From NCBI GenBank assembly GCA_011391255.1, contig JAABQV010000003.1, positions 1 to 64,000 on the forward strand: DNA of 64,000 bases, in the 5' to 3' direction. The notes beneath the pieces are model-generated. The model did no database searches. It was not told where the DNA came from and was given only the letters and a program-made list of their open reading frames with translations. Below, one piece after another: positions 1 to 64,000 of the stretch (positions within the stretch are counted from its first letter, which is position 1; every line of letters begins with the position of its first letter). Position numbers and translations under genes: made by a program. This DNA comes from Dechloromonas sp. Lineage in GTDB: Bacteria; Pseudomonadota; Gammaproteobacteria; Burkholderiales; Rhodocyclaceae.

Positions 1-696
1 AGCCAGTTCTATGGCCAGCGCCTGGAACGGTCGGCCAAGGGCGGTAGTAGCAAGCTGGATGGCATTGTCAGCGCTTTCGCTGCGCACCATCGCCTCGCCT
101 GGATTCACCCGTTTCCTGATGGCAATGGCCGTGTTGCCCGCATTGTGCTCGACGCCATGCTGCGCCAGTGCGGTGTGAATGGGGCTGCGCTGTGGTCGAT
201 GTCGCGTGGTTTTGCAAAGTCCAACACGATTTACAAGCAGCAAATGGCCTTGGCTGATTCGCCAAGGATGGGCGATCTGGATGGGCGTGGCAATCTTTCT
301 GAGGCCTGTCTGGCGGATTTTTGTGCCTACGCCTTGCAAACGGGGATCGATCAGGCCAGGTTCATGGCCCGGATGTTCGCTCTGGATGCTTTCAAGCTCC
401 GTGTTGAAGCTTACTTTCAGCGCGTGCGCTTCGATTTGAAGCCGGAGTCTGCGTACCTTTATCTGCAGGCTTTCACCATGGGTGAGGTCGAGCGCATGGC
501 GGCCAGTCGCCTTACCGGATTAAAGGAGCGGACGGCCCGTGATGTCGTGGCGCAGCTTGTTGCCGAAGGCTTTTTGCTTTCGGATACCCCCAAGGGCAAG
601 CTGCGTGTCGGTTTTCCGGTGCATGCGTTGGGTTCCTTGTTGCCAAACCTGTATCCGGCTGGTGATGTCGATGTTTTACCGCCGCTTGCGGCATGA
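1..696 (+). CDS. Fic domain protein, C-terminal part (5' end outside window)
   Basis: The reading frame is open from the first base, so the start lies upstream. The Fic active-site signature HPFPDGNGRVAR is encoded at 106-141. Fic enzymes transfer AMP (or another nucleotide or phosphate moiety) to hydroxyls of target proteins, and the His of this motif is the general base. After the Fic fold comes an alpha-helical stretch and a C-terminal winged-helix-like segment (ERTARDVVAQLVAEGFLL), as in many Fic/DUF4172-type proteins that bind DNA or autoregulate. No inhibitory helix can be judged because the N-terminus is missing. The gene sits immediately before an rfbD stub, an odd place in a rhamnose operon, which suggests insertion. 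The Fic call is certain; the target is unknown. Confidence 0.9.
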   Translation, partial: SQFYGQRLERSAKGGSSKLDGIVSAFAAHHRLAWIHPFPDGNGRVARIVLDAMLRQCGVNGAALWSMSRGFAKSNTIYKQQMALADSPRMGDLDGRGNLSEACLADFCAYALQTGIDQARFMARMFALDAFKLRVEAYFQRVRFDLKPESAYLYLQAFTMGEVERMAASRLTGLKERTARDVVAQLVAEGFLLSDTPKGKLRVGFPVHALGSLLPNLYPAGDVDVLPPLAA

Positions 697-715
697 TGGA
701 GTAGTCAATTTGAGC

Positions 716-814
716 ATGAAAATCCTTCTGACAGGCAGCAACGGCCAGGTTGGCTTTGAACTGCAGCGGGCATTGGCACCGCTCGGCGAGGTGATGGCGG
801 TTGAGCAATGTTAA
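716..814 (+). pseudogene. rfbD: rfbD (dTDP-4-dehydrorhamnose reductase) N-terminal stub
   Basis: The 32-codon ORF starts with MKILLTGSNGQVGFELQRAL, the N-terminal Rossmann glycine-rich motif of RmlD/RfbD, which is normally close to 300 residues. It runs into a stop just after the first beta-alpha unit. No further RfbD-like sequence follows before rfbA at 1992. The gene would catalyse the last step of dTDP-L-rhamnose synthesis and fits the usual rfbBDAC order with rfbA and rfbC downstream. The break coincides with the arrival of the 867-1916 nucleotidyltransferase gene, so the remnant was probably cut by that insertion. An intact rfbD would have to be encoded elsewhere. Confidence 0.8.
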
Positions 815-830
815 ATGCATCTGTACGTTT

Positions 831-863
831 GTTATACTCGAATAAATTTTAATCGAGTATAAC
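831..863. promoter_or_regulatory. 11-bp perfect inverted repeat upstream of the nucleotidyltransferase gene
   Basis: The arms GTTATACTCGA (831-841) and TCGAGTATAAC (853-863) are perfect inverted copies separated by an 11-bp AT-only spacer. The right arm ends three bases before the ATG at 867. The repeat contains TATACT-like -10 sequences and covers the probable promoter and leader, so it could be an operator for self-regulation. Nothing else resembling a promoter is visible between the rfbD stub and the gene. Confidence 0.55.
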
Positions 864-866
864 CGG

Positions 867-1916
867 ATGATGTTCCAGCCCCTTTCGATGACTGCTCAAA
901 CGGCCTTTTCACAGGTCGTCGAGGTTGCGCTTTCTATTGAGCACATGCGCTCGGTGGCTGATCTTCCTGGATCTTTTGTCGCGAAATCGGTCAAGGGCCA
1001 TAAATATTGGTACTACCAATATACCGAGCCAGCCGGGGTTCGCCGGCAGGTTTTTGTCGGCCCGGAAGGCGAGGCGGTACAGGCCTTGATAGCGCGGGCC
1101 GGGGAGCCTGCCGCCGCGGAGTCGTTGGGCCCTTTGGTGCGTTCGGCTGCGGTGCTGGGGTGCGCGGAGATTTTGCCTCGTCATTACAAAGTTCTGCGAC
1201 GCCTTGCCGAGTATGGTTTTTTCAAGGCTGGCGGCGTCTTGATCGGGACGCATGCTTTCGTGGTGTACGGCAACATGCTGGGTGTGCGCTGGGGCGGCGC
1301 CGATGCGGCGCGAACGCAGGATATTGATTTTGCGCATGCCGGCAAAAGCATTTCACTGGCCCTGGCGCCCAATTGCCAGGTCCAGACGCACGAGGCGATT
1401 CAGTCGTTGAATATGGGCTTCCTGCCGATTGTTGGCTTGTCAGGCAAGACCGGGGGGGCTTATCTGATTCCAAACGAGAAGGAGTTCCGGCTTGATTTTC
1501 TGACGACAGTCGGGCGCTCGGGAGAGGTGCCATTTGAGCATCCTGACTTGCATGTGACGCTTCAGCCGCTGCGTTTCATGGAGTTTTCACTGGAAAACGT
1601 TCAGCAGACTGCCTTGCTGTGTGGGGATAGCGCCACCACGGTCAATGTCCCACACCCCGCACGCTACGCCTTGCACAAACTGATCGTGGCCGGTGAGCCG
1701 GAGGGGGCGTTTCAGTCCAAGTCGAACAAGGATCTGATGCAGGCCGGGCTGTTGCTGTCGGCGCTAAGGGAGATGCGTCCGTGGGAGGTGGAGGAGGCGT
1801 GGGCTGACCTTCTGAGGCGTGGCAAAGGGTGGTCGACGCGAGCAGAGCGTGGCTTGCTCGCGCTTGGGCGACAGTTTCCGGATGAGGGTTTTGGCGATTG
1901 GCTCAAGGTGGTGTGA
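867..1916 (+). CDS. NTP_transf_8/COG5397-type nucleotidyltransferase
   Basis: A 349-residue protein. The central segment has the nucleotidyltransferase pattern: a glycine-containing helix start (GGVLIGTHAFVVYG, about residues 122-135) followed by the acidic pair in ARTQDIDFA (about 148-156). The flanking regions agree with the NTP_transf_8/COG5397 family, a minimal nucleotidyltransferase group related to AbiEii-type toxins. The substrate is unknown. The N-terminal 100 residues contain a segment rich in Tyr and Trp (KGHKYWYYQYTEP) that is typical of the family. It lies inside a disrupted rhamnose operon with its own inverted-repeat promoter, and a Fic gene lies upstream, so both neighbours are candidate nucleotide-transferring effectors. 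Function beyond the fold is inference. Confidence 0.75.
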   Translation: MMFQPLSMTAQTAFSQVVEVALSIEHMRSVADLPGSFVAKSVKGHKYWYYQYTEPAGVRRQVFVGPEGEAVQALIARAGEPAAAESLGPLVRSAAVLGCAEILPRHYKVLRRLAEYGFFKAGGVLIGTHAFVVYGNMLGVRWGGADAARTQDIDFAHAGKSISLALAPNCQVQTHEAIQSLNMGFLPIVGLSGKTGGAYLIPNEKEFRLDFLTTVGRSGEVPFEHPDLHVTLQPLRFMEFSLENVQQTALLCGDSATTVNVPHPARYALHKLIVAGEPEGAFQSKSNKDLMQAGLLLSALREMRPWEVEEAWADLLRRGKGWSTRAERGLLALGRQFPDEGFGDWLKVV

Positions 1917-1991
1917 GAAAATACTTTTTCAATATTTGTGTTTGGTTTAGCTGTCACAGGCAGTAGCAGGTTTTTAATTCAAGGACACATC

Positions 1992-2870
1992 ATGCGTAAA
2001 GGCATCATCCTCGCCGGCGGTTCCGGCACCCGTCTCTACCCGGTCACCCTGGCGGTTTCCAAGCAACTCCTGCCGATCCACGACAAGCCGATGATCTATT
2101 ACCCGCTGACGACGCTGATGCTGGCGGGGATACGCGACATTCTGATTATTTCAACGCCGCAAGATACGCCGCGCTTTCAGCAATTGCTCGGCGACGGCAG
2201 CCTGTGGGGCCTTAATCTGCAATACGCTATCCAGCCCAGCCCGGATGGCCTGGCCCAGGCTTTCATCATCGGTCGCGACTTTGTCGGCAATGGTGACAGC
2301 GCGCTGGTGCTTGGCGACAACATTTTCTACGGCCACGAGTTTGCCAACGACCTTGGCGCCGCCGGCAACCAGACCAGCGGCGCCACGGTTTTTGCTTACC
2401 ACGTGCATGACCCCGAGCGTTACGGTGTGGTCGAGTTCGATGCTGCCGGGCAGGCGGTCAGCCTCGAAGAGAAGCCGAAGGTGCCGAAGTCGAATTACGC
2501 GGTGACTGGCCTCTATTTTTACGACAACCAGGTGCTCGACATCGCCCGCGATCTCAAGCCGTCGCCGCGTGGCGAGCTGGAAATCACCGATGTGAATCGC
2601 GTGTATCTGGAGCGCCAGCAGTTGAACGTGCAGGTTATGGGGCGTGGCCATGCCTGGCTTGATACCGGCACGCATGAAAGCCTGCTCGACGCCAGCCAGT
2701 TCATCGCTACCATCGAAAAGCGTCAGGGCTTGAAGGTGGCGTGTCCGGAAGAAATCGCCTACCGCAAGGGCTGGGTCGATGCCGGCCAACTGGAGAAACT
2801 GGCCCAGCCGATGATCAAGAACCTTTACGGTCAGTATTTGATGGGTCTGCTCAGAGAGCGGGTGTTCTGA
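1992..2870 (+). CDS. rfbA: Glucose-1-phosphate thymidylyltransferase
   Basis: A 292-residue RmlA/RfbA that makes dTDP-glucose from dTTP and glucose-1-phosphate, the first step toward dTDP-L-rhamnose. The signature [11 protein letters not shown] near the N-terminus, [17 protein letters not shown] and the later GDNIFYG and EEKP motifs are all present. The start at 1992 is chosen over an upstream in-frame codon because it gives the canonical [11 protein letters not shown]-terminus and follows an AAGGA at 1980-1984. The stop overlaps the rfbC start (TGATG), so the two genes are translationally coupled. Confidence 0.96.
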
Positions 2871-3412
2871 TGCAGGTAACAGCCACGGCCATTCCTGACG
2901 TGTTGCTCATCGAACCCAAAGTATTCGGCGACGCACGCGGTTTCTTTTTTGAAAGCTTCAACGAAAACGCTTTTCGTCAGGCAACCGGCCTTGACGTCAG
3001 TTTTGTTCAGGATAATCACTCAAAGAGCGCCCAGGGCGTGTTGCGCGGCCTGCACTATCAAATCCAGCAGCCGCAAGGCAAGCTGGTGCGCGTAGTTCAA
3101 GGCGCCGTCTTCGATGTTGCGGTCGACCTCAGAAAAAGCTCAAAAACCTTCGGCCACTGGGCCGGTGCCATGCTCTCGGCAGAAAACAAGCATCAACTCT
3201 GGATACCCGCCGGATTCGCCCACGGCTTTGTCGTCGTCTCGGAAACCGCCGAGTTTCTCTATAAAACGACGGACTACTACGCCCCGCAACACGAGCGCTG
3301 CATCCGTTGGGATGATCCTGACCTGGCAATCGACTGGGCTTTTTCCGGTGAGCCCCTGCTCTCGGCCAAAGACGCGGGCGGCGCCTCGTTCAAAGAAGCT
3401 GCATATTTTTGA
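2870..3412 (+). CDS. rfbC: dTDP-4-dehydrorhamnose 3,5-epimerase
   Basis: A 180-residue cupin epimerase of the dTDP-rhamnose pathway. It has the family motifs FFESFNENAF, QDNHSKSAQGVLRGLHYQ (with catalytic His) and IPAGFAHGFVV, and the length is typical. The start at 2870 overlaps the rfbA stop; an ORF open 43 codons further upstream lies inside rfbA and is not used. It is the last gene of the truncated rhamnose operon and is followed after 111 bp by the priming glycosyltransferase of the exopolysaccharide locus. Confidence 0.96.
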   Translation: MQVTATAIPDVLLIEPKVFGDARGFFFESFNENAFRQATGLDVSFVQDNHSKSAQGVLRGLHYQIQQPQGKLVRVVQGAVFDVAVDLRKSSKTFGHWAGAMLSAENKHQLWIPAGFAHGFVVVSETAEFLYKTTDYYAPQHERCIRWDDPDLAIDWAFSGEPLLSAKDAGGASFKEAAYF

Positions 3413-3523
3413 TCTAACGCGTGAAATAATCGACCACGATGAGACGCTTGACCAAGCTATTCTCCGTTCAAATACCTGAAATTTTCTCTTGGTCTTATCT
3501 GGCCAAAACGGAGTTGCCGCACC

Positions 3524-4945
3524 ATGTACGCATCAAATAACAATCAGCGCTCGGTACTACAGCGGCGAAGCAGCATCAGTAACACCATCCAGGCCGCGCT
3601 CGATGGATCGGCGATTATCGGGCTGGCATGGTTGCTGATTGATTACCACATAGGCCTGATCAATGCTGAATACACGCTATTTTTGCTGGTCCTGGTTGTT
3701 ACGGTAGCCATTGTTTATGATCAGTTCGCCATCTATCGAAACAATGCCAGCTTAACGCGCAAAGCGCTAAATCTCTTTCAAGCATGGACGCTCAGTTTTG
3801 GCATCCTCGTGGTGCTGGGCTTTTTAACCAAGCAAAACGAAACCTATTCGCGAATTTTGGTGGCGCAACTCTATGTCCTTGGGTTTCTTGCGCAGATCAT
3901 TTTGCACATTGTTGTACGTGCCCTGCAGGCAAGTTTTTTGAAGCATGCCGTTCATTCAGAGAAAACCATCATCATCGGCACCGGACGCCTCGCCAGCTTC
4001 CTTAGCCAAAAGATAACCGCTAACCCCTGGCTGGGGCAAAAAGTGCTGGGTTGCATCCGTTTGAATAAAGACACCTCGCTGCCGGCAGAAAGTGACGGGA
4101 TGGCGCACCCGAAAATTCTCGGGCACATCGATGACCTGATGGCGCTGATTGAGCAGGAAGGTGTGCGCACTGTCTATTTCGCCATACCGCTCGATGCATC
4201 AGAGGTCCTTGAAGACGTCTATTTTGGCCTCTTGGACAAGCACGTTGCCGTGCACTGGATTCCAGACATATTCTCCTTGCGGCTGGTAAACCACAGCGTC
4301 CGGGAGATCGCTGGTATCCCGGTGCTGACTCTCTCAGAAACACCGCTGACCGGTACTCGTCTGCTCTTGAAATCGGCAGAGGATCTCCTTTTCTCGTCGA
4401 TCATTTTGCTGCTCATTGCCCCTTTGCTGGGGATCATTGCCCTGGCAATCAAGCTCGACAGCGAAGGCCCGGTGTTTTTCAGGCAATCGAGAAATGGCTG
4501 GAACGGCAAAACCTTCAGAATCTGGAAGTTTCGCAGTATGTACGTGCATCCGGTGGAAGGTGGCGTAATCAAGCAGGCCGAGAAAAACGACCCACGGATC
4601 ACCAAAGTAGGCGCATTTCTCAGGAAGACGAGCCTTGACGAGTTGCCCCAGATATTCAATGTGCTCAAAGGTGAAATGTCTCTGGTAGGCCCGCGCCCGC
4701 ATGCGGTTCAGCACGATGAAGAATATTCCAAGCGGATCAGCGACTACTTTGCCCGGCACCAGATCAAGCCGGGTATTACCGGGCTGGCTCAGGTTCGCGG
4801 CTTGCGTGGCGAAACAAAAGGCATCGAACAGATGATTCTTCGTGTCGAATCTGACATTGAGTACATCAATAACTGGTCGCTTTGGCTGGATATTTCCATC
4901 CTGGTTCGCACGACTAGTGCCTTCACCGGAAAAAATGCCTATTAA
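3524..4945 (+). CDS. Undecaprenyl-phosphate glucose phosphotransferase (WcaJ-type priming enzyme)
   Basis: A 473-residue polyisoprenyl-phosphate hexose-1-phosphate transferase that loads the first sugar phosphate on undecaprenyl phosphate. The N-terminal half has several hydrophobic membrane segments and a CoA-binding-like domain (HSEKTIIIGTGRLASFL). The C-terminal catalytic domain has FRQSRNGWNGKTFRIWKFRSM, the KTSLDELPQIFNVLKGEMS block and GPRPHA. The length and arrangement match the TIGR03023 family that accompanies exosortase loci. It is the likely first enzyme of the polysaccharide whose remaining genes follow to 32348. Confidence 0.92.
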   Translation: MYASNNNQRSVLQRRSSISNTIQAALDGSAIIGLAWLLIDYHIGLINAEYTLFLLVLVVTVAIVYDQFAIYRNNASLTRKALNLFQAWTLSFGILVVLGFLTKQNETYSRILVAQLYVLGFLAQIILHIVVRALQASFLKHAVHSEKTIIIGTGRLASFLSQKITANPWLGQKVLGCIRLNKDTSLPAESDGMAHPKILGHIDDLMALIEQEGVRTVYFAIPLDASEVLEDVYFGLLDKHVAVHWIPDIFSLRLVNHSVREIAGIPVLTLSETPLTGTRLLLKSAEDLLFSSIILLLIAPLLGIIALAIKLDSEGPVFFRQSRNGWNGKTFRIWKFRSMYVHPVEGGVIKQAEKNDPRITKVGAFLRKTSLDELPQIFNVLKGEMSLVGPRPHAVQHDEEYSKRISDYFARHQIKPGITGLAQVRGLRGETKGIEQMILRVESDIEYINNWSLWLDISILVRTTSAFTGKNAY

Positions 4946-4963
4946 TTCAATGGGCTACTAGAG

Positions 4964-4975
4964 CGGACTAGTCCG
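4964..4975. promoter_or_regulatory. 12-bp perfect palindrome upstream of the first VPLPA-CTERM gene
   Basis: CGGACTAGTCCG is a perfect palindrome followed by five T. It carries the TAGTCCG core seen in the conserved 46-bp promoter elements and lies 31 bp upstream of one of them (4999-5044). It may be a secondary operator copy; the stem has no loop, so a terminator is less likely. Confidence 0.4.
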
Positions 4976-4998
4976 TTTTTATACCTATGACTTCCGTG

Positions 4999-5044
4999 AT
5001 AGCCCGAACGGCCCATTGTGAAAGAGGGGCTTAGTTCGTATCCT
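4999..5044 (+). promoter_or_regulatory. Conserved activator box plus -35/-10 promoter, copy 1
   Basis: ATAGCCCGAACGGCCCATTG (4999-5018) matches the 20-bp element found before three other units. Its last three bases begin a -35 hexamer TTGTGA (5016-5021), followed after 17 bp by the -10 hexamer TATCCT (5039-5044). Transcription would start near 5051, about 40 nt before the ATG at 5091. An activator box overlapping -35 is the class II arrangement used by many LuxR-type activators. Confidence 0.7.
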
Positions 5045-5090
5045 CCAATCCAAGAAGTTAAATAAGTAATTTGGATAAAGAGGTAAGGCC

Positions 5091-5597
5091 ATGAAAACTC
5101 TCTCAGTAAAAGTACTTGCGGCAACGTGCTGCATTGGCTTGTCGAGTTTGGCCGCTGCGGCTCCGGTGCAGCCCGATCGCATCCTTGATTTTTCTTCGCA
5201 GGACACCTACCTGGTAACGACTGGAAGCGGTAACAACTTGATTAACTACCAAGTGATTACTGCATCGGGCCAGCGTTTTTTAAACATCGACCTCTTGTCC
5301 TCAAGCAACAAACCAGATACTTCCTCCGGCTACCGTCTGTGGGAAGACAGCAATTCAGCCACCGACAAAATCACTTTTGGGGATGAGCTGCAGGGGCGTA
5401 CTGTGATTGATCTTTTGGGCGCGATCTCGTGGGCGGTTGAGGGCGGCAAGCAATACATCCTGAGAATCAACCCGCTGGGTGGCCCGGATGTCACGGCAAC
5501 TTCTTCAGTTTCTGCTGTACCCCTGCCGGGGGCGTTGTGGTTGTTTGGAAGTGCACTGCTCGGGTTCCTCGGGTTATCAAATCGTCGTAAGTTTTAG
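5091..5597 (+). CDS. VPLPA-CTERM sorting domain protein 1
   Basis: A 168-residue secreted protein. A Sec signal peptide is visible (Lys-containing start, hydrophobic core, AAAAP cleavage region around residues 22-26). The C-terminus is a tripartite sorting signal: SAVPLPGALWLFGSALLG, a hydrophobic helix, then the basic tail SNRRKF. The motif is the recognition and cleavage site of XrtD-type exosortases, encoded here at 27558. The middle region has no recognisable domain. A good ribosome site (AGAGGTAAGG) precedes the ATG, and the gene lies behind a copy of the shared activator/promoter element. Confidence 0.9.
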   Translation: MKTLSVKVLAATCCIGLSSLAAAAPVQPDRILDFSSQDTYLVTTGSGNNLINYQVITASGQRFLNIDLLSSSNKPDTSSGYRLWEDSNSATDKITFGDELQGRTVIDLLGAISWAVEGGKQYILRINPLGGPDVTATSSVSAVPLPGALWLFGSALLGFLGLSNRRKF

Positions 5598-5633
5598 TTT
5601 TAACTTTTTTAATTTTATTTACAGGGGTTTCAC

Positions 5634-6128
5634 ATGAAAAAACTATCAATTTCTCTACTTGCAGCTGGTCTTTTGGCTTTCGGTAGCGTTCAAGCCGCTA
5701 CTATTAACTTGATCAACGGCGGTGCCCCGCAGGATATGGGTACTCTGGGTAGCACGCTCGTAAATCCAACCAGTGGCCTGTTTGATATCAACTACTCATT
5801 CGGTGGATTGGTTACCTTCAAGCTCGTAGCGCCGACAAACCCAGTAAATTCAATGGTTCATTACGTGCTGAAAAATTTGGGTGATGTCGTTGTCCAGGAT
5901 TTTTATCTAGACAATGATGCAGCAACATCTGCCAGTGATGTTTTTCAATTTTCGCAGGCTGGTGGGTCATATAAACTCAATATTGAAACCGCTGCTCGTT
6001 CTACCATAACCGAGATCTCTGCCGTTCCGCTTCCGGCTGCTGCTCTCCTGTTCGCATCCTCACTCTTCGGTGCTGGCGCTCTGCGTCGTAAAAAGCAGCA
6101 AGAAGTAGCGCAAACGGTTGCAGCATAA
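5634..6128 (+). CDS. VPLPA-CTERM sorting domain protein 2
   Basis: A 164-residue secreted protein with an N-terminal signal peptide ending near FGSVQA. The C-terminal sorting signal is SAVPLPAAALLFASSLFGAG followed by LRRKKQQ. It begins 37 bp after the previous VPLPA-CTERM gene and is probably co-transcribed with it from the 4999-5044 promoter. A strong terminator follows. The beta-rich middle has no family I can name. It is similar in size to, but not an obvious copy of, its neighbour. Confidence 0.9.
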   Translation: MKKLSISLLAAGLLAFGSVQAATINLINGGAPQDMGTLGSTLVNPTSGLFDINYSFGGLVTFKLVAPTNPVNSMVHYVLKNLGDVVVQDFYLDNDAATSASDVFQFSQAGGSYKLNIETAARSTITEISAVPLPAAALLFASSLFGAGALRRKKQQEVAQTVAA

Positions 6129-6148
6129 GCACTTATTCGTTATGCTTG

Positions 6149-6174
6149 AAGGGGGCTAAAAGCCCCCTTTTTTT
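6149..6174 (+). terminator. Rho-independent terminator after the VPLPA-CTERM pair
   Basis: GGGGGCT-AAA-AGCCCCC hairpin followed by seven T, 20 bases after the stop of the second VPLPA-CTERM gene. It isolates these abundant surface-protein genes from the export operon that starts at 6205. Confidence 0.9.
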
Positions 6175-6204
6175 ATGTTCCCTGAATAGGTATAGCCGCT
6201 ACCC

Positions 6205-6768
6205 ATGACTAAATATTTTCGTCTTCTGAGCTCGATTATTTTTTTAGGTATTTCACTGTCGACCGCAGCTGATGAGACTGTTGAGCCTTATACATTACGT
6301 CACGGTGACAGTCTTCTGGTATCAGTCTGGCGCGAAGAGGCTCTGCAAAAAGAGGTACGTGTATTGCCTGACGGCAGCATTACTTTTCCGCTTGCCGGGC
6401 GAGTTGAAGTGGCCGGGCTGAGCTCATCAGAAGCTGAGCTGCGGATCGCAGCCAAAATCAAAGAATTTATTCCTGATCCGGTCGTCACGATTGTGATCAC
6501 AAATATCGAAGGAAGCCGGGTCTACGTTCTCGGCAAAGTGCCAAAGCCCGGCCCGGTGATCCTGACCGCGCCCAATTCCACCGTTCTCCAGGTGTTGAGT
6601 CAGGCCGGTGGCCTTGATCGATTTGCCGATGGCAACAACATTAAAGTGCTGCGCGAGACCAAAAAAGGTCAGGAAACCTTCGCCGTTCGCTTTAACGACC
6701 TGATGAAGGGCAGCGAACTGGAAACCAATATCAAGCTCAAGGCGGGTGACACCATCCTCGTTCCATAA
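6205..6768 (+). CDS. Polysaccharide export protein (Wza/EpsE-like)
   Basis: A 187-residue periplasmic/outer-membrane polysaccharide export protein. It has a signal peptide (to about residue 22), a Poly_export domain (YTLRHGDSLLVSVWREEALQ, with VLPDGSITFPLAGRVEVAG) and a SLBB-type segment (VYVLGKVPKPGPVILTAPN). Unlike Wza of E. coli there is no lipobox cysteine after the signal peptide and no C-terminal amphipathic barrel helix. It therefore probably relies on a separate outer-membrane protein, for which the next gene is a candidate. It starts an operon with the barrel, chain-length and kinase genes. Confidence 0.9.
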   Translation: MTKYFRLLSSIIFLGISLSTAADETVEPYTLRHGDSLLVSVWREEALQKEVRVLPDGSITFPLAGRVEVAGLSSSEAELRIAAKIKEFIPDPVVTIVITNIEGSRVYVLGKVPKPGPVILTAPNSTVLQVLSQAGGLDRFADGNNIKVLRETKKGQETFAVRFNDLMKGSELETNIKLKAGDTILVP

Positions 6769-6771
6769 TCA

Positions 6772-7890
6772 ATGGCGCGTTTTCTGGTTATTGGCGTAAC
6801 ACTGCTCGGGGCCATATGGCCCCTTCAGGCGTTTTCGGATCCACTCTTGCAAACCGTGTCGGTGCCGGTAGGCGTCGAGTACGATTCCAATCCGACAATG
6901 ATCGCAAATGATCCATCAAGCATCATGCGCTATCGGGTTATGCCGCAGTATCAACTCAGTTACAAAGGTGACAGCAACGATCTGACGTTTTCGCTGGGGG
7001 CCAGACTGGAACGATCCAGCGACCAGGCATTGAGTGTCAACCGGCAGGATCCGAATCTAGGTTTAAGTTGGCAGACTTTCAGCCCCACATCAAGCTTCGG
7101 CGTTAACCTGAGATACGCCCAGGAGTCGGCGAGAACGACCGAGTTCCAGGATTCCGCGGCGGTTACCGTTGATGCCACAAGAACCACGGCAGGATTGGGC
7201 GCAAACTGGAAAAATAGTCTAAGCGAGCGCAATGACTTGACGCTAACCGCTGACTACAGTGACGTTAGCTACGATAGCCCGACGCTGACTGATTTTCAGA
7301 ACACCAGATTAGGTGCCACGCTGGGGCATCAATTCAACGAACGCTCAGAGCTCTTTGTGACCGGAAGCGCAAGTCGCTTTGAGCCTGGCCAAAACGCTGT
7401 CCGCACCGCAATTAAATCTGAAAGCTATATCGCCATGCTGGGCTTCAAAAGCAAGTCCAGCGAAAACTTTGACTGGTTGCTTCAGGGCGGTGGCGTATCG
7501 ATTACCTCCAACGGCATCGAATCCCACGATTGGCAAGGCAACTGGCGCATTAATTATGCGGGTGAACGCTTAAGCGGCTCCTTGGATATTGGCCGCACCA
7601 CCACAGCCAGCGGAGTTACCGGGGGTTTTGCGACCAACGATGCGCTTAGATTCCAGGCAAGTTACTTGTTGAGCGAGCGCTCCTCGCTGGCTTTTGATGC
7701 CAGCACGACCAAGAGTGAAAGTACGCTATCAACGACTACCGATATCTATGGGGCAACCTACAGCCGGGAGCTATCCCCGTTCTTCCGCCTGAATCTTCGT
7801 GTTCAGCGCAGGGCAATCGAGCGCGAAATAAACCCGGCTTCCAGCAATCTTGTCGGATTGACGCTGATCTACTCCCACCCTGACTTTTAA
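6772..7890 (+). CDS. Outer-membrane beta-barrel protein of the EPS locus (EpsL-like)
   Basis: A 372-residue protein with a signal peptide ending near LQAFSDP. The rest is made of alternating hydrophobic/polar strands rich in Ser, Thr, Asn, Arg and Tyr, typical of a beta-barrel, and it ends with an aromatic residue (SHPDF). Size and position between export protein and chain-length determinant resemble EpsL-type proteins of exosortase-linked polysaccharide operons. It is predicted to form the outer-membrane part of the secretion path. The gap to the upstream gene is only 3 bp, so it is co-translated. Family assignment is from character and context. Confidence 0.7.
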   Translation: MARFLVIGVTLLGAIWPLQAFSDPLLQTVSVPVGVEYDSNPTMIANDPSSIMRYRVMPQYQLSYKGDSNDLTFSLGARLERSSDQALSVNRQDPNLGLSWQTFSPTSSFGVNLRYAQESARTTEFQDSAAVTVDATRTTAGLGANWKNSLSERNDLTLTADYSDVSYDSPTLTDFQNTRLGATLGHQFNERSELFVTGSASRFEPGQNAVRTAIKSESYIAMLGFKSKSSENFDWLLQGGGVSITSNGIESHDWQGNWRINYAGERLSGSLDIGRTTTASGVTGGFATNDALRFQASYLLSERSSLAFDASTTKSESTLSTTTDIYGATYSRELSPFFRLNLRVQRRAIEREINPASSNLVGLTLIYSHPDF

Positions 7891-7907
7891 GTAAATAGCA
7901 GGAAAGC

Positions 7908-9482
7908 ATGTCTCAAGAATATCAACTGACGTTTACCGACTACCTCGCCATTATTCGTCGGCGAGCCCTACTGATGATCGCTACTTTTGGAGCGATCTTC
8001 GTCGTCGCCACGGCTATTGCTTTGTTGATACCGCCGGTTTATCAGTCAACCGGTACGATCATGGTCGAGTCGCAACAGATTCCGAACGATCTTGTCCAGG
8101 CTACCGTCACCAGTTTTGCCGATGAGCGTATTGAGATCATCAAGCAACGCGTGATGACGCGCGAGAACCTGCTGCGCATTATTGAAAAGTATCAGTTGTT
8201 CAAGGAAGACCGGGCTTCCTACACGCCATCAGAGCTGATTGACGAAATGCGCTTGCGCATCGGTCTCGAATTGGTCAACGCCAATGTGCAAGGGGCTCGC
8301 AAGGGAGCAACGATCGCCTTCAAGGTCTCATTTGAACATCGTCGCCCTGAGTTGGCGCACCGGGTTGCCAATGAACTGGTCACGCTTTTCCTTGATGAAA
8401 ACGCCAAGGTGCGCACCGAGCGCGCCACGCAGACCACGGAATTCCTGACCCAGGAGGCCGACAAGCTCAAGGTGGAGTTGGAAACACTGGAAAATCAAGT
8501 TGCCAACTACAAGCAAGAGCACGGAAGCGCACTACCGGAGAACATGACCATCAGCATGAACGTCATGCAGCGTCTGGAATCCGAGTTGCGTGAAGTTGAC
8601 CGCGACTACAAATCCTCGCAAGAAGAATTGCGCTTTCTGGATATAGAACTGGCCAGTGCCAAAGCCGGCATCGGTGTGACGCAGGGTGCGGTAACGGCGC
8701 TGAGTCCTGCTCAGGACTTGCAGCGCTCAAAAGCCGAGCTGGAGCGCTTGAGTTCGATTTATACCGAAAGCCACCCGGATATCCGTGCCTTGAAGCGCAA
8801 GATTGCCGCGCTTGAGAAGGCCGCGCCCGCAGTGGCGGGGGGGCAGGCGGCAAATTCAGCCGGCGATCTGATGGTGGCCAAGGTAGAAGCAAAAATTGCC
8901 GCTGCCAAGTCTCACGTGGCGTCACTGGGGGCGCAGCAGTCGAGCATTCGGACCAAACTGGCGCAACTCGAAGGGCAATTGCTCAAGGCACCTCAAGTTG
9001 AGCGTGGTTTGTCGACGCTGATGCGCGACCATCAGAATGCCGAGAAAAAATACGATGAAATCCGCGCCAAGCAAATGACGGCGCAGGTTTCAGAAAACCT
9101 TGAAGGCGATAAAAAGGCCGAGCGTTTCTCCATGCTCGAACCCCCTTTGCTGCCGGATAAACCGATCAAGCCCAATCGCAAAAAAATGATCGCCATGGGC
9201 TTTGCCTTGGCGGTTGCAGGTGCCGGCGGCTTGGCATTTATGCTTGAAAGCCTGCACGGAACTGTGCGTGGGGCGGATGCGCTGGAGGCCATTATCAGGC
9301 GCCGGCCGATGGCGATCATCCCCTACATCACGATTGATTCTGAAGTCGATGAACGCAAACGTTTGATCAAGCGAATACTGATCGGTATCGCTGTAGCAAT
9401 CCCGGTCGCCTTGCTCTTGGTACATCTGCTGGTTATCCCGCTCGATATTCTTGCCTTGAAGATTATGGTCAGGCTTAACTAA
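7908..9482 (+). CDS. Wzz/GumC-type chain-length determinant protein
   Basis: A 524-residue inner-membrane protein controlling polysaccharide chain length. There is a transmembrane helix near residues 20-45 and the Wzz-type segment YQSTGTIMVESQQIPNDLVQ. A long periplasmic coiled coil runs from about 180 to 400, with a GNVR-like region (LMRDHQNAEKKYDEIRAKQM). A C-terminal transmembrane pair begins at KKMIAMGFALAVAGAGG. There is no kinase domain; that is encoded by the next gene, so this is the split arrangement usual in exosortase-linked loci (TIGR03007-like). Confidence 0.9.
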   Translation: MSQEYQLTFTDYLAIIRRRALLMIATFGAIFVVATAIALLIPPVYQSTGTIMVESQQIPNDLVQATVTSFADERIEIIKQRVMTRENLLRIIEKYQLFKEDRASYTPSELIDEMRLRIGLELVNANVQGARKGATIAFKVSFEHRRPELAHRVANELVTLFLDENAKVRTERATQTTEFLTQEADKLKVELETLENQVANYKQEHGSALPENMTISMNVMQRLESELREVDRDYKSSQEELRFLDIELASAKAGIGVTQGAVTALSPAQDLQRSKAELERLSSIYTESHPDIRALKRKIAALEKAAPAVAGGQAANSAGDLMVAKVEAKIAAAKSHVASLGAQQSSIRTKLAQLEGQLLKAPQVERGLSTLMRDHQNAEKKYDEIRAKQMTAQVSENLEGDKKAERFSMLEPPLLPDKPIKPNRKKMIAMGFALAVAGAGGLAFMLESLHGTVRGADALEAIIRRRPMAIIPYITIDSEVDERKRLIKRILIGIAVAIPVALLLVHLLVIPLDILALKIMVRLN

Positions 9483-9493
9483 GGAAACACCCC

Positions 9494-10309
9494 ATGGAAC
9501 GCATTAAAGTCGCCATTGAAAAAGCCAAGAAGCAGGGCGGGGTAAAGCAGACAGTTAGTCGGGCACCAGCTGTTAGTGCGCAACTGATCGATGCTGATGA
9601 GCAAATTGAAGTCAGCTATGTGCAAACAGAAGTCGTTGAGCTAGATCCGATCTATCTGGAAAAGCACCGTATTGTTGCCTTCAACAAAAACAATCCATCC
9701 AATTGGGCTTTTGACATCCTGCGCACCCAGATTCTTCAGAAAATGGATGAGAACGGCTGGCGAACGCTGGCAATTACGTCTCCGACGCCTGAATCCGGCA
9801 AAACGGTGATGGCGATCAACCTGGCCATGAGTATTGCGCACCATACGCAACGCACGGCAATGCTGGTTGATTTTGACCTGCGCCGCCCCAAGGTAAAAAA
9901 TTACTTGGGCGTTCATCGTGAAAAATCGCTAAACGATGTCTTGTCAGGCGAAGCAGAACTCGCAGAAGCAATGTTCAACCCGAACTTACCGCGCCTGGTG
10001 ATTTTGCCAGCCAACAAGCCAGTTCAAAAATCGGCAGAGGTGCTATCTTCCAAAAAGGTAGCCGCCATCATCAGTGATTTGCGCGAGCGCTATCAGGATC
10101 GAATCGTGATTTTTGACCTGCCGCCCATCCTTGCGGCCGACGATGTCATTTCTGTATTGCCAAGAATTGATTGTGTCTTGATGGTGGTTGGCAACGGCAT
10201 GTCGACGCAGCGTGAAATCGAAGAGAGCATGCGTCATCTCCCCGATGCTAACCTGTTGGGGGTGGTGCTCAATAAAGGCGAAGTCCCGGCACGAACCTAC
10301 TACTATTGA
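9494..10309 (+). CDS. CpsD/EpsG-type tyrosine autokinase
   Basis: A 271-residue cytoplasmic bacterial tyrosine kinase. Walker A is TPESGKT (residues 98-104), Walker A' is MLVDFDLRRP (from 123), and the Walker B-like strand is IVIFDLPP. The protein ends in a tyrosine cluster (TYYY), the autophosphorylation tail. It works with the Wzz protein just upstream to cycle polysaccharide assembly. A clear AAGGAAA ribosome site lies before the ATG. It closes the conserved core; base composition drops sharply right after it. Confidence 0.92.
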   Translation: MERIKVAIEKAKKQGGVKQTVSRAPAVSAQLIDADEQIEVSYVQTEVVELDPIYLEKHRIVAFNKNNPSNWAFDILRTQILQKMDENGWRTLAITSPTPESGKTVMAINLAMSIAHHTQRTAMLVDFDLRRPKVKNYLGVHREKSLNDVLSGEAELAEAMFNPNLPRLVILPANKPVQKSAEVLSSKKVAAIISDLRERYQDRIVIFDLPPILAADDVISVLPRIDCVLMVVGNGMSTQREIEESMRHLPDANLLGVVLNKGEVPARTYYY

Positions 10310-10603
10310 ATATTAAAAAATAATATTTATTTTCAAGAGTTATTTAATTAGCTTCTGAAATATACGTCAAATTAGAATTGTTTAATTCTAATTTAATCCA
10401 CTAAGCCGCCGAAATTGTTAGAGTATATTCTGTCCAAAGGAAGGTAAAGCTCGGGCCCCGATGCAATTATAGAGGGCATGGCTCATCCTGAATCAGATGG
10501 CTTATTTACATACAGCGATCGATAAAAAATACGACGTCAAGTCTATTGTTTAAATGACGAGTTTAAAAATATATTAACAATGAAAGACTGCGGCACTGAA
10601 AAT
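10310..10603 (+). other. AT-rich intergenic region at the junction to the variable cassette
   Basis: About 290 bases without a supported gene. The sequence switches from about 50-55% to roughly 30-35% GC here. TTGTTAGAGTATATTCTG around 10415-10432 contains a possible -10, but no convincing promoter or terminator hairpin is seen. It marks the left boundary of the low-GC polysaccharide cassette. Confidence 0.5.
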
Positions 10604-11995
10604 ATGTCGAAAAAATTTAATAAGGCATTTTTTATAGTTGGTGGATCGAAAATGATAAGTGCCGCTCTCGTTTTTGTGAGAATGGCTATATTAGCAAGAA
10701 TACTTTCACCTTATGACTTTGGTGTTGCTGCTACATTTTGGATAACAACAGGAGTGCTGGCGGCGATTACTGAAATCGGAATCGATAAAATACTCGTTCA
10801 GAACAAAGATGGTGATAAAGAACACTTCGCTTCGGTTGCGCAAACTCTACTACTGATTAGGGGTGTATTAATTGCGGGCATGATTTTTTTATTATCGGGT
10901 TATATATCAAGATTTTTTGATCTGCCAAATTCCTCAGGTGATTTCGCATTGCTTGCAATCATACCCCTCTTGAAAGGATTTGAGAATAGGGGATATATCC
11001 AGAAACAAAGAAGCATGAATTTTGTGCCCCTTGCGATCATTCAACTCACTCCAGATTTAGTATCAACAGCTATCGCATACCCATTAGCGATATACTTTAA
11101 TGACTATAGATCGTTCATCTATATATCAATTGTATCTGGGATCGCCAGTCTAATTGTTTCCTATGCTGTTGGAGGTGGCTCAAGGAAATTTGCCTGGGAT
11201 AAAGAAATAATAGTTAAAATGATAGTTTTTGGATGGCCTCTTGCAATTAGTAGTTTGTTATTGATGCTAACCTTGCAAGGCGACAAAATAATAATATCGC
11301 AATATTATTCAAAATATGAACTCGGCCTTTTTGCTGTGGCGTTCTCGTTTGCCACATTTTTACCCAATAATTTAGGAAACGTTTTTGCTCAGATTGTATT
11401 GCCATTTTTTTCAAAAATACGTGATGATGCATATAACTTATCAAATAAATTACGCAATCTAAGTAGTCTCGTATTTTGGATATCACTAGCTAGTATCGTG
11501 TTTTTAATGGGTTATTCCGAAGAGCTTATGCGGTTCTTTTATGGGGAGAGATATGCTGGTGTTTCGGGAGTTGTAAGTGTATTAGTTGTTGTTTTCTTTA
11601 TTAGATTGATAAGACAGATCCCAAATACAATTTGCATGGCTTACGGTGACACTGTAAATATTATGTATTCAAATATTTATAGGCAGACTGCCCTGATTTT
11701 GACGTTATATTTGGCGGCAATTAAAGTCGACATGTATTTGATTGCAGCGGTCGGAATAATCGGCGAGTTATTCGCAATGGTATCCATATCATATTTCTTA
11801 AGGGGTCGGGTAGGGGAAAACAATAGAATCTGGATGAAAGACTCCATTTCAATAGTAGCAATTTCAAGTATTTCATACATTTCTTTTGAGTGGTTGAGGG
11901 GTGGTTTTAATTTCATCGTACTTTATTTAATTGTGTCCAGTGTTGTTGTTTTCTCATTTTTCAAGATCAAAAGCGGCTTTGCGCGGTTGGGTTGA
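10604..11995 (+). CDS. Wzx-type oligosaccharide flippase
   Basis: A multi-pass membrane protein (463 residues from the preferred start) of the polysaccharide biosynthesis/MATE flippase family. Around 12-14 hydrophobic helices are seen, beginning with FFIVGGSKMISAALVFVRM and the typical LARILSPYDFGVAA motif. It would flip undecaprenyl-linked repeat units across the inner membrane. An ATG eight codons upstream (10580) is an alternative start; neither has a strong ribosome site. Codon use is very AT-rich, unlike the upstream assembly genes. Confidence 0.85.
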   Translation: MSKKFNKAFFIVGGSKMISAALVFVRMAILARILSPYDFGVAATFWITTGVLAAITEIGIDKILVQNKDGDKEHFASVAQTLLLIRGVLIAGMIFLLSGYISRFFDLPNSSGDFALLAIIPLLKGFENRGYIQKQRSMNFVPLAIIQLTPDLVSTAIAYPLAIYFNDYRSFIYISIVSGIASLIVSYAVGGGSRKFAWDKEIIVKMIVFGWPLAISSLLLMLTLQGDKIIISQYYSKYELGLFAVAFSFATFLPNNLGNVFAQIVLPFFSKIRDDAYNLSNKLRNLSSLVFWISLASIVFLMGYSEELMRFFYGERYAGVSGVVSVLVVVFFIRLIRQIPNTICMAYGDTVNIMYSNIYRQTALILTLYLAAIKVDMYLIAAVGIIGELFAMVSISYFLRGRVGENNRIWMKDSISIVAISSISYISFEWLRGGFNFIVLYLIVSSVVVFSFFKIKSGFARLG

Positions 11996-12124
11996 CTTGA
12001 AGAAAATAGTTAAATTTTTATAGATCCTGCAAAATATTTCCTCCATTAAAAATAGAAAACTATATTTATTTTGCTGTATAAATTTACCAACTAACTAAAG
12101 CGTCGTTTTTATAGAAAAAATGGT

Positions 12125-13456
12125 ATGAACAACGAAAATTATACTAATTCACGGATTTCTATTCTGCTGGTGGGATGTCAATTAGATTCGGGTAATGGCG
12201 GAGTGACTGCATTAGGATACTCAGCTATATCCAACATTATTAAATGCAACCCAAATATTAAAATATATATTCAAAGTAATACGGGAAAAGAACAGCAACA
12301 AGTGATTGCTATTAACGGAAGACTAGTTGATTTGAAACTTGTTTTCTTTCATTCCTCAAAAAGGATTAGAGAAAAGCAAGGGCTAAAACTGATCCAGTTA
12401 TTAAGTTCATTGGTCGTAAAGTTGCCAATTTCGATTCGTCAAATAATCGGCAGGCATATATACCTGTTTAATGCACTTGATCAGGTTGACGCGGTGTTAG
12501 ATGTTTCAGGTGGGGATTCTTTCACTTCAATTTATGGTGACGTTGGATTTGATGCAATAGTTGCAATAAAGAAAATTGCAATTAATTTTAAGAAGCCGTT
12601 ATATTTGCTTCCACAATCATATGGACCATTTTTGTCTGCTAGTCATATAGATGCGGCTTCTCATATACTTAATAATGCGAGACTCATTAGTTGCAGGGAT
12701 TCGCATGGGAAATCGACGCTGCTTAATCAGTTTTCGTCATTGTCAGATAAAAAAATTATCGATAGTCCTGATATGGCTTTTCAAATGGAAAGCGATAATG
12801 AAGTAATTAGTTCGTTAAGGGTAAGATATAAAGGAAAGTCGATTGTTGGTCTAAATATAAGTGGCCTGCTATATTTTCAGGGCCAAAAATTTAATCTGGC
12901 TTCTGAATACAAAAACATCGTAGTCAATTTTATTGAATGGATTCTTAGTACAACTGAGGCCTATATAATCTTGATACCCCATGTAATTAGTACTAAGAAG
13001 CAGCAATTCGTTGCGGAAAATACTGATAATGACGCGATAAATGAAATACTGAAAACGTTTTCAGGTAGCACGGCTGAAAGAATTAGTGTTGCGGATGATT
13101 ACTCTGACCCAAGAAAAATAAAGGGAGTGATAGGGGCTTGTGACTATTTTGTTGGCGCGCGAATGCATGCATGTATAGGTGCCATTTCTCAGGAAGTACC
13201 AACTAGATGCTTAGCGTATAGCGACAAATTTTTTGGCGTGATGCAGATGGTTGGCAAAGATCATACGGTCATAGATCTACGGAAATTCGGGTTAGAAGAT
13301 GTCATGGTGAGGTTAACACAAGGTTTTACTGAGGCATTTGATAAGAATTCAGAGTCTTGCAGCAAGACAATTAGCTACGAACCTGTTGCATCTGTTTTCG
13401 AAAAGATTATCCAGGATGTCTATCTTCTGAAAAATAAAGTAAAAATATTAGATTGA
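12125..13456 (+). CDS. Polysaccharide pyruvyl transferase family protein
   Basis: A 443-residue member of the PF04230 family, which adds ketal-linked pyruvate to sugars of exopolysaccharides. The N-terminal GNGGVTALGYSAI is the usual glycine-rich start. In the middle there are GGDSF (a DxSGGDSFTS patch) and YLLPQSYGPF. Near the C-terminus GACDYFVGARMHACIGAIS has the conserved R-M/H motif of the family. It is AT-rich and 28 bp from the next gene, an FrhB-like protein; this pairing recurs in surface-polysaccharide loci. Confidence 0.88.
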   Translation: MNNENYTNSRISILLVGCQLDSGNGGVTALGYSAISNIIKCNPNIKIYIQSNTGKEQQQVIAINGRLVDLKLVFFHSSKRIREKQGLKLIQLLSSLVVKLPISIRQIIGRHIYLFNALDQVDAVLDVSGGDSFTSIYGDVGFDAIVAIKKIAINFKKPLYLLPQSYGPFLSASHIDAASHILNNARLISCRDSHGKSTLLNQFSSLSDKKIIDSPDMAFQMESDNEVISSLRVRYKGKSIVGLNISGLLYFQGQKFNLASEYKNIVVNFIEWILSTTEAYIILIPHVISTKKQQFVAENTDNDAINEILKTFSGSTAERISVADDYSDPRKIKGVIGACDYFVGARMHACIGAISQEVPTRCLAYSDKFFGVMQMVGKDHTVIDLRKFGLEDVMVRLTQGFTEAFDKNSESCSKTISYEPVASVFEKIIQDVYLLKNKVKILD

Positions 13457-13483
13457 TTAATTTAATCGCAGTAAAGGTTTTGA

Positions 13484-14737
13484 ATGAAAACAATTGCAGA
13501 TGTGGTAAATGGAAATCTTTGTCACGGATGTGGCGCCTGCGAATATGTATGCCCAACTAAAGCGATAACGTTAAATAATATATTTAATGTAGGAATTCGC
13601 CCTGTAATTTCCTACGAAAAATGCGATGACTGTAGTAAATGTGTCGATGCTTGCTCGGGATACAGCTTGGATAAGGTCTATCGCCATGATTCAGGTTTTT
13701 GTTCAAAAGACGTGCAGAATGATTGGGGGCCGATTTTAAATTCATTTGAGGCTTGGTCAACTATTCCAGAAGAGCGATTTAACGGTAGTTCAGGTGGCAT
13801 TTGTACTGCTATTGGGCGATATTGTATCGAAGAAGATTTTTTAAGCGTGCTTCATATTCGTGCCAACCCAAATGCTCCTTTGGAGAATATCCCAGTGTTA
13901 AGTCGGTCAGTCTCCGAATTGAATTCTGGTTCCGGATCTCGTTATGCGCCTGCCGCCTTATGTTCTGGGCTTTCGATACTTAAAAATAACGACTCATCTT
14001 TTGTCGTTATTGGTAAGCCATGCGATATCTCTGCAATAAATAAAATTCGAAAATTTGATAGTGAATTGGATAAAAAAATATCACTCACAATTTCAATATT
14101 TTGCGGAGGAACGCCATCATCTCAGGCTACGGATATACTGGTCAATCAGCTAAATTCAAAATCAGAAGATGTGATCGATCTGCGCTATAGAGGGTATGGA
14201 TGGCCAGGTAATTTCAGCGTTGCGACCCGCCACGCTTCAACTAGGTTGGAGATGAGTTATGAGAAAGCGTGGGGGTCAGTTTTAACGAAGCATAAAGCGT
14301 TTCGCTGTAACATGTGTCCGGATGGTACAGGGGAAAGTGCTGATATTTCTGTGGGTGATGCATGGTTTCGAAAAATTAGCGATGGCTATCCTGGCTCTAG
14401 CTTGGTCTTGGTTCGAACTGAACGAGGGCAAGATGTTATAAGCTCTATGGAGAATAAAAAATATATAACCTTGACAGAATGTGATAAGGCTAATATATAT
14501 ACGGGACAAAAAGGTTTGCTCAATCGTCAGAGACACGTTTTTATAAAAATATTTTGGTTGCGTATGTTATTCATGACTTACCCGAAGTTTGATGGATATC
14601 CCTTGATAAGAAATTACATAAAACTTGGGGCTAATAGATGTTTTGCCGCTGCCTGGACAACAGGAAGATGGTTTTTAAGTTTAAAAATTCGATCGCATTT
14701 TCCAGGATTTAATTTACGAAAATCGATCAATAAATAA
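13484..14737 (+). CDS. FrhB-like protein with N-terminal 2[4Fe-4S] ferredoxin domain
   Basis: A 417-residue protein. The first 55 residues hold two cluster motifs, CHGCGACEYVCP and CDDCSKCVDAC. The remainder matches the coenzyme F420 hydrogenase/dehydrogenase beta-subunit N- and C-terminal domains (FNGSSGGICTAIG, IGKPCDISAI and the C-terminal FRCNMCPDGTGESADISVGDAW). In bacteria without F420 such proteins occur next to pyruvyl transferases in capsule/EPS loci, and their reaction is unknown; a flavin-linked redox step on a sugar or its carrier is a guess. The start has a GTAAAGG ribosome site. Confidence 0.85.
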   Translation: MKTIADVVNGNLCHGCGACEYVCPTKAITLNNIFNVGIRPVISYEKCDDCSKCVDACSGYSLDKVYRHDSGFCSKDVQNDWGPILNSFEAWSTIPEERFNGSSGGICTAIGRYCIEEDFLSVLHIRANPNAPLENIPVLSRSVSELNSGSGSRYAPAALCSGLSILKNNDSSFVVIGKPCDISAINKIRKFDSELDKKISLTISIFCGGTPSSQATDILVNQLNSKSEDVIDLRYRGYGWPGNFSVATRHASTRLEMSYEKAWGSVLTKHKAFRCNMCPDGTGESADISVGDAWFRKISDGYPGSSLVLVRTERGQDVISSMENKKYITLTECDKANIYTGQKGLLNRQRHVFIKIFWLRMLFMTYPKFDGYPLIRNYIKLGANRCFAAAWTTGRWFLSLKIRSHFPGFNLRKSINK

Positions 14738-14765
14738 AAAATATTAGAGAAGAAATAATATAACA

Positions 14766-15857
14766 ATGGTACTAAGTGCGAATGAATCAAAAAATAGTTT
14801 AAATTATTATCCATATTTTGATTATTTGCGAATTATCTTAGCGTGCTTAGTAATGTTTTCACATGATCATATAATCACCTGGAAGCATTGTGGTAATTTA
14901 GCAGTACAGATTTTCTTTGCATTAAGTGGTTGGTTGATCGGGGGGGCGTTGATTAATCTAGCAGCAAAAGACTTACCTCGATTTTATTTTAACAGAGCGT
15001 GTAGGATATGGGTGCCATACTATATTGCATTGCTTCTTTTAATTGGCGCAAGTATATTAAAAGATCCAATGGATGCAAAGTGGCTAGAATTTGTATTCTA
15101 TAAACTATTATTTGTTTATAACCTATTTGGGCCACCACAACTAGAGAGCTATCGCTATTTTATGCCTCTAGACGGCACTGGAAACCATTTTTGGAGTGTT
15201 AATGCAGAAGAACAGTTCTATCTGTTGGCTCCAATACTACTAGTTTTAGTTAGACAAAGGTGTGGTAGATCCAGTTTGCTATGGGCGCTAATCTCAGTAG
15301 TTGCATTAGTTATGGATATTTATGCGAGCATTGTACTTGGGGTCTTCGCCGCTATTTTGTATAAAAAATATATTTTTTTGCATGGTTCTATTGTATTTAG
15401 ATGTTGGATAACAGTTGTAGTGTTTGCTGCTGGGGCCGGTATCTATTATGAATATAATTATACGTTTCTAGCACCTATTTTATCAATAGCCATAGTTATG
15501 CTTTTGGCTGTCAGGGGAAATCCTAACAGATTCGGTATATTTCTGGGCGGAATATCATACCCATTGTATCTTAATCATTGGATTGGCGTTTTTGTTGGGA
15601 ATTATTTTTTGGCAGGAATTGGACTTCGTGATTCACCAGTGCGCCAATTAGTTTCGGTAATGGTTAGCATTGTTATTGCCGTAACACTATATTGGTATGT
15701 GGATCGATTGGTTCTTAAATATAGATCGCATTTGTTTTCACCGAAAATTGGAATTGTGATTATTTATATAGCTTATTCGATGGTATTCATTGGGGTTCTT
15801 ATTGGTGTATTAATGAACGCCCAATCCGTGCCGATTTTCAATTTTCCTGAAAAATAA
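14766..15857 (+). CDS. Acyltransferase family 3 membrane protein
   Basis: A 363-residue integral membrane protein with about ten hydrophobic helices. The family motifs are FDYLRIILACLVMFSH near the N-terminus (with FSHD) and NHFWSVNAEEQFYLLAPIL, which is the conserved W-S-(V/L)-x-x-E-x-x-F-Y motif of Acyl_transf_3. It probably O-acetylates the polysaccharide at the inner membrane. It is AT-rich and lies in the same direction as its neighbours. Confidence 0.88.
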   Translation: MVLSANESKNSLNYYPYFDYLRIILACLVMFSHDHIITWKHCGNLAVQIFFALSGWLIGGALINLAAKDLPRFYFNRACRIWVPYYIALLLLIGASILKDPMDAKWLEFVFYKLLFVYNLFGPPQLESYRYFMPLDGTGNHFWSVNAEEQFYLLAPILLVLVRQRCGRSSLLWALISVVALVMDIYASIVLGVFAAILYKKYIFLHGSIVFRCWITVVVFAAGAGIYYEYNYTFLAPILSIAIVMLLAVRGNPNRFGIFLGGISYPLYLNHWIGVFVGNYFLAGIGLRDSPVRQLVSVMVSIVIAVTLYWYVDRLVLKYRSHLFSPKIGIVIIYIAYSMVFIGVLIGVLMNAQSVPIFNFPEK

Positions 15858-15889
15858 CATTAACTTAACGCCAAAATAGGACAACGGCT

Positions 15890-17224
15890 GTGAGCTTCGA
15901 TACATTAGTCTTATTTGGTTGGCTTGTATTTTTCATTGTATTTTATAATCGGTTCAGAGATCCTCGATTATATTTTATTGTCAATTTGTTTGGTTCGTGG
16001 CTGTTTCTCCCTCAGTCAATATATGATTTACCAATTTTGCCGGATTTAACAAAGCATACGGCTTTTGGATTGTCGGCAATTATCTCTGTTATTTTATTTG
16101 AACGTCGAGCACGATTTGTTTATATATTTAACAAGTTTGATTTGCCCGCAATTGTAATTTGTTTAGCACCAATTATTACTTCATTAGATAACGGACTAGG
16201 GATTTGGGATGGGCTTTCCGCATCTGTAGGTGCATGTTTAACATGGGGGGTTCCATATTATATCGGCAGAAGATTTTTTCACAACTTTGATGATATAAAA
16301 TATCTGCTGGTCGGGTTTTTGTCTGCGGTTGTTATGTATTTGCCGTTTATATGGTTTGAAGTATTTATGAGTCCGAATCTCCACAAATTATTTTATGGGT
16401 ATAATCAAAATGATTGGGTTGAGAATATTCGATATGGTGGATGGAGGCCGAAAATATTTATGCAGCATGGGTTGATGGTTGCTCTTTTTGTTTCATTGTC
16501 GTTGATGGCTGTTTCGGCACTCCATTTAGTGAAAAAAAATATACGTATTTTCAAAATTAAACTTTCCGTAATAGACAAGTTGATATTAATCACCATAGTT
16601 GCTTGTAAATCTGGAAATGGAATTTTATTCTTATTTTTAGGACTTATTGCACGCGTTATTCTTAGAGCAAGGATTGCCCATGTCTTGATAATAGCGATTA
16701 TTGTCACTATTCCTGCTTATCTATACGTGAGGGTGACTGGAGCATTAGAGTGGCAACATATAATTACTAATGTTGAGATCGTCAGTGATAAGTCGCGTGC
16801 AGGCTCTCTCAGGATAAGAATGGAGCAAGAAGATCTTTTTATAGATCGTGCAAAGGATAAGTGGCTTTTCGGTTGGGGTGGGTGGGGAAGAGCCTTCCCT
16901 ATTGATAAATACGGAATGCGAACAACGCGTGGCGTGGACTCTCTTTGGATTATTGTTTATAGCGAACATGGATTAGTATCATTAATATCTCTTTGTTGGA
17001 TGATGCTTGGTGCTCCTTTTCTCATTAATCGGCGGTCTTTTCTAACTTATTTAGAAAGAAGCCAGCAGATGTCCCTTCAGTTTGTTTCATTGATTCTTGT
17101 TTTTTTTATGGTTGACTGCTTGGCAAATGCAATGGTTTCGCCGTTTTATCCTCTTCTTGGTGGTGCTCTTATGGGGGTTTTTATCACTCTTAGGAGATTA
17201 CCGGGTAAGCCAATTATTCAGTAG
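15890..17224 (+). CDS. Wzy/O-antigen-ligase-like polymerase
   Basis: A 444-residue polytopic membrane protein, GTG start, about ten to twelve transmembrane helices. The large loop near the C-terminus carries KWLFGWGGWGRAF and GVDSLWIIVYSEHGLVS, the pattern (glycine-rich loop, then D-S-x-W-x-x-x-x-x-E-x-G) common to O-antigen ligase/polymerase proteins. With a flippase and chain-length protein in the same locus, the role is probably repeat-unit polymerisation. Exact specificity cannot be read from sequence. Confidence 0.78.
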   Translation: MSFDTLVLFGWLVFFIVFYNRFRDPRLYFIVNLFGSWLFLPQSIYDLPILPDLTKHTAFGLSAIISVILFERRARFVYIFNKFDLPAIVICLAPIITSLDNGLGIWDGLSASVGACLTWGVPYYIGRRFFHNFDDIKYLLVGFLSAVVMYLPFIWFEVFMSPNLHKLFYGYNQNDWVENIRYGGWRPKIFMQHGLMVALFVSLSLMAVSALHLVKKNIRIFKIKLSVIDKLILITIVACKSGNGILFLFLGLIARVILRARIAHVLIIAIIVTIPAYLYVRVTGALEWQHIITNVEIVSDKSRAGSLRIRMEQEDLFIDRAKDKWLFGWGGWGRAFPIDKYGMRTTRGVDSLWIIVYSEHGLVSLISLCWMMLGAPFLINRRSFLTYLERSQQMSLQFVSLILVFFMVDCLANAMVSPFYPLLGGALMGVFITLRRLPGKPIIQ

Positions 17225-17237
17225 TATTATTTAGATC

Positions 17238-18890
17238 ATGCCTTTTTATTTTCAATTTATTGCATGTTTTTTTGTTTTTATAGGGCATACTCCAGCTGCT
17301 GAAAAGTATCAACATTTGGTTGGTACGAATTTGGCTGGAGTGAACGATTATTCTGGTGATTGGCCGTTTCTGAACCGAATGAAAAACGCTAGGCGATGGA
17401 TGACCTTCGACCCTAGTGGCAAAGATACTACTTGGGATACGCGTGTTTTTATTCCCAGTGACAATAATGGGTATCCCCTGCGGGTGCCTTTTGATCCAGA
17501 TGGCCCAGGTGGACTACCGCCTCAAGCGGTTAGATCAATTCTGATAAGTGAAAACGATCAGTATCAAGCAGGTACTTATATTTTGATTTTTGAGGGGAAA
17601 GGCAAGGTCCAAATTCGAGTAGATTCAAAATGTCCGCACCTAATTGATGGGCAGTGCATTTTTGAAAAACCCAATGTAATTCATAATTTCGTTGTCACGA
17701 AGCCAACATTAGGCGGTTTGCGTCTTGAAATAATTTCATCTGAAGAATCTGACCATATTAGGAATATTCGTATTATTCCGCCAGGAGGTTTGATAGAAAA
17801 TGCAAATGATTTCCACCCCGATTTTATTAAACTTCTGCGTGGATTCAAGATCGTACGATTTATGGATTGGGGGTCTATAAATCACACTCAAGTAGTACAT
17901 TGGAAGGATCGCGTGACTACTGAAAGTTATTCGTATGCACTTCATGGGGCTGGTGTTCCCTATGAGGTTATGCTTGATTTGTCAAATCGTGTAGGATCAG
18001 ATCCGTGGATCGTTATACCATCACAGGCTGATGACGATTACGTCACAAACCTTGCGCGCCTAATCGCTGGTCGCTTGGATCGTAAAAATACTCTATATTT
18101 AGAATACTCTAACGAAGCCTGGAATACCATTTTTCCGCAAACTCGCTATGTTAGTGAGATGGGCGATAAGTTGGCAGCGCAAATGGGGCTGACGCTAAAA
18201 ATGAGTGACACAAACGCTTTGTTTTACGCAAAACGTTCAGTTGAAATATTTGAGATATTTGATAGAGAGTTTGGAGGAAACCGAAAATATTTTAAAATTC
18301 TTTCTGGCCAAGGAATGAACCCTTCTGTAGCACGCGAGCGACTGCGTTGGTATCAAGACCAGAGGATAAATCCTAGGGGATTCAAAGCCGATGCAATTTC
18401 AATAGCACTTTATTTCGGTTCTAGCACGGTGGATAGTCTACTTACGAATAGTGGAAAGCGAGACAAAAAAGATATTAAGGTCGATGATGTCATGAATATT
18501 TCCGTTGATGATTTACTTAGTCATGCTATTAAGGATTTGCGAAGCAACAGATTACCAAAAATGATTGAGCATCGGGAGCTGGCTAGTCGAAACGGAATGT
18601 TGCTGTTGGCATATGAGGGAGGCCAGTCCTTGAGAATTGGTGCCGGTTTCAATGATCTAGTAGTTAAGGCTATGACTGAAAAGGTTATCTTAGCTAATCG
18701 ATCTGAAGAAATGGGGATTATTTACAGGGAAATGTTTGATTTATGGTTTGAAAACGGTGGTGATAGTTTTGTTAATTTTAGCTTTATTTATCGCCCCAAT
18801 CGTTGGGGAGCATGGGGTATTCTTGAGAACCAAAATCAACGATTTTTGTCATCTCCCAAATATAAGGCAGTGAAAGAGCGACTTGATTGA
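17238..18890 (+). CDS. Secreted glycoside-hydrolase-like protein
   Basis: A 550-residue protein with a signal peptide (hydrophobic segment to about residue 20, ending near TPAAEK). The core resembles (beta/alpha)8 glycosidase-like proteins sometimes annotated as cellulose-binding: LYLEYSNEAWNTIFPQTRY carries a likely acid/base Glu before Trp-Asn, and LLAYEGGQSLRIG carries a second Glu fitting a nucleophile. Such enzymes inside polysaccharide loci usually trim or clear mis-secreted polymer, as AlgL does for alginate; here that is inference. It starts 13 bp after the polymerase gene and shares its low GC. Confidence 0.6.
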   Translation: MPFYFQFIACFFVFIGHTPAAEKYQHLVGTNLAGVNDYSGDWPFLNRMKNARRWMTFDPSGKDTTWDTRVFIPSDNNGYPLRVPFDPDGPGGLPPQAVRSILISENDQYQAGTYILIFEGKGKVQIRVDSKCPHLIDGQCIFEKPNVIHNFVVTKPTLGGLRLEIISSEESDHIRNIRIIPPGGLIENANDFHPDFIKLLRGFKIVRFMDWGSINHTQVVHWKDRVTTESYSYALHGAGVPYEVMLDLSNRVGSDPWIVIPSQADDDYVTNLARLIAGRLDRKNTLYLEYSNEAWNTIFPQTRYVSEMGDKLAAQMGLTLKMSDTNALFYAKRSVEIFEIFDREFGGNRKYFKILSGQGMNPSVARERLRWYQDQRINPRGFKADAISIALYFGSSTVDSLLTNSGKRDKKDIKVDDVMNISVDDLLSHAIKDLRSNRLPKMIEHRELASRNGMLLLAYEGGQSLRIGAGFNDLVVKAMTEKVILANRSEEMGIIYREMFDLWFENGGDSFVNFSFIYRPNRWGAWGILENQNQRFLSSPKYKAVKERLD

Positions 18891-18955
18891 TTCGTACTTA
18901 TATATTGATCTCGTTGCAGTTTTTTAACTTAAGTTACTAATATCTATTCGGTGTG

Positions 18956-20062
18956 ATGATGAGAATATCAATTGGCGTTATGCTTTGGAACGAAGAAGAT
19001 ACAATTGGTCCAATTATTGATTCGTTATTTCAGCAAACTTTGATTAATGTGCTGAGAAATGATATTGAAGGAATCGAACTAGTTGTGCTCGCTAATGGCT
19101 GTACCGATAGAAGTATCCCCAATGCGCAACAAGCTATCGATGAAAATATTAAAAATGCTAAACTGAAGTATGTTACTGCACGAGTAGTTGAACTTCCCAA
19201 AGGGCGACAGCCTGCATGGAATTGGTTCGTGCATGAACTGGTTGGTGATAATGTAAAGTACGTTCTATTCATGGACGCAGATATTCTATTGACCGACCCC
19301 GAAGCCATCATGCGTATGATCGACGGTCTGGAACATAACCCTGAGAAGCATGTGGCTACTGGGCTTGGATATAAGCATGTTGAATTAGTAAAGCATCGAT
19401 CTCCGTGGCAATCAATTACGTTGGCGATGAGCAAATTGGAAAAGGATGCTCGGTTTTTTTATGTGACGGGGCAACTGTATTGTGGAAGAGCTAATTTTTT
19501 TAAGAAATTAGTTTTTCCAAAGGGATTCATCTGTGGTGATGATGCATTTATTGGGTACATGGCAGTTACTAATTTTCTGACTACCGACTATGAGTGGGAT
19601 CGTATTCTCTATCCACCCCACCCAACCTATGTGTTTGAGGCTTATCTTTCTCCGTTTAGACTTTTTCGACAACATCGGAGAAGAATGATTGGTAAGGTGA
19701 CGCGCGGTATGATATTTGATGTTATAAAATCTCGCCAAGTAACTGATCGATTAGATGCCGCTGCTGTTATCAGCCAGCTTAATAACGAGAATAAAAATTG
19801 GTTGCTCGATTATATTTCGAAGCAGATAGCTAGCCGAGGTTTTTGGGTTGTCCCACAGTCTTGGTCTTTCTACCGTTTCAGGCAATTACAGCAATTGACC
19901 CCAAGTAAGATTCCTGCCAAGTTTTTCTTGGCCTGTGTGGGTTTCATTTGGGATTTTTTTGTTATCGTTGCAGCTAATAACATGTTTCGTACTGGTGTTT
20001 ATGGTGGTGCTTGGGAAAATCTTCCAAACACAACGGCTTTGAAAATCACTAATTTAGATTGA
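18956..20062 (+). CDS. Glycosyltransferase family 2
   Basis: A GT-A fold transferase of about 368 residues. The N-terminus ISIGVMLWNEEDTIGPIID is the nucleotide-sugar-binding strand, and VLFMDADILLTDPEAIMRMI carries the D-x-D metal site. A hydrophobic segment lies near the C-terminus (KFFLACVGFIWDFFVIVAA). Three possible starts lie in tandem (GTG 18953, ATG 18956, ATG 18959). It adds a sugar to the lipid-linked repeat unit; the sugar is unknown. Confidence 0.85.
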   Translation: MMRISIGVMLWNEEDTIGPIIDSLFQQTLINVLRNDIEGIELVVLANGCTDRSIPNAQQAIDENIKNAKLKYVTARVVELPKGRQPAWNWFVHELVGDNVKYVLFMDADILLTDPEAIMRMIDGLEHNPEKHVATGLGYKHVELVKHRSPWQSITLAMSKLEKDARFFYVTGQLYCGRANFFKKLVFPKGFICGDDAFIGYMAVTNFLTTDYEWDRILYPPHPTYVFEAYLSPFRLFRQHRRRMIGKVTRGMIFDVIKSRQVTDRLDAAAVISQLNNENKNWLLDYISKQIASRGFWVVPQSWSFYRFRQLQQLTPSKIPAKFFLACVGFIWDFFVIVAANNMFRTGVYGGAWENLPNTTALKITNLD

Positions 20063-20159
20063 AATAATTGAAATGTTTTGAGTGTGTATCATAATAGTAA
20101 TCGCGGTTTTGAATCGAGCGCTCAATATCGTCAATGTTTGTATTTCAAAAGGGTTTTTA

Positions 20160-20765
20160 ATGTTTAATTTTTTTCGCCTTTTACTTTCTGCGTATGCTCA
20201 TCGAACAGGTAGGGGTAAATCCTGGTATTTACGTATTTGTAAGCCGACGTCCGGTGAGTGGGGAAAATTTCAAGCGAAGTGGGGTGGCTTCAATGCTACT
20301 GGCGAGCATTTTGTAATGAATAGGGGGTGTAATGTTACAGATCCTTCGTATGTTAGATTTGGAAGTAATGTAATTCTTTCTCATTGCACTCTTTTAGGCC
20401 ATGATGCCGTTGTTAACCTACTTAATAGGCGCTTTGATAAAAAAATTGACTCAGTTGGCTTTATTGATATCAAAGACAATTGTTTCGTTGGGCATGGTGC
20501 GATTGTGATGCCTAGAGTTACAATCGGTCCCGATTCTATTGTTGCTGCAGGTGCGGTTGTTACAAAGAATGTTCCTCAGGGCGTGGTGGTTGGTGGCAAC
20601 CCAGCTCGTGTCATTTGTACGACGGAGGATTTGCTTGCGCGAATGGAGGCTCGTTCAAACGGATATCCATGGATCGAGTTAATTAACGCCAGAAATGGCG
20701 CTTTTGATCAAAAATTAGAGCCCAAACTTGTTGAACTTCGCGTTAAGTATTTTTTCGGTGAATGA
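20160..20765 (+). CDS. Hexapeptide-repeat acyltransferase (CatB/LbetaH type)
   Basis: A 201-residue protein with left-handed beta-helix repeats: VRFGSNVILSHCTLLGHDA, then FIDIKDNCFVGHGAIVMPRV, IGPDSIVAAGAVV and PQGVVVGGNPARVI, the standard C-terminal loop of sugar O-acetyltransferases. The start at 20160 is preferred over an open frame beginning 26 codons earlier because AAAAGGG precedes it and the N-terminus MFNFFRLLLSAY fits the family. Its stop overlaps the next gene (ATGA). Confidence 0.85.
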   Translation: MFNFFRLLLSAYAHRTGRGKSWYLRICKPTSGEWGKFQAKWGGFNATGEHFVMNRGCNVTDPSYVRFGSNVILSHCTLLGHDAVVNLLNRRFDKKIDSVGFIDIKDNCFVGHGAIVMPRVTIGPDSIVAAGAVVTKNVPQGVVVGGNPARVICTTEDLLARMEARSNGYPWIELINARNGAFDQKLEPKLVELRVKYFFGE

Positions 20766-21727
20766 AATTGCTGCAAGAACGAAGCCTCGATATTCTTATC
20801 GTTAATTACAACACCGCGCATTTACTTGAGCCGATGTTTGAGGCTTTGACTCTTGCTGCTGGCGAGATTTCTTTGCGCCATCTCGTCGTTGATAACGCTT
20901 CGACTGATAAATCGGTTTCTGTATTAAATGATAAATATTCGGAAGCTCTGCTCATTTGTAATCATGATAATATTGGTTTTGGACGGGCTAATAATCAGCT
21001 GCTGGAGTTTATTCAGGGGCAATACATTCTTTTACTTAATACCGATGCTTTTGTTGCGCCGGATACTCTATCCAGCACATTTGCTTACATGGAAGCTCAT
21101 CCAGAATGTGGTGTGCTGGGTGTAAGACTGTACGGGCGTGATGGCGAACTTCAACCGTCTTGCCGTTATTTTCCGACGCCATGGAATGTCTTTCTTTTTC
21201 GTACTGGGCTCAATCGTTTTGTACCCTGGGTTCGCATGGTGGATGACATGGCCTGGGATCATAGTTCCGTGCGCGAGTGTGACTGGGTGCCTGGCTGCTA
21301 CTACCTTGTTCGGCGGGAGGTGATTGATCAGGTTGGCTTGTTCGACCCGCTGTTCTTCCTCTACTACGAGGAAGTCGATCACTGCAGGCGGGTCAAGGAA
21401 GCAGGTTGGAAAGTGGTTTATTTTCCGGAAACCCGTGTTGTTCATATTGGTGGCGAAAGTGCTAAATCCTCGGGAGAGCTTACTTCAGCAGGGCGTCAGA
21501 TTTCCGTACTGCAAATCGAAAGTGAACTGCTTTATTTTCGAAAGCATTACGGTCGACTCGGTTTATTAGTGCATTTTTTGCTTGTGTTATTGGGTGACAC
21601 CATTCTTTCAATGAAAGACTTGCTGAAAGCAAGGGGAAGTGCAGCGGTTTTTTCTAATATTACCCATCTTGTAGTTGTCTGGAAGTCATTGCGAGCTACT
21701 CGATTCGCAACTGAACCGACGAGGTAA
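20762..21727 (+). CDS. Glycosyltransferase family 2 (rhamnosyltransferase-like)
   Basis: A 321-residue GT2 enzyme with the motifs LDILIVNYNTAHLL, VVDNASTDKS and YILLLNTDAFVAPDTL. The acceptor-side pattern GCYYLVRREVIDQVGLFDPLFFLYYEEVDHCRR is characteristic of dTDP-rhamnosyl-type transferases (WcaE/RfbF-like). Its start overlaps the acyltransferase stop by four bases. GC content returns toward the genomic level within this gene. If it uses dTDP-rhamnose, the damaged rfbD upstream is relevant. Confidence 0.88.
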   Translation: MKLLQERSLDILIVNYNTAHLLEPMFEALTLAAGEISLRHLVVDNASTDKSVSVLNDKYSEALLICNHDNIGFGRANNQLLEFIQGQYILLLNTDAFVAPDTLSSTFAYMEAHPECGVLGVRLYGRDGELQPSCRYFPTPWNVFLFRTGLNRFVPWVRMVDDMAWDHSSVRECDWVPGCYYLVRREVIDQVGLFDPLFFLYYEEVDHCRRVKEAGWKVVYFPETRVVHIGGESAKSSGELTSAGRQISVLQIESELLYFRKHYGRLGLLVHFLLVLLGDTILSMKDLLKARGSAAVFSNITHLVVVWKSLRATRFATEPTR

Positions 21728-21730
21728 GAC

Positions 21731-22240
21731 GTGTTTGAAAAAATATCCGGGGATCTACGAGCGCATGGTGGCGACTGGTCGGCGCAAGGCTTCTGGGCTC
21801 TTTTGGTTTATCGCTTCGGCAACTGGCGTTATGGCGTGCGACCAGCATTGTTACGTAAGTCGCTTTCGCTGATTTACAAGATTCTCTACAAGTTGGTACA
21901 AATTGTGACTGGGATTGAATTGCCCTGTGAGGCGGTTATCGGTCGCAACTTTGTGATTGACCATTCTGGTGGCATCGTTATCAGCGGGTATGCACGATTT
22001 GGCGACGATTGCCGTATTAGAAATGGCGTGGTGGTCGGTTTGCGCCGTCTTGATCAGCCCGGTGCGCCGGTGATTGGCAACAACGTAGATATTGGTGCTG
22101 GGGCAAAGATTTTGGGCATTATCCGCATTGGAAATAATGTCGTGATTGGGGCGAATGCAGTTGTGCTTGTAGATGTCCCAGATAACTCGATTGCGGTGGG
22201 AGTGCCTGCAACGGTACGTCCACGCAAGGAAAATGGTTGA
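21731..22240 (+). CDS. Serine-acetyltransferase-like hexapeptide transferase
   Basis: A 169-residue protein with GTG start, three bases after the preceding stop. It begins FEKISGDLRAHGGDWSAQGF and continues with hexapeptide repeats (AVIGRNFVIDHSGGIVISG, APVIGNNVDIGAGAKILG, IRIGNNVVIGANAVVLVDVP). It resembles the SAT-like acetyltransferases of exopolysaccharide loci rather than CysE for cysteine synthesis. Acetylation of a sugar or polymer is the likely role. Confidence 0.85.
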   Translation: MFEKISGDLRAHGGDWSAQGFWALLVYRFGNWRYGVRPALLRKSLSLIYKILYKLVQIVTGIELPCEAVIGRNFVIDHSGGIVISGYARFGDDCRIRNGVVVGLRRLDQPGAPVIGNNVDIGAGAKILGIIRIGNNVVIGANAVVLVDVPDNSIAVGVPATVRPRKENG

Positions 22241-22242
22241 AC

Positions 22243-22380
22243 ATGAAGGAGATCAGTAGCCAGTTTCAAGATCTAACGCGGAAGGGGAAGGCTTCACGGG
22301 TTTTCAAGGACAATAGATCATTGTTGGCGAGCATTTTTGTTTGCCAAGGGCGCCAAAATGACAGGGGCCGACAGTCGTGA
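22243..22380 (+). CDS. Small 45-codon ORF coupled to the next glycosyltransferase
   Basis: It encodes a 45-residue basic peptide starting MKEISSQFQDLTRKGK. Its TGA overlaps the GTG start of the following gene (GTGA), a sign of coupled translation, and AAGGAAAATGG lies just upstream. No domain is recognised. It could be a real leader or coupling peptide, a degraded gene remnant, or chance. Confidence 0.3.
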   Translation: MKEISSQFQDLTRKGKASRVFKDNRSLLASIFVCQGRQNDRGRQS

Positions 22381-23348
22381 GCGCTGTCTATAGCGGCATC
22401 ATCGGCTTGGTGGCTATCGGGCGCAACGAAGGAGAACGCTTGCGGGCTTGCCTGGCCTCGGTGCGAGGTCGGGTTGCCTATGTTGTGTATGTGGATTCCG
22501 GCTCGACAGATGCTTCGGTGGCGATGGCCGAGGGTTTGGGTGTGCATGTCGTTAATCTGGATATGACTCAGCCCTTCACTGCTGCCCGAGCAAGAAATGA
22601 AGGATTTGCAGCGTTAAGTCAATTGATGCCGGCTGTACAGTATGTGCAGTTTGTTGATGGTGACTGTCAGGTGGTTGAAGGCTGGATTGAGGCTGCGGCT
22701 GAATTTCTGAATGCTCATTCCGAGTATGCGGCAGTTTGCGGTCGAAGACGGGAGCGTTTTCCAGAGCGTTCGATATATAACAAGCTGTGCGATATCGAGT
22801 GGGATACCCCGATTGGTGACGCGAAGTACTGCGGCGGCGATGTGCTGTTGCGTGTGTCAGCTTTCGTGCAGGCCAATGGTTACAGGGCATCGCTGATTGC
22901 TGGAGAAGAGCCGGAATTGTGCGTGCGTTTGCGCCATGCCGGCTGGCAGATCTACCGCATTGGCCTTGAAATGACCTTGCATGACGCAGCGATGACCCGC
23001 TTCGGGCAATGGTGGAAGCGGAGCACGCGGGCCGGCTATGCCTATGCCGAAGGCGCACATTTGCACGGCGCTCCACCTGAGTTGCATTGGGTTAAGGAAG
23101 CGCGTCGGGCGTTGATTTGGGGTGGTGTGTTGCCATTGGCGATTTGCTTTCTGGCGTTTGTGTTCGGGAGCGTATGGCTTGGTCTTCTATTGCTCTATCC
23201 GCTACAGGTTTTGCGTTTGGCAAGAACGATGGGGGGGCTGCGAGCTTTTTTTCTGGTTTCAGGGAAGTTCGCTGAGGCCTGGGGGGCAATAAAGTTCGGA
23301 TTAGCCTCTTGGTCTGGTGCCAAAAGCAAAATTATTGAATATAAGTGA
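22377..23348 (+). CDS. Glycosyltransferase family 2, membrane-associated
   Basis: A 323-residue GT2 enzyme with GTG start. The N-terminal motifs are IIGLVAIGRNEGERLRACLA, YVDSGSTDAS and VQFVDGDCQVVEGW (metal-binding acidic pair). Acceptor-side ED-like motif: AGEEPELCVRLRHAGW. Two hydrophobic C-terminal helices follow (LIWGGVLPLAICFLAFVFGS onward). It is typical of GT2 proteins in exosortase-linked EPS clusters. Confidence 0.87.
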   Translation: MSAVYSGIIGLVAIGRNEGERLRACLASVRGRVAYVVYVDSGSTDASVAMAEGLGVHVVNLDMTQPFTAARARNEGFAALSQLMPAVQYVQFVDGDCQVVEGWIEAAAEFLNAHSEYAAVCGRRRERFPERSIYNKLCDIEWDTPIGDAKYCGGDVLLRVSAFVQANGYRASLIAGEEPELCVRLRHAGWQIYRIGLEMTLHDAAMTRFGQWWKRSTRAGYAYAEGAHLHGAPPELHWVKEARRALIWGGVLPLAICFLAFVFGSVWLGLLLLYPLQVLRLARTMGGLRAFFLVSGKFAEAWGAIKFGLASWSGAKSKIIEYK

Positions 23349-23450
23349 ACTTGGGGTTATACCCGCTTAGCGCGCTGTGTCGGGCTGGATAAATTTTAAA
23401 ACTGCGGTGTTTCATTTTATTTTTCCAAATTTTACTGTCGATGTCGAGAT

Positions 23451-24035
23451 ATGAAGATTGATGGAGATGGCTTGATCGGCAACTGGAACCCAGGTATTGG
23501 TGATCCCACTCTGATGGGGTGGCTGACCGTGCTGCTTTATGGCTTTGCCGCATTGCTGTCCTATCGTGTAATAAAATATGAGTACGACTTGCCAATTTTT
23601 TTGGAGAAAAATGAACGACGATTATGGTTGCTTTTTGTCGTTGGATTGGTTTTGTTGGGCATTAACAAGCAGTTGGATTTGCAATCGGCCTTTACCGAGG
23701 CAGGAAGGATGCTAGCCCATGCGCAGGGTTGGTATGAAGAGCGGCAACGTTTTCAGATGGCATTTATTTCTGTGATTGGCATGTTGGGTATTTTGCTCAT
23801 GTTAATCGTTGGATTGCTGGCTATCGGAGCGCCCAAAGCTACTTGGATTGCGCTTGTTGGGGGTGCTTTTTTGGTTGTTTTTGTTTTGATCCGTGCAGCA
23901 TCGTTTCATCATGTGGATGCAGTCATTGGGCAAACTTTCATCGGTCTGCGACTCAATTGGTTATTTGAGATGGGTGGGCTGTTGGTAATTGCTGCCGGGG
24001 CATGGCAAAGAACAAGGGGAATGCAGTGCGGGTAG
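23451..24035 (+). CDS. Polytopic membrane protein of unknown function
   Basis: A 194-residue protein with about five transmembrane segments (GWLTVLLYGFAALLSY, LLFVVGLVLLGINKQ, FISVIGMLGILLMLIVGLLA, IALVGGAFLVVFVLIRA and LFEMGGLLVIAAGA). It has no family I can name. Its 3' end overlaps the next glycosyltransferase gene by 34 bp, so it belongs to the operon. A role in polysaccharide export or modification is only contextual. Confidence 0.7.
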   Translation: MKIDGDGLIGNWNPGIGDPTLMGWLTVLLYGFAALLSYRVIKYEYDLPIFLEKNERRLWLLFVVGLVLLGINKQLDLQSAFTEAGRMLAHAQGWYEERQRFQMAFISVIGMLGILLMLIVGLLAIGAPKATWIALVGGAFLVVFVLIRAASFHHVDAVIGQTFIGLRLNWLFEMGGLLVIAAGAWQRTRGMQCG

Positions 24036-25231
24036 CTTATTTTGTGAATCAGTACCCCAAAGTCAGCCACAGCTTCATCCGTCGCGAGATTCAGGCGCTG
24101 GAGGCGCTCGGCAACGAGGTTTCCCGGTATTCGCTGCGCGGCTGGGCTGACGATCTGGTTGATGCCGACGATCTGAGTGAGCGGGGTAAAACTTCCTATC
24201 TCCTTCGGGCGGGTTTGCTTGGCTTGTTGCTCTCTACGCTGGCGATGATTATGTCGGCGCCGGCTCCATTTGTTCGGGCGCTGGGGCAGGCTTTACGGAC
24301 GGCACGGGGTTCGGATCGGCACTGGCCTTTTCATTTGATCTATCTGGCTGAGGCTTGCCGCTTGCTGCGCTGTCTGCGTAGTGCGCCGGTTGAGCACATT
24401 CACGCGCATTTCGGCACTAACTCGGCTGAGGTGGTCATGCTGGCTCATGCCCTAGGTGGGCCTGGCTACAGTTTCACGGTGCACGGCCCGGAAGAGTTTG
24501 ATAAGCCACAGGCTTTGCATTTACGTGAAAAGATCGAGAATGCTTGCTTCGTGGTCGCGATCAGTTCGTTTGGACGTAGCCAGTTGTACCGCTGGGTTGA
24601 TAAAGCTCAATGGAACAAAATCAGGATTGTTCATTGCGGACTGGATAAAGCTTTTCACGCGGTAGCGCCCGTGCCTGTTCCTGATATTCAAAGGCTGGTA
24701 TGCGTCGGCCGTCTTTGTGAGCAGAAGGGTCAACTGCTCTTGGTTGAAGCGGCGCAGCGGCTTGCCAAGCGTGGGTTCAATTTTGAGCTGGTGCTGGCGG
24801 GTGATGGTGAGATGCGTGGTGATATCGAACAATTGTTGAATGCCTATGGCCTCCAGTCGCAAGTTCGGATCACCGGGTGGATTAGTAGTGAGCAAGTTCG
24901 GGAAGAGATTCTTGGCGCACGTGCTCTGGTGCTCCCCAGCTTTGCCGAGGGTTTGCCGGTGGTCATTATGGAAGCCATGGCGCTGCAACGACCGGTGCTT
25001 AGCACCTACGTTGCCGGTATCCCTGAATTAGTGCTGGATGGCGAAAATGGTTGGTTGTTTCCGGCGGGCGATGTGGATGCCTTGGCCGATGCCATGCAGG
25101 ATTGCCTGACTAGCGATGCTGGCAAACTTCAGCGCATGGGTGAGGCAGCGTATCGGCGGGTGCTTGAGCGCCATGATATTGATACCGAGGCGACAAAACT
25201 AGCCAGATATTTTGCAGGCGAGTTGGCATGA
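24002..25231 (+). CDS. Glycosyltransferase family 4
   Basis: A 409-residue GT-B enzyme. The N-terminal domain has VAYFVNQYPKVSHSFIRREI and EHIHAHFGTNSAEVVML. The C-terminal donor domain has RLVCVGRLCEQKGQLLLVEA, then SFAEGLPVVIMEAMALQRPV, which includes the E-x7-E retaining motif of GT4. An in-frame GTG at 24026 is an alternative start that would avoid most of the overlap with the membrane protein. It retains the anomeric configuration of the donor sugar; donor unknown. Confidence 0.9.
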   Translation: MAKNKGNAVRVAYFVNQYPKVSHSFIRREIQALEALGNEVSRYSLRGWADDLVDADDLSERGKTSYLLRAGLLGLLLSTLAMIMSAPAPFVRALGQALRTARGSDRHWPFHLIYLAEACRLLRCLRSAPVEHIHAHFGTNSAEVVMLAHALGGPGYSFTVHGPEEFDKPQALHLREKIENACFVVAISSFGRSQLYRWVDKAQWNKIRIVHCGLDKAFHAVAPVPVPDIQRLVCVGRLCEQKGQLLLVEAAQRLAKRGFNFELVLAGDGEMRGDIEQLLNAYGLQSQVRITGWISSEQVREEILGARALVLPSFAEGLPVVIMEAMALQRPVLSTYVAGIPELVLDGENGWLFPAGDVDALADAMQDCLTSDAGKLQRMGEAAYRRVLERHDIDTEATKLARYFAGELA

Positions 25232-26406
25232 GCCTTGTTGCTGGCGTGCTTCTCGCTGCAGTTCTTGTGCTGTTTGTACCCGTGATGGTTTTGCTGCTCC
25301 AAACAGTTCTGGCCCGAAGAGGGGCTTTGGCTGTTTCCGGTGAACGCCTGCCTAGGCCGCGTATTGCCGTTTTGATTCCGGCACATAACGAAGCGGCTGT
25401 AATCGGCGAGACGCTGGCTTGTTTGATGCCCCAGTTGCTTGAGGGGGATCGGGTGCTGGTTGTTGCCGACAATTGTTCTGACGATACGGCGGCTATTGCA
25501 AGGGGCTGTGCGGTTGAGGTAGTTGAGCGTCAGCATTTGACTGATCGCGGTAAGGGTTTTGCCCTTGATTTTGGTGTTCACCATTTGGCGCAGAATCCAC
25601 CGGATGTGCTGCTGATTGTTGATGCAGATTGTTTTGTCGAGCCCGGAGGCCTTACGGTACTTGCCGAAGCAAGCCAACGTGATGGAAAGCCGGCTCAAGC
25701 GCTCTACTTGATGCATGCGCCGGAAGCGGCAGGATTGAAGCAGCGCGTTGCTGAATTTGCCTGGCGGGTAAAGAACCAGGTCAGGCCATTGGGTTGGCTG
25801 CGCTTGGGTTGGCCGTGTCAGTTGATGGGAACAGGCATGGCCTTTCCTTGGCCGATGGCCGAGAGAATGGCCTTGGCCAATGCCAGTATTGTTGAGGATA
25901 TGAAATTAGGCATCGATTTGGCGTTGACCGGAACAGCCCCGCTGTTTTGCCCCCAAGCTAAGGTGACCAGCGTTTTCCCGACGAGCGACAAGGCTGCGGC
26001 TGTGCAACGCACGCGCTGGGAGCATGGTCATCTCGGGATGATTGTTGCTGAGCTGCCGCGTTTGTTAGCGGGAGCATTGCGCAAGCGTGACTTGGGGTTG
26101 TTGGGCATGGCTCTCGATTTGGCCGTGCCGCCTTTGGCCTTGCTCGTCATGTTGCTTTGCGCTACAACCTTTTTGAGTGGCTTATTCTGGTTGTTTGGTG
26201 GTGCTGCACTGCCTTTGTTGTTTGCATTGGTGTGCTGTTTTTTGCTGGCGGTGGCGGTGGTTATTGCCTGGTATGGCTGGGGAAGGGATGTGGTGAGCTT
26301 GGGTGAGTTGCTTTCTATACCCGGCTACATTTTGGCCAAGATACCGATCTATCTGGGATTTGTTCGCAAGCGTCAGAAAGAGTGGGTCAGGACTGATCGT
26401 GAGTGA
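25228..26406 (+). CDS. Processive-type GT2 membrane glycosyltransferase
   Basis: A 392-residue membrane enzyme: N-terminal helix, cytoplasmic GT-A domain (RIAVLIPAHNEAAVIGETLA, VADNCSDDTA, LLIVDADCFVEPGG), the QxxRW-type motif VQRTRWEHGHLG and three C-terminal helices. These are features of cellulose/hyaluronan-synthase-like transferases. It overlaps the preceding gene by four bases and the next one by eight bases. Confidence 0.87.
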   Translation: MSLVAGVLLAAVLVLFVPVMVLLLQTVLARRGALAVSGERLPRPRIAVLIPAHNEAAVIGETLACLMPQLLEGDRVLVVADNCSDDTAAIARGCAVEVVERQHLTDRGKGFALDFGVHHLAQNPPDVLLIVDADCFVEPGGLTVLAEASQRDGKPAQALYLMHAPEAAGLKQRVAEFAWRVKNQVRPLGWLRLGWPCQLMGTGMAFPWPMAERMALANASIVEDMKLGIDLALTGTAPLFCPQAKVTSVFPTSDKAAAVQRTRWEHGHLGMIVAELPRLLAGALRKRDLGLLGMALDLAVPPLALLVMLLCATTFLSGLFWLFGGAALPLLFALVCCFLLAVAVVIAWYGWGRDVVSLGELLSIPGYILAKIPIYLGFVRKRQKEWVRTDRE

Positions 26407-27517
26407 TTTCAAGGGGCATGACTTTTCTGAGCGTGAGCTTGTTTGTATTGCCGGCTTGCCGTTTGATGTGATTGATATGGCAGGTGCTGTTGATCGTTTG
26501 TGCCAAGCGGCAATAGATCGTGTGCCTTTGTTCTTGTCGACGCCTAATCTGAATTTTTTGGTGGCTGCCCAGGGCGATGCCGCATTTCGTAACTCAGTCA
26601 TTCATAGCGATCTGAGCGTTGCTGATGGCATGCCACTGGTTTGGCTTGCCAGGCTATTTGGTTTGCCGATTCGCGAACGGGTGGCTGGTTCGAGTTTGTT
26701 CGAGGCTTTGCGTGCCGGTGCAGGGCAGCACATTCTTGGGCGCCCAATTTCAGTCTATTTTTTTGGTGGGCCGGTTGGTGTGGCTGAAAAAGCGGCTCAA
26801 ATTATCAATTGTTGCGGTCAACACATGATTTGTGCCGGATTTTTTTGCCCGGGTTTTGGCAGCCTTGATGAGATGTCTAGGCCAGAAATTATTCAGGCGA
26901 TCAATGAGAGTGGCGCCGATTTTCTGGTGGTGGCCCTGGGGGCAAAGAAGGGGCAGGCCTGGATCGAGCATAACCGGCAGGCGATTTCTGTGCCGGTGAT
27001 CAGTCATCTGGGCGCGGTGGTTAATTTTGTTGCTGGTACGGTAAAGCGCGCACCTGAGGGTATGCAGCGACTTGGCCTGGAATGGTTTTGGCGGATAAAG
27101 GAAGAGCCGGCCCTGTTCAGCCGTTACTGGCAGGATGGCATCGGGTTTCTCAAACTGTTGCGGGCCCATGCCCTGCCTTACGTTTTTCAGCGCAAGCGCT
27201 TGAACTCGCTCGGTGGTGCGGGTGGTTGTGAGTGTGTCGATGATGCTGAAGTGACGCTGATCCGGTTTTTTGGTGAGATCGGTGAGGCTCAGGTTGCTGC
27301 ATTTCGGGATTTGTTGTGCCGCAAAAATGATTTGCATCATGTAGTGCTCGATTTGAGCGACGTTTCTGCCCTTGGCCCGGCATTTTTCGGCGAATTGTTA
27401 TTGCTGAGAAATGTTCTTGACCAGCGTTCCGGCCGTTTGCAAATTAAAGCTTGCTCTGGCGAACTGCAGCAGATATTTGGCATGTTCGGTGTGAGTTATC
27501 TCCTTGTTTCAGGATAA
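26399..27517 (+). CDS. WecG/TagA/CpsF glycosyltransferase fused to a STAS domain
   Basis: About 372 residues. Residues about 15-250 form a WecG/TagA (GT26) domain: LSTPNLNFLVAAQGD, DLSVADGMPLVWLARLFG, ERVAGSSLFEAL and DFLVVALGAKKGQAWIEHN. From about 285 to the end there is a STAS-like domain (VTLIRFFGEIGEAQVAAFRD, HHVVLDLSDVSALGP). The usual phosphorylatable Ser of anti-sigma antagonists is absent (ALGPAFF instead of a DSSG-like turn). The GTG at 26399 overlaps the previous stop; an earlier in-frame start at 26303 would lie inside the upstream gene. The GT adds ManNAc-like or other sugars; the STAS part may bind a regulator. Confidence 0.83.
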   Translation: MSDFKGHDFSERELVCIAGLPFDVIDMAGAVDRLCQAAIDRVPLFLSTPNLNFLVAAQGDAAFRNSVIHSDLSVADGMPLVWLARLFGLPIRERVAGSSLFEALRAGAGQHILGRPISVYFFGGPVGVAEKAAQIINCCGQHMICAGFFCPGFGSLDEMSRPEIIQAINESGADFLVVALGAKKGQAWIEHNRQAISVPVISHLGAVVNFVAGTVKRAPEGMQRLGLEWFWRIKEEPALFSRYWQDGIGFLKLLRAHALPYVFQRKRLNSLGGAGGCECVDDAEVTLIRFFGEIGEAQVAAFRDLLCRKNDLHHVVLDLSDVSALGPAFFGELLLLRNVLDQRSGRLQIKACSGELQQIFGMFGVSYLLVSG

Positions 27518-27557
27518 CTGAATGCTACTATCTCACACCTTTGTCATCTAAATCGCC

Positions 27558-29099
27558 ATGAAAATCTCCCTGAAAAGAAACGAGATACTCCTCACTCTGG
27601 GGCTGCTGCTTGTTTTTGCGGCCTATTTTGGTGGCCTATCAAATCTCGTCAATCGTTGGTACAACCAGGAAGAATATAGCCACGGTTTTTTCATTCCCCT
27701 GATTTCACTCTGGTTGTTATGGCAGCGCCGTGATGCGCTGGTCGCCAGTGTTGGCAAGCCATCGGGCTGGGGCCTGGTGGCACTCGCAGTCAGCGTCGGT
27801 ATGCTGGTACTGGGCGAGTTGACCGCCATTTTTATCATCATTCAAACGGGCTTTTTGCTCGCCTTGATTGGTCTGGTGCTGTGCTATGGCGGGGTTTCGC
27901 TGTTGCGCGTGACAATCCTGCCGATTGCCTTGCTGCTGTTTTGTATCCCTTTACCCTATTTTGTTGATTCCCAGATTTCCTGGCGCTTGCAGTTGCTGTC
28001 GTCCAATCTGGGCGTGGCCTTTCTTCGACTGATGAGTTATTCGGTCTACCTTGAGGGTAACGTTATCGATCTGGGTGTGTACAAGTTGCAGGTGGTGGAT
28101 GCCTGCAGCGGTTTGCGTTACTTGTACCCTCTGATGAGCCTTGGCTTTTTGATGGCTTATATGTACCCGGCAGCGCTCAAGTGGCGGGTCCTGATCTTCC
28201 TGTCAACAATTCCGATTACGGTGCTGACCAACAGCTTCCGCATTGCCATGGTCGGCGTTCTGGTTGAGCGCTGGGGCAGTGGCATGGCGGATGGCTTTCT
28301 CCATTCGTTCGAGGGTTGGATCATCTTTTTGGTGTGCCAGGTGATCATGATTGGCGAGATCTGGTTGATTGAGCGCTATACATTGAAGCGCCGGATTCTT
28401 GATGTCCAGCAGTTCCCGGAAGTGGCTGCGGTGATCCCCAAAAACCCGGCTACGGGTGCGCTCTCCTGGCCTCTGGTTGCCGGGATTGCTTCGGTTGCCG
28501 TGGCGCTGGTGCTGGTCCAGGTGGTCGGTGGCCGTGAAGAGATCAAGCCGGCACGCCTGAGCTTGAAGACTTTTCCGCTGGCTTTGGGTAACTGGCGCGC
28601 AGCTGAGTCTTCTTTGTCGGTTGAGGTTGAACAGGCGCTGGGTTTTGATGATTATGTGCTGGCTGACTATCGCGACGAATCGGGCCAGTTGCTGAATTTT
28701 TATGTGGCTTACTACGGTTCGCAACGCAAAGGTGTTTCTCCGCATTCGCCGCAGGTTTGTATTCCTGGTGGTGGCTGGGTGATTTCAGGCTTGGATCGCG
28801 TCACTTTCCCGCTGGTTGACGGCTCGCCTATGGAGGCGGTGCGTGTGGTGATCGACAAGGGGAGCCAGAAGCAGATTGTGTATTACTGGTTTGAACAGCG
28901 TGGTCGCCGGATTGCCAACGAATACTTCATGAAGTGGTATTTGTTGAGTGATTCGATTACCCGCAATCGCACTGATGGTGCCTTGGTGCGGGTGACGACG
29001 CCGGTTGGTCCGCTTGAGGCGCCCGGCGCTGCTGATGAGCGGGTGCGCGCCTTCATCCGGCTGGCTGAGCCATTGATGGGCACCTATGTGCCGCAATAA
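27558..29099 (+). CDS. xrtD: Exosortase fused to EpsI (XrtD, VPLPA-CTERM specific)
   Basis: A 513-residue inner-membrane transpeptidase/protease. About eight transmembrane helices carry the exosortase catalytic residues Cys183 (VVDACSGLRYLYP), Arg228 (TNSFRIAMVG) and His249 (DGFLHSFEGW). From about residue 310 a periplasmic EpsI domain follows, with YYGSQRKGVSPHSPQVCIPG. The exosortase-EpsI fusion and the four VPLPG/VPLPA substrates in this window fit the XrtD subtype. It cleaves the C-terminal sorting signal and probably transfers the protein to a surface or extracellular anchor. It begins 40 bp after the WecG-STAS gene and heads the xrtD-prsT-ATPase unit. Confidence 0.88.
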   Translation: MKISLKRNEILLTLGLLLVFAAYFGGLSNLVNRWYNQEEYSHGFFIPLISLWLLWQRRDALVASVGKPSGWGLVALAVSVGMLVLGELTAIFIIIQTGFLLALIGLVLCYGGVSLLRVTILPIALLLFCIPLPYFVDSQISWRLQLLSSNLGVAFLRLMSYSVYLEGNVIDLGVYKLQVVDACSGLRYLYPLMSLGFLMAYMYPAALKWRVLIFLSTIPITVLTNSFRIAMVGVLVERWGSGMADGFLHSFEGWIIFLVCQVIMIGEIWLIERYTLKRRILDVQQFPEVAAVIPKNPATGALSWPLVAGIASVAVALVLVQVVGGREEIKPARLSLKTFPLALGNWRAAESSLSVEVEQALGFDDYVLADYRDESGQLLNFYVAYYGSQRKGVSPHSPQVCIPGGGWVISGLDRVTFPLVDGSPMEAVRVVIDKGSQKQIVYYWFEQRGRRIANEYFMKWYLLSDSITRNRTDGALVRVTTPVGPLEAPGAADERVRAFIRLAEPLMGTYVPQ

Positions 29100-29123
29100 A
29101 TGATTTTGTGAAGGAAAACAGGA

Positions 29124-31523
29124 ATGAATCGCTTGATATCTAAAAAACGACTAACCCACCTTGTTCTGGCCTTGACGGCTGCCGGCCTGGTGGCCTGTTC
29201 TTCTCCTGAAGAGAAGGTGGCTTCGTTTTACCAGAAGGGTAAAAACTACCTGGAGCAGGGTGATAACGCCAAAGCGCGCCTTGAGTTTCAGAATGCTTTG
29301 CAGATCAACCCGAATATGGTGCCGGCAATCTACGGTTTGGCCGAGATTGCCGAGCGAGCAAGCGACTGGCAGCGTGCTTTTGGTTTGCTGAGCAAAGTGG
29401 TGGAGATTGATGCCAAGCACCTTGACGCACAGGTCAAGCTTGGCAAGCTCTTGTTGGCAGCCGGGCAACTCGATAAGGCATTGGCCGCCAGTGATGCAAC
29501 GCGCGCCTTGAGTCCGGATTCGGCAGAAGTGCTGGCGCTGCGTGGCGCTGTGCTGTTCAAGCTTGATGATCGCGCCGGGGCGATAGATTTTGCGAATCAG
29601 GCATTGGCCAAAGATCCCCAGAATATCGACGCTTTGGTGGTGCTGGCGTCCGAGCGGCTTCAGGCGGGTGATGCTGAAAATGCGGTGAAATTTCTCGATC
29701 GTGGTTTGGCCGGCAACGAGAAGAACGTCGCGCTGCAGTTGATCAAGGTGCAAGCCCTGGAGAAGCTTTCCAAGGTTGATGGCGCTGAGGAAATTTTCAA
29801 GAAGCTGATCAGCTTTTATCCTGACAACAAGGCTTTCCGTCATATTCTGGCCCAGTTTTACATGATTCATGGCCAGAAAGACAAAGCCGAGGCGGAATAC
29901 CGGCAGGTTGCTGCCAATAATCCCAAAGACCAGGAAGCCAAGCTGGATATCATCCGCTTCGTGAACACGGTTCGTGGAACGGATGCAGCGATAGCCGAGC
30001 TCAACAAGCTCATTGAGGCTGAGCCCGGGAATTTCGAGTTGCGATTTGCCCAGGCAAGTTTGCAGCAATCGATTAATCAGGGAGAGGCTTCAGAAAAGAC
30101 CCTGCGCGATATCGTTTCCAAAGCCGGTGAAGATCCCGCTGGTATTCGTGCCCGTGGCATCTTGGCGGGCATGCTGCTGGCTAAGGGTGACAAGGCGGCT
30201 GCTACTGCCCTGGTTGCCGAGATTTTGACCAAGGATGCCCGTAACGAGCAGGGCTTGTTGCTGCGCTCCAGTATCGCCATTGATGATGGTCGTCTCGAGG
30301 ATGCGGTTGCCGATTTGCGGACCATTCTTCGTGATGTGCCGGATTCGGCACGGGCCCACACCTTGTTGGCCAAGGCGCATGAATTGCAGGGTTCCAAGGA
30401 CCTGGCCGGCGATCATTACGCCCGGGCTTTTCAGGCCGGTAAGCTGGCACCGCCGTTCGGCATGGCTTACGCCCAGTTTTTGTTGAAGTCAGGTAAGCCA
30501 AAGCATGCCGAGGATGTGCTGAAGGAGGTCTTGCGGGTTACCCCTCAATATGTGCCTGCGCTGCGTTTGCTTGCCCAGTCGTATCTGGGTAGCGGAAACC
30601 TTGCCGGTGCTCAGGCGGTTGCCGACGAGGTTGCCAAGATGTCGAATGAGGGCGTGACAGCGAACCAGATTCAGGGCGCTGTGTATGCCGCACGCAAGAA
30701 TTTTGATAACAGCATTTCAGCGTTCAAACGCGCTTACGAGTTGTCACCTTCGGAGATGCAGCCGATGGTGGCCCTGGTGCGCAGCTATTTGCGTGCAGGC
30801 AAGACCAAAGAAGCGGTTTCCTTTATGCAGTCTGTCGTTGAGGCATCGCCAAAAAATGTCGAGGCGCGCCTGCTGCTCGGGCAGTTGTACTTGCAGACCG
30901 GCAACAAGGAGGCTGCGCAGCAATCCTTCTCGTCGGTGATCGAACTTGATCCCAAAAATGTCGCCGGCTATCAGGGTATGGTTGCAATGTACGTCGCGAA
31001 TAATCGTCTGGACGATGCCGAACGGGTCATCAAGGATGGCTTGAAGGCCTCACCTTCTGATTTCGGGCTGCGTTTGTCCCTGGCTGGTGTTTACGAAAGC
31101 GCCGGCAAAGTTGATGAGGCGATTGCACTCTACGAGCAGCTACTCAAGGAGAAGCCGAATGCAGATGTTGTCGCGAATAATCTGGCCAGCCTGTTGTCTG
31201 AATATCGCACCGACAAAGCAAGTCTTGATCGCGCTCACTTGCTGGCACAACGCTTGAAAAACAGTGATATCCCGCAGTTCAAGGATACCCTTGGCTGGGC
31301 AAGCTACAAGGTGGGCAAGTACGACGATGCGACGAGCTTGCTAAAGAGTGCCGCCCAGCAAATGCCCGATCTTGCTGTTATTCAGTTCCATTTGGGGATG
31401 AGCCAGTTGGCGGCTAACAACAAGGAAGAGGCGCGCAAATCGCTGACGCGTTCTCTGGAAATGGCCAAGACGCAACCTTTTGCACAATCCGAAGAGGCGA
31501 AAAAGGCGTTGCAAGGGCTGTAA
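29124..31523 (+). CDS. prsT: PrsT-type TPR lipoprotein of the exosortase system
   Basis: A 799-residue lipoprotein with a lipobox (GLVAC, Cys25) and tetratricopeptide repeats over nearly its entire length (for example GDNAKARLEFQNALQINP, DKAEAEYRQVAANNP, EAIALYEQLLKEKPNADV). It matches the PEP-CTERM system TPR protein PrsT. It is thought to scaffold secretion or assembly in the periplasm, but the molecular role is unknown. A good AAGGAAAACAGG ribosome site is present. It follows the exosortase by 24 bp and is followed by the ATPase after three bases. Confidence 0.92.
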   Translation: MNRLISKKRLTHLVLALTAAGLVACSSPEEKVASFYQKGKNYLEQGDNAKARLEFQNALQINPNMVPAIYGLAEIAERASDWQRAFGLLSKVVEIDAKHLDAQVKLGKLLLAAGQLDKALAASDATRALSPDSAEVLALRGAVLFKLDDRAGAIDFANQALAKDPQNIDALVVLASERLQAGDAENAVKFLDRGLAGNEKNVALQLIKVQALEKLSKVDGAEEIFKKLISFYPDNKAFRHILAQFYMIHGQKDKAEAEYRQVAANNPKDQEAKLDIIRFVNTVRGTDAAIAELNKLIEAEPGNFELRFAQASLQQSINQGEASEKTLRDIVSKAGEDPAGIRARGILAGMLLAKGDKAAATALVAEILTKDARNEQGLLLRSSIAIDDGRLEDAVADLRTILRDVPDSARAHTLLAKAHELQGSKDLAGDHYARAFQAGKLAPPFGMAYAQFLLKSGKPKHAEDVLKEVLRVTPQYVPALRLLAQSYLGSGNLAGAQAVADEVAKMSNEGVTANQIQGAVYAARKNFDNSISAFKRAYELSPSEMQPMVALVRSYLRAGKTKEAVSFMQSVVEASPKNVEARLLLGQLYLQTGNKEAAQQSFSSVIELDPKNVAGYQGMVAMYVANNRLDDAERVIKDGLKASPSDFGLRLSLAGVYESAGKVDEAIALYEQLLKEKPNADVVANNLASLLSEYRTDKASLDRAHLLAQRLKNSDIPQFKDTLGWASYKVGKYDDATSLLKSAAQQMPDLAVIQFHLGMSQLAANNKEEARKSLTRSLEMAKTQPFAQSEEAKKALQGL

Positions 31524-31526
31524 TCT

Positions 31527-32348
31527 ATGTATGAGTCATTTTATGGGCTGGTTGAGAAGCCTTTCTCAATTCAGCCCGACCCTGATTTTCTGTTTTTCGG
31601 CAGGCGGCATTCGCTGGCTTACACGATGCTGGAATACGGTATTCAGAATCGCGCCGGTTTTTCGGTGATTTGTGGCGATATCGGCTGCGGCAAGACGACC
31701 CTGATTCGCCACTTGCTGAATTCCCTGGCTGACGATCTGACGGTGGGATTGGTTTATAACACCCACCAGGATATTGCCGATCTGCTTGAGTGGATCATGC
31801 TGGCTTTTGGTCAGCCTTACGAGGGGATGTCGCCGGTTGCCCGCTATGACGCCTTTCAACGTTTTTTGATTGGCGAGTATTCAGCGGGGCGGCGCGCTGT
31901 GCTGATTGTTGATGAAGCACAAAACCTGAGCGTCGGCGCTTTGGAGTCGCTGCGCATGCTGTCCAACATCAATGCCGACAAGGATCAGTTATTGCAGGTC
32001 ATTCTGGTTGGTCAGCCGCAATTGAGGGACTTGTTGCGTAAGCCTGAGTTGCATCAATTTGCCCAGCGAGTGGCGGTTGACTTCTTTATTCCGCCCCTGG
32101 GCGAGGCTGAGGTCGATAAATATATCCGTCATCGTTTGGGGGTTGCGGGGCGCCATGCTCCCTTGTTTTCAGAAGAAGCGGTGGCAAGGATTGCCAGTGT
32201 GACCAAAGGTATTCCGCGCAGCATCAATATTCTTTGTGACTTGAGTATGGTCTATGGATTTGCGTCCGAGGTTCAGTTGATTGACCTGGCGTTGGTGGAA
32301 GATGTTTTAAGTGATCGCCAGGAATTTGGTGTTCTGGCCGATCATTAG
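31527..32348 (+). CDS. ExeA-like secretion ATPase of the exosortase locus
   Basis: A 273-residue AAA ATPase: MYESFYGLVEKPFSIQPDPD at the N-terminus, Walker A GDIGCGKTT (about residues 50-58), Walker B VLIVDEAQNLS and a sensor region QVILVGQPQLRDLL. Length and sequence fit the putative secretion ATPase subfamily TIGR03015, always linked to exosortase/EPS clusters. Unlike full-length ExeA there is no C-terminal peptidoglycan-binding domain. It is last in the xrtD-prsT unit. Confidence 0.92.
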   Translation: MYESFYGLVEKPFSIQPDPDFLFFGRRHSLAYTMLEYGIQNRAGFSVICGDIGCGKTTLIRHLLNSLADDLTVGLVYNTHQDIADLLEWIMLAFGQPYEGMSPVARYDAFQRFLIGEYSAGRRAVLIVDEAQNLSVGALESLRMLSNINADKDQLLQVILVGQPQLRDLLRKPELHQFAQRVAVDFFIPPLGEAEVDKYIRHRLGVAGRHAPLFSEEAVARIASVTKGIPRSINILCDLSMVYGFASEVQLIDLALVEDVLSDRQEFGVLADH

Positions 32349-32367
32349 TTTTGAGCGCTTTTCGGCG

Positions 32368-32384
32368 TTAGTCCGTTCGGCTAA
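32368..32384. promoter_or_regulatory. Upstream secondary copy of the TAGTCCG box
   Basis: TTAGTCCGTTCGGCTAA is a near-palindromic variant of the conserved box (inverse complement TTAGCCGAACGGACTAA). It lies 39 bp upstream of the promoter-proximal copy at 32407, as similar secondary copies do at 4968 and 38936. Confidence 0.5.
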
Positions 32385-32406
32385 GTTGCTCAGTTTTCGG
32401 CGGCTA

Positions 32407-32452
32407 TTAGCCTTAACGGGCCATTGAAGTGATGCCATCCCCTGAATAAAAT
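32407..32452 (+). promoter_or_regulatory. Conserved activator box plus -35/-10 promoter, copy 2
   Basis: TTAGCCTTAACGGGCCATTG (32407-32426) is followed by -35 TTGAAG (32424-32429), a 17-bp spacer and -10 TAAAAT (32447-32452). The 46-bp arrangement is identical to the three other copies. Because transcription should start near 32459, the ATG at 32451 would not be in the mRNA, which supports the start at 32481. Confidence 0.75.
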
Positions 32453-32480
32453 GAAGTTATCCAAATGGGGGAGTAATGCC

Positions 32481-33284
32481 ATGATCAAAAACGAAAAATC
32501 GATGCCAAAGTCAGCCGTGCTCAAGCAGATCCTTGCCGGAGCTTTGCTCTGTATTGGCGCCAGCGCTGCTCAGGCCTCCAATGTCAATCTCACTTATCAG
32601 GGAGCTGGTTTTGCTCCTTATGTTGGCTCTTCGATTACCAGGTTCGATAGTGCTACGGGGAACGCGACAACCGGTTGGCAGGGAGTATCCACCGGCGCCT
32701 TTGACATGAAGGTGACCAATTCTCCGAGTTCCCTGTTTGAAAGCGGCAAATCCATTCTCGCCTGGTGTGTTGATGTTTCACAGTCACTGGGTGGCTTGAA
32801 CCAATCAAAAACTTACGGTGTTGATACGACCTTTGATACCAACAGTGCATTTGGTCGTCATGGCGTGACACAGACCAAGATCACCGATATCCAGCGTCTG
32901 TTTAATCAGCGCTACGATGAGCTGCTGGGCGCCACCACCTCTGCACAGCAGTCAATTCTTTCAGCTGCGATGCAGCTCGCTGTGTGGGAAATCGTCGCGG
33001 AAAACACTCAATCTACCTATTCGCTGGGTTCTGGTATGTTCAAGGCAATAGACAATTCAACCCAGAAAAGTAAAGACGCTGTGGCCATGGCAGGGGATTG
33101 GTTAGGCAAACTGTCATCGGCGAATCAAACAGGTAATTACCGGATCGTTATCCTGAATAACGCAGCTCAGCAAGATTTGATTACTGTTTCAGCAGTACCG
33201 TTGCCGGGTGCCGCCTTACTGTTCCTGTCAGCGCTGGGCTTGGGTGGTTTGGCCAAGCGGCGCGGCCAGAAGCTGGCTGCCTGA
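32481..33284 (+). CDS. VPLPA-CTERM sorting domain protein 3
   Basis: A 267-residue secreted protein with a signal peptide (basic start, then LAGALLCIGASAAQAS). The C-terminal signal is SAVPLPGAALLFLSALGLGG followed by AKRRGQK. The mature part has a cysteine in LAWCVDVSQSLGG and a segment AAMQLAVWEIVAENT, resembling secreted PEP-CTERM proteins with thioester-domain-like N-termini, but I do not assign a domain. The ATG at 32481 has a GGGGAG site and lies after the predicted transcription start; the ATG at 32451 overlaps the -10 box. It is separate from the ATPase operon. Confidence 0.9.
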   Translation: MIKNEKSMPKSAVLKQILAGALLCIGASAAQASNVNLTYQGAGFAPYVGSSITRFDSATGNATTGWQGVSTGAFDMKVTNSPSSLFESGKSILAWCVDVSQSLGGLNQSKTYGVDTTFDTNSAFGRHGVTQTKITDIQRLFNQRYDELLGATTSAQQSILSAAMQLAVWEIVAENTQSTYSLGSGMFKAIDNSTQKSKDAVAMAGDWLGKLSSANQTGNYRIVILNNAAQQDLITVSAVPLPGAALLFLSALGLGGLAKRRGQKLAA

Positions 33285-33539
33285 TTGTGAGGGTGTCCCG
33301 AATTTTTTGGAATCGGGGTTTGAGTTAAAGGCTGTTCATCCGGTCATCGGGCTGGATAGTAAATCGAGTCAGGGCAGCTTTCCAATCCCGAATCGGCATT
33401 GTCTTTTTAGCTGATTTTTTGCAGGGCCAGATAGAAGAGCGGGGCTGCCTATTCGACCGCAACGGCTTCTCATGCGACAACGCGACAGTAACGCGTAATT
33501 TTACGGCCTTCCAGAATTTGACGAAGGCTGCGCATTAGC

Positions 33540-33971
33540 TTATTCCGGCAGCCACGACCCAGCCAAAACCTCGTCCTGAATAGCCCAAGGGCATTCTTCA
33601 GGGAAGCAATCCAGTCCAGTTTCATTGACTGCTTGAGCAATAGCCCGTGCCCAGACCATATCTAGCCAACGCGGCTCTTGCAATTTGGGCACAAGGCTCG
33701 GAGATTCGTCCAAGGCGTAACTGATTTCCTTGCGCTGAGCCGTTATCGTCTTTTGCCAACTTGCCCCTCTGCGGTCAGGTTGATGCGCCCACTTGAGCAG
33801 ATGTGCGAGCAGTACAACCATGCGGATGGCCAACTCACGTTGTTCGCTTTTGCCCACGTCTTCAATCTCCCCGGCAATATGTTCGACATCCAGCAAGTCA
33901 AATCGCCCGGCACGCAACAGGCGTGCTTGCTCATTTGCCCAAGCATTGATGTCATGTTCGTAGGTTTGCAC
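33540..33971 (-). CDS. DUF29 family protein
   Basis: A 143-residue protein with the DUF29 pattern: YEHDINAWANEQARLLRAGR, FDLLDVEHIAGEIEDVGKSE, then LLAHLLKWAHQPDRRGASWQ and the C-terminal FPEECPWAIQDEVL. The function is unknown; the family is widespread in cyanobacteria and proteobacteria, often in accessory regions. It is transcribed against the VPLPA-CTERM gene. About 255 bases between 33285 and 33539 hold no gene or clear terminator. Confidence 0.88.
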   Translation of the reverse strand: MQTYEHDINAWANEQARLLRAGRFDLLDVEHIAGEIEDVGKSEQRELAIRMVVLLAHLLKWAHQPDRRGASWQKTITAQRKEISYALDESPSLVPKLQEPRWLDMVWARAIAQAVNETGLDCFPEECPWAIQDEVLAGSWLPE

Positions 33972-34349
33972 AGCTAACCTCCTTTTCTATCCATATCCTG
34001 TTGCATAGTAGCACCCACCACTGCTTCGTTGTCGGATCATATATGGCGCCAAACCGAACGGCGACTTGGCCCTTGAAGACATCTCGGCTCGTTTGGCACG
34101 GTATGGGCTGATGGAGATGAATATGCCGCTTGGGAAACGTCAATATTTCATGGCTCGACACCAAAACTCTGATTGAATTTGGAGAACGTCCTGAAGGATT
34201 GACGGAAAAACAGGTGCGAATTGTGCTCAACCACAAGGAAGAAATTTCGTACCTGAAGGACCATGAACTCGACCTGAATGAGTTGGAGTTCGAATACCAC
34301 GTCAAAGCAGAGCAATCCAGGGGGCTGCCGGCGATTTTGGCCTTGTTTT
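33972..34349 (+). other. Intergenic region with possible decayed coding sequence
   Basis: No intact gene is supported. Two short open stretches on the + strand read like protein fragments: around 34045-34165 (GDLALEDISARLARYGLM) and around 34160-34320 (EKQVRIVLNHKEEISYLKDH). They are in different frames and lack convincing starts or domain matches, so they may be remnants of one or two lost genes. Confidence 0.3.
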
Positions 34350-35159
34350 TTAGTTGCGCGTGGCGCGTGGACCTTCCATTTTCGAGACTGCCTGAGCCCG
34401 GTTCATGACATCCAGTTTCTTGAATATGCGCTGCAGGTGGTTTTTGACGGTAAAGGTACTGATGTCAAGAATCATCCCGATTTCCTGATTTGTTTTGCCT
34501 TTGCGCACCCATTCCATGATGTCGTGTTCCCGGGTGCTGAGTCCGCTTTCCTTGCCGACAGGTGCAAACCCTAATGTGGGTTCTTGCGGGGCCATAGGGC
34601 GCAGGTCGTGGAGGTATTGCTCTGGCAAGTGGGCAATTTGTCTGAACGAGGTGTCCAGATAAGGCATCAGGAAGCGGAAGGTTTCCTTGGACCTGGTGGT
34701 GCCAAGTTCTTCCGGGCCCAACAGGACATAGAGGCAGTCATGCCGGCCTCGCTGGTCTTTGATGCCATGAACCAACGCACAACGCATGCGCTTCATGGTT
34801 TTTTGGATGTCAGGGTTGCGCGCTTCGTTAAGATCGAAGCCTTTGCCGGAATTGATGGCAAAGGGGATATGGTCGAATCCCATCCAGCGATTGAACAAGG
34901 TCGCTATGAAGGGTTGAATTGTATGATTGTCAAAGGCTTCGGTACGCAGTCCCGGTATCGGCGAAACGATGTCATACGAGATGAGCCCCAGCGAAAAGTC
35001 TCCCCATGCGGCAATCACGATATCGTGCGGCATGAAGTGCTGAATGTCTTCCTGCAGCCAATTGAACAGCTCGTAATGTGTGCGAATCTGCAGCGATTGC
35101 TGCACCACCTTGAGGATGGGGCCGACATCATTGAGCGAAAGATTGGCTAGAATGGTCAT
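34350..35159 (-). CDS. epsA: LuxR-family regulator EpsA
   Basis: A 269-residue regulator. Residues 1 to about 195 form the sensor-like domain of EpsA (LFNWLQEDIQHFMPHDIVIA, then GIKDQRGRHDCLYVLLGPEE). Residues about 205-265 form a LuxR/GerE helix-turn-helix: LSTREHDIMEWVRKGKTNQE and TFTVKNHLQRIFKKLDVMNR. It matches the exosortase-associated EpsA family (TIGR03020), a transcriptional regulator of EPS/PEP-CTERM genes. LuxR-type HTH proteins bind roughly 20-bp dyads and often overlap -35, exactly the arrangement of the four conserved boxes in this window, so it is the best candidate to bind them; that link is inference. Confidence 0.88.
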   Translation of the reverse strand: MTILANLSLNDVGPILKVVQQSLQIRTHYELFNWLQEDIQHFMPHDIVIAAWGDFSLGLISYDIVSPIPGLRTEAFDNHTIQPFIATLFNRWMGFDHIPFAINSGKGFDLNEARNPDIQKTMKRMRCALVHGIKDQRGRHDCLYVLLGPEELGTTRSKETFRFLMPYLDTSFRQIAHLPEQYLHDLRPMAPQEPTLGFAPVGKESGLSTREHDIMEWVRKGKTNQEIGMILDISTFTVKNHLQRIFKKLDVMNRAQAVSKMEGPRATRN

Positions 35160-35444
35160 GAATGATTAATGAGTGGAGAGGGCTGGCGGCAGGTTCTCGT
35201 TTGGAGGGCTTTTGAACGCATCTGGAATATTTTGTAGGCGAGCATATGTTGCTTGATTGAACGCAGTATCCGTGTAAATACGTTAAGCGACTGTGATATT
35301 TTTCCGCTATTTGCGTAAATTAATGTAATTATTTTGCCCAGGGTGAGTGACAATCCAGCTCGAAAAATCCCTGCTTTGTGTAAAGACACTGGTGACAGCG
35401 ACACTGGCGCCAGAATTTTTCTTGAGTTATAGGTACAAGTCATC
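35160..35444. other. Divergent intergenic region between epsA and manC
   Basis: 285 bases holding the divergent promoters of epsA and manC. It is AT-rich in the middle (around 35290-35340). No copy of the conserved TTAG...CCATTG box is present, and no clear -35/-10 pair can be singled out. Confidence 0.4.
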
Positions 35445-36884
35445 ATGAGTAAAGTGCTTCCTGTTGTTCTGTCTGGTGGCTCCGGTACGCGGCTATGGCC
35501 GCTTTCGCGAGAAAAATATCCCAAACAGCTTTTGCCGCTGGTCGGCGATCAATCAATGTTGCAAGCAACGGTGTCGCGACTTGAGGGATTGGCTGATATG
35601 AGCCCGCCGTTGATTGTCTGCAACGAGGAACATCGCTTTGTGGTTGCCGAACAGCTGCGCGTGTTGGGCTTGCATGGGGCGGTTCTGCTTGAACCGTTTG
35701 GTCGCAATACCGCGCCAGCGCTTGCTCTGGCGGCGCTCTGGGCGATGCGGGCGGGTGAGGATCCGGTTATGGTAGTGATGCCTGCGGATCACGATATTGC
35801 CGATGGTGCTGCGTTTCGTGATGCCGTGGCGAGGGCTGTTGTTTTGGCTGAAACGGGCAGCGCTGTTACCTTTGGAATCACGCCGGATTGTGCTGAAACG
35901 GGCTACGGCTATATTCAGCGCGGTGCTGCGTTGGGTGGTGCTTCTGGTGCTTTTGATCTGGCCCGCTTTGTTGAAAAGCCGGCAAAGCTTACCGCCGAGG
36001 CTTATCTCGCCTCAGGTGATTATTTTTGGAATAGTGGCATTTTTGTAATTCTGGCTTCCGTCTGGCTGGATGCATTGGGTTTGTGCCGTCCTGATATTCT
36101 TCAGGCCTGCCGGAGTGCGCTGGACAAGGGCGCGGCCGACGGTGATTTTGTGCGGGTGGATAGCGAGACCTTCAAGGGCTGCCCTTCCGACTCCATTGAT
36201 TATGCGGTGATGGAACGCTTGACGACAACCGGCCAGGGCTTGCCAAAAGCCGCCGTCATTCCGCTTTCAGCCGGCTGGTCGGACGTTGGCGCCTGGGATG
36301 CGTTATGGAAAGTTTTACCCAAGTGTGGCGAAGGTAACGCAACCCGTGGCGATGTGCTGCTCGAGAATTGCCGGGATACCCTGGTGGTTTCCGAGAGCCG
36401 TCTGGTCGCTTGTGTCGGGCTGAGTAACGTGGTGGTCGTTGAAACTGACGATGCCGTTCTGGTGGTTCATCATGATGCGACGCAAGACGTCAAAAAAGTG
36501 GTTGATCGCCTGAAGGCTGATAAGCGCAGCGTGGCTCAGTGGCATCGCAAAGTTTATCGGCCCTGGGGCTGGTACGACGGCGTGGATAGTGGTGAGCGCT
36601 TTCAGGTCAAACGGATTGGCGTCAAGCCGGGCGGCACGCTGTCACTGCAAATGCACCACCATCGTGCTGAACACTGGATTGTGGTCAGTGGTACGGCCAG
36701 GGTGACCAAGGGTGAGGAAGTTTTTCTGGTGACCGAAAACCAATCTACTTACATTCCGCTCGGTGTGACGCACCGGCTTGAAAACCCGGGTGTCGTGCCG
36801 CTGGAAATGATTGAGGTGCAATCCGGTAGCTATCTGGGCGAAGACGACATTGTTCGCTTCGAAGATACCTACGGCCGACTTTGA
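35445..36884 (+). CDS. manC: Mannose-1-phosphate guanylyltransferase / mannose-6-phosphate isomerase
   Basis: A 479-residue bifunctional enzyme making GDP-mannose. The N-terminal nucleotidyltransferase has LSGGSGTRLWPLSREKYPKQ, GRNTAPALALAA and the FVEKP motif. The C-terminal cupin isomerase (about 350-479) has RPWGWYDGVDSG, KPGGTLSLQMHHHRAEHWIV and a terminal PLEMIEVQSGSYLGEDDIVR. It supplies GDP-mannose for the polysaccharide. It lies outside the main EPS operon but beside its regulator. Confidence 0.95.
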   Translation: MSKVLPVVLSGGSGTRLWPLSREKYPKQLLPLVGDQSMLQATVSRLEGLADMSPPLIVCNEEHRFVVAEQLRVLGLHGAVLLEPFGRNTAPALALAALWAMRAGEDPVMVVMPADHDIADGAAFRDAVARAVVLAETGSAVTFGITPDCAETGYGYIQRGAALGGASGAFDLARFVEKPAKLTAEAYLASGDYFWNSGIFVILASVWLDALGLCRPDILQACRSALDKGAADGDFVRVDSETFKGCPSDSIDYAVMERLTTTGQGLPKAAVIPLSAGWSDVGAWDALWKVLPKCGEGNATRGDVLLENCRDTLVVSESRLVACVGLSNVVVVETDDAVLVVHHDATQDVKKVVDRLKADKRSVAQWHRKVYRPWGWYDGVDSGERFQVKRIGVKPGGTLSLQMHHHRAEHWIVVSGTARVTKGEEVFLVTENQSTYIPLGVTHRLENPGVVPLEMIEVQSGSYLGEDDIVRFEDTYGRL

Positions 36885-36927
36885 TTTTTTGGCACGCAAG
36901 CCGGGCACGCAATAAACCTGGCTGGCA

Positions 36928-36981
36928 GCCGGCAAGATGATTTGTAATCATCAGGTATCAGTTCGATTCTGGTCGGTGGCA
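36928..36981 (+). tRNA. tRNA-Thr(UGU)-like remnant lacking the D arm
   Basis: A 5-bp anticodon stem GATGA/TCATC encloses the loop TTTGTAA (36941-36947) with anticodon TGT. The short variable segment AGGT is followed by T-stem ATCAG, loop TTCGATT and CTGGT, which all pair. GCCGGCA (36928-36934) can pair with the 3' acceptor strand CGGTGGC at five of seven positions. The D arm is missing, the variable loop is one base short and there is no encoded CCA. It is therefore a degenerate pseudo-tRNA rather than a working tRNA. Confidence 0.55.
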
Positions 36982-36998
36982 ACAATAAAATCAATAGT

Positions 36999-37020
36999 TT
37001 ACGGGTTTCTAAACCCGTAA
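36999..37020. repeat. 10-bp perfect inverted repeat after the tRNA-like remnant
   Basis: TTACGGGTTT and AAACCCGTAA are perfect inverted copies with a 2-bp centre. There is no following T run, so it is not a typical terminator; it may be a leftover of the tRNA 3' region or of an attachment site. The bases from 37021 to 37223 hold no supported gene, although an antisense frame (37023-37394) is open. Confidence 0.5.
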
Positions 37021-37223
37021 TCTTAGTTCAGCACTGGTTTTTGCTGCAACTGGCGCATGGTGCTCGCAAAGGAATCGACTACCCCTATGGGGATAACGCT
37101 CACCAAGGCCACGCGGAAGGTCAAGCTATCACTAAGGCTGTTGCGCAGACTGGCGAGCAGGTGTTGGAAGTCGTTAGCGTCGACCAGCCCTAATCTGCTA
37201 CGATAAGACTTAAGTAGATTGTA

Positions 37224-37493
37224 TTGGCGGATTTTTTCAGCAAAAGGTTTGATAAGAATGTGTGGGTAACCAAACATGCTCGTGAAAGCATGCAGCGTCG
37301 GAACATTGACGCGGCCACGCTGGAGCGGGTCATCGAGGAAGGTGAAATCAAACGCCGTGACAAGGTGAATCTTTGGGTCTTCGCGCACATTCAAGGGCGG
37401 GCCGACAACTTAATCTGCGCTGCCGTGGACGAACAGGCTGCGGTTGTGATTAAGACGGTTATGGTTAATTGGGAACTGGAGGACGAAGCATGA
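37224..37493 (+). CDS. DUF4258 small protein (putative toxin)
   Basis: Up to 89 residues. VTKHARESMQRRNIDAATLE is the DUF4258 signature, followed by RDKVNLWVFAHI and LICAAVDEQAAVVIKTVMVN. The TTG at 37224 and the GTG at 37260 are both possible starts. The gene overlaps the DUF2283 gene by four bases (ATGA). DUF4258/DUF2283 gene pairs are widespread and are considered putative type II toxin-antitoxin systems; activity is not proven. Confidence 0.75.
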   Translation: MADFFSKRFDKNVWVTKHARESMQRRNIDAATLERVIEEGEIKRRDKVNLWVFAHIQGRADNLICAAVDEQAAVVIKTVMVNWELEDEA

Positions 37494-37693
37494 GAATCAA
37501 GTACGATGGCCAGGACGACATCCTATTCATTGAGTTCTCAAAGGAACCCATCGTCAAGGATGTTTCGCATGGTTGGAATGTAAATGTCGGTTACGCGGCA
37601 AACGGAATCGCTGAAATAACGATTTTGGACGCCAAGGCTGCCGGCTATTGGCCACTGGAAAACGCTAAAGATTTGCTGCCTCTCGCGGCCTAA
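37490..37693 (+). CDS. DUF2283 small protein (putative antitoxin)
   Basis: A 67-residue protein with the DUF2283 pattern: MRIKYDGQDDILFIEFSKEP and then GIAEITILDAKAAG. The start overlaps the upstream DUF4258 stop, and GGAGG precedes it at 37478-37482. It is the probable partner of the DUF4258 protein. Confidence 0.8.
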   Translation: MRIKYDGQDDILFIEFSKEPIVKDVSHGWNVNVGYAANGIAEITILDAKAAGYWPLENAKDLLPLAA

Positions 37694-37981
37694 TCCACGG
37701 CCAAACCGAGGATTTCGCCAAGGGTGTGCGGAGTAAGTAATTGCAGCATTTTGCTGGTCTTGTGAAATGCGGTCACGACGACCGCCAAGAGTATAGGCAA
37801 AATTGTAGGGAACGTCGGATGGTAATAGTCGAAATGACAAATGCTTGCTGCAAATCTGCTGCAATAATCCCCGAGAAATGCAGTAAAACCCGGAACAAGA
37901 GGGTAAGCTAAGTCTCTGATTGTATTGTGTTGATCCGCGTGGTTGCAGGGCTCGTAAACTGATTTGCGGCCGGCAGAAATG
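37694..37981. other. Gene-free spacer between the DUF2283 gene and the terminator
   Basis: No gene with a plausible start and domain is seen on either strand; long antisense frames here are low-complexity shadows. The right edge is the terminator of the VPLPA-CTERM gene transcribed from the opposite side. Confidence 0.5.
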
Positions 37982-38015
37982 AAAAAAGCTCAACCAAATT
38001 GGTTGAGCTTTTTTT
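37982..38015 (-). terminator. Rho-independent terminator of VPLPA-CTERM gene 4
   Basis: AAGCTCAACC-AAATT-GGTTGAGCTT hairpin with A and T runs on its two sides, lying 19 bases past the stop of the gene on the minus strand. It could work in both directions. Confidence 0.9.
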
Positions 38016-38033
38016 GCGTGGGCTTTGGAGCGA

Positions 38034-38636
38034 TCAGGCAGTAGCAGATTTTTGTTTGCGACGAAGAGCGCCAGATCCAAGAAGTGCTGAGCCAAACAGA
38101 AGTGCTGCGCCAGGCAAAGGAACCGCCGACAGATTGACGTCGTCGATGTTGCCACCCAAACGATTGCTGGTGCCAGTAGCAGCGAACTTGAGCAAATCAC
38201 TACCACCTGTACCTGTGACCAGTGCGCTAAAGGTGGTCCAGACGTTGACCCCTGCACCAGTGCCGGTAACCTCAAGGAGCTGAACTCCGTTCCAGTACGC
38301 TGCGATACCGTTAGTGCTGGCGGGCTGATTGATCCGCGGGGAGTAGTCGAATGTTAGTTTGTATATTTGCCCGAGAGTAGTCGTTATCGCTTGCGTGATC
38401 GAACTGTTCCTGTAGGTGTCCAATTCAACGTAATTGGAGCCGGCAGAAGCAGTTCCGGAAACATTGTTCCGGATTTCGATGCCGTCCGTCGAAGTCCAAC
38501 CCGGAATAGATGCAAGCGTGGTGTAAGAACCAGAGGAAACGCCTGGATTCTCGAAACTGCCATTGGTCACCAAAGAGCTTGCGCTGGCAAGGGTGGAAAG
38601 GGACAGCAGTACAGCCGGTAAAATTGCTTTAATCAT
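38034..38636 (-). CDS. VPLPA-CTERM protein 4 with DUF642-like/galactose-binding-like domain
   Basis: A 200-residue secreted protein. The signal peptide ends near LASASS. The body reads like a carbohydrate-binding jelly roll of the DUF642 type: LVTNGSFENPGVSSGSY, IPGWTSTDGIEIRNN, YVELDTYRNSSITQAI and YKLTFDYSPRINQPAS. The C-terminal signal is LSAVPLPGAALLFGSALLG plus ALRRKQK. The start at 38636 is chosen because AAGGAGTGACAAA precedes it and it begins the signal peptide; a longer frame to 38723 has no such site. The conserved activator/promoter element lies upstream at 38735-38780. Confidence 0.9.
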   Translation of the reverse strand: MIKAILPAVLLSLSTLASASSLVTNGSFENPGVSSGSYTTLASIPGWTSTDGIEIRNNVSGTASAGSNYVELDTYRNSSITQAITTTLGQIYKLTFDYSPRINQPASTNGIAAYWNGVQLLEVTGTGAGVNVWTTFSALVTGTGGSDLLKFAATGTSNRLGGNIDDVNLSAVPLPGAALLFGSALLGSGALRRKQKSATA

Positions 38637-38734
38637 TTTGTCACTCCTTAAACATCGATTAAGACTGAAGTTTTGACCAGCAGCTGCATTAGAGGGGGCC
38701 AAAAAATTGTTGGGTAGTTCCAACCTGCAGACGA

Positions 38735-38780
38735 ATTTTGTTACGAAAGAAGCAATCGCTCAATAGTCCAACCGGGCTAT
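38735..38780 (-). promoter_or_regulatory. Conserved activator box plus -35/-10 promoter, copy 3
   Basis: Read on the minus strand: ATAGCCCGGTTGGACTATTG (38780-38761), -35 TTGAGC (38763-38758), 17-bp spacer, -10 CAAAAT (38740-38735). The geometry is identical to the other copies. In this copy the dyad is best seen: ATAGCCC and GGACTAT are inverted copies with one mismatch. A leader of about 90 nt would precede the gene. Confidence 0.72.
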
Positions 38781-38935
38781 CAGTGAATGTCAAGTACCCA
38801 TCACCCAACTATCCGTTAGTTCTGCAGAACTCATGTTTGCTATCCATACCTTGGCTTAAGCGTTATCCATGCTGGGTTTGACTGTTTTTTACTAACGTGG
38901 ATCGATCTCGCGACGCGGTGGTCTCGAGCGGCGGA

Positions 38936-38953
38936 ATAGTCCAAACGGATCTA
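38936..38953. promoter_or_regulatory. Upstream secondary copy of the box before the Arg-rich small genes
   Basis: ATAGTCCAAACGGATCTA matches the left and centre of the conserved box and lies 58 bp upstream of the promoter-proximal copy at 38994. The remainder of the 433-bp divergent spacer (38637-39069) holds no gene. Confidence 0.5.
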
Positions 38954-38993
38954 CGACTAAAGTTATCCATGGTCTTGTTTTTGATGAATAACC

Positions 38994-39039
38994 TTAGTCT
39001 TAACGGGCCATTGCGCTTCTCGGGGCGCGGGGTGAAACT
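38994..39039 (+). promoter_or_regulatory. Conserved activator box plus -35/-10 promoter, copy 4
   Basis: TTAGTCTTAACGGGCCATTG (38994-39013) differs from copy 2 at one base of twenty. -35 is TTGCGC (39011-39016), the spacer is 17 bp and GC-rich, and -10 is the weak GAAACT (39034-39039). The weak promoter elements suggest dependence on an activator. Transcription would begin about 24 nt before the GTG at 39070. Confidence 0.68.
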
Positions 39040-39069
39040 GCGTATTCAATTTCCAGGGGTGGAAACGCG

Positions 39070-39282
39070 GTGTCTTTCGAAAATGAAAAGCGATTAGGTC
39101 GTGAGCGGCGCCAGGTGAATTGCGGTGCTCCGCAAGTATTTTCCGAGCGCCGTCGTCTGGCTGACCGGCGTCAATTCGCCATTGAGGATATTCCGTTCAT
39201 CGAGTGGGCAAGCCATTTTGCCAAGTATCAAAAAGTTAACCGGCATGTTCATCCCGGAACCACATCGTCCAAGGCCTACTGA
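39070..39282 (+). CDS. Small Arg-rich protein A, paralogue of the next ORF
   Basis: A 70-residue protein with GTG start after GGGGTGG. The core reads RERRQVNCGAPQVFSERRRL and continues ADRRQFAIEDIPFIEW. It aligns without gaps to the protein at 39315-39548 at the pattern G-x-P-x4-E-R-R-x4-R-R-x3-I-x5-F-x2-W. No known domain is recognised. It is not exported by any visible signal. It is directly behind the fourth conserved promoter, so it is probably expressed together with the VPLPA-CTERM proteins. Confidence 0.6.
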   Translation: MSFENEKRLGRERRQVNCGAPQVFSERRRLADRRQFAIEDIPFIEWASHFAKYQKVNRHVHPGTTSSKAY

Positions 39283-39314
39283 ATTCAGGCCGGATAAACA
39301 AATTAAGGCAGGCT

Positions 39315-39548
39315 ATGTTGATTGAGAATGATCGCCGGAATCGGGTAGAGCGGCGCATGATGCTGTCCGGACCACCCGTTGATTTGTTCGAACGCCGCAA
39401 GGCTTTGCAACGGCGCTTGCTTGATATTGGCGTGCTTTCTTTTGATAGCTGGATGGTTAAACGCTTGCCTGCCAGTGAAAAACACCACCATCTCGAACTG
39501 ACGCCAAATGCCTCTGGCAATGAAGGTTTGGCCTCAGGTCTTTTTTGA
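39315..39548 (+). CDS. Small Arg-rich protein B, paralogue of the previous ORF
   Basis: A 77-residue protein starting MLIENDRRNRVERRM. Its core GPPVDLFERRKALQRRLLDI followed by GVLSFDSW lines up with the upstream protein. It starts 32 bp after that stop, with an AAGGCAGG-like site, and is probably in the same transcript. The double basic motif suggests nucleic acid or polyanion binding, but there is no evidence beyond composition. Confidence 0.6.
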   Translation: MLIENDRRNRVERRMMLSGPPVDLFERRKALQRRLLDIGVLSFDSWMVKRLPASEKHHHLELTPNASGNEGLASGLF

Positions 39549-39589
39549 TCTTGCGGGCGGAGAGTAGCGAACCTGGCTGACTTCTGGTG

Positions 39590-39961
39590 TCAGTCGAAAA
39601 GCAGCGCAGCAGCGACTTGTCTGCCTTCGGCGGCAAGAATATTGTAGGTTCGACAGGCGGCGCGTAGATCCATGATTTCGAGGCCGATGCCGGCCGGCGC
39701 AAAAGGTCGCAGCAACGCTGCCGGTGGAAAGCGCAGGCGCTTGCCGGTGCCGAGCAGGATGATTCCGACACCCAGTTCCAGCAATTTTTGCATGTCATCG
39801 GCGGCCAGGGTGTCGACGGTTGCTGATGACCATTGGTGAATGATGGTTTCCGGCAACAGGATGAGATTTTTCAGGTGTTTTTCGTGGTTGACCGCAACAT
39901 AATCATCGTCATAAGCGGTGAACATGTTGAGGCCGGCAGTGTTGGCGAGGTGGAGTTTCAT
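39590..39961 (-). CDS. Mth938-like domain protein
   Basis: A 123-residue protein of the Mth938/PF04430 family: KLHLANTAGLNMFTAYDDDY, then ILLPETIIHQW and GVGIILLGTGKRLRFPP, LEIMDLRAACRTYNILAAEG. The family has a Rossmann-like fold and no firmly known function. The start at 39961 is preferred to an open frame 17 codons longer. It faces away from the aminotransferase gene. Confidence 0.88.
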   Translation of the reverse strand: MKLHLANTAGLNMFTAYDDDYVAVNHEKHLKNLILLPETIIHQWSSATVDTLAADDMQKLLELGVGIILLGTGKRLRFPPAALLRPFAPAGIGLEIMDLRAACRTYNILAAEGRQVAAALLFD

Positions 39962-40084
39962 TGATCTTTCGTCCTGAATAGTCCGCCGAAATTGCGGTGC
40001 TCCATGCGACAAGGTAGGATTATACCTTTTGCGCTACGGCACTCTGGCTAATCTGGCTGGTTTGCCGCCCTGTTGAGTGCTGTC

Positions 40085-41320
40085 ATGAAACTAATCAAGA
40101 AGTCCGCCAAGCTGGCCAACGTCTGCTACGACATTCGCGGCCCTGTGCTGCAGAAGGCCAAGCAGATGGAGGAAGAGGGTCACAAGATCATCAAACTGAA
40201 CATCGGCAATCTGGCCGCGTTCGGCTTTGATTCGCCGGAAGAAATCCAGCAGGATATGATCCGAAATCTGCCGAATGCGGCGGGTTACACGGATTCCAAG
40301 GGGATTTTCGCGGCGCGCAAGGCGATCATGCACTACACCCAGCAAAAGGGGATCAAGGGCGTCACGCTGGACGATATTTTTGTCGGCAACGGCGTTTCTG
40401 AATTGATCGTCATGGCGATGAATGCCTTGCTCGATGTGGGCGATGAAGTGCTGGTGCCGGCACCGGATTATCCGTTATGGACGGCGGCGATCAGCCTCTC
40501 CGGCGGCACGCCCAGGCATTACCTGTGCGACGAGGAAAAGGGCTGGTTGCCCGATCTGGCCGATATTCGCGCCAAGATTACGGCGAAGACGCGAGCCTTG
40601 GTGATCATCAACCCGAACAACCCGACCGGTGCGCTTTATCCGGACGACATGCTGCATGAGTTGATCGACATCGCCCGCCAGCATCACCTGATCATTTACG
40701 CCGATGAGGTGTACGACAAGGTGCTTTACGATGGGGAGACCCACACCTCGATGGCTGCGCTGGCCGATGATGTGCTGATGATTACCTTCAACGGCCTCTC
40801 GAAAAATTACCGCTCCTGCGGCTATCGCGCCGGCTGGCTAGTGGTTTCCGGCGACAAGCGCCACGCCAAGGATTACATCGAGGGCCTCGAAATGCTGGCC
40901 TCGATGCGCCTTTGTGCCAATGCGCCGGGGCAGCATGGTATTCAGACCGCGCTCGGTGGTTATCAAAGTATTGATGATCTGGTCAATGAAGGTGGGCGCC
41001 TCAGGCGTCAGCGTGATATTGCGCATGAGCTGATCACGGCGATTCCCGGTGTCAGCTGCGTCAAGCCCAAGGCGGCGCTGTATATGTTTCCCAAGCTGGA
41101 TCCGAAGATTTACCCGATCAAGAATGATCAGACCTTTATTTCCGAGTTGTTGCAGGAAGAAAAGGTTCTTCTGGTGCAGGGCACCGGCTTTAACTGGCCG
41201 CATCCGGATCATTTCCGTCTCGTCTTTTTGCCGCACGAGGATGATCTGCGCGAGGCAATCGGGCGCATTGCCCGTTTTCTTGAAAATTATCGCAAGCGTC
41301 ACCACACGCTAACTGTTTAA
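40085..41320 (+). CDS. AlaA-type PLP-dependent aminotransferase
   Basis: About 411 residues, fold type I class I/II aminotransferase. It has GYTDSKGIFAARKAIMHY, VGNGVSELIVMAMNALLDVG, IINPNNPTGALY, ADEVYDK and the PLP-lysine motif FNGLSKNYRSCGYRAGW. It most resembles the glutamate-pyruvate aminotransferase AlaA (YfbQ). A TTG four codons upstream (40073) is another possible start. Location just before hom and, further on, thrC is a common betaproteobacterial arrangement. Confidence 0.9.
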   Translation: MKLIKKSAKLANVCYDIRGPVLQKAKQMEEEGHKIIKLNIGNLAAFGFDSPEEIQQDMIRNLPNAAGYTDSKGIFAARKAIMHYTQQKGIKGVTLDDIFVGNGVSELIVMAMNALLDVGDEVLVPAPDYPLWTAAISLSGGTPRHYLCDEEKGWLPDLADIRAKITAKTRALVIINPNNPTGALYPDDMLHELIDIARQHHLIIYADEVYDKVLYDGETHTSMAALADDVLMITFNGLSKNYRSCGYRAGWLVVSGDKRHAKDYIEGLEMLASMRLCANAPGQHGIQTALGGYQSIDDLVNEGGRLRRQRDIAHELITAIPGVSCVKPKAALYMFPKLDPKIYPIKNDQTFISELLQEEKVLLVQGTGFNWPHPDHFRLVFLPHEDDLREAIGRIARFLENYRKRHHTLTV

Positions 41321-41346
41321 CTGTTTTATTTACATAAAGTCAGACC

Positions 41347-42657
41347 ATGAAACCTATCAATGTTGGCCTTATCGGCATCGGCACCGTCGGCGGTGGCACC
41401 TGGAATGTTCTCAAGCGTAACGCGGACGAAATCGCCCGCCGTGCCGGCCGTCCGATTCGCATTACGGCCGTTGCCGACAAGAATGTCGAGCTGGCAAAGC
41501 AGCTGACCGCAGGCGCTGCACGTGTAACCGATGACGCTTTTTCGCTGGTCAACGATCCGGAAATTGACATCATCGTTGAGCTGATCGGTGGCTACGGCGT
41601 CGCCAAGGAAGTCGTGATGCAGGCAATTGCCAACGGTAAGCACGTGGTTACCGCCAACAAGGCGCTGCTCGCGGTGCATGGCACCGAGATTTTTTCTGCC
41701 GCCCAGAACAAGGGGGTGATGGTCGCCTTCGAAGCGGCGGTTGCCGGTGGCATCCCGATCATCAAGGCGCTGCGCGAAGGTCTCAGTGCCAACCGTATTG
41801 AATGGGCAGCCGGCATTATCAACGGGACAACCAACTTCATCCTCTCCGAAATGCGCGACAAGGGTCTGTCCTTTGACGATGTGCTGAAAGAGGCGCAGCG
41901 CCTGGGTTATGCCGAAGCTGATCCGACTTTCGATATCGAAGGCGTTGATGCCGCGCACAAGGCAACGCTGATCGCTTCGATCGCTTTCGGTATTCCGGTG
42001 CAGTTTGACAAGGCTTACATCGAAGGCATCACCAAGCTTGAAGCTTCCGACATCAAGTACGCCGAGCAACTCGGTTACCGCATCAAGCTGCTCGGTATCG
42101 CCAAACGCCGCGAGACCGGTATCGAACTGCGCGTCCATCCGACCCTGATTCCGGCCAAGCGCTTGCTGGCCAACGTTGAAGGCGCGATGAATGCCATCGT
42201 CGTCAAGGGCGATGCGGTTGGTACGACGCTTTATTACGGCAAGGGTGCCGGTGCCGAACCGACCGCTTCTTCCGTAATCGCCGATATTATTGACGTCACC
42301 CGTCTTGCCACCGCCGATGCCGCCCACCGCGTGCCGCACCTGGCCTTCCAGCCGGATGCGATGTCCAATTTACCGATTCTGCCGATGAGCGACGTCGAAA
42401 CTGGTTATTACCTGCGTTTGCGTGTTGAAGACAAGCCAGGCGTGCTGGCCGATGTGACGCGCATTCTGGCCGATCAGGGCATCTCGATTGACGCCATGCT
42501 GCAGCGCGAACCGGAAGAGGGCGAAGGCGAGACGGATATCATCATCCTCACCCATGTCTGCAAAGAAAGCTGCGCCGATGCGGCGATTGCCAAGATTGAA
42601 GGTCTTGCCGCGCAAAAGGGCAAGGTCAAGCGGATTCGTCTGGAAGAGCTGCAGTAA
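41347..42657 (+). CDS. hom: Homoserine dehydrogenase
   Basis: A 436-residue enzyme converting aspartate semialdehyde to homoserine. NAD(P)-binding motif GLIGIGTVGGGTW at residues 7-19, catalytic region AAGIINGTTNFILSEM and DVEGVDAAHK-like DIEGVDAAHKATLIASIAFG. The C-terminal ACT domain (about 355-430) is YYLRLRVEDKPGVLADVTRI, giving threonine feedback control. It begins 26 bp after the aminotransferase. Confidence 0.96.
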   Translation: MKPINVGLIGIGTVGGGTWNVLKRNADEIARRAGRPIRITAVADKNVELAKQLTAGAARVTDDAFSLVNDPEIDIIVELIGGYGVAKEVVMQAIANGKHVVTANKALLAVHGTEIFSAAQNKGVMVAFEAAVAGGIPIIKALREGLSANRIEWAAGIINGTTNFILSEMRDKGLSFDDVLKEAQRLGYAEADPTFDIEGVDAAHKATLIASIAFGIPVQFDKAYIEGITKLEASDIKYAEQLGYRIKLLGIAKRRETGIELRVHPTLIPAKRLLANVEGAMNAIVVKGDAVGTTLYYGKGAGAEPTASSVIADIIDVTRLATADAAHRVPHLAFQPDAMSNLPILPMSDVETGYYLRLRVEDKPGVLADVTRILADQGISIDAMLQREPEEGEGETDIIILTHVCKESCADAAIAKIEGLAAQKGKVKRIRLEELQ

Positions 42658-42663
42658 GGTTTT

Positions 42664-43956
42664 TTAGGTGTTTTCAGGAAAGGGGCCTGCCGGCCCTTTT
42701 TTTGTGCCTGAATCTAAAGGTACCAAACGGATGTAGGGTTTGGTTTCCTCCGGTAAGCGAAAGCGCAACAAGTTTCTGCCGATCTGAATGGCCAGACTCT
42801 GCGACATGGACTGAAACGGGCCGATCGGCGAATCAGCGTGTTCAAGCCGCCATTGGGCGTTACTTGGCGATATTAGCTTTAGTTCATACTCGCCAGTGGC
42901 GTCACGTTTGATTTGCGGCGCAAAAGGGCGGGCCAGCGGTTCGCCGATGAAAACCCCTTCGCCCGGCCACTCAACACTTTTCCAGTAGGCTTCAAGGGCT
43001 GTTGCGCCCATCAGGTAGTGAAACATGGCAACTGCCGGATAGGGGAATTTCTGCCGGTAGTTGCAGGGTTCAGTGACGGTGCCGTAGCTGGCGGTAGCGC
43101 CAGCCTCCAGCCAACGCAGGCTGCTCATTTGATAGATATTGAAGAGTTGCCCGCCGCTTGATGTGAGATGGTCGGCAAGCGCGCCGGGCTGAAAGGTTAA
43201 TGATTCGAGGTGGGAAACATGAGTCATGCCGGTGAAGTAAAAGAGAACGTCAGCACGGTTTTCAATGAAATCGGCATTGAGTACTTTGATCGGCAGCAGG
43301 TTATTAAGCGCCCTGATGCTGGTCATGAAATACGGTGCACGACTGCTGCGCGCCTTGTCCGAGGTCTTGAGCAGATAGGCGGTTCCGTCAGGATGGCTGT
43401 AGTCAGCGGCAAGGCCTCGGTCAACTAGCGCCTTGATTTGCTCAAAGTCTTTGCCGGCCAGCATCATTGCCGGTCGTAGCTTATGATCAGCGAGGGGGTT
43501 GCGGCTGGGCGAGTTGAAATAGCCGCTGGCAGCCGTTCGGCCACAGTTGGTTGAGCAATATTTTGGATCGTGACCCAAGGCGAGGGCGGAGGTTATCGAC
43601 ATGCAGCCCGCTTGAAAAGGCTGTGTCCAGGCAACCGCAAAAGCCTGAATATGCGATGGTGTCTTTCGATTGATTTCGAGCTGTAATTGTTCGAATTCAG
43701 AAACGCTGAGCGCATTTTTGCCCACCGGGAAGCGCAGACGAATAACATTGCCTTGCGGAATCTTGCGAGCCTTTTGGTAATAGGCGCCAGTCTTCTGAGA
43801 CAGCGGGTCATTCTCGTTGACCAGAATGGCAACGTCTTTTGCAGAGAGGCCGCTGGGCGGCAGCGAAATGAGGTTTTCCGCGTGTACAGGCGAAAAAAAG
43901 ACGATGCAAAGCATCGCAGCGATACATAAATGATCGGCTAGTGAGCGATAAGGCAT
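42664..43956 (-). CDS. TIGR03790 family secreted protein
   Basis: A 430-residue protein with a signal peptide (LCIAAMLCIVFFSPVHAEN). It has the TIGR03790 features: VAILVNENDPLSQKTGAYYQ, RKIPQGNVIRL, a cysteine-rich segment CMSITSALALG and C-S-T-N-C, plus FTGMTHVSHLESLTFQPGAL and ATASYGTVTEPCN. The family has a caspase-like character and unknown function. It is convergent to hom, and the hom terminator lies inside its 3' end. Confidence 0.85.
   Translation of the reverse strand: MPYRSLADHLCIAAMLCIVFFSPVHAENLISLPPSGLSAKDVAILVNENDPLSQKTGAYYQKARKIPQGNVIRLRFPVGKNALSVSEFEQLQLEINRKTPSHIQAFAVAWTQPFQAGCMSITSALALGHDPKYCSTNCGRTAASGYFNSPSRNPLADHKLRPAMMLAGKDFEQIKALVDRGLAADYSHPDGTAYLLKTSDKARSSRAPYFMTSIRALNNLLPIKVLNADFIENRADVLFYFTGMTHVSHLESLTFQPGALADHLTSSGGQLFNIYQMSSLRWLEAGATASYGTVTEPCNYRQKFPYPAVAMFHYLMGATALEAYWKSVEWPGEGVFIGEPLARPFAPQIKRDATGEYELKLISPSNAQWRLEHADSPIGPFQSMSQSLAIQIGRNLLRFRLPEETKPYIRLVPLDSGTKKGPAGPFPENT
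42679..42703 (+). terminator. Rho-independent terminator of hom, embedded in the convergent gene
   Basis: AAGGGGCC-TGCC-GGCCCTT hairpin followed by T7, 22 bases after the hom stop. It overlaps the last codons of the TIGR03790 gene on the other strand (reading KKGPAGPF). Confidence 0.88.
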
Positions 43957-44018
43957 GGATTGCGGGCTAGCAGGAAGCCAACCGCAGTGTCGGCGAGAGG
44001 TTCGCAGAATCTGAGCGC

Positions 44019-44252
44019 TTAGATTGGCGGCTTTTTGTCTGTTTGATCATTGTCTTTTGGGGCAGGTGGCGCGGGCGTCACTAACCCTACGCTGCCCAGT
44101 AAAATGAGTAAAAAGGTCAGCGCCGAGGCGCCGGCAAAAATCTGCCCGGCCAAAAATAGCAGGGGTGGCACGATGCAAACGCCGGCCAGGATGAATTCGA
44201 TAGCGTCATCGCCGTTTTTGTAGCCAATGCGCTCAAGGTGCTTGCGTATCAT
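44019..44252 (-). CDS. Small membrane protein of unknown function
   Basis: A 77-residue protein with two hydrophobic helices (FILAGVCIVPPLLFLAGQIF and ALTFLLILLGSVGLVTPA) and a Pro/Asp/Lys tail (PAPPAPKDNDQTDKKPPI). GGAG precedes the ATG at a suitable distance. No family recognised. It could be co-transcribed with the TIGR03790 gene 62 bp downstream. Confidence 0.65.
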   Translation of the reverse strand: MIRKHLERIGYKNGDDAIEFILAGVCIVPPLLFLAGQIFAGASALTFLLILLGSVGLVTPAPPAPKDNDQTDKKPPI

Positions 44253-44419
44253 GATCGCGGACTCCGTCGCTAAAGGGGTTATTCATTCTCGGCCGATTTT
44301 CTCTGAAAGGCTAACTTCTTTACGGGCTCCGTGAGAAATGTTGCGAGATTGTCTCAGGCGATGTGTGTGCTGCGGTCAACGCGGTAAAATGCCCGTTTTT
44401 TGCATCTCAGGGCTACGCC

Positions 44420-45847
44420 ATGCGCTATATCTCGACTCGCGGTCATGCCGCGCCCCAGTCTTTCTGCGACATTCTGCTCGGTGGCCTGGCGCCGGATGGC
44501 GGGCTTTATCTGCCGGAAAGCTATCCGCAGATCAGCCGCGCCGAACTCGATGCCTGGCGCAAGTTGTCGTATGCCGACCTGGCCTACGAAATTCTCTCCA
44601 AGTTCATCACCGATATTCCGGACGCCGACCTGAAGGCGCTGGTTCGCAAAACGTATACCGCCAAGGTTTATTGCCACACGCGTAACGGCGGCGATGCGGC
44701 GCAGATCACACCGCTGACCAAACTCGAAGACGGGCTTTACACGCAGGAACTGTCGAACGGCCCGACGCTGGCCTTCAAGGACATGGCGATGCAGTTGCTC
44801 GGCAACCTGTTCGAGTACGTGCTCGACAAGCGTGGCGAGTCGATCAACATTCTCGGCGCCACCTCCGGCGACACCGGCTCGGCGGCCGAATACGCGATGC
44901 GCGGCAAGCACAACGTCAAGGTTTTCATGCTCTCGCCGGATGGCAAGATGAGCGCCTTCCAGCGGGCCCAGATGTATTCGCTGCAAGACCCGAATATCTT
45001 CAATATTGCCGTTACCGGATTTTTTGACGACGCGCAGGATATCGTTAAGGCGGTCTCCAATGACGCTGCCTTCAAGGCCAAATATAAAATCGGCGCCGTT
45101 AACTCGATCAACTGGGGGCGAGTTGCGGCGCAGATCGTCTATTACTTCCAGGGCTATTTTCTGGCGACCCAGTCTAACGATGAGCAGGTTGCTTTCGCCG
45201 TGCCCTCGGGCAACTTTGGCAACATCTGCGCAGGCCACATTGCCCGCCAGATGGGTCTGCCGATTGCCAAACTGGTACTGGCGACCAACGAAAATGATGT
45301 GCTCGACGAGTTTTTCCGCACCGGTGTTTATCGCCCGCGTACTTCAGTCGAAACCAGCATCACTTCCAGCCCGTCGATGGATATTTCCAAGGCCTCCAAC
45401 TTCGAGCGCTTTGTCTTCGATCTGGTTGGCCGCGATCCGGTGGTAGTTGCCGAATTGTGGGCAAAAGTGGATAAGGGCGAAGCATTCGACCTGTCTGTTA
45501 CGGTCCACTGGAAAAACCTGCCGAAATTTGGTTTTGTCTCCGGCAGGAGTTCGCACAGCGACCGGATCAAGACCATCCGTTTTGCCCAGGGTCGCTACAA
45601 CGTAATGCTCGACACCCACACCGCCGATGGTTTGAAGGTGGCGCTGGAGCAACGTTTGCCGAATGTGCCGATGATTGTTCTGGAAACCGCTCAACCAGCC
45701 AAGTTTGAGGAAACCATCCGTGAAGCGTTGGGCACCGAGCCGGTGCGACCTGTGGCGATGGCCGGTATCGAGAATCTGCCGCAGTTTGTGACGGTCATGG
45801 CACCTGACGTTGATGCCGTGAAGAAGTTTGTTGCCGAACGGGTGTGA
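44420..45847 (+). CDS. thrC: Threonine synthase
   Basis: A 475-residue class II threonine synthase: MRYISTRGHAAPQSFCDILL, PLP-lysine motif LAFKDMAMQ (Lys120), GATSGDTGSAAEYAMRGK for phosphate binding, and VNSINWGRVAAQIVYYF. It converts O-phosphohomoserine to threonine. The ATG at 44420 is chosen although the frame is open 19 codons upstream, because it gives the conserved N-terminus. Confidence 0.96.
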   Translation: MRYISTRGHAAPQSFCDILLGGLAPDGGLYLPESYPQISRAELDAWRKLSYADLAYEILSKFITDIPDADLKALVRKTYTAKVYCHTRNGGDAAQITPLTKLEDGLYTQELSNGPTLAFKDMAMQLLGNLFEYVLDKRGESINILGATSGDTGSAAEYAMRGKHNVKVFMLSPDGKMSAFQRAQMYSLQDPNIFNIAVTGFFDDAQDIVKAVSNDAAFKAKYKIGAVNSINWGRVAAQIVYYFQGYFLATQSNDEQVAFAVPSGNFGNICAGHIARQMGLPIAKLVLATNENDVLDEFFRTGVYRPRTSVETSITSSPSMDISKASNFERFVFDLVGRDPVVVAELWAKVDKGEAFDLSVTVHWKNLPKFGFVSGRSSHSDRIKTIRFAQGRYNVMLDTHTADGLKVALEQRLPNVPMIVLETAQPAKFEETIREALGTEPVRPVAMAGIENLPQFVTVMAPDVDAVKKFVAERV

Positions 45848-45851
45848 TTGA

Positions 45852-45882
45852 AACCGGGGGGCAGGGCGCCCCCGGTTTTTTC
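45852..45882. terminator. Rho-independent terminator after thrC
   Basis: AACCGGGGG-GCAGGG-CGCCCCCGGTT-type hairpin followed by T6. It lies between the convergent thrC and the small minus-strand ORF at 45884 and may serve both. Confidence 0.9.
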
Positions 45883-45883
45883 A

Positions 45884-46021
45884 TTACAAATAGATGACGG
45901 CGGGAAATACTGCCACGGCCAATACCATCACCAGCCATTCAAGATTATGGCGTGCCAAAAAGCCGGTAAAGTGCATGACCAGTATGGCAATGGCAACGAC
46001 GTAAAATAGAGCAAATAGCAT
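45884..46021 (-). CDS. 45-residue small membrane protein
   Basis: A short ORF encoding MLFALFYVVAIAILVMHFTG, then FLARHNLEW and a second hydrophobic helix ending AVFPAVIYL. A GAGGAG ribosome site sits six bases before the ATG (minus strand), and the thrC terminator follows the stop. Two transmembrane helices with a short basic loop. Function unknown; the site and composition make it a probable real gene. Confidence 0.6.
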   Translation of the reverse strand: MLFALFYVVAIAILVMHFTGFLARHNLEWLVMVLAVAVFPAVIYL

Positions 46022-46091
46022 AGGTGCTCCTCGATTATTTTTTATTGGGGTGGCGTGATTATAGGGCGCTTCATATTAGTGGCAAACAGAA

Positions 46092-46955
46092 TCAGCCGGA
46101 AAATCGCATCGAAAGATCGAGCGCTTTGACATCTTTGGTCAACGCACCGACCGATATCCGGTCAACGCCGGTTTCGGCGATGCCGCGTATGGTGTCCAGC
46201 GTGACATTACCAGAGGCTTCAAGGATCGCCCGCCCGGCATTGATGCGGGCGGCATCGCGTAGCATGTCGAGGCTGAAATTGTCGAGCAGGATCATTTTGG
46301 CACCGGCATTCAGTGCCGTTTCAAGCTCAACCAGATTTTCGACTTCAATCTGCACGAAGCGGCAACGGTCAGCAGCGGCTTGGGCGACCGCCAGCGCGGC
46401 ATGCATCGCGGCGCCAATACCGCCAGCAGCCATGATGTGATTTTCCTTGATCAGAATCGCGTCCCACAAGGCCAGGCGGTGATTGCCGCCACCGCCACAG
46501 CGAACCGCAAATTTTTGTGCAATGCGCAGCCCCGGTAGCGTTTTGCGCGTATCAACCACCTGCGCTTTGGTGCCGGCGATGGCATCGGCGTAAATGCGCG
46601 CCTTGCTGGCGACGGCGGATAGCAGCTGAAGAAAATTCAGGGCGCTGCGCTCGGCTGTCAGCAGCGCGCGAGCATCGCCGGTGATTCGGCAAAGCAACTG
46701 ATTGGCGACGATCCGCTCACCATCCTGACCCTGCCATTCAATTTTGGCTGCAGGGTCAAGTTCGCTGATGCAGCGCTCAAACCAGGCGGTGCCGCAGAGT
46801 ACGCCAGCTTCTCGCGAAATAACGCTGGCTTGAACGGTTTGATTGGCGGGGATCAGGCTGGCCGTCAGGTCGCCGGCACCGATATCTTCGGCGAGTGCAG
46901 CGGCGACGTTGCGGGAAATTTCTTCGGCGAGCGGGTAGGGGAAATCGATGGACAT
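46092..46955 (-). CDS. nadC: Nicotinate-nucleotide pyrophosphorylase (carboxylating)
   Basis: A 287-residue quinolinate phosphoribosyltransferase for NAD synthesis. Motifs: DIGAGDLTASLIP, LNFLQLLSAVASKARIYADA, VVDTRKTLPGLRIAQKFAVR, CGGGGNHRLALWDAILIKEN and LEASGNVTLDTIRGIAETGV. It is divergent from the glutamate synthase family gene. Confidence 0.96.
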   Translation of the reverse strand: MSIDFPYPLAEEISRNVAAALAEDIGAGDLTASLIPANQTVQASVISREAGVLCGTAWFERCISELDPAAKIEWQGQDGERIVANQLLCRITGDARALLTAERSALNFLQLLSAVASKARIYADAIAGTKAQVVDTRKTLPGLRIAQKFAVRCGGGGNHRLALWDAILIKENHIMAAGGIGAAMHAALAVAQAAADRCRFVQIEVENLVELETALNAGAKMILLDNFSLDMLRDAARINAGRAILEASGNVTLDTIRGIAETGVDRISVGALTKDVKALDLSMRFSG

Positions 46956-47008
46956 ATCAGGTTCTAGTCGGCATGCTGGAAGCCAATTGTAACTTCTGGG
47001 AGTTGCCA

Positions 47009-48490
47009 GTGGCCGATGTTGTCGGGGTTTTTCATGTCAGTCTGGGGGTGCTCTCGGCACTGATCGTCGCCTTGGTACTGGTCTATTTCTATGTGCGCGA
47101 CATTACGCAGAAGCGCCATACGGTGCTGCGCAACTATCCGGTCATCGGTCGTCTGCGGTTTTTCTTTGAAGATTTGGGCGAATATTTCCGCCAGTATTTT
47201 TTTCTCGGTGATCGCGAAGAAATGCCCTTCAACCGGGCGACGCGCGCCTGGGTCTACCGGATGGCCAAGAATGAAGGCGGGATTCTTGGCTTTGGTTCGA
47301 CCTACGACTTGAACCAGTCGGGGGCACTGGTTTTTGTCAATGCTGCCTTCCCGGTGCTCGATGGTGATCACGAAGCGCCACCAGCGATGGTCATTGGTGA
47401 GGGCTGGTGTGTGCAGCCTTTTATCACGCACTCGCTGATCAATGTGAGTGGCATGAGCTATGGTGCAATTTCGAAACCGGCGGTGCAGGCCTTGTCACAT
47501 GGTGCGGCGAAATCCGGTGCTTACATGGATACCGGCGAGGGCGGGCTGAGTCCGTATCATCTGGAAGGTGGTTGCGATGTGATTTATCAGATCGGCACCG
47601 CCAAGTACGGGGTACGGGATCAACACGGGCGTCTTGATCCGGATAAGTTGCGCCAGATGGCGGCGCATGAAAATGTGCGGGCATTCGAGATCAAGCTCTC
47701 GCAAGGTGCCAAGCCAGGTAAGGGTGGTGTGCTGCCGGCCGCCAAGGTGACCGAAGAAATCGCAAAAATTCGCGGTATTCCGGCCGGCCAGGATTCGCTA
47801 TCGCCGAATCGTCATCCGGAAACCAGCAACATGGATGAGTTGCTCGACATGGTCGAGCAGGTACGCGAAATTACCGGTAAACCAGTCGGTATCAAGACGG
47901 CGATTGGTGGCTGGCAGTTCATGCACGAACTTGCCGAAACGGTGAATCGGCGTGGCTTGCAGAGTGCCCCGGATTTTCTCGCGATTGATGGTGGTGAAGG
48001 CGGTTCGGGAGCCGCACCACAAGCGCTGGCGGATCACATGGCTTTGTCGATTAACGAGGCTTTACCGCGCGTAATTGATGCTCTGATTGAGAATGGTTTG
48101 CGTGAGCGGATCAAGGTGATTGCCTCGGGCAAGATCATCACGCCGGCCAAAGTCGCCTGGGCGCTGGCTTGCGGGGCTGATGCGGTGAATTCGGCGCGTG
48201 GCTACATGTTCGCGCTGGGCTGTATTCAGGCTCTGCGCTGCCATCAAAACAGTTGCCCGACCGGCATCACGACACATGATCCCAAGTTGCAGCGCGGGCT
48301 GGATGTTGAAAACAAGGCCGAGCGAGTCGCTGCCTACACGCGCAACATGAACAAGGAAGTCGAGATGATTGCCCACGCCTGCGGTCTCAAGCACGCGCGG
48401 GATCTGCGCCGGGAGCATGTGCGAATTGTCCAGCCGAACGGCCAGAGCATGGCGCTCAATATGCTTTACCCGTACCCGCCCATTCGTTGA
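47009..48490 (+). CDS. FMN-binding glutamate synthase family protein
   Basis: About 493 residues: one N-terminal membrane helix (LGVLSALIVALVLVYFYVRD), then the conserved TQKRHTVLRNYPVIGRLRFF and a GltB-like FMN barrel (GEGGLSPYHLEGG, KLSQGAKPGKGGVLPAAKV, DGGEGGSGAAPQALADHM). The Cys cluster region reads RCHQNSCPTGITTHDP. It lacks the glutamine amidotransferase domain. The GTG at 47009 has a GGGAG site; an ATG at 46973 is an alternative. Its last 60 bases lie in the 97-bp repeat that is duplicated at 50323, so the gene end survived the insertion next to it. Confidence 0.88.
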   Translation: MADVVGVFHVSLGVLSALIVALVLVYFYVRDITQKRHTVLRNYPVIGRLRFFFEDLGEYFRQYFFLGDREEMPFNRATRAWVYRMAKNEGGILGFGSTYDLNQSGALVFVNAAFPVLDGDHEAPPAMVIGEGWCVQPFITHSLINVSGMSYGAISKPAVQALSHGAAKSGAYMDTGEGGLSPYHLEGGCDVIYQIGTAKYGVRDQHGRLDPDKLRQMAAHENVRAFEIKLSQGAKPGKGGVLPAAKVTEEIAKIRGIPAGQDSLSPNRHPETSNMDELLDMVEQVREITGKPVGIKTAIGGWQFMHELAETVNRRGLQSAPDFLAIDGGEGGSGAAPQALADHMALSINEALPRVIDALIENGLRERIKVIASGKIITPAKVAWALACGADAVNSARGYMFALGCIQALRCHQNSCPTGITTHDPKLQRGLDVENKAERVAAYTRNMNKEVEMIAHACGLKHARDLRREHVRIVQPNGQSMALNMLYPYPPIR

Positions 48491-48527
48491 AGACTTGGCG
48501 GGCGGTGTCGATGACTTCGCCGGCAAC
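48431..48527 (+). repeat. 97-bp direct repeat, left copy
   Basis: 95 of 97 bases are identical to 50323-50419. It contains the 3' end of the glutamate synthase family gene and, on the other strand, a copy of the 3' end of nnr. It forms the left border of a 1,795-bp insertion (48528-50322). Confidence 0.95.
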
Positions 48528-48644
48528 TTGTCACAAACCGCTGTTTTTGGCTGCGAACTGTCGAACGCAGGATCGCCGCTGTTATGGCCGTTGGCAACAG
48601 CCGAGAAACCTCAAGCTTGCGCAGCGTGGCACCGATCAACTGGG

Positions 48645-48728
48645 GCGCGACATTCCGCAGAAGCGCCATACGGTGCTGTGCAACTCCCCGGTCATTGATC
48701 GGCTGCGATTTTTCTTTGAAAATTGGGG
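48645..48728 (+). repeat. Diverged copy of the 5' part of the glutamate synthase family gene
   Basis: About 84 bases match 47095-47178 at roughly 86% identity (shared blocks such as CAGAAGCGCCATACGGTGCT). It ends in a stop (TTGGGGATAG) and is not a gene. The rest of 48528-48896 holds no supported gene. The copy suggests the inserted DNA came from a related chromosome segment or was made by local duplication. Confidence 0.85.
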
Positions 48729-48850
48729 ATAGAAAGGTTCGATCAGTGCTTTAAGACGCGACCGAGGCGCCACCGCTTCCATTCCCGACAGGTAAATATT
48801 TTGGCTATCTCCGAAAATGGCAGTAGCCACTTGGAAAGCTCCTTGGATAG

Positions 48851-48882
48851 TCGGTTTGACGGTATCGGACTTGACAAACCGA
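48851..48882. promoter_or_regulatory. 8-bp inverted repeat upstream of the AbiEii-like gene
   Basis: TCGGTTTG (48851-48858) and CAAACCGA (48875-48882) are perfect inverted copies, 16 bp apart, enclosing a TTGACA -35-like hexamer at 48871-48876. Together with the palindrome at 48897 it may be the autoregulatory site of the toxin-antitoxin operon. Confidence 0.45.
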
Positions 48883-48896
48883 ATGTCTCGGCGAAG

Positions 48897-48914
48897 AATG
48901 ACATATATGTCATT
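48897..48914. promoter_or_regulatory. 18-bp perfect palindrome over the AbiEii-like gene start region
   Basis: AATGACATATATGTCATT is its own inverse complement. It is directly followed by the AGGAGG ribosome site (48915-48920). A position between -10 region and ribosome site is typical of a repressor operator. Confidence 0.6.
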
Positions 48915-48925
48915 AGGAGGCCGTG

Positions 48926-49750
48926 ATGCTAGAAGGAACGCAACAAGAGGTTCTTTACCCATTGCAAGAAGCGGTTCTGGCCAGGTTGCAGGCGATGGGG
49001 GATTCGCAGTTCAACGAGGCCAAGTTGTGCGGAGGAACCGCCCTCTCGCGGTGCTGGATGGAACACCGGCTGTCCTACGACCTTGACTTCTTTCTTCCCC
49101 ATGGATTCAGGGCAGCCGACATGTCTGCCGCCCTAAAAAAAGCCGGCATCGTCTATGAAACAAAGGACATCGTTGATGACCCGAGGAAGGCGAATCAACT
49201 CCACGGATATGTCATCCACAACGGACAGAGATTGAAGGTGTCGTTTGTGGAGGATGCTTATTTCGAGACCTTTCCTGTGGTTCAAAGAGTGTTTGGAGAT
49301 TTAACTGTCCGAACGGAGGAGATCCCAGGCCTGTTTCACAGAAAACTTAGAACTGTGGCCGGAAGCGGTGCGGAAGGCGATTCGTTTGAAGGCGGACGGC
49401 AAAAGGCGAGAGACCTGTTCGACCTGCACGTGCTGTCCGTGGGGTTTCAGTCGATCAGGGAGTTCATGGATTCCCTCCCGTACGCCTTCCCTTCCGACGC
49501 ATTCGACAATGGTCTTGCAAACATGCCGTGGTTCGATCTGATGGACGAACTTGAGGAAATCGTCTGTGCCAAAGAATGGAACCAGGCGAAGGATGTTATG
49601 TATCTGCAAAGTGCCCTTTTCGAGCAAATAGGGGCAACGACCCTGCTTGACGAGATGGAGAACAAGGCCGCACAGGAACCGGAGCCGCAAACCGCAGCGC
49701 CAAAGAGCGGAGGGCGACGTGAGCACGGACGAGGAGGGTTGTCCAGATGA
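48926..49750 (+). CDS. AbiEii-type nucleotidyltransferase toxin
   Basis: A 274-residue protein. The nucleotidyltransferase motif I is LCGGTALSRCW, with the acidic pair LSYDLDFFLP (residues about 33-56). Later conserved positions are FHRKLRT and GGRQKARDLFDLHVL, as in the AbiEii/DUF1814 family of type IV toxin-antitoxin systems. The tail is Pro/Gln/Arg-rich. The ATG at 48926 is spaced five bases from AGGAGG; the GTG at 48923 is too close. Its stop overlaps the start of the next gene (ATGA). In classical abiE the antitoxin gene is first; here the order is reversed. Confidence 0.82.
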   Translation: MLEGTQQEVLYPLQEAVLARLQAMGDSQFNEAKLCGGTALSRCWMEHRLSYDLDFFLPHGFRAADMSAALKKAGIVYETKDIVDDPRKANQLHGYVIHNGQRLKVSFVEDAYFETFPVVQRVFGDLTVRTEEIPGLFHRKLRTVAGSGAEGDSFEGGRQKARDLFDLHVLSVGFQSIREFMDSLPYAFPSDAFDNGLANMPWFDLMDELEEIVCAKEWNQAKDVMYLQSALFEQIGATTLLDEMENKAAQEPEPQTAAPKSGGRREHGRGGLSR

Positions 49751-50283
49751 AGCCGCGAGTGGAAGTGGAGTCTTGGGAGACTGTCAGCAAGAAGGCCTAT
49801 TGGGATCGGGATATACCCTTGGAAAAATGGCAGGACAGGGTTTCCATCGGCCACCGTTCATATTTGCCTGACGCCGTGACCGGGATGAAAGTGTCTGAGT
49901 TTGCCCATTTTTACGGGGTCAGGAAATTCGTCCGGGACTGGCCTCTTCTTCGTGCAAAGTTGCCGGAAAAGTCTGCGAAAAAAGTGGGCGTGTACGACAT
50001 AGCCTGGAGCAGGCTTGCCGGAGGCGGATGGAATCTGCGCCCCACCCCCGATTTCAGCACCATGCCGGAAAGGCGCCGCCAGTTCATGATTGCTGTCGCC
50101 AAAGTGCCGGGAAGAAGCATTTACGAGATAGCCAAATCACTCGGGATGCAGTATCGGCGAGCCCATGAGCACGCGGTCAATCTCATTCAGGTCGGGAAAA
50201 TTCGCGGAAAAGAAGTGGTTGAGGGCGGACACCGCAAGACCAAGTTGTATCCGACATACGGGGAATACCAAGAGATCTTGTAG
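49747..50283 (+). CDS. Winged-helix protein, probable antitoxin partner
   Basis: A 178-residue protein. The C-terminal 75 residues read like a winged helix: RRRQFMIAVAKVPGRSIYEI, AKSLGMQYRRAHEHAVNLIQ and then a hairpin GKEVVEGGHRKTKLYP. The N-terminal 100 residues have no family I recognise (WETVSKKAYWDRDIPLEKW). Four-base overlap with the AbiEii-like gene argues for a functional pair. It is the likely antitoxin/repressor binding the upstream palindromes; that is inference. Confidence 0.65.
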   Translation: MKPRVEVESWETVSKKAYWDRDIPLEKWQDRVSIGHRSYLPDAVTGMKVSEFAHFYGVRKFVRDWPLLRAKLPEKSAKKVGVYDIAWSRLAGGGWNLRPTPDFSTMPERRRQFMIAVAKVPGRSIYEIAKSLGMQYRRAHEHAVNLIQVGKIRGKEVVEGGHRKTKLYPTYGEYQEIL

Positions 50284-50322
50284 CAGCCAAACCCGCTACG
50301 GCGAATCGGGTTCTAAGGTGAT

Positions 50323-50419
50323 CAGCCGAATGGCCAGAGCATGGCGCTCAATATGCTTTACCCGTACCCGCCCATTCGTTGAAGACTTGGCGGGCGGCGT
50401 CGATGACTTCGCCGGCAAC
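50323..50419 (+). repeat. 97-bp direct repeat, right copy
   Basis: 95 of 97 bases match 48431-48527. It holds the functional 3' end of nnr (minus strand) and a detached copy of the last codons of the glutamate synthase family gene. Confidence 0.95.
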
Positions 50420-51841
50420 CAGACCAATCGGGCCATTGCCCTCGGCAACCAGGCGATCAGCAGCGGCACCGTGCAAATGAACAGCAGCCAGTAGTGCCGG
50501 CACCGCCGGCCAGTTCTGGGCGAGCAGGGCGGTAATCATCCCGGTCAGCACATCGCCCATGCCGGCGGTGGCCATGCCGGGGTTGCCGGTGGTATTGATC
50601 CACCACGCGCCGTCGACCGTGGCAATGACGGTGCCACAACCTTTGAGCGCGACTTCGCAGCGATAGCGCTTGGCCAGCTCGCGGGCAGCGCGGATGCGAT
50701 CGGTTTGCACCTCGCGGATGGTGCACGCCAGAAGTCGGGCGGCTTCGGCCGGATGCGGGGTGAGAATGACCGGCGCAACACGGTTGTAGAGATTGCCTTC
50801 GAGGCGCCCATCGGTGGCCAGAATGTTGAGTGCATCGGCATCAAGGACGACGGGTACCGGCGCCTTCAGCGCCTGATCAAGCAGCCGGATCGCTTCGCCG
50901 GAGCGCCCGAGGCCGGGGCCGCAGGCGAGGGCGCGCAGGTCGCTTTGCAACAGGGTGTCGGCACGGCGCAGCATGAGTTCCGGCTGGTAGAGGTCGACGG
51001 TGGGTAATTCAGGGTCGAGAAGACCCAGATAAACCAGGCCGCTGCCCATTTTTAGTGCGGCACGGCCGGCGAGTAGCGCGGCACCGAGCATGGATTTGCT
51101 GCCGCCGAGAATACCGGCGCTGCCGAAAACTCCTTTGTGCGAATTGCGTTGGCGTGGCTTTAAATAGGCGGCAAAGTCGGCGCGACTGATGACTTGGCCG
51201 TCGGCTGGTATTTTACCATCCAGCGCCAGGCCAAGGCGCTCAAGCCTTATCTCGCCGCAATGGTCGGGACCATCGGAGGTTAGCAGTCCGGGCTTGCCGG
51301 AAATGAAGGTTATCGTATGGGTCGCGGCGATGCAGGTGCCAGGCGTCTGGCCGGTATCAGCGTTCAGGCCGGAGGGGCAATCGAGCGCCAATAGCGGGCA
51401 GTTGTCGCGGCTGGCCTGCCGGTTGGCGCTTGTAATCCATTCGGCATAGATGCCCTCGGGCGCGCGGGTCAGGCCGATGCCAAAGAGTCCGTCGATGATC
51501 AGTGACCAGCGTTGCTCATCCGGAATAGTGGCCAGTGTGCGGCCACCGGCGGCGCTGTAGCGTTGATAGGCAGCGGCTGCATCCGGCGGTAGATTGCCGG
51601 GTTCTGCGGTAAACGCCAAAAAGACCTCGAAAAAGCGTTCGCGTAGCAGGCGTGCCGCCTCAAAGGCGTCGCCCCCGTTGTTGCCGGGGCCGGCGAGGAC
51701 GAGAATCGGCAGGTCGCGCTCACTGGCAAGGGTGGCTGCCCATTGCGCCGCTGCCGCCCCGGCACGCTGCATCAAAGGTTCGTGCCGGTGGGCGGATTCA
51801 ATGTGGCGCAGGGTTTCGCTGAAGCAAAGTTCGGTAGTCAT
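50348..51841 (-). CDS. nnr: Bifunctional NAD(P)H-hydrate epimerase/dehydratase
   Basis: A 497-residue repair enzyme for hydrated NAD(P)H. The N-terminal epimerase (NnrE/YjeF_N) has LVLAGPGNNGGDAFEAARLL and LIIDGLFGIGLTR. The C-terminal ADP/ATP-dependent dehydratase (NnrD) has GVFGSAGILGGSKSMLGAAL, VVLDADALN and the NPGMATAGMGDVLTGMI motif. The family gene ends inside the right 97-bp repeat and is intact. Confidence 0.95.
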   Translation of the reverse strand: MTTELCFSETLRHIESAHRHEPLMQRAGAAAAQWAATLASERDLPILVLAGPGNNGGDAFEAARLLRERFFEVFLAFTAEPGNLPPDAAAAYQRYSAAGGRTLATIPDEQRWSLIIDGLFGIGLTRAPEGIYAEWITSANRQASRDNCPLLALDCPSGLNADTGQTPGTCIAATHTITFISGKPGLLTSDGPDHCGEIRLERLGLALDGKIPADGQVISRADFAAYLKPRQRNSHKGVFGSAGILGGSKSMLGAALLAGRAALKMGSGLVYLGLLDPELPTVDLYQPELMLRRADTLLQSDLRALACGPGLGRSGEAIRLLDQALKAPVPVVLDADALNILATDGRLEGNLYNRVAPVILTPHPAEAARLLACTIREVQTDRIRAARELAKRYRCEVALKGCGTVIATVDGAWWINTTGNPGMATAGMGDVLTGMITALLAQNWPAVPALLAAVHLHGAAADRLVAEGNGPIGLVAGEVIDAARQVFNEWAGTGKAY

Positions 51842-51924
51842 CTTGGAATTTTAGCGCCAGAAGGGAAGCGCCTCGTGCTTATGGCGCGATAATTAAGTTT
51901 GTTGAGTTAGCAGCAAGAGGAATC

Positions 51925-52350
51925 ATGGCAAGACTTCAAATTGACCTACCCGAGCGTTTTTCGTTCTCGACCGAAATCCGGATTTACATCAACCACATCA
52001 ACTACGGCAACCACCTTGATAATTCAGCGATGTTGTCACTGATCTCCGAGGCTCGCGTCCGTTTTTTCAAAGCGCTGGATTACAGCGAGCTGGATGTTGA
52101 GGGCATCGGGATTATTGTTGCCGATGTTGCCGCGCAATATAAGTCTGAGGCGTTTCACGGTGAAATCATGATCGTTGAGATGGTCGCCGGCGAATTCAAT
52201 AAATACGGTTGCGATCTGCTCTGGCGCATGTCCGACAAGGCGTCCGGACGTGAGGTTTCGCGCGGCAAGCATGGCATCATGTTTTTTGACTATGACCAGC
52301 GCCAGCCGGCGCCGGTGCCAGCGGCCTTTATGGTCAAGGCGAGCGTCTGA
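51925..52350 (+). CDS. Thioesterase family (4HBT-like) protein
   Basis: A 141-residue hot-dog fold protein: FSTEIRIYINHINYGNHLDN (with the Asn/Asp catalytic region), SLISEARVRFFKAL and GIIVADVAAQYKSEAFHGE, then VSRGKHGIMFFDYD. It resembles acyl-CoA thioesterases of the 4-hydroxybenzoyl-CoA type. AGAGGAATC precedes the ATG. The next gene starts two bases after its stop. Confidence 0.85.
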   Translation: MARLQIDLPERFSFSTEIRIYINHINYGNHLDNSAMLSLISEARVRFFKALDYSELDVEGIGIIVADVAAQYKSEAFHGEIMIVEMVAGEFNKYGCDLLWRMSDKASGREVSRGKHGIMFFDYDQRQPAPVPAAFMVKASV

Positions 52351-52352
52351 GC

Positions 52353-53243
52353 ATGTCGCCGATACGCTATGTCGAGCCGGTGTTTCGTCCGCCCAGCGAG
52401 GCCGAGTCGCTTATTTTGCCGGTCACCGATGGCTGTTCGTGGAATCAATGCACCTTTTGCGAGATGTACACCGCACCGCAGAAAAAATTCGCGGCGCGCA
52501 AGGAGGACGAGGTGCTGGAGAGCATTCGTCAGACCGGTGAGCGCTATGGCGACCAGGTACGCCGGGTATTTCTCGCCGATGGCGATGCGCTGGTACTGCC
52601 GACGCGCCGTTTGCTGGCGATTCTCGAAGCGATTCGCACGCATATGCCGGCCGTGCGACGAGTTTCAAGTTATTGCCTGCCGCGTAACCTGCTCAAAAAG
52701 TCGCAGGAAGAAGTTAACGAGTTGGCGGCGGCCGGCCTCAAGATGATCTATGTCGGCGCCGAATCGGGTGATGATGAGGTGCTTGCTGCGGTCAACAAAG
52801 GCGAAGACTTCAAAAGCACCTGCGCCGCGCTCGACAAGTTTGCGCTGGCCGGGATCAGCCGTTCGGTGATGATTCTTAACGGTCTGGGTGGCAAACTGCT
52901 CAGTCGTCAGCATGCCGAAAACTCGGCGCGGCTGGCGAATGAAACGCAGCCGGAGTATCTGGCGACGCTGGTGGTTAGTTTCCCGCAGGGCGAGGCGCGT
53001 TTTCGCGCCGGCTTCCCCGGCTGGGAGCCGCTGAGTCAGCACGAATTGTTTGTCGAAATGGAACAATTCCTTTCCGGCCTTGATCTGAAACGCACGGTTT
53101 TCCGCAGTGATCACGCTTCGAACTGGCTGGTCTTGAAGGGAACCTTGGGAGCGGAGAAGGAAAGGCTGCTGGCTCAGGTTCGCCATGCAATAGCCGAGCC
53201 ACAAGGCGCCCATCTGCGCCCTGGTTGGGCGCGCGGTCTGTGA
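52353..53243 (+). CDS. Radical SAM protein
   Basis: A 296-residue radical SAM enzyme. The iron-sulphur motif is DGCSWNQCTFCEMY, an expanded Cx4Cx2C spacing found in this family. Following blocks are VFLADGDALVLPTRRLLAIL, RVSSYCLPRNLL and MIYVGAESGDDEVL, typical SAM-binding and barrel elements. Substrate unknown. It is coupled to the thioesterase gene. Confidence 0.87.
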   Translation: MSPIRYVEPVFRPPSEAESLILPVTDGCSWNQCTFCEMYTAPQKKFAARKEDEVLESIRQTGERYGDQVRRVFLADGDALVLPTRRLLAILEAIRTHMPAVRRVSSYCLPRNLLKKSQEEVNELAAAGLKMIYVGAESGDDEVLAAVNKGEDFKSTCAALDKFALAGISRSVMILNGLGGKLLSRQHAENSARLANETQPEYLATLVVSFPQGEARFRAGFPGWEPLSQHELFVEMEQFLSGLDLKRTVFRSDHASNWLVLKGTLGAEKERLLAQVRHAIAEPQGAHLRPGWARGL

Positions 53244-53319
53244 GATAAATTCAAGTCACAATCTGCGATGACTCGATACTTTGTGCAATACAGGGGCCGT
53301 CGAATCTTGACTTTAGGAG

Positions 53320-53339
53320 ACTGGTCTATAAACTGGTCT
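53320..53339 (+). repeat. Direct repeat in the Phd/VapC promoter region
   Basis: ACTGGTCT occurs twice, 12 bp apart (53320 and 53332), with TATAAA between. It lies 24 bp before the antitoxin start, where an antitoxin operator is expected. Confidence 0.4.
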
Positions 53340-53362
53340 TGTGGTGTCATCAGGAGATAGCA

Positions 53363-53608
53363 ATGAACATCGAAGTTGGATCTTACGAAGCGAAGACGAA
53401 GTTGCCTGAGTTGTTACGCGGCATTCAGGCCGGTAGTCGCTACACTATTACTCTGCGCGGTGAGGCAGTGGCCGACCTTGTGCCAGCGGAGAGTAGCAAG
53501 AACTCGGATGTTGTGGCCGCCGTTGATGACATGCTTTCCTTCATGCGGGCGCATAAGTCGGTGGGTGGAATTGATCTTAAAGCCCTGGTCGACGAGGGGC
53601 GTGCGTGA
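53363..53608 (+). CDS. Phd/YefM-family antitoxin
   Basis: An 81-residue protein: MNIEVGSYEAKTKLPELLRG, then YTITLRGEAVADLVPAE, the N-terminal DNA-binding fold of Phd/YefM antitoxins, followed by a C-terminal helix region expected to cover the toxin. The ATG at 53363 has CAGGAG before it. Its stop overlaps the toxin start (GTGA). Confidence 0.9.
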   Translation: MNIEVGSYEAKTKLPELLRGIQAGSRYTITLRGEAVADLVPAESSKNSDVVAAVDDMLSFMRAHKSVGGIDLKALVDEGRA

Positions 53609-54030
53609 ATTTTGTCCTCGATGCCTCGGTCGCACTTCTCTGGCTGGCACCCGAAACCAACCCGGGAGGGGCGGATTACGCTGCCTCAGCGCTGACCGAT
53701 CTCAAAGAGTCGCAAGCACTTGTGCCGTCACTGCTGGCGCTGGAAATCGCTAATGTTGTTGCCAAGCTGGAATCCGGGGGAGTCGTGAGCGAAGCCGACT
53801 CGCACCGTTATATTGCGCTCCTTGGGCGACTCAATATAACTGTCGACCGGTCAACCGCTACACATGCCTTGGGTGATACGTTGAATCTCGCCCGGCGCTA
53901 TAAGTTGTCGTCCTATGATGCTGCTTATTTGGAGTTGGCATTACGCACAGGCCTGCCGTTGGCAACCCTTGATGCTGGTTTGGCAAAGGCGGCTACAAGT
54001 GCGGGTGTTTTAATCTTTGGATCTCACTGA
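53605..54030 (+). CDS. vapC: VapC-type PIN-domain toxin
   Basis: A 141-residue PIN ribonuclease. Acidic residues lie in VLDASVALLWLAPE (first Asp), LALEIANVVAK (Glu), LSSYDAAYLELALRTG (Asp) and LATLDAGLAKAA (Asp). Such toxins cut tRNA or rRNA and are neutralised by the upstream antitoxin. GTG start overlapping the antitoxin stop. Confidence 0.9.
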   Translation: MNFVLDASVALLWLAPETNPGGADYAASALTDLKESQALVPSLLALEIANVVAKLESGGVVSEADSHRYIALLGRLNITVDRSTATHALGDTLNLARRYKLSSYDAAYLELALRTGLPLATLDAGLAKAATSAGVLIFGSH

Positions 54031-54090
54031 GGCACAGAAATGGTTTCCAACCTTGGTCTGCTATTGCCCCAACTTTTTTGAAAGCTGACT

Positions 54091-54786
54091 ATGAACCCCA
54101 GCCCCCTTAGCGACAGTGATCTTGACCGTCTTGAACAACTTCTCGAAGCGGATGTGTTTGAAGGTGACGCCATGCGTCTGGACGAAATACAGGCCATGTT
54201 GTGCGCCATTATCAGTGGCCCGGTGCCGGTCGGCCCCGCCGTCTGGTTGCCGGAAGCCCTCGGCAAAGGACTGACCAGCGGCACTGATCCGCAAGTCCTG
54301 GAAACGCTGGAGTTGCTGATGCGTTTCAACAATGATCTGGCCGCTTCATTGCTGGCTGATGAAACGATAGGGCCGGTGCTTTATCCGCTCGATGAGAGCG
54401 GTGAAGACTACGATTACCTGGCCTGGGCCGATACCTATATTTATGGCGCCGGTTTGGGCGGTGACTGGTTTGAACTGGCCGGCAAGCACGCCGAGGATTT
54501 GTCGGAACTGCTTGAGCCGATGTTCATGCTCAACGGCATGCTCAAGGAAGATGCCGAAAAAACCGGCGAACGCTGGTTTTCACCGGCGGAAGAGGCACGT
54601 CTGGTCGCCGATATTCAGGAAAACCTGCCGCTGATTGTTCAGTCGCTCTACAACTTCTGGCGCAACAAGCGCGCCGGAGCGACCGTCAAGCATGAAGCAC
54701 CAAAGTCCGGGCGCAATGACCCGTGCCCTTGCGGTAGTGGACGCAAGTTCAAGCAATGTTGCGGTCGACCGGATAAATTGAATTGA
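54091..54786 (+). CDS. UPF0149/YecA family protein with C-terminal SEC-C motif
   Basis: A 231-residue protein. The N-terminal UPF0149 part has [20 protein letters not shown] and [16 protein letters not shown]. The last 25 residues are a SEC-C zinc motif ([20 protein letters not shown]), which binds metal and often ribosome or SecA partners. YecA-like proteins are thought to act in ribosome-associated quality control; the role here is not established. Confidence 0.88.
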
Positions 54787-54931
54787 TTTTGCGTCGCCAG
54801 CAGGCCGGTTTTTGCAGGCTGGCGGCATCAAAGGGGGCTTCGGAAAAGACCTTGATGGCGAGGGCGGTGCGATCAAGTTCGCCCTGCGAAACGCCAGCCA
54901 GTTGCTCAAACCATTTTTGAATTGTTTCCAT
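54749..54931 (-). CDS. Small ORF behind a LexA box
   Basis: A 60-residue protein: [20 protein letters not shown], then [20 protein letters not shown] and a basic tail. AGAGG lies ten bases before the ATG. Its 3' end overlaps the SEC-C gene by 38 bases on the opposite strand. No family recognised. A near-consensus SOS box lies 82 bp upstream, so if it is a gene it is probably induced by DNA damage. Confidence 0.5.
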
Positions 54932-55013
54932 GATGTCGTCGCCTCTTGAAAATTCTGTTTCCCGGAAAGCGGCAAAGTCACGTTGACCCGCCTTGAGATG
55001 CAGAATACACGAC

Positions 55014-55033
55014 TACTGTATAAATGTACAGTA
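55014..55033. promoter_or_regulatory. LexA (SOS) box
   Basis: TACTGTATAAATGTACAGTA fits the CTGT-N8-ACAG SOS consensus with extended symmetrical ends. The only gene it faces is the small ORF on the minus strand; the other side leads into the 3' end of a convergent gene at 55057. Confidence 0.8.
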
Positions 55034-55056
55034 TCCGTGATTTTTTCAATGGCGCG

Positions 55057-55317
55057 CTAAAACGGAGTGCGGGCGAGGGCCAGGCGAATTCTCTCGATAG
55101 TCTCTTCCACCGGGGCTTTGCGCGATACCTCAAGGCCCAGATTGCGGGCGATGGCATTCACTTTGGCGGGGTTGAGCGGCATGCCGCCGCGATCAATTGC
55201 TGCCATCAATTGTCTCGCCTGGGTGATTTCACAGACCTTCTCCGTTTTGGCTGAGAAGCAATTTTTCAGCCACTGGATAATATTTTTGCCGGGCAAAGCC
55301 ATACACTTGCTTTTCAT
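55057..55317 (-). CDS. Small conserved-looking cytosolic protein
   Basis: Up to 86 residues (or 81 from an ATG at 55302). It contains ITQARQLMAAIDRGGMPLNP, AKVNAIARNLGLEVSRKAPV and EETIERIRLALART, an amphipathic helical protein with good coding character. Divergent from def. A much longer open frame to 55572 is antisense to def and is not used. Function unknown. Confidence 0.6.
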   Translation of the reverse strand: MKSKCMALPGKNIIQWLKNCFSAKTEKVCEITQARQLMAAIDRGGMPLNPAKVNAIARNLGLEVSRKAPVEETIERIRLALARTPF

Positions 55318-55338
55318 TAAAACCACAAGGATACATCG

Positions 55339-55869
55339 ATGACTGTCAGAACCATCCTGCGCATGGGCGATCCGCGTTTGCTGGTGCCGGCGCAGCCGGT
55401 GACGGAGTTGGGTAACCCGCTGATCGACGAACTGATTAGCGATATGTTCGATACTATGGCCGAAGCTGGCGGTGTTGGCTTGGCGGCGCCGCAGATCGGT
55501 GTCAGTCTGCAACTGGTGATATTTGAGGTTGAGAAAAGTGAGCGTTACCCGGATGCGCCGGCAGTGCCGCAAACTATCCTGATCAACCCGCTGATCACGC
55601 CACTTTCAGCAGAGGAAGAACTCGACTGGGAGGGCTGTCTCTCGGTGCCGGGCATGCGTGGCGAGGTGCCACGATTCTCAAAGATTCGTTATCAGGGCTT
55701 TGATCCGCACGGTCGCGCGATTGATCGCACGGTCGATGGCTTTCATGCACGCGTCGTGCAGCACGAGTGTGATCACCTGATTGGCACGCTTTACCCGATG
55801 CGGATGCGTGATTTGAGCCGTTTCGGCTTTACCGACGTTTTATTTCCGGCGAAAGCCAGGGAGGCTTGA
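55339..55869 (+). CDS. def: Peptide deformylase
   Basis: A 176-residue metalloenzyme that removes the formyl group from nascent proteins. All three motifs are present: [18 protein letters not shown] (metal-binding Cys) and QHECDHLIG (HExxH metal site). GTG of the following gene begins immediately after its stop. Confidence 0.96.
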
Positions 55870-56547
55870 GTGGAACAGTTATTACCCGCCATTGAAGTGA
55901 CAACCGGCACCAATCCGCAATTCGCAGTGATCTGGATGCATGGCCTGGGGGCGGATGGCTCTGATTTCGAGCCGGTGGTTCCCGAATTGGGTCTGGAGGA
56001 TGCGCCGGGCGTGCGCTTTATTTTCCCGCATGCGCCGGAAATTGCAGTGACCTGTAACGGCGGCTACGTGATGCCGGCCTGGTACGACATCATCACGCTC
56101 GATACCCATAGCCGAGTCGTTGATGAAGCGGGTATTTTGCATTCGTGCGAGGCGATCAGATGCCTGATCGCGCGTGAAAATCAGCGCGGCATCCGTTGTG
56201 AGCGCATCTTCCTTGCCGGCTTTTCGCAGGGTGGGGCGGTGGCTTACACGACGGCGCTGACGCACCCCGAAAAACTGGCCGGTCTGATTGCACTGTCGAC
56301 CTATATTCCATCGCAAAAATTGCTCACCGACGAGCTATCGTCAGCCAACCGTGATATCGCTATCCTGGCCGCGCACGGGACGCAGGATGATGTGGTTTCA
56401 CCTGCCCTGGGCATCGCCGCGCGCGATTTCCTGCTCGCCAACGGCTATCAGCCGACCTGGCTAACTTACCCAATGCCCCATTCGGTCTGCATTGAAGAAA
56501 TCCGGGATATCGGCGGCTGGCTCAAGGCACGTCTGGCGGCTGCCTGA
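55870..56547 (+). CDS. Carboxylesterase/phospholipase family alpha/beta hydrolase
   Basis: A 225-residue hydrolase with GTG start. FAVIWMHGLGADGSDFEPVV is the oxyanion-side strand, and GFSQGGAVAY contains the nucleophilic Ser. The acid and His are in AHGTQDDVVSP and PMPHSVCIEE. It belongs to the phospholipase/carboxylesterase (Abhydrolase_2) family. Confidence 0.92.
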   Translation: MEQLLPAIEVTTGTNPQFAVIWMHGLGADGSDFEPVVPELGLEDAPGVRFIFPHAPEIAVTCNGGYVMPAWYDIITLDTHSRVVDEAGILHSCEAIRCLIARENQRGIRCERIFLAGFSQGGAVAYTTALTHPEKLAGLIALSTYIPSQKLLTDELSSANRDIAILAAHGTQDDVVSPALGIAARDFLLANGYQPTWLTYPMPHSVCIEEIRDIGGWLKARLAAA

Positions 56548-56548
56548 G

Positions 56549-57163
56549 ATGAGCGAGGTGACAGTTAGCCGTTCGACATTGAACGCGCTCGAACTGCCGG
56601 CCTATCCCGGCATCGGGCTGGCGCAGATCACGCTGGTTTCCAGTGAGGCGTTGGCCGCCGAAGCGCTGGCGGCATTGATGGCATGCGAGGCGATTGGCTT
56701 TGATACCGAATCGAAGCCGACTTTCCTTAAAGGTGAGGCGTCGACCGGCCCGCATCTGGTGCAACTTGCCAGCGAATCCCGCGCCTATCTGTTTCCGGTC
56801 TCGCGCATGTCCGCTTCGCCGGTGCTCAAGATCATTCTTGAGTCGCCAGCAGTGTTAAAGGTTGGCTTTGGTTTGGGCAATGACCGCAGCGCCCTGAAAT
56901 CCCGTTTGGGCATCGAGTTGGCGCATGTTCTTGATTTGGGCGAAGTGCTGCGCGGGCAGGGGCATCGCGGCACGGTCGGGGCCAAGGTGGCGGTGGCACA
57001 CTTTTTTGGTCAGAAGCTGCAAAAGTCCAAGAAAATTGGCACCAGCAACTGGGCCAATCCGAATTTAAGCGAGCGTCAGGTGTTGTATGCGGCCAATGAT
57101 GCGCATGTCGCGCTGCAACTCTATCGCGCCTGGCAAAGGGCAGAAGCAGCGCACTCAGGGTGA
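56549..57163 (+). CDS. DEDD-type 3'-5' exonuclease domain protein
   Basis: A 204-residue protein with RNase D-like exonuclease motifs: EAIGFDTESKPTF (DxE), a central VGFGLGNDRSALKSRLGIE and C-terminal VLYAANDAHVALQLYRAW (Asp). The start at 56549 follows the previous stop; the frame is open 19 codons upstream inside the esterase gene. Its 3' end overlaps the next, convergent exonuclease by nine bases. Confidence 0.88.
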   Translation: MSEVTVSRSTLNALELPAYPGIGLAQITLVSSEALAAEALAALMACEAIGFDTESKPTFLKGEASTGPHLVQLASESRAYLFPVSRMSASPVLKIILESPAVLKVGFGLGNDRSALKSRLGIELAHVLDLGEVLRGQGHRGTVGAKVAVAHFFGQKLQKSKKIGTSNWANPNLSERQVLYAANDAHVALQLYRAWQRAEAAHSG

Positions 57164-57709
57164 CTCTTTGTCCCGTTGCGCCTTGAGCGCGGCTTCAATT
57201 TCGTCGCTGTTACGGTCAACGTGGATTTTTTGCCAAAATTGATGAATCAGTTGCGCATCGGCAAGTGCCCGGTGACGGCCATTGGCTTGCAGGCCATGCC
57301 GTTCTATCAGTGAGTCGAGATTGTGTTTTTTGTGCTCCGGCGAAAGGGCGCGCGAGAACTTGACAGTGCACAGTACCGGCGCATAAAAGCTAATCTCAAG
57401 GCGCTTGAACTCATGGCTCAGAAATCCGTAATCAAAGCGTGCGTTGTGGGCGATGAACAGGCGGCCTTCGAGGCGCCGTAAAGTTTCTTCGGCAACTTGC
57501 TCAAAAGGCGGCGCAGCGGCCACCATGGCATTGCTGATGCCGGTCAGTTGTTCAATAAACGGGGTGATGCGGGTGCGAGGATTGACCAGTTGCTGCCACT
57601 CGCGCACGCTGCCGTCGGGATCGACTTCGATAATGCCGATTTCGGTAATGCGGTCAGTGGCGGCGGCAGCGCCGGTGGTTTCAAGGTCGACAAAGGCAAG
57701 TGGGCGCAT
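57155..57709 (-). CDS. DnaQ-like 3'-5' exonuclease
   Basis: A 184-residue protein: LAFVDLETTGAAAATDRITE (DxE motif), FIAHNARFDYGFL and the C-terminal GRHRALADAQLIHQFW (H-x4-D). It resembles the proofreading subunit or exonuclease family of DNA polymerase III epsilon without a GIY-YIG part. The ATG at 57709 gives the canonical start. Confidence 0.9.
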   Translation of the reverse strand: MRPLAFVDLETTGAAAATDRITEIGIIEVDPDGSVREWQQLVNPRTRITPFIEQLTGISNAMVAAAPPFEQVAEETLRRLEGRLFIAHNARFDYGFLSHEFKRLEISFYAPVLCTVKFSRALSPEHKKHNLDSLIERHGLQANGRHRALADAQLIHQFWQKIHVDRNSDEIEAALKAQRDKESP

Positions 57710-57822
57710 TGTGATATTTTCGCATGGCTTGTGGCCATTCAATTGCAGGGCTTTTGGATGAGTGGCACTATGACATATTAAGTTTTTTGAATATCTCGAT
57801 TCATCCCTGTGAGGCGCAACAA

Positions 57823-59004
57823 ATGAAACCCAGCGTACTTAAGACACTCCTTCTTTCGTCTTTGGCTTTTGGTTTGACAATAGGTCTGATCTTCCCGTTT
57901 TTCGCTGATTTTTTTGTGAACTGGAAAGAGGGAATGTACGGCTGGTTCTTCGCTTCGGCCTTGCTGGCCGGACTGATGGTGGGGGCGGCCAATTACTGGT
58001 TCGTCAATATCATTCTGGTTTCCCGCCTGCGCCGAATCGCAGAGGTGGCTTCCGAGATTTCTGATCGCAACCTGACGCACAGTTGCAACATGGAAAGTCA
58101 CGATACGGTCGGTGAGATTATTGTTTCCTTCAACAAGATGGCTTCCAACCTGCGAGAGTTGATCGGCGAGATTGGCGGCATGAGTGGTCGCGTCGAAAAA
58201 GATACGCGAGACATTCAAGTGCAGGTCGATGAAATTCGCGGTCGTCTGAGTTCGCAACATGAGAGTAGCCGCCAGATATCACGCGGGATGGAGCATCTTT
58301 CAGAGACGGTAAGCGACATCTCGAATACTGCCGAGCAGGCCGCCGAGTCATCCCGCACCGCCGTTGTTGCAGCACATGCCGGCTCCAGCATTGTCTCCGA
58401 GACGATCAATGGCATGAGCGGTATTCAGCAGATTGTCAGCAAAGTGTCCGGCGACATTAATCAATTGGGCCAGCGTTCTGATGAAATCGGCGAAATCGTT
58501 GCGGTGATTCGCGGTATTGCTGATCAGACTAACTTGCTTGCCCTCAATGCGGCGATTGAAGCGGCGCGCGCCGGTGAGCAGGGGCGTGGTTTTGCGGTGG
58601 TCGCAGATGAAGTGCGCAAACTGGCTGAAAAGACGGGCGGTGCTACCGGTGAAATCAGTCAGATGATTTCGGCGATTCAGCAGCAGGTGCGCCAAACCGT
58701 GCTCAGCATGGAGCAGAGCCAGGACGAAGTCGGCGCGGGAGTTTCGCGGGCTGAAAAAGCGGGTTTGGCGCTCAGTGAAATACTTACCGGCATTGAAAGT
58801 GTCAGTTCGATGATGCAGCGGATTGCTTCCGGGGCCAGCGAACAACGTACCGTGGTTAATGAGATCTGCCGTCAGGTTGGTGACATTGATAACGGCATTG
58901 AGTCTGCCTTGGCACTGACGGATTCTGCAGAGAAATCTTGCGGCCATCTGGCCGGGCAATCAGCGACACTGCATGGCGAAGTGAGTCGTTTCCGCTTGTC
59001 TTGA
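57823..59004 (+). CDS. Methyl-accepting chemotaxis protein without periplasmic sensor
   Basis: A 393-residue chemoreceptor. Two close transmembrane helices (about 7-27 and 38-62) leave a loop of only about ten residues outside, so there is no periplasmic ligand domain. A HAMP segment follows ([19 protein letters not shown]), then the signalling coiled coil with the hairpin tip [20 protein letters not shown] and [26 protein letters not shown] precedes the ATG. It may sense membrane or cytoplasmic signals. Confidence 0.9.
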
Positions 59005-59033
59005 ACATTGGCGGGCGGGGGCAGGCAACCCCT

Positions 59034-59105
59034 CCGCTCGCCCTGAGCCTGTCGAAGGGCTAGTCAGCGCAGGACTCTGTGGTTCGACAGGCTCACCACG
59101 AACGG
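59034..59105. repeat. REP-like interspersed inverted repeat
   Basis: CGCCCTGAGCCTGTCGAA (59039-59056) and TTCGACAGGCTCACCACG (59083-59100) are inverted copies of a REP-type element (GTTCGACAGGCTCA) widespread in beta- and gammaproteobacterial genomes. It occupies the 200-bp spacer between the chemoreceptor and helicase genes, which otherwise shows no gene. Confidence 0.8.
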
Positions 59106-59204
59106 AAATCTTCCCACTTGCGATCACTCCCGGCGGCTGGCGCCGGGGTCGTGTTGTGTGGGGGCATCTGCTAAGATTCGCCCTCACTTTTCAGGCCTTT
59201 CCCC

Positions 59205-61130
59205 TTGTCTTCCCTCCCGGAAATATTTTCCCCCGACGGGCCGCTGGCCCGGGCGATTGGCGGTTATCGCGTGCGCCAACAGCAGGTCGACATGGCCGAA
59301 CGGATTGCGGCTGCCATCAACAGCCAGTCGGTATTCATCGCAGAGGCCGGCACCGGTACGGGGAAAACCTTCGCCTACCTTGTTCCGGCGCTGAAATCCG
59401 GCGGCAAGGTGATTGTTTCGACCGGCACCAAAACCTTGCAGGATCAGTTGTTCAACAAAGACCTGCCGATGGTGCGCGATGCGCTCAAGGCGCCGGTCAA
59501 GATCGCGCTGCTCAAGGGGCGGGCGAATTACGTTTGTCCTTACCACCTGCAAAATGCCTTGGCCGAAGGGCGCTTTTTGACCCGCGAAGATGCTGCCGAT
59601 GCGCGCCGGATTTCGATTTTCGCCAAAGTCACGCAAAGCGGCGACAAGGCTGAGTGCATCGAGGTTTCCGAAACCTCACCGGTGTGGAATCACGCGACCT
59701 CGACGCGCGAGAATTGTCTCGGTCAGGAGTGCCCGAATTACAAGGAGTGCTTCGTCATGCTGGCACGGCGCGAGGCGATGGCGGCCGATCTGGTTGTTGT
59801 CAATCACCACCTGTTTTTTGCCGACGTGATGCTGCGCGACGAAGGCATGGCCGAACTGCTGCCGGCCTGCAATACCGTGATCTTCGACGAGGCGCACCAG
59901 TTGCCGGAAGTGGCGACGCTGTTCTTCGGCGATAGCACCTCGACCGCGCAAGTGCTTGATCTTGCCCGCGATGCGCGCACCGAAGGCCTGACCAATGCGC
60001 GCGATTGCCTCGATCTGCAATCGGCCAGCAAGCAACTGGAAAAAGTCGCCAAAGATCTGCGCCTCGCCGTCGGTTTGGATGCCGGGCGCTTCTCTTACGG
60101 TCAACTGACAGAAAAGTCCGAATTTTTGCCGGCGCTCAAACTGCTGGAGGATGAGGTGGCGAGCTTTGCGGCCATTCTCGAAACTCAGGCTGAGCGCGCC
60201 GAAGGTCTGGAGAAATGCTGGCAGCGCGCACTGGAGATGGTGCAGCGGCTGGCTGCCTGGCAGAAAGCCAATGCTGATGGCTATGTGCGCTGGGCCGAAG
60301 CTTTCACCCATTCGCTGCAGCTCAACTCGACGCCGCTTGATGTCGCAGAGATTTTCAAGAAGCAGATGGGCGGCCACCCGCGTGCGTGGATTTTCACCTC
60401 GGCCACCTTGGCGGTGCAGGGCAAGTTTCACCATTACTGCAGCGAACTCGGCCTTGGCGAGCCGGAATCGGCGTGCTGGGAAAGCCCCTTCGAGTACGAC
60501 AAGCAGGCCATGCTCTACGCGCCGCTCGGCATGCCGGAACCGAATTCCTACGGCTATACCGATGCCGTTGTCGATGCCGCTTTTCCGGCGGTAGTGGCGG
60601 CCGGCGGTGGCACTTTTTTCCTGTGCACCAGCCTGCGCGCCATGCGCCGCACCCACGAGCTGCTCAAGGCGCGTTTTGAGGACGAAGGACACGAAATGCC
60701 CTTGCTGCTGCAAGGCGAGGGCAGCAAGAACGAGTTGCTCGAACGCTTCCGGCATCTCGGCAATGCCGTGCTGGTCGGCAGCCAGAGCTTTTGGGAAGGC
60801 GTCGATGTGCGCGGCGAGGCGCTCTCGCTGGTCGTCATCGACAAAATTCCCTTCGCGCCGCCTGATGATCCGGTTCTCTCGGCGCGCATTGAGCAAATGA
60901 AGCAGCAGGGTCGCAACGCCTTCATGGAATACCAGTTGCCGCGCGCCGTGATCAACGTCAAGCAGGGCGCCGGGCGGCTGATTCGTGATGAAACTGATCG
61001 TGGGGTATTAATGATTTGCGATCCTAGACTTTTATCAAAGCCTTATGGCCGTCGCGTGTGGCAAAGTCTGCCACCGATGAAACGGACCAAAGAGCTTTCC
61101 GACGTGATCAACTTTTTTGCCAGCCGATGA
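59205..61130 (+). CDS. YoaA/DinG-type ATP-dependent DNA helicase
   Basis: A 641-residue superfamily 2 (Rad3-like) helicase. Walker A EAGTGTGKTFAYL, DEAH box IFDEAHQLPE, and four cysteines placed for a 4Fe-4S cluster (NYVCPYH, ENCLGQEC and NYKECFVM). C-terminal motifs include QSFWEGVDVRGEALSLVVID and QGAGRLIRDETDRGVL. TTG start at 59205; no earlier ATG in frame gives a better N-terminus. Confidence 0.92.
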   Translation: MSSLPEIFSPDGPLARAIGGYRVRQQQVDMAERIAAAINSQSVFIAEAGTGTGKTFAYLVPALKSGGKVIVSTGTKTLQDQLFNKDLPMVRDALKAPVKIALLKGRANYVCPYHLQNALAEGRFLTREDAADARRISIFAKVTQSGDKAECIEVSETSPVWNHATSTRENCLGQECPNYKECFVMLARREAMAADLVVVNHHLFFADVMLRDEGMAELLPACNTVIFDEAHQLPEVATLFFGDSTSTAQVLDLARDARTEGLTNARDCLDLQSASKQLEKVAKDLRLAVGLDAGRFSYGQLTEKSEFLPALKLLEDEVASFAAILETQAERAEGLEKCWQRALEMVQRLAAWQKANADGYVRWAEAFTHSLQLNSTPLDVAEIFKKQMGGHPRAWIFTSATLAVQGKFHHYCSELGLGEPESACWESPFEYDKQAMLYAPLGMPEPNSYGYTDAVVDAAFPAVVAAGGGTFFLCTSLRAMRRTHELLKARFEDEGHEMPLLLQGEGSKNELLERFRHLGNAVLVGSQSFWEGVDVRGEALSLVVIDKIPFAPPDDPVLSARIEQMKQQGRNAFMEYQLPRAVINVKQGAGRLIRDETDRGVLMICDPRLLSKPYGRRVWQSLPPMKRTKELSDVINFFASR

Positions 61131-62260
61131 ACAAAATTTTTGAGCAAATGCGCGCCGCGCAACCGCAGTTTTTCTCGGCTGCCGATATCGCGATATCGGT
61201 AGCAATGGCCGATGAAATCTCTGAACTGATCGCGGCTATCGAGTCAGTCATTACCTTGCCCGCTTTCCAGAGCCGGGTGCTGGCGCAGGCGCCGGAAATT
61301 GCCCGGCGGCCGACGGCTGCTCTGGGCGTTTTTTACGGCTACGACTTTCATCTTTCAGACTCTGGCCCGCGCCTGATCGAAATCAACACCAACGCTGGCG
61401 GCGGCCTGCTCAACGCCTATTTGCTGGCGGCGCATGGCAAGGAAGACGAAGGCGCGCGTCTGCTCAACGAATTCGTTGCGATGTTCCGCGAAGAATGGAT
61501 GCTGGAGCGCGGTGATTTGCCACTGACGCGGATCGCCATCGTCGATGAAAACCCGGCCGGACAGTTTCTCGCGCCGGAATTCGAGCTTTTCCGCCAGCTT
61601 TTTGCGGCCAACGGGATTGAAGCGCTGGTCGCCGACCCTGGCGAGTTCCGCGCTATTGGAAATCAGTTGATGCACGCCGGCAAGCCGGTCGATATGATTT
61701 ACAACCGGCTCACCGATTTTTCGCTGGATGCTACGGTCAACGCCGAAATCAGGGCGATTTTTGAAGTCGGCGGCGTGGTCGTTACGCCGCACCCGCGCGC
61801 CCATGCGCTTTATGCCGACAAGCGCAACCTGATGTTGCTTTCCGATGAGGCTGCGCTGATCGAACTTGGTGTGCCGGAAGCAACGCGGCAAATTGTGCTC
61901 AAAGGTGTGCCGCGCACCCTGGCGGTTCATCCGGAAGACGCCGGGCACTTCTGGAGCGAGCGCAAGCGGTGGTTCTTCAAGCCGCCGGCTGGCTTTGGCA
62001 GTCGCGCCGCCTATCGTGGCGACAAACTGACCAAGCGTGTGTTCGAGGAAATCCTGCATGGCGGCTACATCGCCCAAGAAGTCGTGCCACCTTCCGAGCA
62101 CAGCGTTGTCGTCGATGCTCAGCCGCAAACCATGAAAGCCGACATCCGCGCCTACGTTTATCAGGCACGTGTGCAGCTGCTGGCTGCCCGGCTGTATCAA
62201 GGACAGACGACAAACTTCCGGACGCCCGGTGGCGGTTTTGCGCCGGTTTTTGTTGAATGA
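61127..62260 (+). CDS. ATP-grasp-like protein of unknown substrate
   Basis: A 377-residue protein whose middle and C-terminal parts look like an ATP-grasp ligase: LIEINTNAGGGLLNAYLLA, ADKRNLMLLSDEAAL, WFFKPPAGFGSRAAYRGDKL and EVVPPSEHSVV. No close named enzyme can be given; glutathione-synthase-like or peptide-ligase activity is possible. It overlaps the helicase stop and the mobB start by four bases each, so the three are one unit. Confidence 0.7.
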   Translation: MNKIFEQMRAAQPQFFSAADIAISVAMADEISELIAAIESVITLPAFQSRVLAQAPEIARRPTAALGVFYGYDFHLSDSGPRLIEINTNAGGGLLNAYLLAAHGKEDEGARLLNEFVAMFREEWMLERGDLPLTRIAIVDENPAGQFLAPEFELFRQLFAANGIEALVADPGEFRAIGNQLMHAGKPVDMIYNRLTDFSLDATVNAEIRAIFEVGGVVVTPHPRAHALYADKRNLMLLSDEAALIELGVPEATRQIVLKGVPRTLAVHPEDAGHFWSERKRWFFKPPAGFGSRAAYRGDKLTKRVFEEILHGGYIAQEVVPPSEHSVVVDAQPQTMKADIRAYVYQARVQLLAARLYQGQTTNFRTPGGGFAPVFVE

Positions 62261-62784
62261 ACGAGAAAAATTTCCCGATGAAAGTATTTGGCATCGCCGG
62301 CTATTCCGGCTCCGGCAAAACAACGCTGCTGGAAAAGCTGATCCCGCAATTCACTGCCCGTGGCCTGAAAGTGTCGGTTATCAAGCATGCCCATCACGGT
62401 TTCGATATTGACCGTCCGGGCAAGGATTCCTTTCGCCACCGCGAAGCCGGCGCCACCGAAGTGATGCTCTCCTGCGGTGATCGCTGGGCGCTGATGCACG
62501 AGCGCCGCGATGAGGGTGAGATTTCGCTCGATGAACTAATTGGCCGTCTGGCACCTTGCGATCTGGTACTGATCGAAGGCTTCAAGCAGGAACCGGTGCC
62601 CAAGCTCGAAGTCTATCGTCCGGAGAATGGCAAGCCGCCCTTGTACCCGGAGCGTAGCGATATTGTGGCGGTGGCGACTGATGCAGACATTGCTGCCACG
62701 CTGCCAAAACTACCCCTGAGTGACATCGGCGCGATTGCCGATTTTGTGATGAACCATCTCCAATTGCAGGAACGCGCATGCTGA
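62257..62784 (+). CDS. mobB: Molybdopterin-guanine dinucleotide biosynthesis adaptor MobB
   Basis: A 175-residue P-loop protein: GIAGYSGSGKTTLLEKLIPQ, VIKHAHHGFDIDRPGKDSFR, EAGATEVMLSCGDRW and LVLIEGFKQEPVPKLEVYR, the standard MobB blocks. It assists attachment of GMP to molybdopterin. A second ATG at 62278 (MKVFGIAGY) is also possible. Confidence 0.93.
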   Translation: MNEKNFPMKVFGIAGYSGSGKTTLLEKLIPQFTARGLKVSVIKHAHHGFDIDRPGKDSFRHREAGATEVMLSCGDRWALMHERRDEGEISLDELIGRLAPCDLVLIEGFKQEPVPKLEVYRPENGKPPLYPERSDIVAVATDADIAATLPKLPLSDIGAIADFVMNHLQLQERAC

Positions 62785-63983
62785 GTTTTGAACAAGCCCT
62801 CGAAAAATTGTTGTCAGCCGCACAGCCGGTTGAAGAAGTCCGCTCTTTGCCGCTAACCGCTGCCGCCGGCCGCGTTCTGGCGGCACCGCAGCAATCGACC
62901 GTTGATTCGCCGCCACTCGACAACTCGGCGATGGACGGCTACGCCGTGCGCCTCGCCGACATCACTGCCGCTGGCGTTTGCCTGCCGGTTAGTCAGCGAA
63001 TCCCCGCCGGCACTGTTGGAATAACCCTACAGCCGGGAACTGCCGCGCGCATTTTTACTGGCGCGCCGGTGCCAGCCGGCGCTGATGCGGTGGTGATGCA
63101 GGAGCTTTGCGAACATGGCGAAAGCGGGGTGGTCATCAATCATCTGCCGAAGCCGAATGAAAACATCCGGCGTGCCGGCGAGGATATCGCCATCGGTGCC
63201 GAAATTTTGCCTGCCGGTATCAAGCTGCGTGCCCAGGATATTGCCCTTGCTGCCTCGGCCGGTTTGCCCGAATTGCCGGTCTATCGTCGCTTGCGCGTCG
63301 GCGTTTTCTTTACTGGCGATGAACTGGTGCAACCCGGCGATCCTTTGCCGCCCGGCGCCATCTACAACTCCAACCGCTACGCGCTACGTGCCTTGCTTGA
63401 AGGCCTTGGCTGCGAAGTGCGCGACCTCGGCACCGTGCCCGATAATCTTCCCGCCACTCGAGACGCGCTACGTCGTGCTGCCACCGATAACGACCTGATT
63501 GTCACCAGTGGCGGCGTTTCGGTTGGTGAGGAAGACCACGTCAAGCCGGCGGTTGAGGCCGAAGGACAGCTTGATATGTGGAAAATTGCCATGAAGCCAG
63601 GTAAGCCGCTGGCCTTTGGCGAGATTCGCCGTGACGGCGGCAAGGCCTGGTTTATCGGTTTGCCCGGTAATCCCGTGTCGGCCATGGTCACTTTCATGAT
63701 CATGGTGCGTCCCTTTGTTCTGCGCTTGCAGGGCGTCAATCAGGTCACCCCGCGCATCTTTAATCTACAGTCAGACTCGGACTGGTTGCGGCCTGATGGG
63801 CGGGCTGAATTTTTGCGCGCACGGATCAATGATAGTGGCAACGTCGAGATCTATGCGAATCAGGGGGCCGGTGTCCTCACGTCAATGTGCTGGGGGGATG
63901 GGCTGGTGATGAACCGTCCAAGTCTCGTTATCAATAAAGGCGACACGGTGCGCTATGTGTCATTTGCGGAATTGCTGTCATGA
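62778..63983 (+). CDS. moeA: Molybdopterin molybdotransferase
   Basis: A 401-residue enzyme inserting molybdenum into adenylated molybdopterin. Motifs: DNSAMDGYAVR, PAGTVGITLQPGTAARIFTG, DDELVQPG-like GDELVQPGDPLPPGAIYNSN, VTSGGVSVGEEDHVK and WFIGLPGNPVSAMVTF. The start overlaps mobB. Confidence 0.96.
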   Translation: MLSFEQALEKLLSAAQPVEEVRSLPLTAAAGRVLAAPQQSTVDSPPLDNSAMDGYAVRLADITAAGVCLPVSQRIPAGTVGITLQPGTAARIFTGAPVPAGADAVVMQELCEHGESGVVINHLPKPNENIRRAGEDIAIGAEILPAGIKLRAQDIALAASAGLPELPVYRRLRVGVFFTGDELVQPGDPLPPGAIYNSNRYALRALLEGLGCEVRDLGTVPDNLPATRDALRRAATDNDLIVTSGGVSVGEEDHVKPAVEAEGQLDMWKIAMKPGKPLAFGEIRRDGGKAWFIGLPGNPVSAMVTFMIMVRPFVLRLQGVNQVTPRIFNLQSDSDWLRPDGRAEFLRARINDSGNVEIYANQGAGVLTSMCWGDGLVMNRPSLVINKGDTVRYVSFAELLS

Positions 63984-64000
63984 GCGTGCGAATTCTTTAT
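63980..64000 (+). CDS. Start of a moaD-like gene (3' end outside window)
   Basis: ATG overlaps the moeA stop (ATGA). The seven visible residues MSVRILY fit the N-terminus of molybdopterin synthase small subunit MoaD, which is the expected neighbour; too little is visible for certainty. Confidence 0.5.

Follow-up and report, generated by a model that had tools for sequence, protein, structure and literature searches.

A dyad-centered promoter module upstream of exosortase-substrate genes in Dechloromonas sp. and its relatives, with EpsA as candidate regulator

Four transcription units in the window, i.e., the whole 64-kb stretch of Dechloromonas sp. DNA analyzed here, are preceded by a 16-bp dyad, TAGYCC-N4-GGRCYA, which is followed by TTG, the beginning of a –35 hexamer. 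The observations comprise the dyad with its fixed geometry, its recurrence across many genomes in front of exosortase-substrate genes, and its co-occurrence with the LuxR-type protein EpsA; with a probability of about three in four, the box serves as operator for a PEP-CTERM/VPLPA-CTERM regulon in which EpsA activates a sigma-70 promoter. In the mechanism proposed, an EpsA dimer would bind the two 7-bp half-sites of the dyad, which lie 2 bp apart and are centered at approximately –43.5, and, placed against the –35 hexamer, would recruit sigma-70 RNA polymerase, with the –10 hexamer at a fixed distance. Exosortase substrates would be switched on together, in the window the XrtD substrates along with a pair of Arg-rich proteins. 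EpsA binding to the dyad, activation in preference to repression, and the transcription start sites are predictions.

The first-pass annotation had described a 20-bp element at positions 4999, 32407 and 38994 of the plus strand and at 38780 of the minus strand (box 38761–38780), the final TTG of which opens a –35 hexamer followed after exactly 17 bp by a –10 hexamer; positions and spacing proved correct at all four sites. The 20-bp consensus itself holds for three of them (three matches in the window at ≤3 mismatches versus 0.10 expected, a number reached in 0 of 100 shuffles), while the minus-strand site deviates by six mismatches, so that the dyad, TTG and the spacing are what all four share. 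Module 1 (5000–5044, plus strand) comprises the dyad at 5000–5015, the –35 hexamer TTGTGA at 5016–5021 and the –10 hexamer TATCCT at 5039–5044, with a predicted start at about 5051. In module 2 (32408–32452, plus strand), the dyad at 32408–32423 is followed by TTGAAG and by TAAAAT at 32447–32452; in module 3 (38735–38779, minus strand), the dyad at 38779–38764 is followed by TTGAGC at 38763–38758 and CAAAAT at 38740–38735. Module 4 (38995–39039, plus strand) consists of the dyad at 38995–39010, TTGCGC, and the weak –10 hexamer GAAACT at 39034–39039.

Read as inverted 7-bp half-sites separated by 2 bp (7-2-7), the dyad has the form of operators of LuxR/NarL-type (GerE) proteins; in the logo behind this form, drawn from 44 sites, most letters were already fixed by the search pattern. 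Three to five of the six outer positions pair at the window sites, versus all six at a site on contig C1 (64.04 kb). The predicted dyad center, the abutting –35 hexamer and the fixed distance to the –10 hexamer correspond to the layout of a class II sigma-70 promoter, and class II activation is compatible with this geometry, the start sites being predicted ones only. Weaker upstream copies, also claimed previously, are present in degenerate form in three cases: upstream of module 2 (32369–32383, TAGTCCGTTCGGCTA; 39.5 bp from the main dyad, center to center) and upstream of module 4 (38937–38953) and module 1 (4943–4957), each 57.5 bp from the main dyad. Since equally loose matches number 70 on one strand of the window, these copies are suggestive at most.

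The first gene behind module 1 (5091–5597, plus strand) codes for an exosortase substrate ending in VPLPG...RRKF, which matches PF07589 above the gathering score, and the second (5634–6128, plus strand) for a VPLPA-CTERM substrate scoring above the cut-off of TIGR03370. A terminator-like hairpin with a T run (6148–6171, plus strand; consensus scan only) would end this unit ahead of an export operon, so module 1 need not drive the operon, and this role was set aside for the window; upstream of 6205, the window scan found no site scoring near the four boxes. Module 2 precedes a gene (32481–33284, plus strand) assigned to the VPLPG-CTERM substrates by its C-terminal motif, with a below-threshold match to a thioester domain and no match to any sorting-signal model, and module 3 precedes the gene of a DUF642/choice-of-anchor-C-like VPLPG-CTERM substrate (38034–38636, minus strand). 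Behind module 4 are two small, mutually similar Arg-rich genes (39070–39548, plus strand; 39070–39282 and 39315–39548), for which neither a Pfam match nor a C-terminal sorting signal was found, nor a convincing relative among the retrieved loci. The VPLPA-CTERM-specific exosortase XrtD is encoded at 27558–29099 (plus strand; TIGR04152, 532 bits).

Scanning the entire genome (3.29 Mb) for the exact pattern yielded five sites, four of them in the window, as compared to none for the reversed pattern. The single site outside the window, with the same spacing and the –10 hexamer CAAAAT, is located upstream of another VPLPA-CTERM gene, as the regulon proposed in the annotation would predict, and two variant boxes precede two more VPLPA/G-CTERM genes. 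Matches to the 20-bp pattern with three mismatches (3 of 7 places) were discarded, the reversed control giving 13. One-mismatch matches to a 19-bp pattern (8 places in total versus 9 in the reversed control) were likewise discarded, except for the C1 palindrome, which accounts for two of the three one-mismatch places as one site and was retained, along with the five exact matches, because of the gene behind it. Two substrates of this genome, encoded at 32481–33284 and C1:64181, fall short of the scores that the sorting-signal models require; the box may help to detect exosortase substrates with such C-termini.

A regulon confined to VPLPA-CTERM genes, as initially envisaged, is not what the relatives reveal: there, the box is found upstream of ordinary VPEP-type PEP-CTERM genes, recognized by a custom C-terminal pattern plus reading, and together with an XrtB system (genome G391), and hence is not VPLPA-specific. 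In genome G065, 18 of 24 unique sites examined are located upstream of PEP-CTERM genes (binomial p 8e-29; count made among the matches listed, 26 of 29). A relaxed dyad, called by reading, precedes 24 of 30 PEP-CTERM genes taken from the 75 of four box-bearing genomes (G405, 10/10; G065, 7/9; G434, 5/9; the genome of the window, 2/2), whereas shuffled loci gave about 0.08 matches per kb and strand. Outside the window, hexamers placed 17 bp on were compared with TATAAT at 41 sites; they agree at a mean of 2.63 of 6 positions, versus 1.36 (sd 0.16) at other offsets, and none of 20,000 random draws matched this score.

It is very improbable that the box is a repeat without function, due to chance or shared descent. 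Such a reading could draw on the abundance of degenerate secondary copies in the window and on the number of genomes with at least one match, which in the family does not exceed that of the reversed control (9 versus 20 of 150; in the order, 17 versus 11 of 349). The pattern is indeed not clearly above the reversed control by genome number, and the signal resides in multi-copy genomes and in the genes preceded. However, the PEP-CTERM genes behind the sites differ and come from many genera, the distance to the –10 hexamer is conserved, and the flanks are otherwise little conserved.

The proposed activator gene, epsA (34350–35159, minus strand), codes for a protein matching TIGR03020 with 240.8 bits (cut-off 170); it carries a GerE domain with a strongly conserved HTH, and no receiver-domain match was obtained. 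Its modeled N-terminal part is predicted to adopt a LuxR/GAF-like fold resembling CviR, QscR and SdiA, as judged from the overall fold. The link between box and EpsA, which the annotation had put forward as an inference, gains support from co-occurrence over 349 genomes and from box density near EpsA genes, binding itself being presumed. With shared descent ignored in the box tests, EpsA is present in eight of nine box genomes among 150 of the family (p 1.5e-5), in 12 of 17 among 349 of the order (nominal p 1.4e-6) and in 10 of 12 when exosortase-bearing genomes are considered alone (p 0.0024), compared with 6 of 20 (family, p 0.23) and 2 of 11 (order, p 0.62) for the reversed pattern. Of ten genomes in which, from reading of the loci, a box lies upstream of a PEP-CTERM-like gene (the genome of the window and G160 included), nine contain EpsA (8/9 without G160) and none contains PrsR; the seven other box genomes were omitted only from these ten-genome counts and kept in all Fisher tests. 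The gene behind the G160 box is only PEP-CTERM-like, without a family match, and three of the ten genomes (G160, G290, G434) lack an exosortase match at E 1e-15. G160 also has a near-match to the box upstream of an operon with an EpsE gene.

Around 42 EpsA genes from named records, 733 kb of flanking DNA contained 12 box matches at 10 sites, five of them upstream of PEP-CTERM genes, as opposed to none in 664 kb around 38 HTH-only control loci, which include other phyla, and 0–2 in shuffles. In plasmid records, no EpsA match was found at E 1e-20. An unlikely explanation, albeit one that deserves some weight, is that, within a genuine regulon, a different regulator recognizes the box, EpsA merely accompanying PEP-CTERM systems. 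Most genomes with the box and most with EpsA bear an exosortase (12/17 and 53/63, respectively), the strict box is absent from 51 of the 63 EpsA genomes among the 349 and from 32 of the 42 flanks, and G434 has boxes upstream of PEP-CTERM genes, yet only generic HTH matches to EpsA. G135 has one exact site, not upstream of a PEP-CTERM gene, and only an EpsA-like HTH fragment. The persistence of the association among exosortase-bearing genomes, the location of boxes near epsA rather than other LuxR-type genes, and the 7-2-7 form shared with NarL-type sites, together with the GerE domain of EpsA, argue for EpsA instead.

EpsA might also be a repressor that blocks the –35 hexamer until a ligand or an EPS signal relieves repression, since a site touching this hexamer could occlude polymerase. 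We consider this improbable. The hexamers are poor apart from TTG and a loose –10, and the distance from dyad to –10 is fixed; poor hexamers combined with a fixed operator-to-–10 distance are typical of activator-dependent promoters, which counts against repression. NarL, moreover, is an activator at ogt, where its 7-2-7 site is positioned in the same way (PMC7419079).

The proposed activation by EpsA from a sigma-70 promoter differs from the control of PEP-CTERM genes described by Haft et al. 2006 (PMC1569441), who reported that, of 167 PEP-CTERM genes from Proteobacteria, 99 are preceded by one sigma-54 site. The two cases are alike in an upstream site common to PEP-CTERM genes, in the use of comparative genomics and in the assignment of the site to one regulator by phylogenetic profile. 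The PrsR box of the PrsK-PrsR-sigma-54 regulon, however, is a two-part sigma-54 site (activator motif plus –24/–12), whereas the dyad lies against a sigma-70-like –35 hexamer and, across the 349 genomes, tracks EpsA and not PrsR. That the window sites are this PrsR/sigma-54 box is hardly credible, even though the latter was described as a PEP-CTERM regulatory site in Proteobacteria (PMC1569441): PrsR was found in none of the ten genomes with a box upstream of a PEP-CTERM-like gene, and a search of the genome of the window at E 1e-150, in which 4 of 66 candidates were scored, gave no PrsR either. Sigma-54 promoters at the boxes were rejected, as a scan with the –24/–12 GG/GC consensus gave 44 sites in the window versus 45 expected, none at the boxes. 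The pepA gene of Aquincola resembles the present case in transcriptional control of a PEP-CTERM gene, but is RpoN-dependent with a mapped –24/–12 sigma-54 promoter; neither EpsA nor LuxR is mentioned by name in the main text of that paper (PMC9850573).

Haft et al. 2006 (PMC1569441) anticipated further regulators and motifs, and the 46-bp module with its named regulator is a testable, strong candidate for one of these. On balance we lean towards regarding the dyad as marking a second PEP-CTERM regulon across the order, in which EpsA and class II sigma-70 activation would replace PrsR and sigma-54; no EpsA box was found in the open-access literature searched. One regime would operate per genome whatever the exosortase (XrtB or XrtD), so that the window would represent an XrtD system rewired to an XrtB-type regulator; where PrsR is absent, EpsA is predicted to regulate. 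If so, the LuxR/GAF-like domain of EpsA would tie surface-protein expression to a signal, perhaps one linked to polysaccharide synthesis, and the box makes the role of this little-studied regulator testable.

Class II promoters controlled by LuxR have a palindrome, the lux box, of about 20 bp that touches the –35 hexamer. The dyad resembles it in this position, and EpsA in its predicted CviR/QscR/SdiA-like N-terminal fold, but the dyad measures 16 bp and differs in sequence. The half-site of NarL is TACYYMT, as opposed to TAGYCC here, and EpsA, without a receiver-domain match and with its modeled LuxR/GAF-like fold, is unlike NarL in domain architecture. Nevertheless, the NarL sites of E. coli ogt and yeaR are similar in form, being inverted repeats of 7 bp that are separated by 2 bp and bound by a GerE-type HTH, and at ogt the site also abuts the –35 hexamer, centered at –44.5, with a second site further upstream (PMC7419079).

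At each of the four sites in the window (4999, 32407 and 38994 on the plus strand, 38780 on the minus strand), a box ends in TTG, which, as the first-pass annotation had described, starts a -35 hexamer that is followed after 17 bp by a -10 hexamer. The 20-bp consensus proposed there held in part: three matches with at most three mismatches were found, as compared to 0.10 expected from shuffling, while the minus-strand site differs at six positions. The core common to the four sites is better given as TAGYCC-N4-GGRCYA, then TTG, with the dyad forming a pair of 7-bp half-sites separated by 2 bp. The window dyads are imperfect, three to five of the six outer pairs being matched; given a transcription start 7 bp past the -10 element, their predicted centre is at -43.5.

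In the whole source genome, the 20-bp pattern with no more than one mismatch recovered three window sites and C1:63020 (contig C1), and the exact dyad-plus-TTG pattern five copies, versus none for the reversed control. The fifth exact site (TTGCGC, 17 bp, CAAAAT) lies upstream of a 219-aa protein ending VPLPA...RRKI. Searching with the VPLPA-CTERM model yielded four genes at E 0.1, three of them behind an exact box, including one that comes second in its unit. The remaining gene, on contig C57, is preceded by a box copy one base shorter, then TTGAAG, 17 bp and TAGTAT. A perfect palindrome at C1:64042 is located upstream of a 239-aa VPLPG-CTERM gene, and the distance from this dyad to the hexamer TACGAT is unchanged. 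A PF07589 search of this genome returned just two of the genes already identified. This supports the proposed regulon, with a box or variant preceding every substrate gene found as well as the Arg-rich pair, which lacks a sorting signal. The latter genes (39070-39282 and 39315-39548), which use a substrate-type promoter, encode small, mutually similar proteins (37% identity over 46 aa) with repeated ERR/DRR motifs and no Pfam match. The VPLPG-CTERM protein encoded by 32481-33284 shows a sub-threshold match to a thioester domain (PF08341, E 0.011) with a WCVDV...QLAVWE arrangement; judged from its sequence, it may be a covalent adhesin belonging to an exosortase system. Within the locus are genes for XrtD (27558-29099) and EpsA (34350-35159, minus strand; 240.8 bits against TIGR03020) and XrtA-like polysaccharide genes. 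Between the first substrate pair and the export operon lies a hairpin (6148-6171). A near-identical stretch at 48450-48485 and 50342-50377, the copies about 1.9 kb apart, hints at a duplication.

Among 150 genomes of the family, nine contain an exact site. The reversed pattern matched more of them, namely 20, so that a single match per genome means little, and copy number and the gene behind the box count. Genome G065 has 29 box matches; among the 26 listed, 24 sites are unique, and 18 of these lie upstream of a PEP-CTERM gene (1.4% expected). One of the other six (C282) precedes an ORF ending in VPLPA, two (C100, C120) precede ORFs truncated at the contig end, and behind three (C18:6835, C138, C189) no PEP-CTERM gene was recognised. 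Conversely, a strict box precedes 18 of the 43 PEP-CTERM genes of G065. Four box-bearing genomes yielded 75 PEP-CTERM genes; of the 30 that were sampled, 24 had, by visual reading, a relaxed upstream dyad, and shuffled loci contain about 0.08 such dyads per kb and strand. Across 26 of the sampled loci, the most frequent perfect 6-N4-6 dyad was CCCCGC (8 loci), taken to be terminator stems, and the second most frequent was TAGTCC (7 loci). A restriction of the box to XrtD/VPLPA systems was not supported: in genome G391, an exact box is situated upstream of a PEP-CTERM gene in a locus with XrtB, and EpsA, XrtB and EpsE/EpsG genes occur within about 26 kb of this and a one-mismatch box. In G436, which has both EpsA and PrsR, a box around position 2463 of locus L211 is divergent to an ORF ending IPTLPEWGAILMAGLLLGAAYWRQG, whose product, by sequence, looks like an IPTL-CTERM protein.

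Among 73 box contexts, 44 unique boxes have a PEP-CTERM ORF within 300 bp. Besides weaker biases at a few other positions, the strongest signal 3' of TTG in these boxes comes from a -10-like element spaced 17 bp away. In the 41 non-window boxes, it scores 2.63 of 6, versus 1.36 elsewhere (0 of 20,000 draws). Since the search pattern required TTG and nothing downstream of it, this signal independently supports the promoter geometry proposed from the window.

EpsA (E 1e-30) was found in 32 of the 150 family genomes, including 8 of the 9 exact-box genomes (p 1.5e-5; 6.4e-5 without the source genome); here and in the tests on the order, genomes are taken as independent although they share descent. 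The reversed pattern showed no such link (EpsA in 6 of 20 genomes, p 0.23). In 349 genomes of the order, a stricter box pattern occurred in 17, EpsA in 63, exosortase in 129 and PrsR in 83, absences being softer than presences because at most seven candidates per genome were scored for EpsA and exosortase, and at most four for PrsR. EpsA was present in 12 of the 17 box genomes (p 1.4e-6) and PrsR in 4 (p 0.61); of 11 genomes with the reversed pattern, two had EpsA (p 0.62). Within exosortase-bearing genomes, EpsA accompanied the box in 10 of 12 (p 0.0024). Ten genomes, the source genome included, have the box before PEP-CTERM-like ORFs; nine contain EpsA, and none gave a PrsR match. No PrsR was detected in the source genome at an E-value of 1e-150, with 4 of the 66 candidates being scored. 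G160 is a doubtful member, its gene lacking a family match; without it, EpsA occurs in 8 of 9 (p 5.9e-6). No exosortase match at E 1e-15 was obtained in three of the ten, namely G160, G290 and G434. The exception to the EpsA link is G434, an assembly of about 330 contigs with boxes upstream of PEP-CTERM genes and just generic HTH matches for EpsA. G135 has a single exact site with no PEP-CTERM gene behind it, and an EpsA-like HTH fragment (locus L108; 71% identity over 55 aa, in a 116-aa frame without sensor domain). Of the 29 genomes that have EpsA but no PrsR, 9 contain linked boxes, versus 0 of 34 with both; as EpsA is named as an XrtB partner, this exclusion may partly reflect XrtB versus XrtA systems.

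Named records comprised the best 80 of 474 relatives. Flanks of the 42 EpsA genes whose match spans most of the gene (733 kb) contained 12 box matches with at most one mismatch, corresponding to 10 distinct sites in 10 loci, five with a PEP-CTERM gene behind; shuffled flanks gave 0-2. Examples are Methylobacillus caricis, Rhodoferax sp. OV413 and Candidatus Accumulibacter iunctus. No box was found around the 38 HTH-only loci (664 kb), a set which includes other phyla and is unmatched in ancestry. In locus L247 (G165), perfect dyads at 3701 and 4727 flank an epsA-like gene, the first being upstream of a small, probably secreted protein with no recognised sorting signal. Close to epsA in locus L248 (G160), a near-box (2422) lies ahead of an operon containing an EpsE export gene. 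An exact box (5919), likewise near epsA, precedes a short protein with the ending DRDFYGMMLASLG...RRR; polysaccharide export may be a further target of EpsA in this genome.

The HTH of EpsA is strongly conserved among relatives. Its AlphaFold model (pLDDT 86, pTM 0.67) resembles LuxR-type receptors (CviR, QscR, SdiA, RhlR) and has weaker matches to GAF domains; whole-chain TM-scores of about 0.4 leave the domain packing uncertain. From co-occurrence, fold and geometry, we infer that EpsA would bind the box next to the -35 element and activate the promoter; most likely, the box is where EpsA acts as a class II activator of sigma-70 promoters. No paper on such a site was found in the open-access literature searched. 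NarL activates in class II manner at ogt and yeaR from 7-2-7 sites beside the -35 element (PMC7419079), the same arrangement as proposed for the EpsA box. The PEP-CTERM site already known is that of sigma-54/PrsR (Haft et al. 2006, PMC1569441), and in Aquincola a sigma-54 promoter was mapped for one PEP-CTERM gene (PMC9850573).
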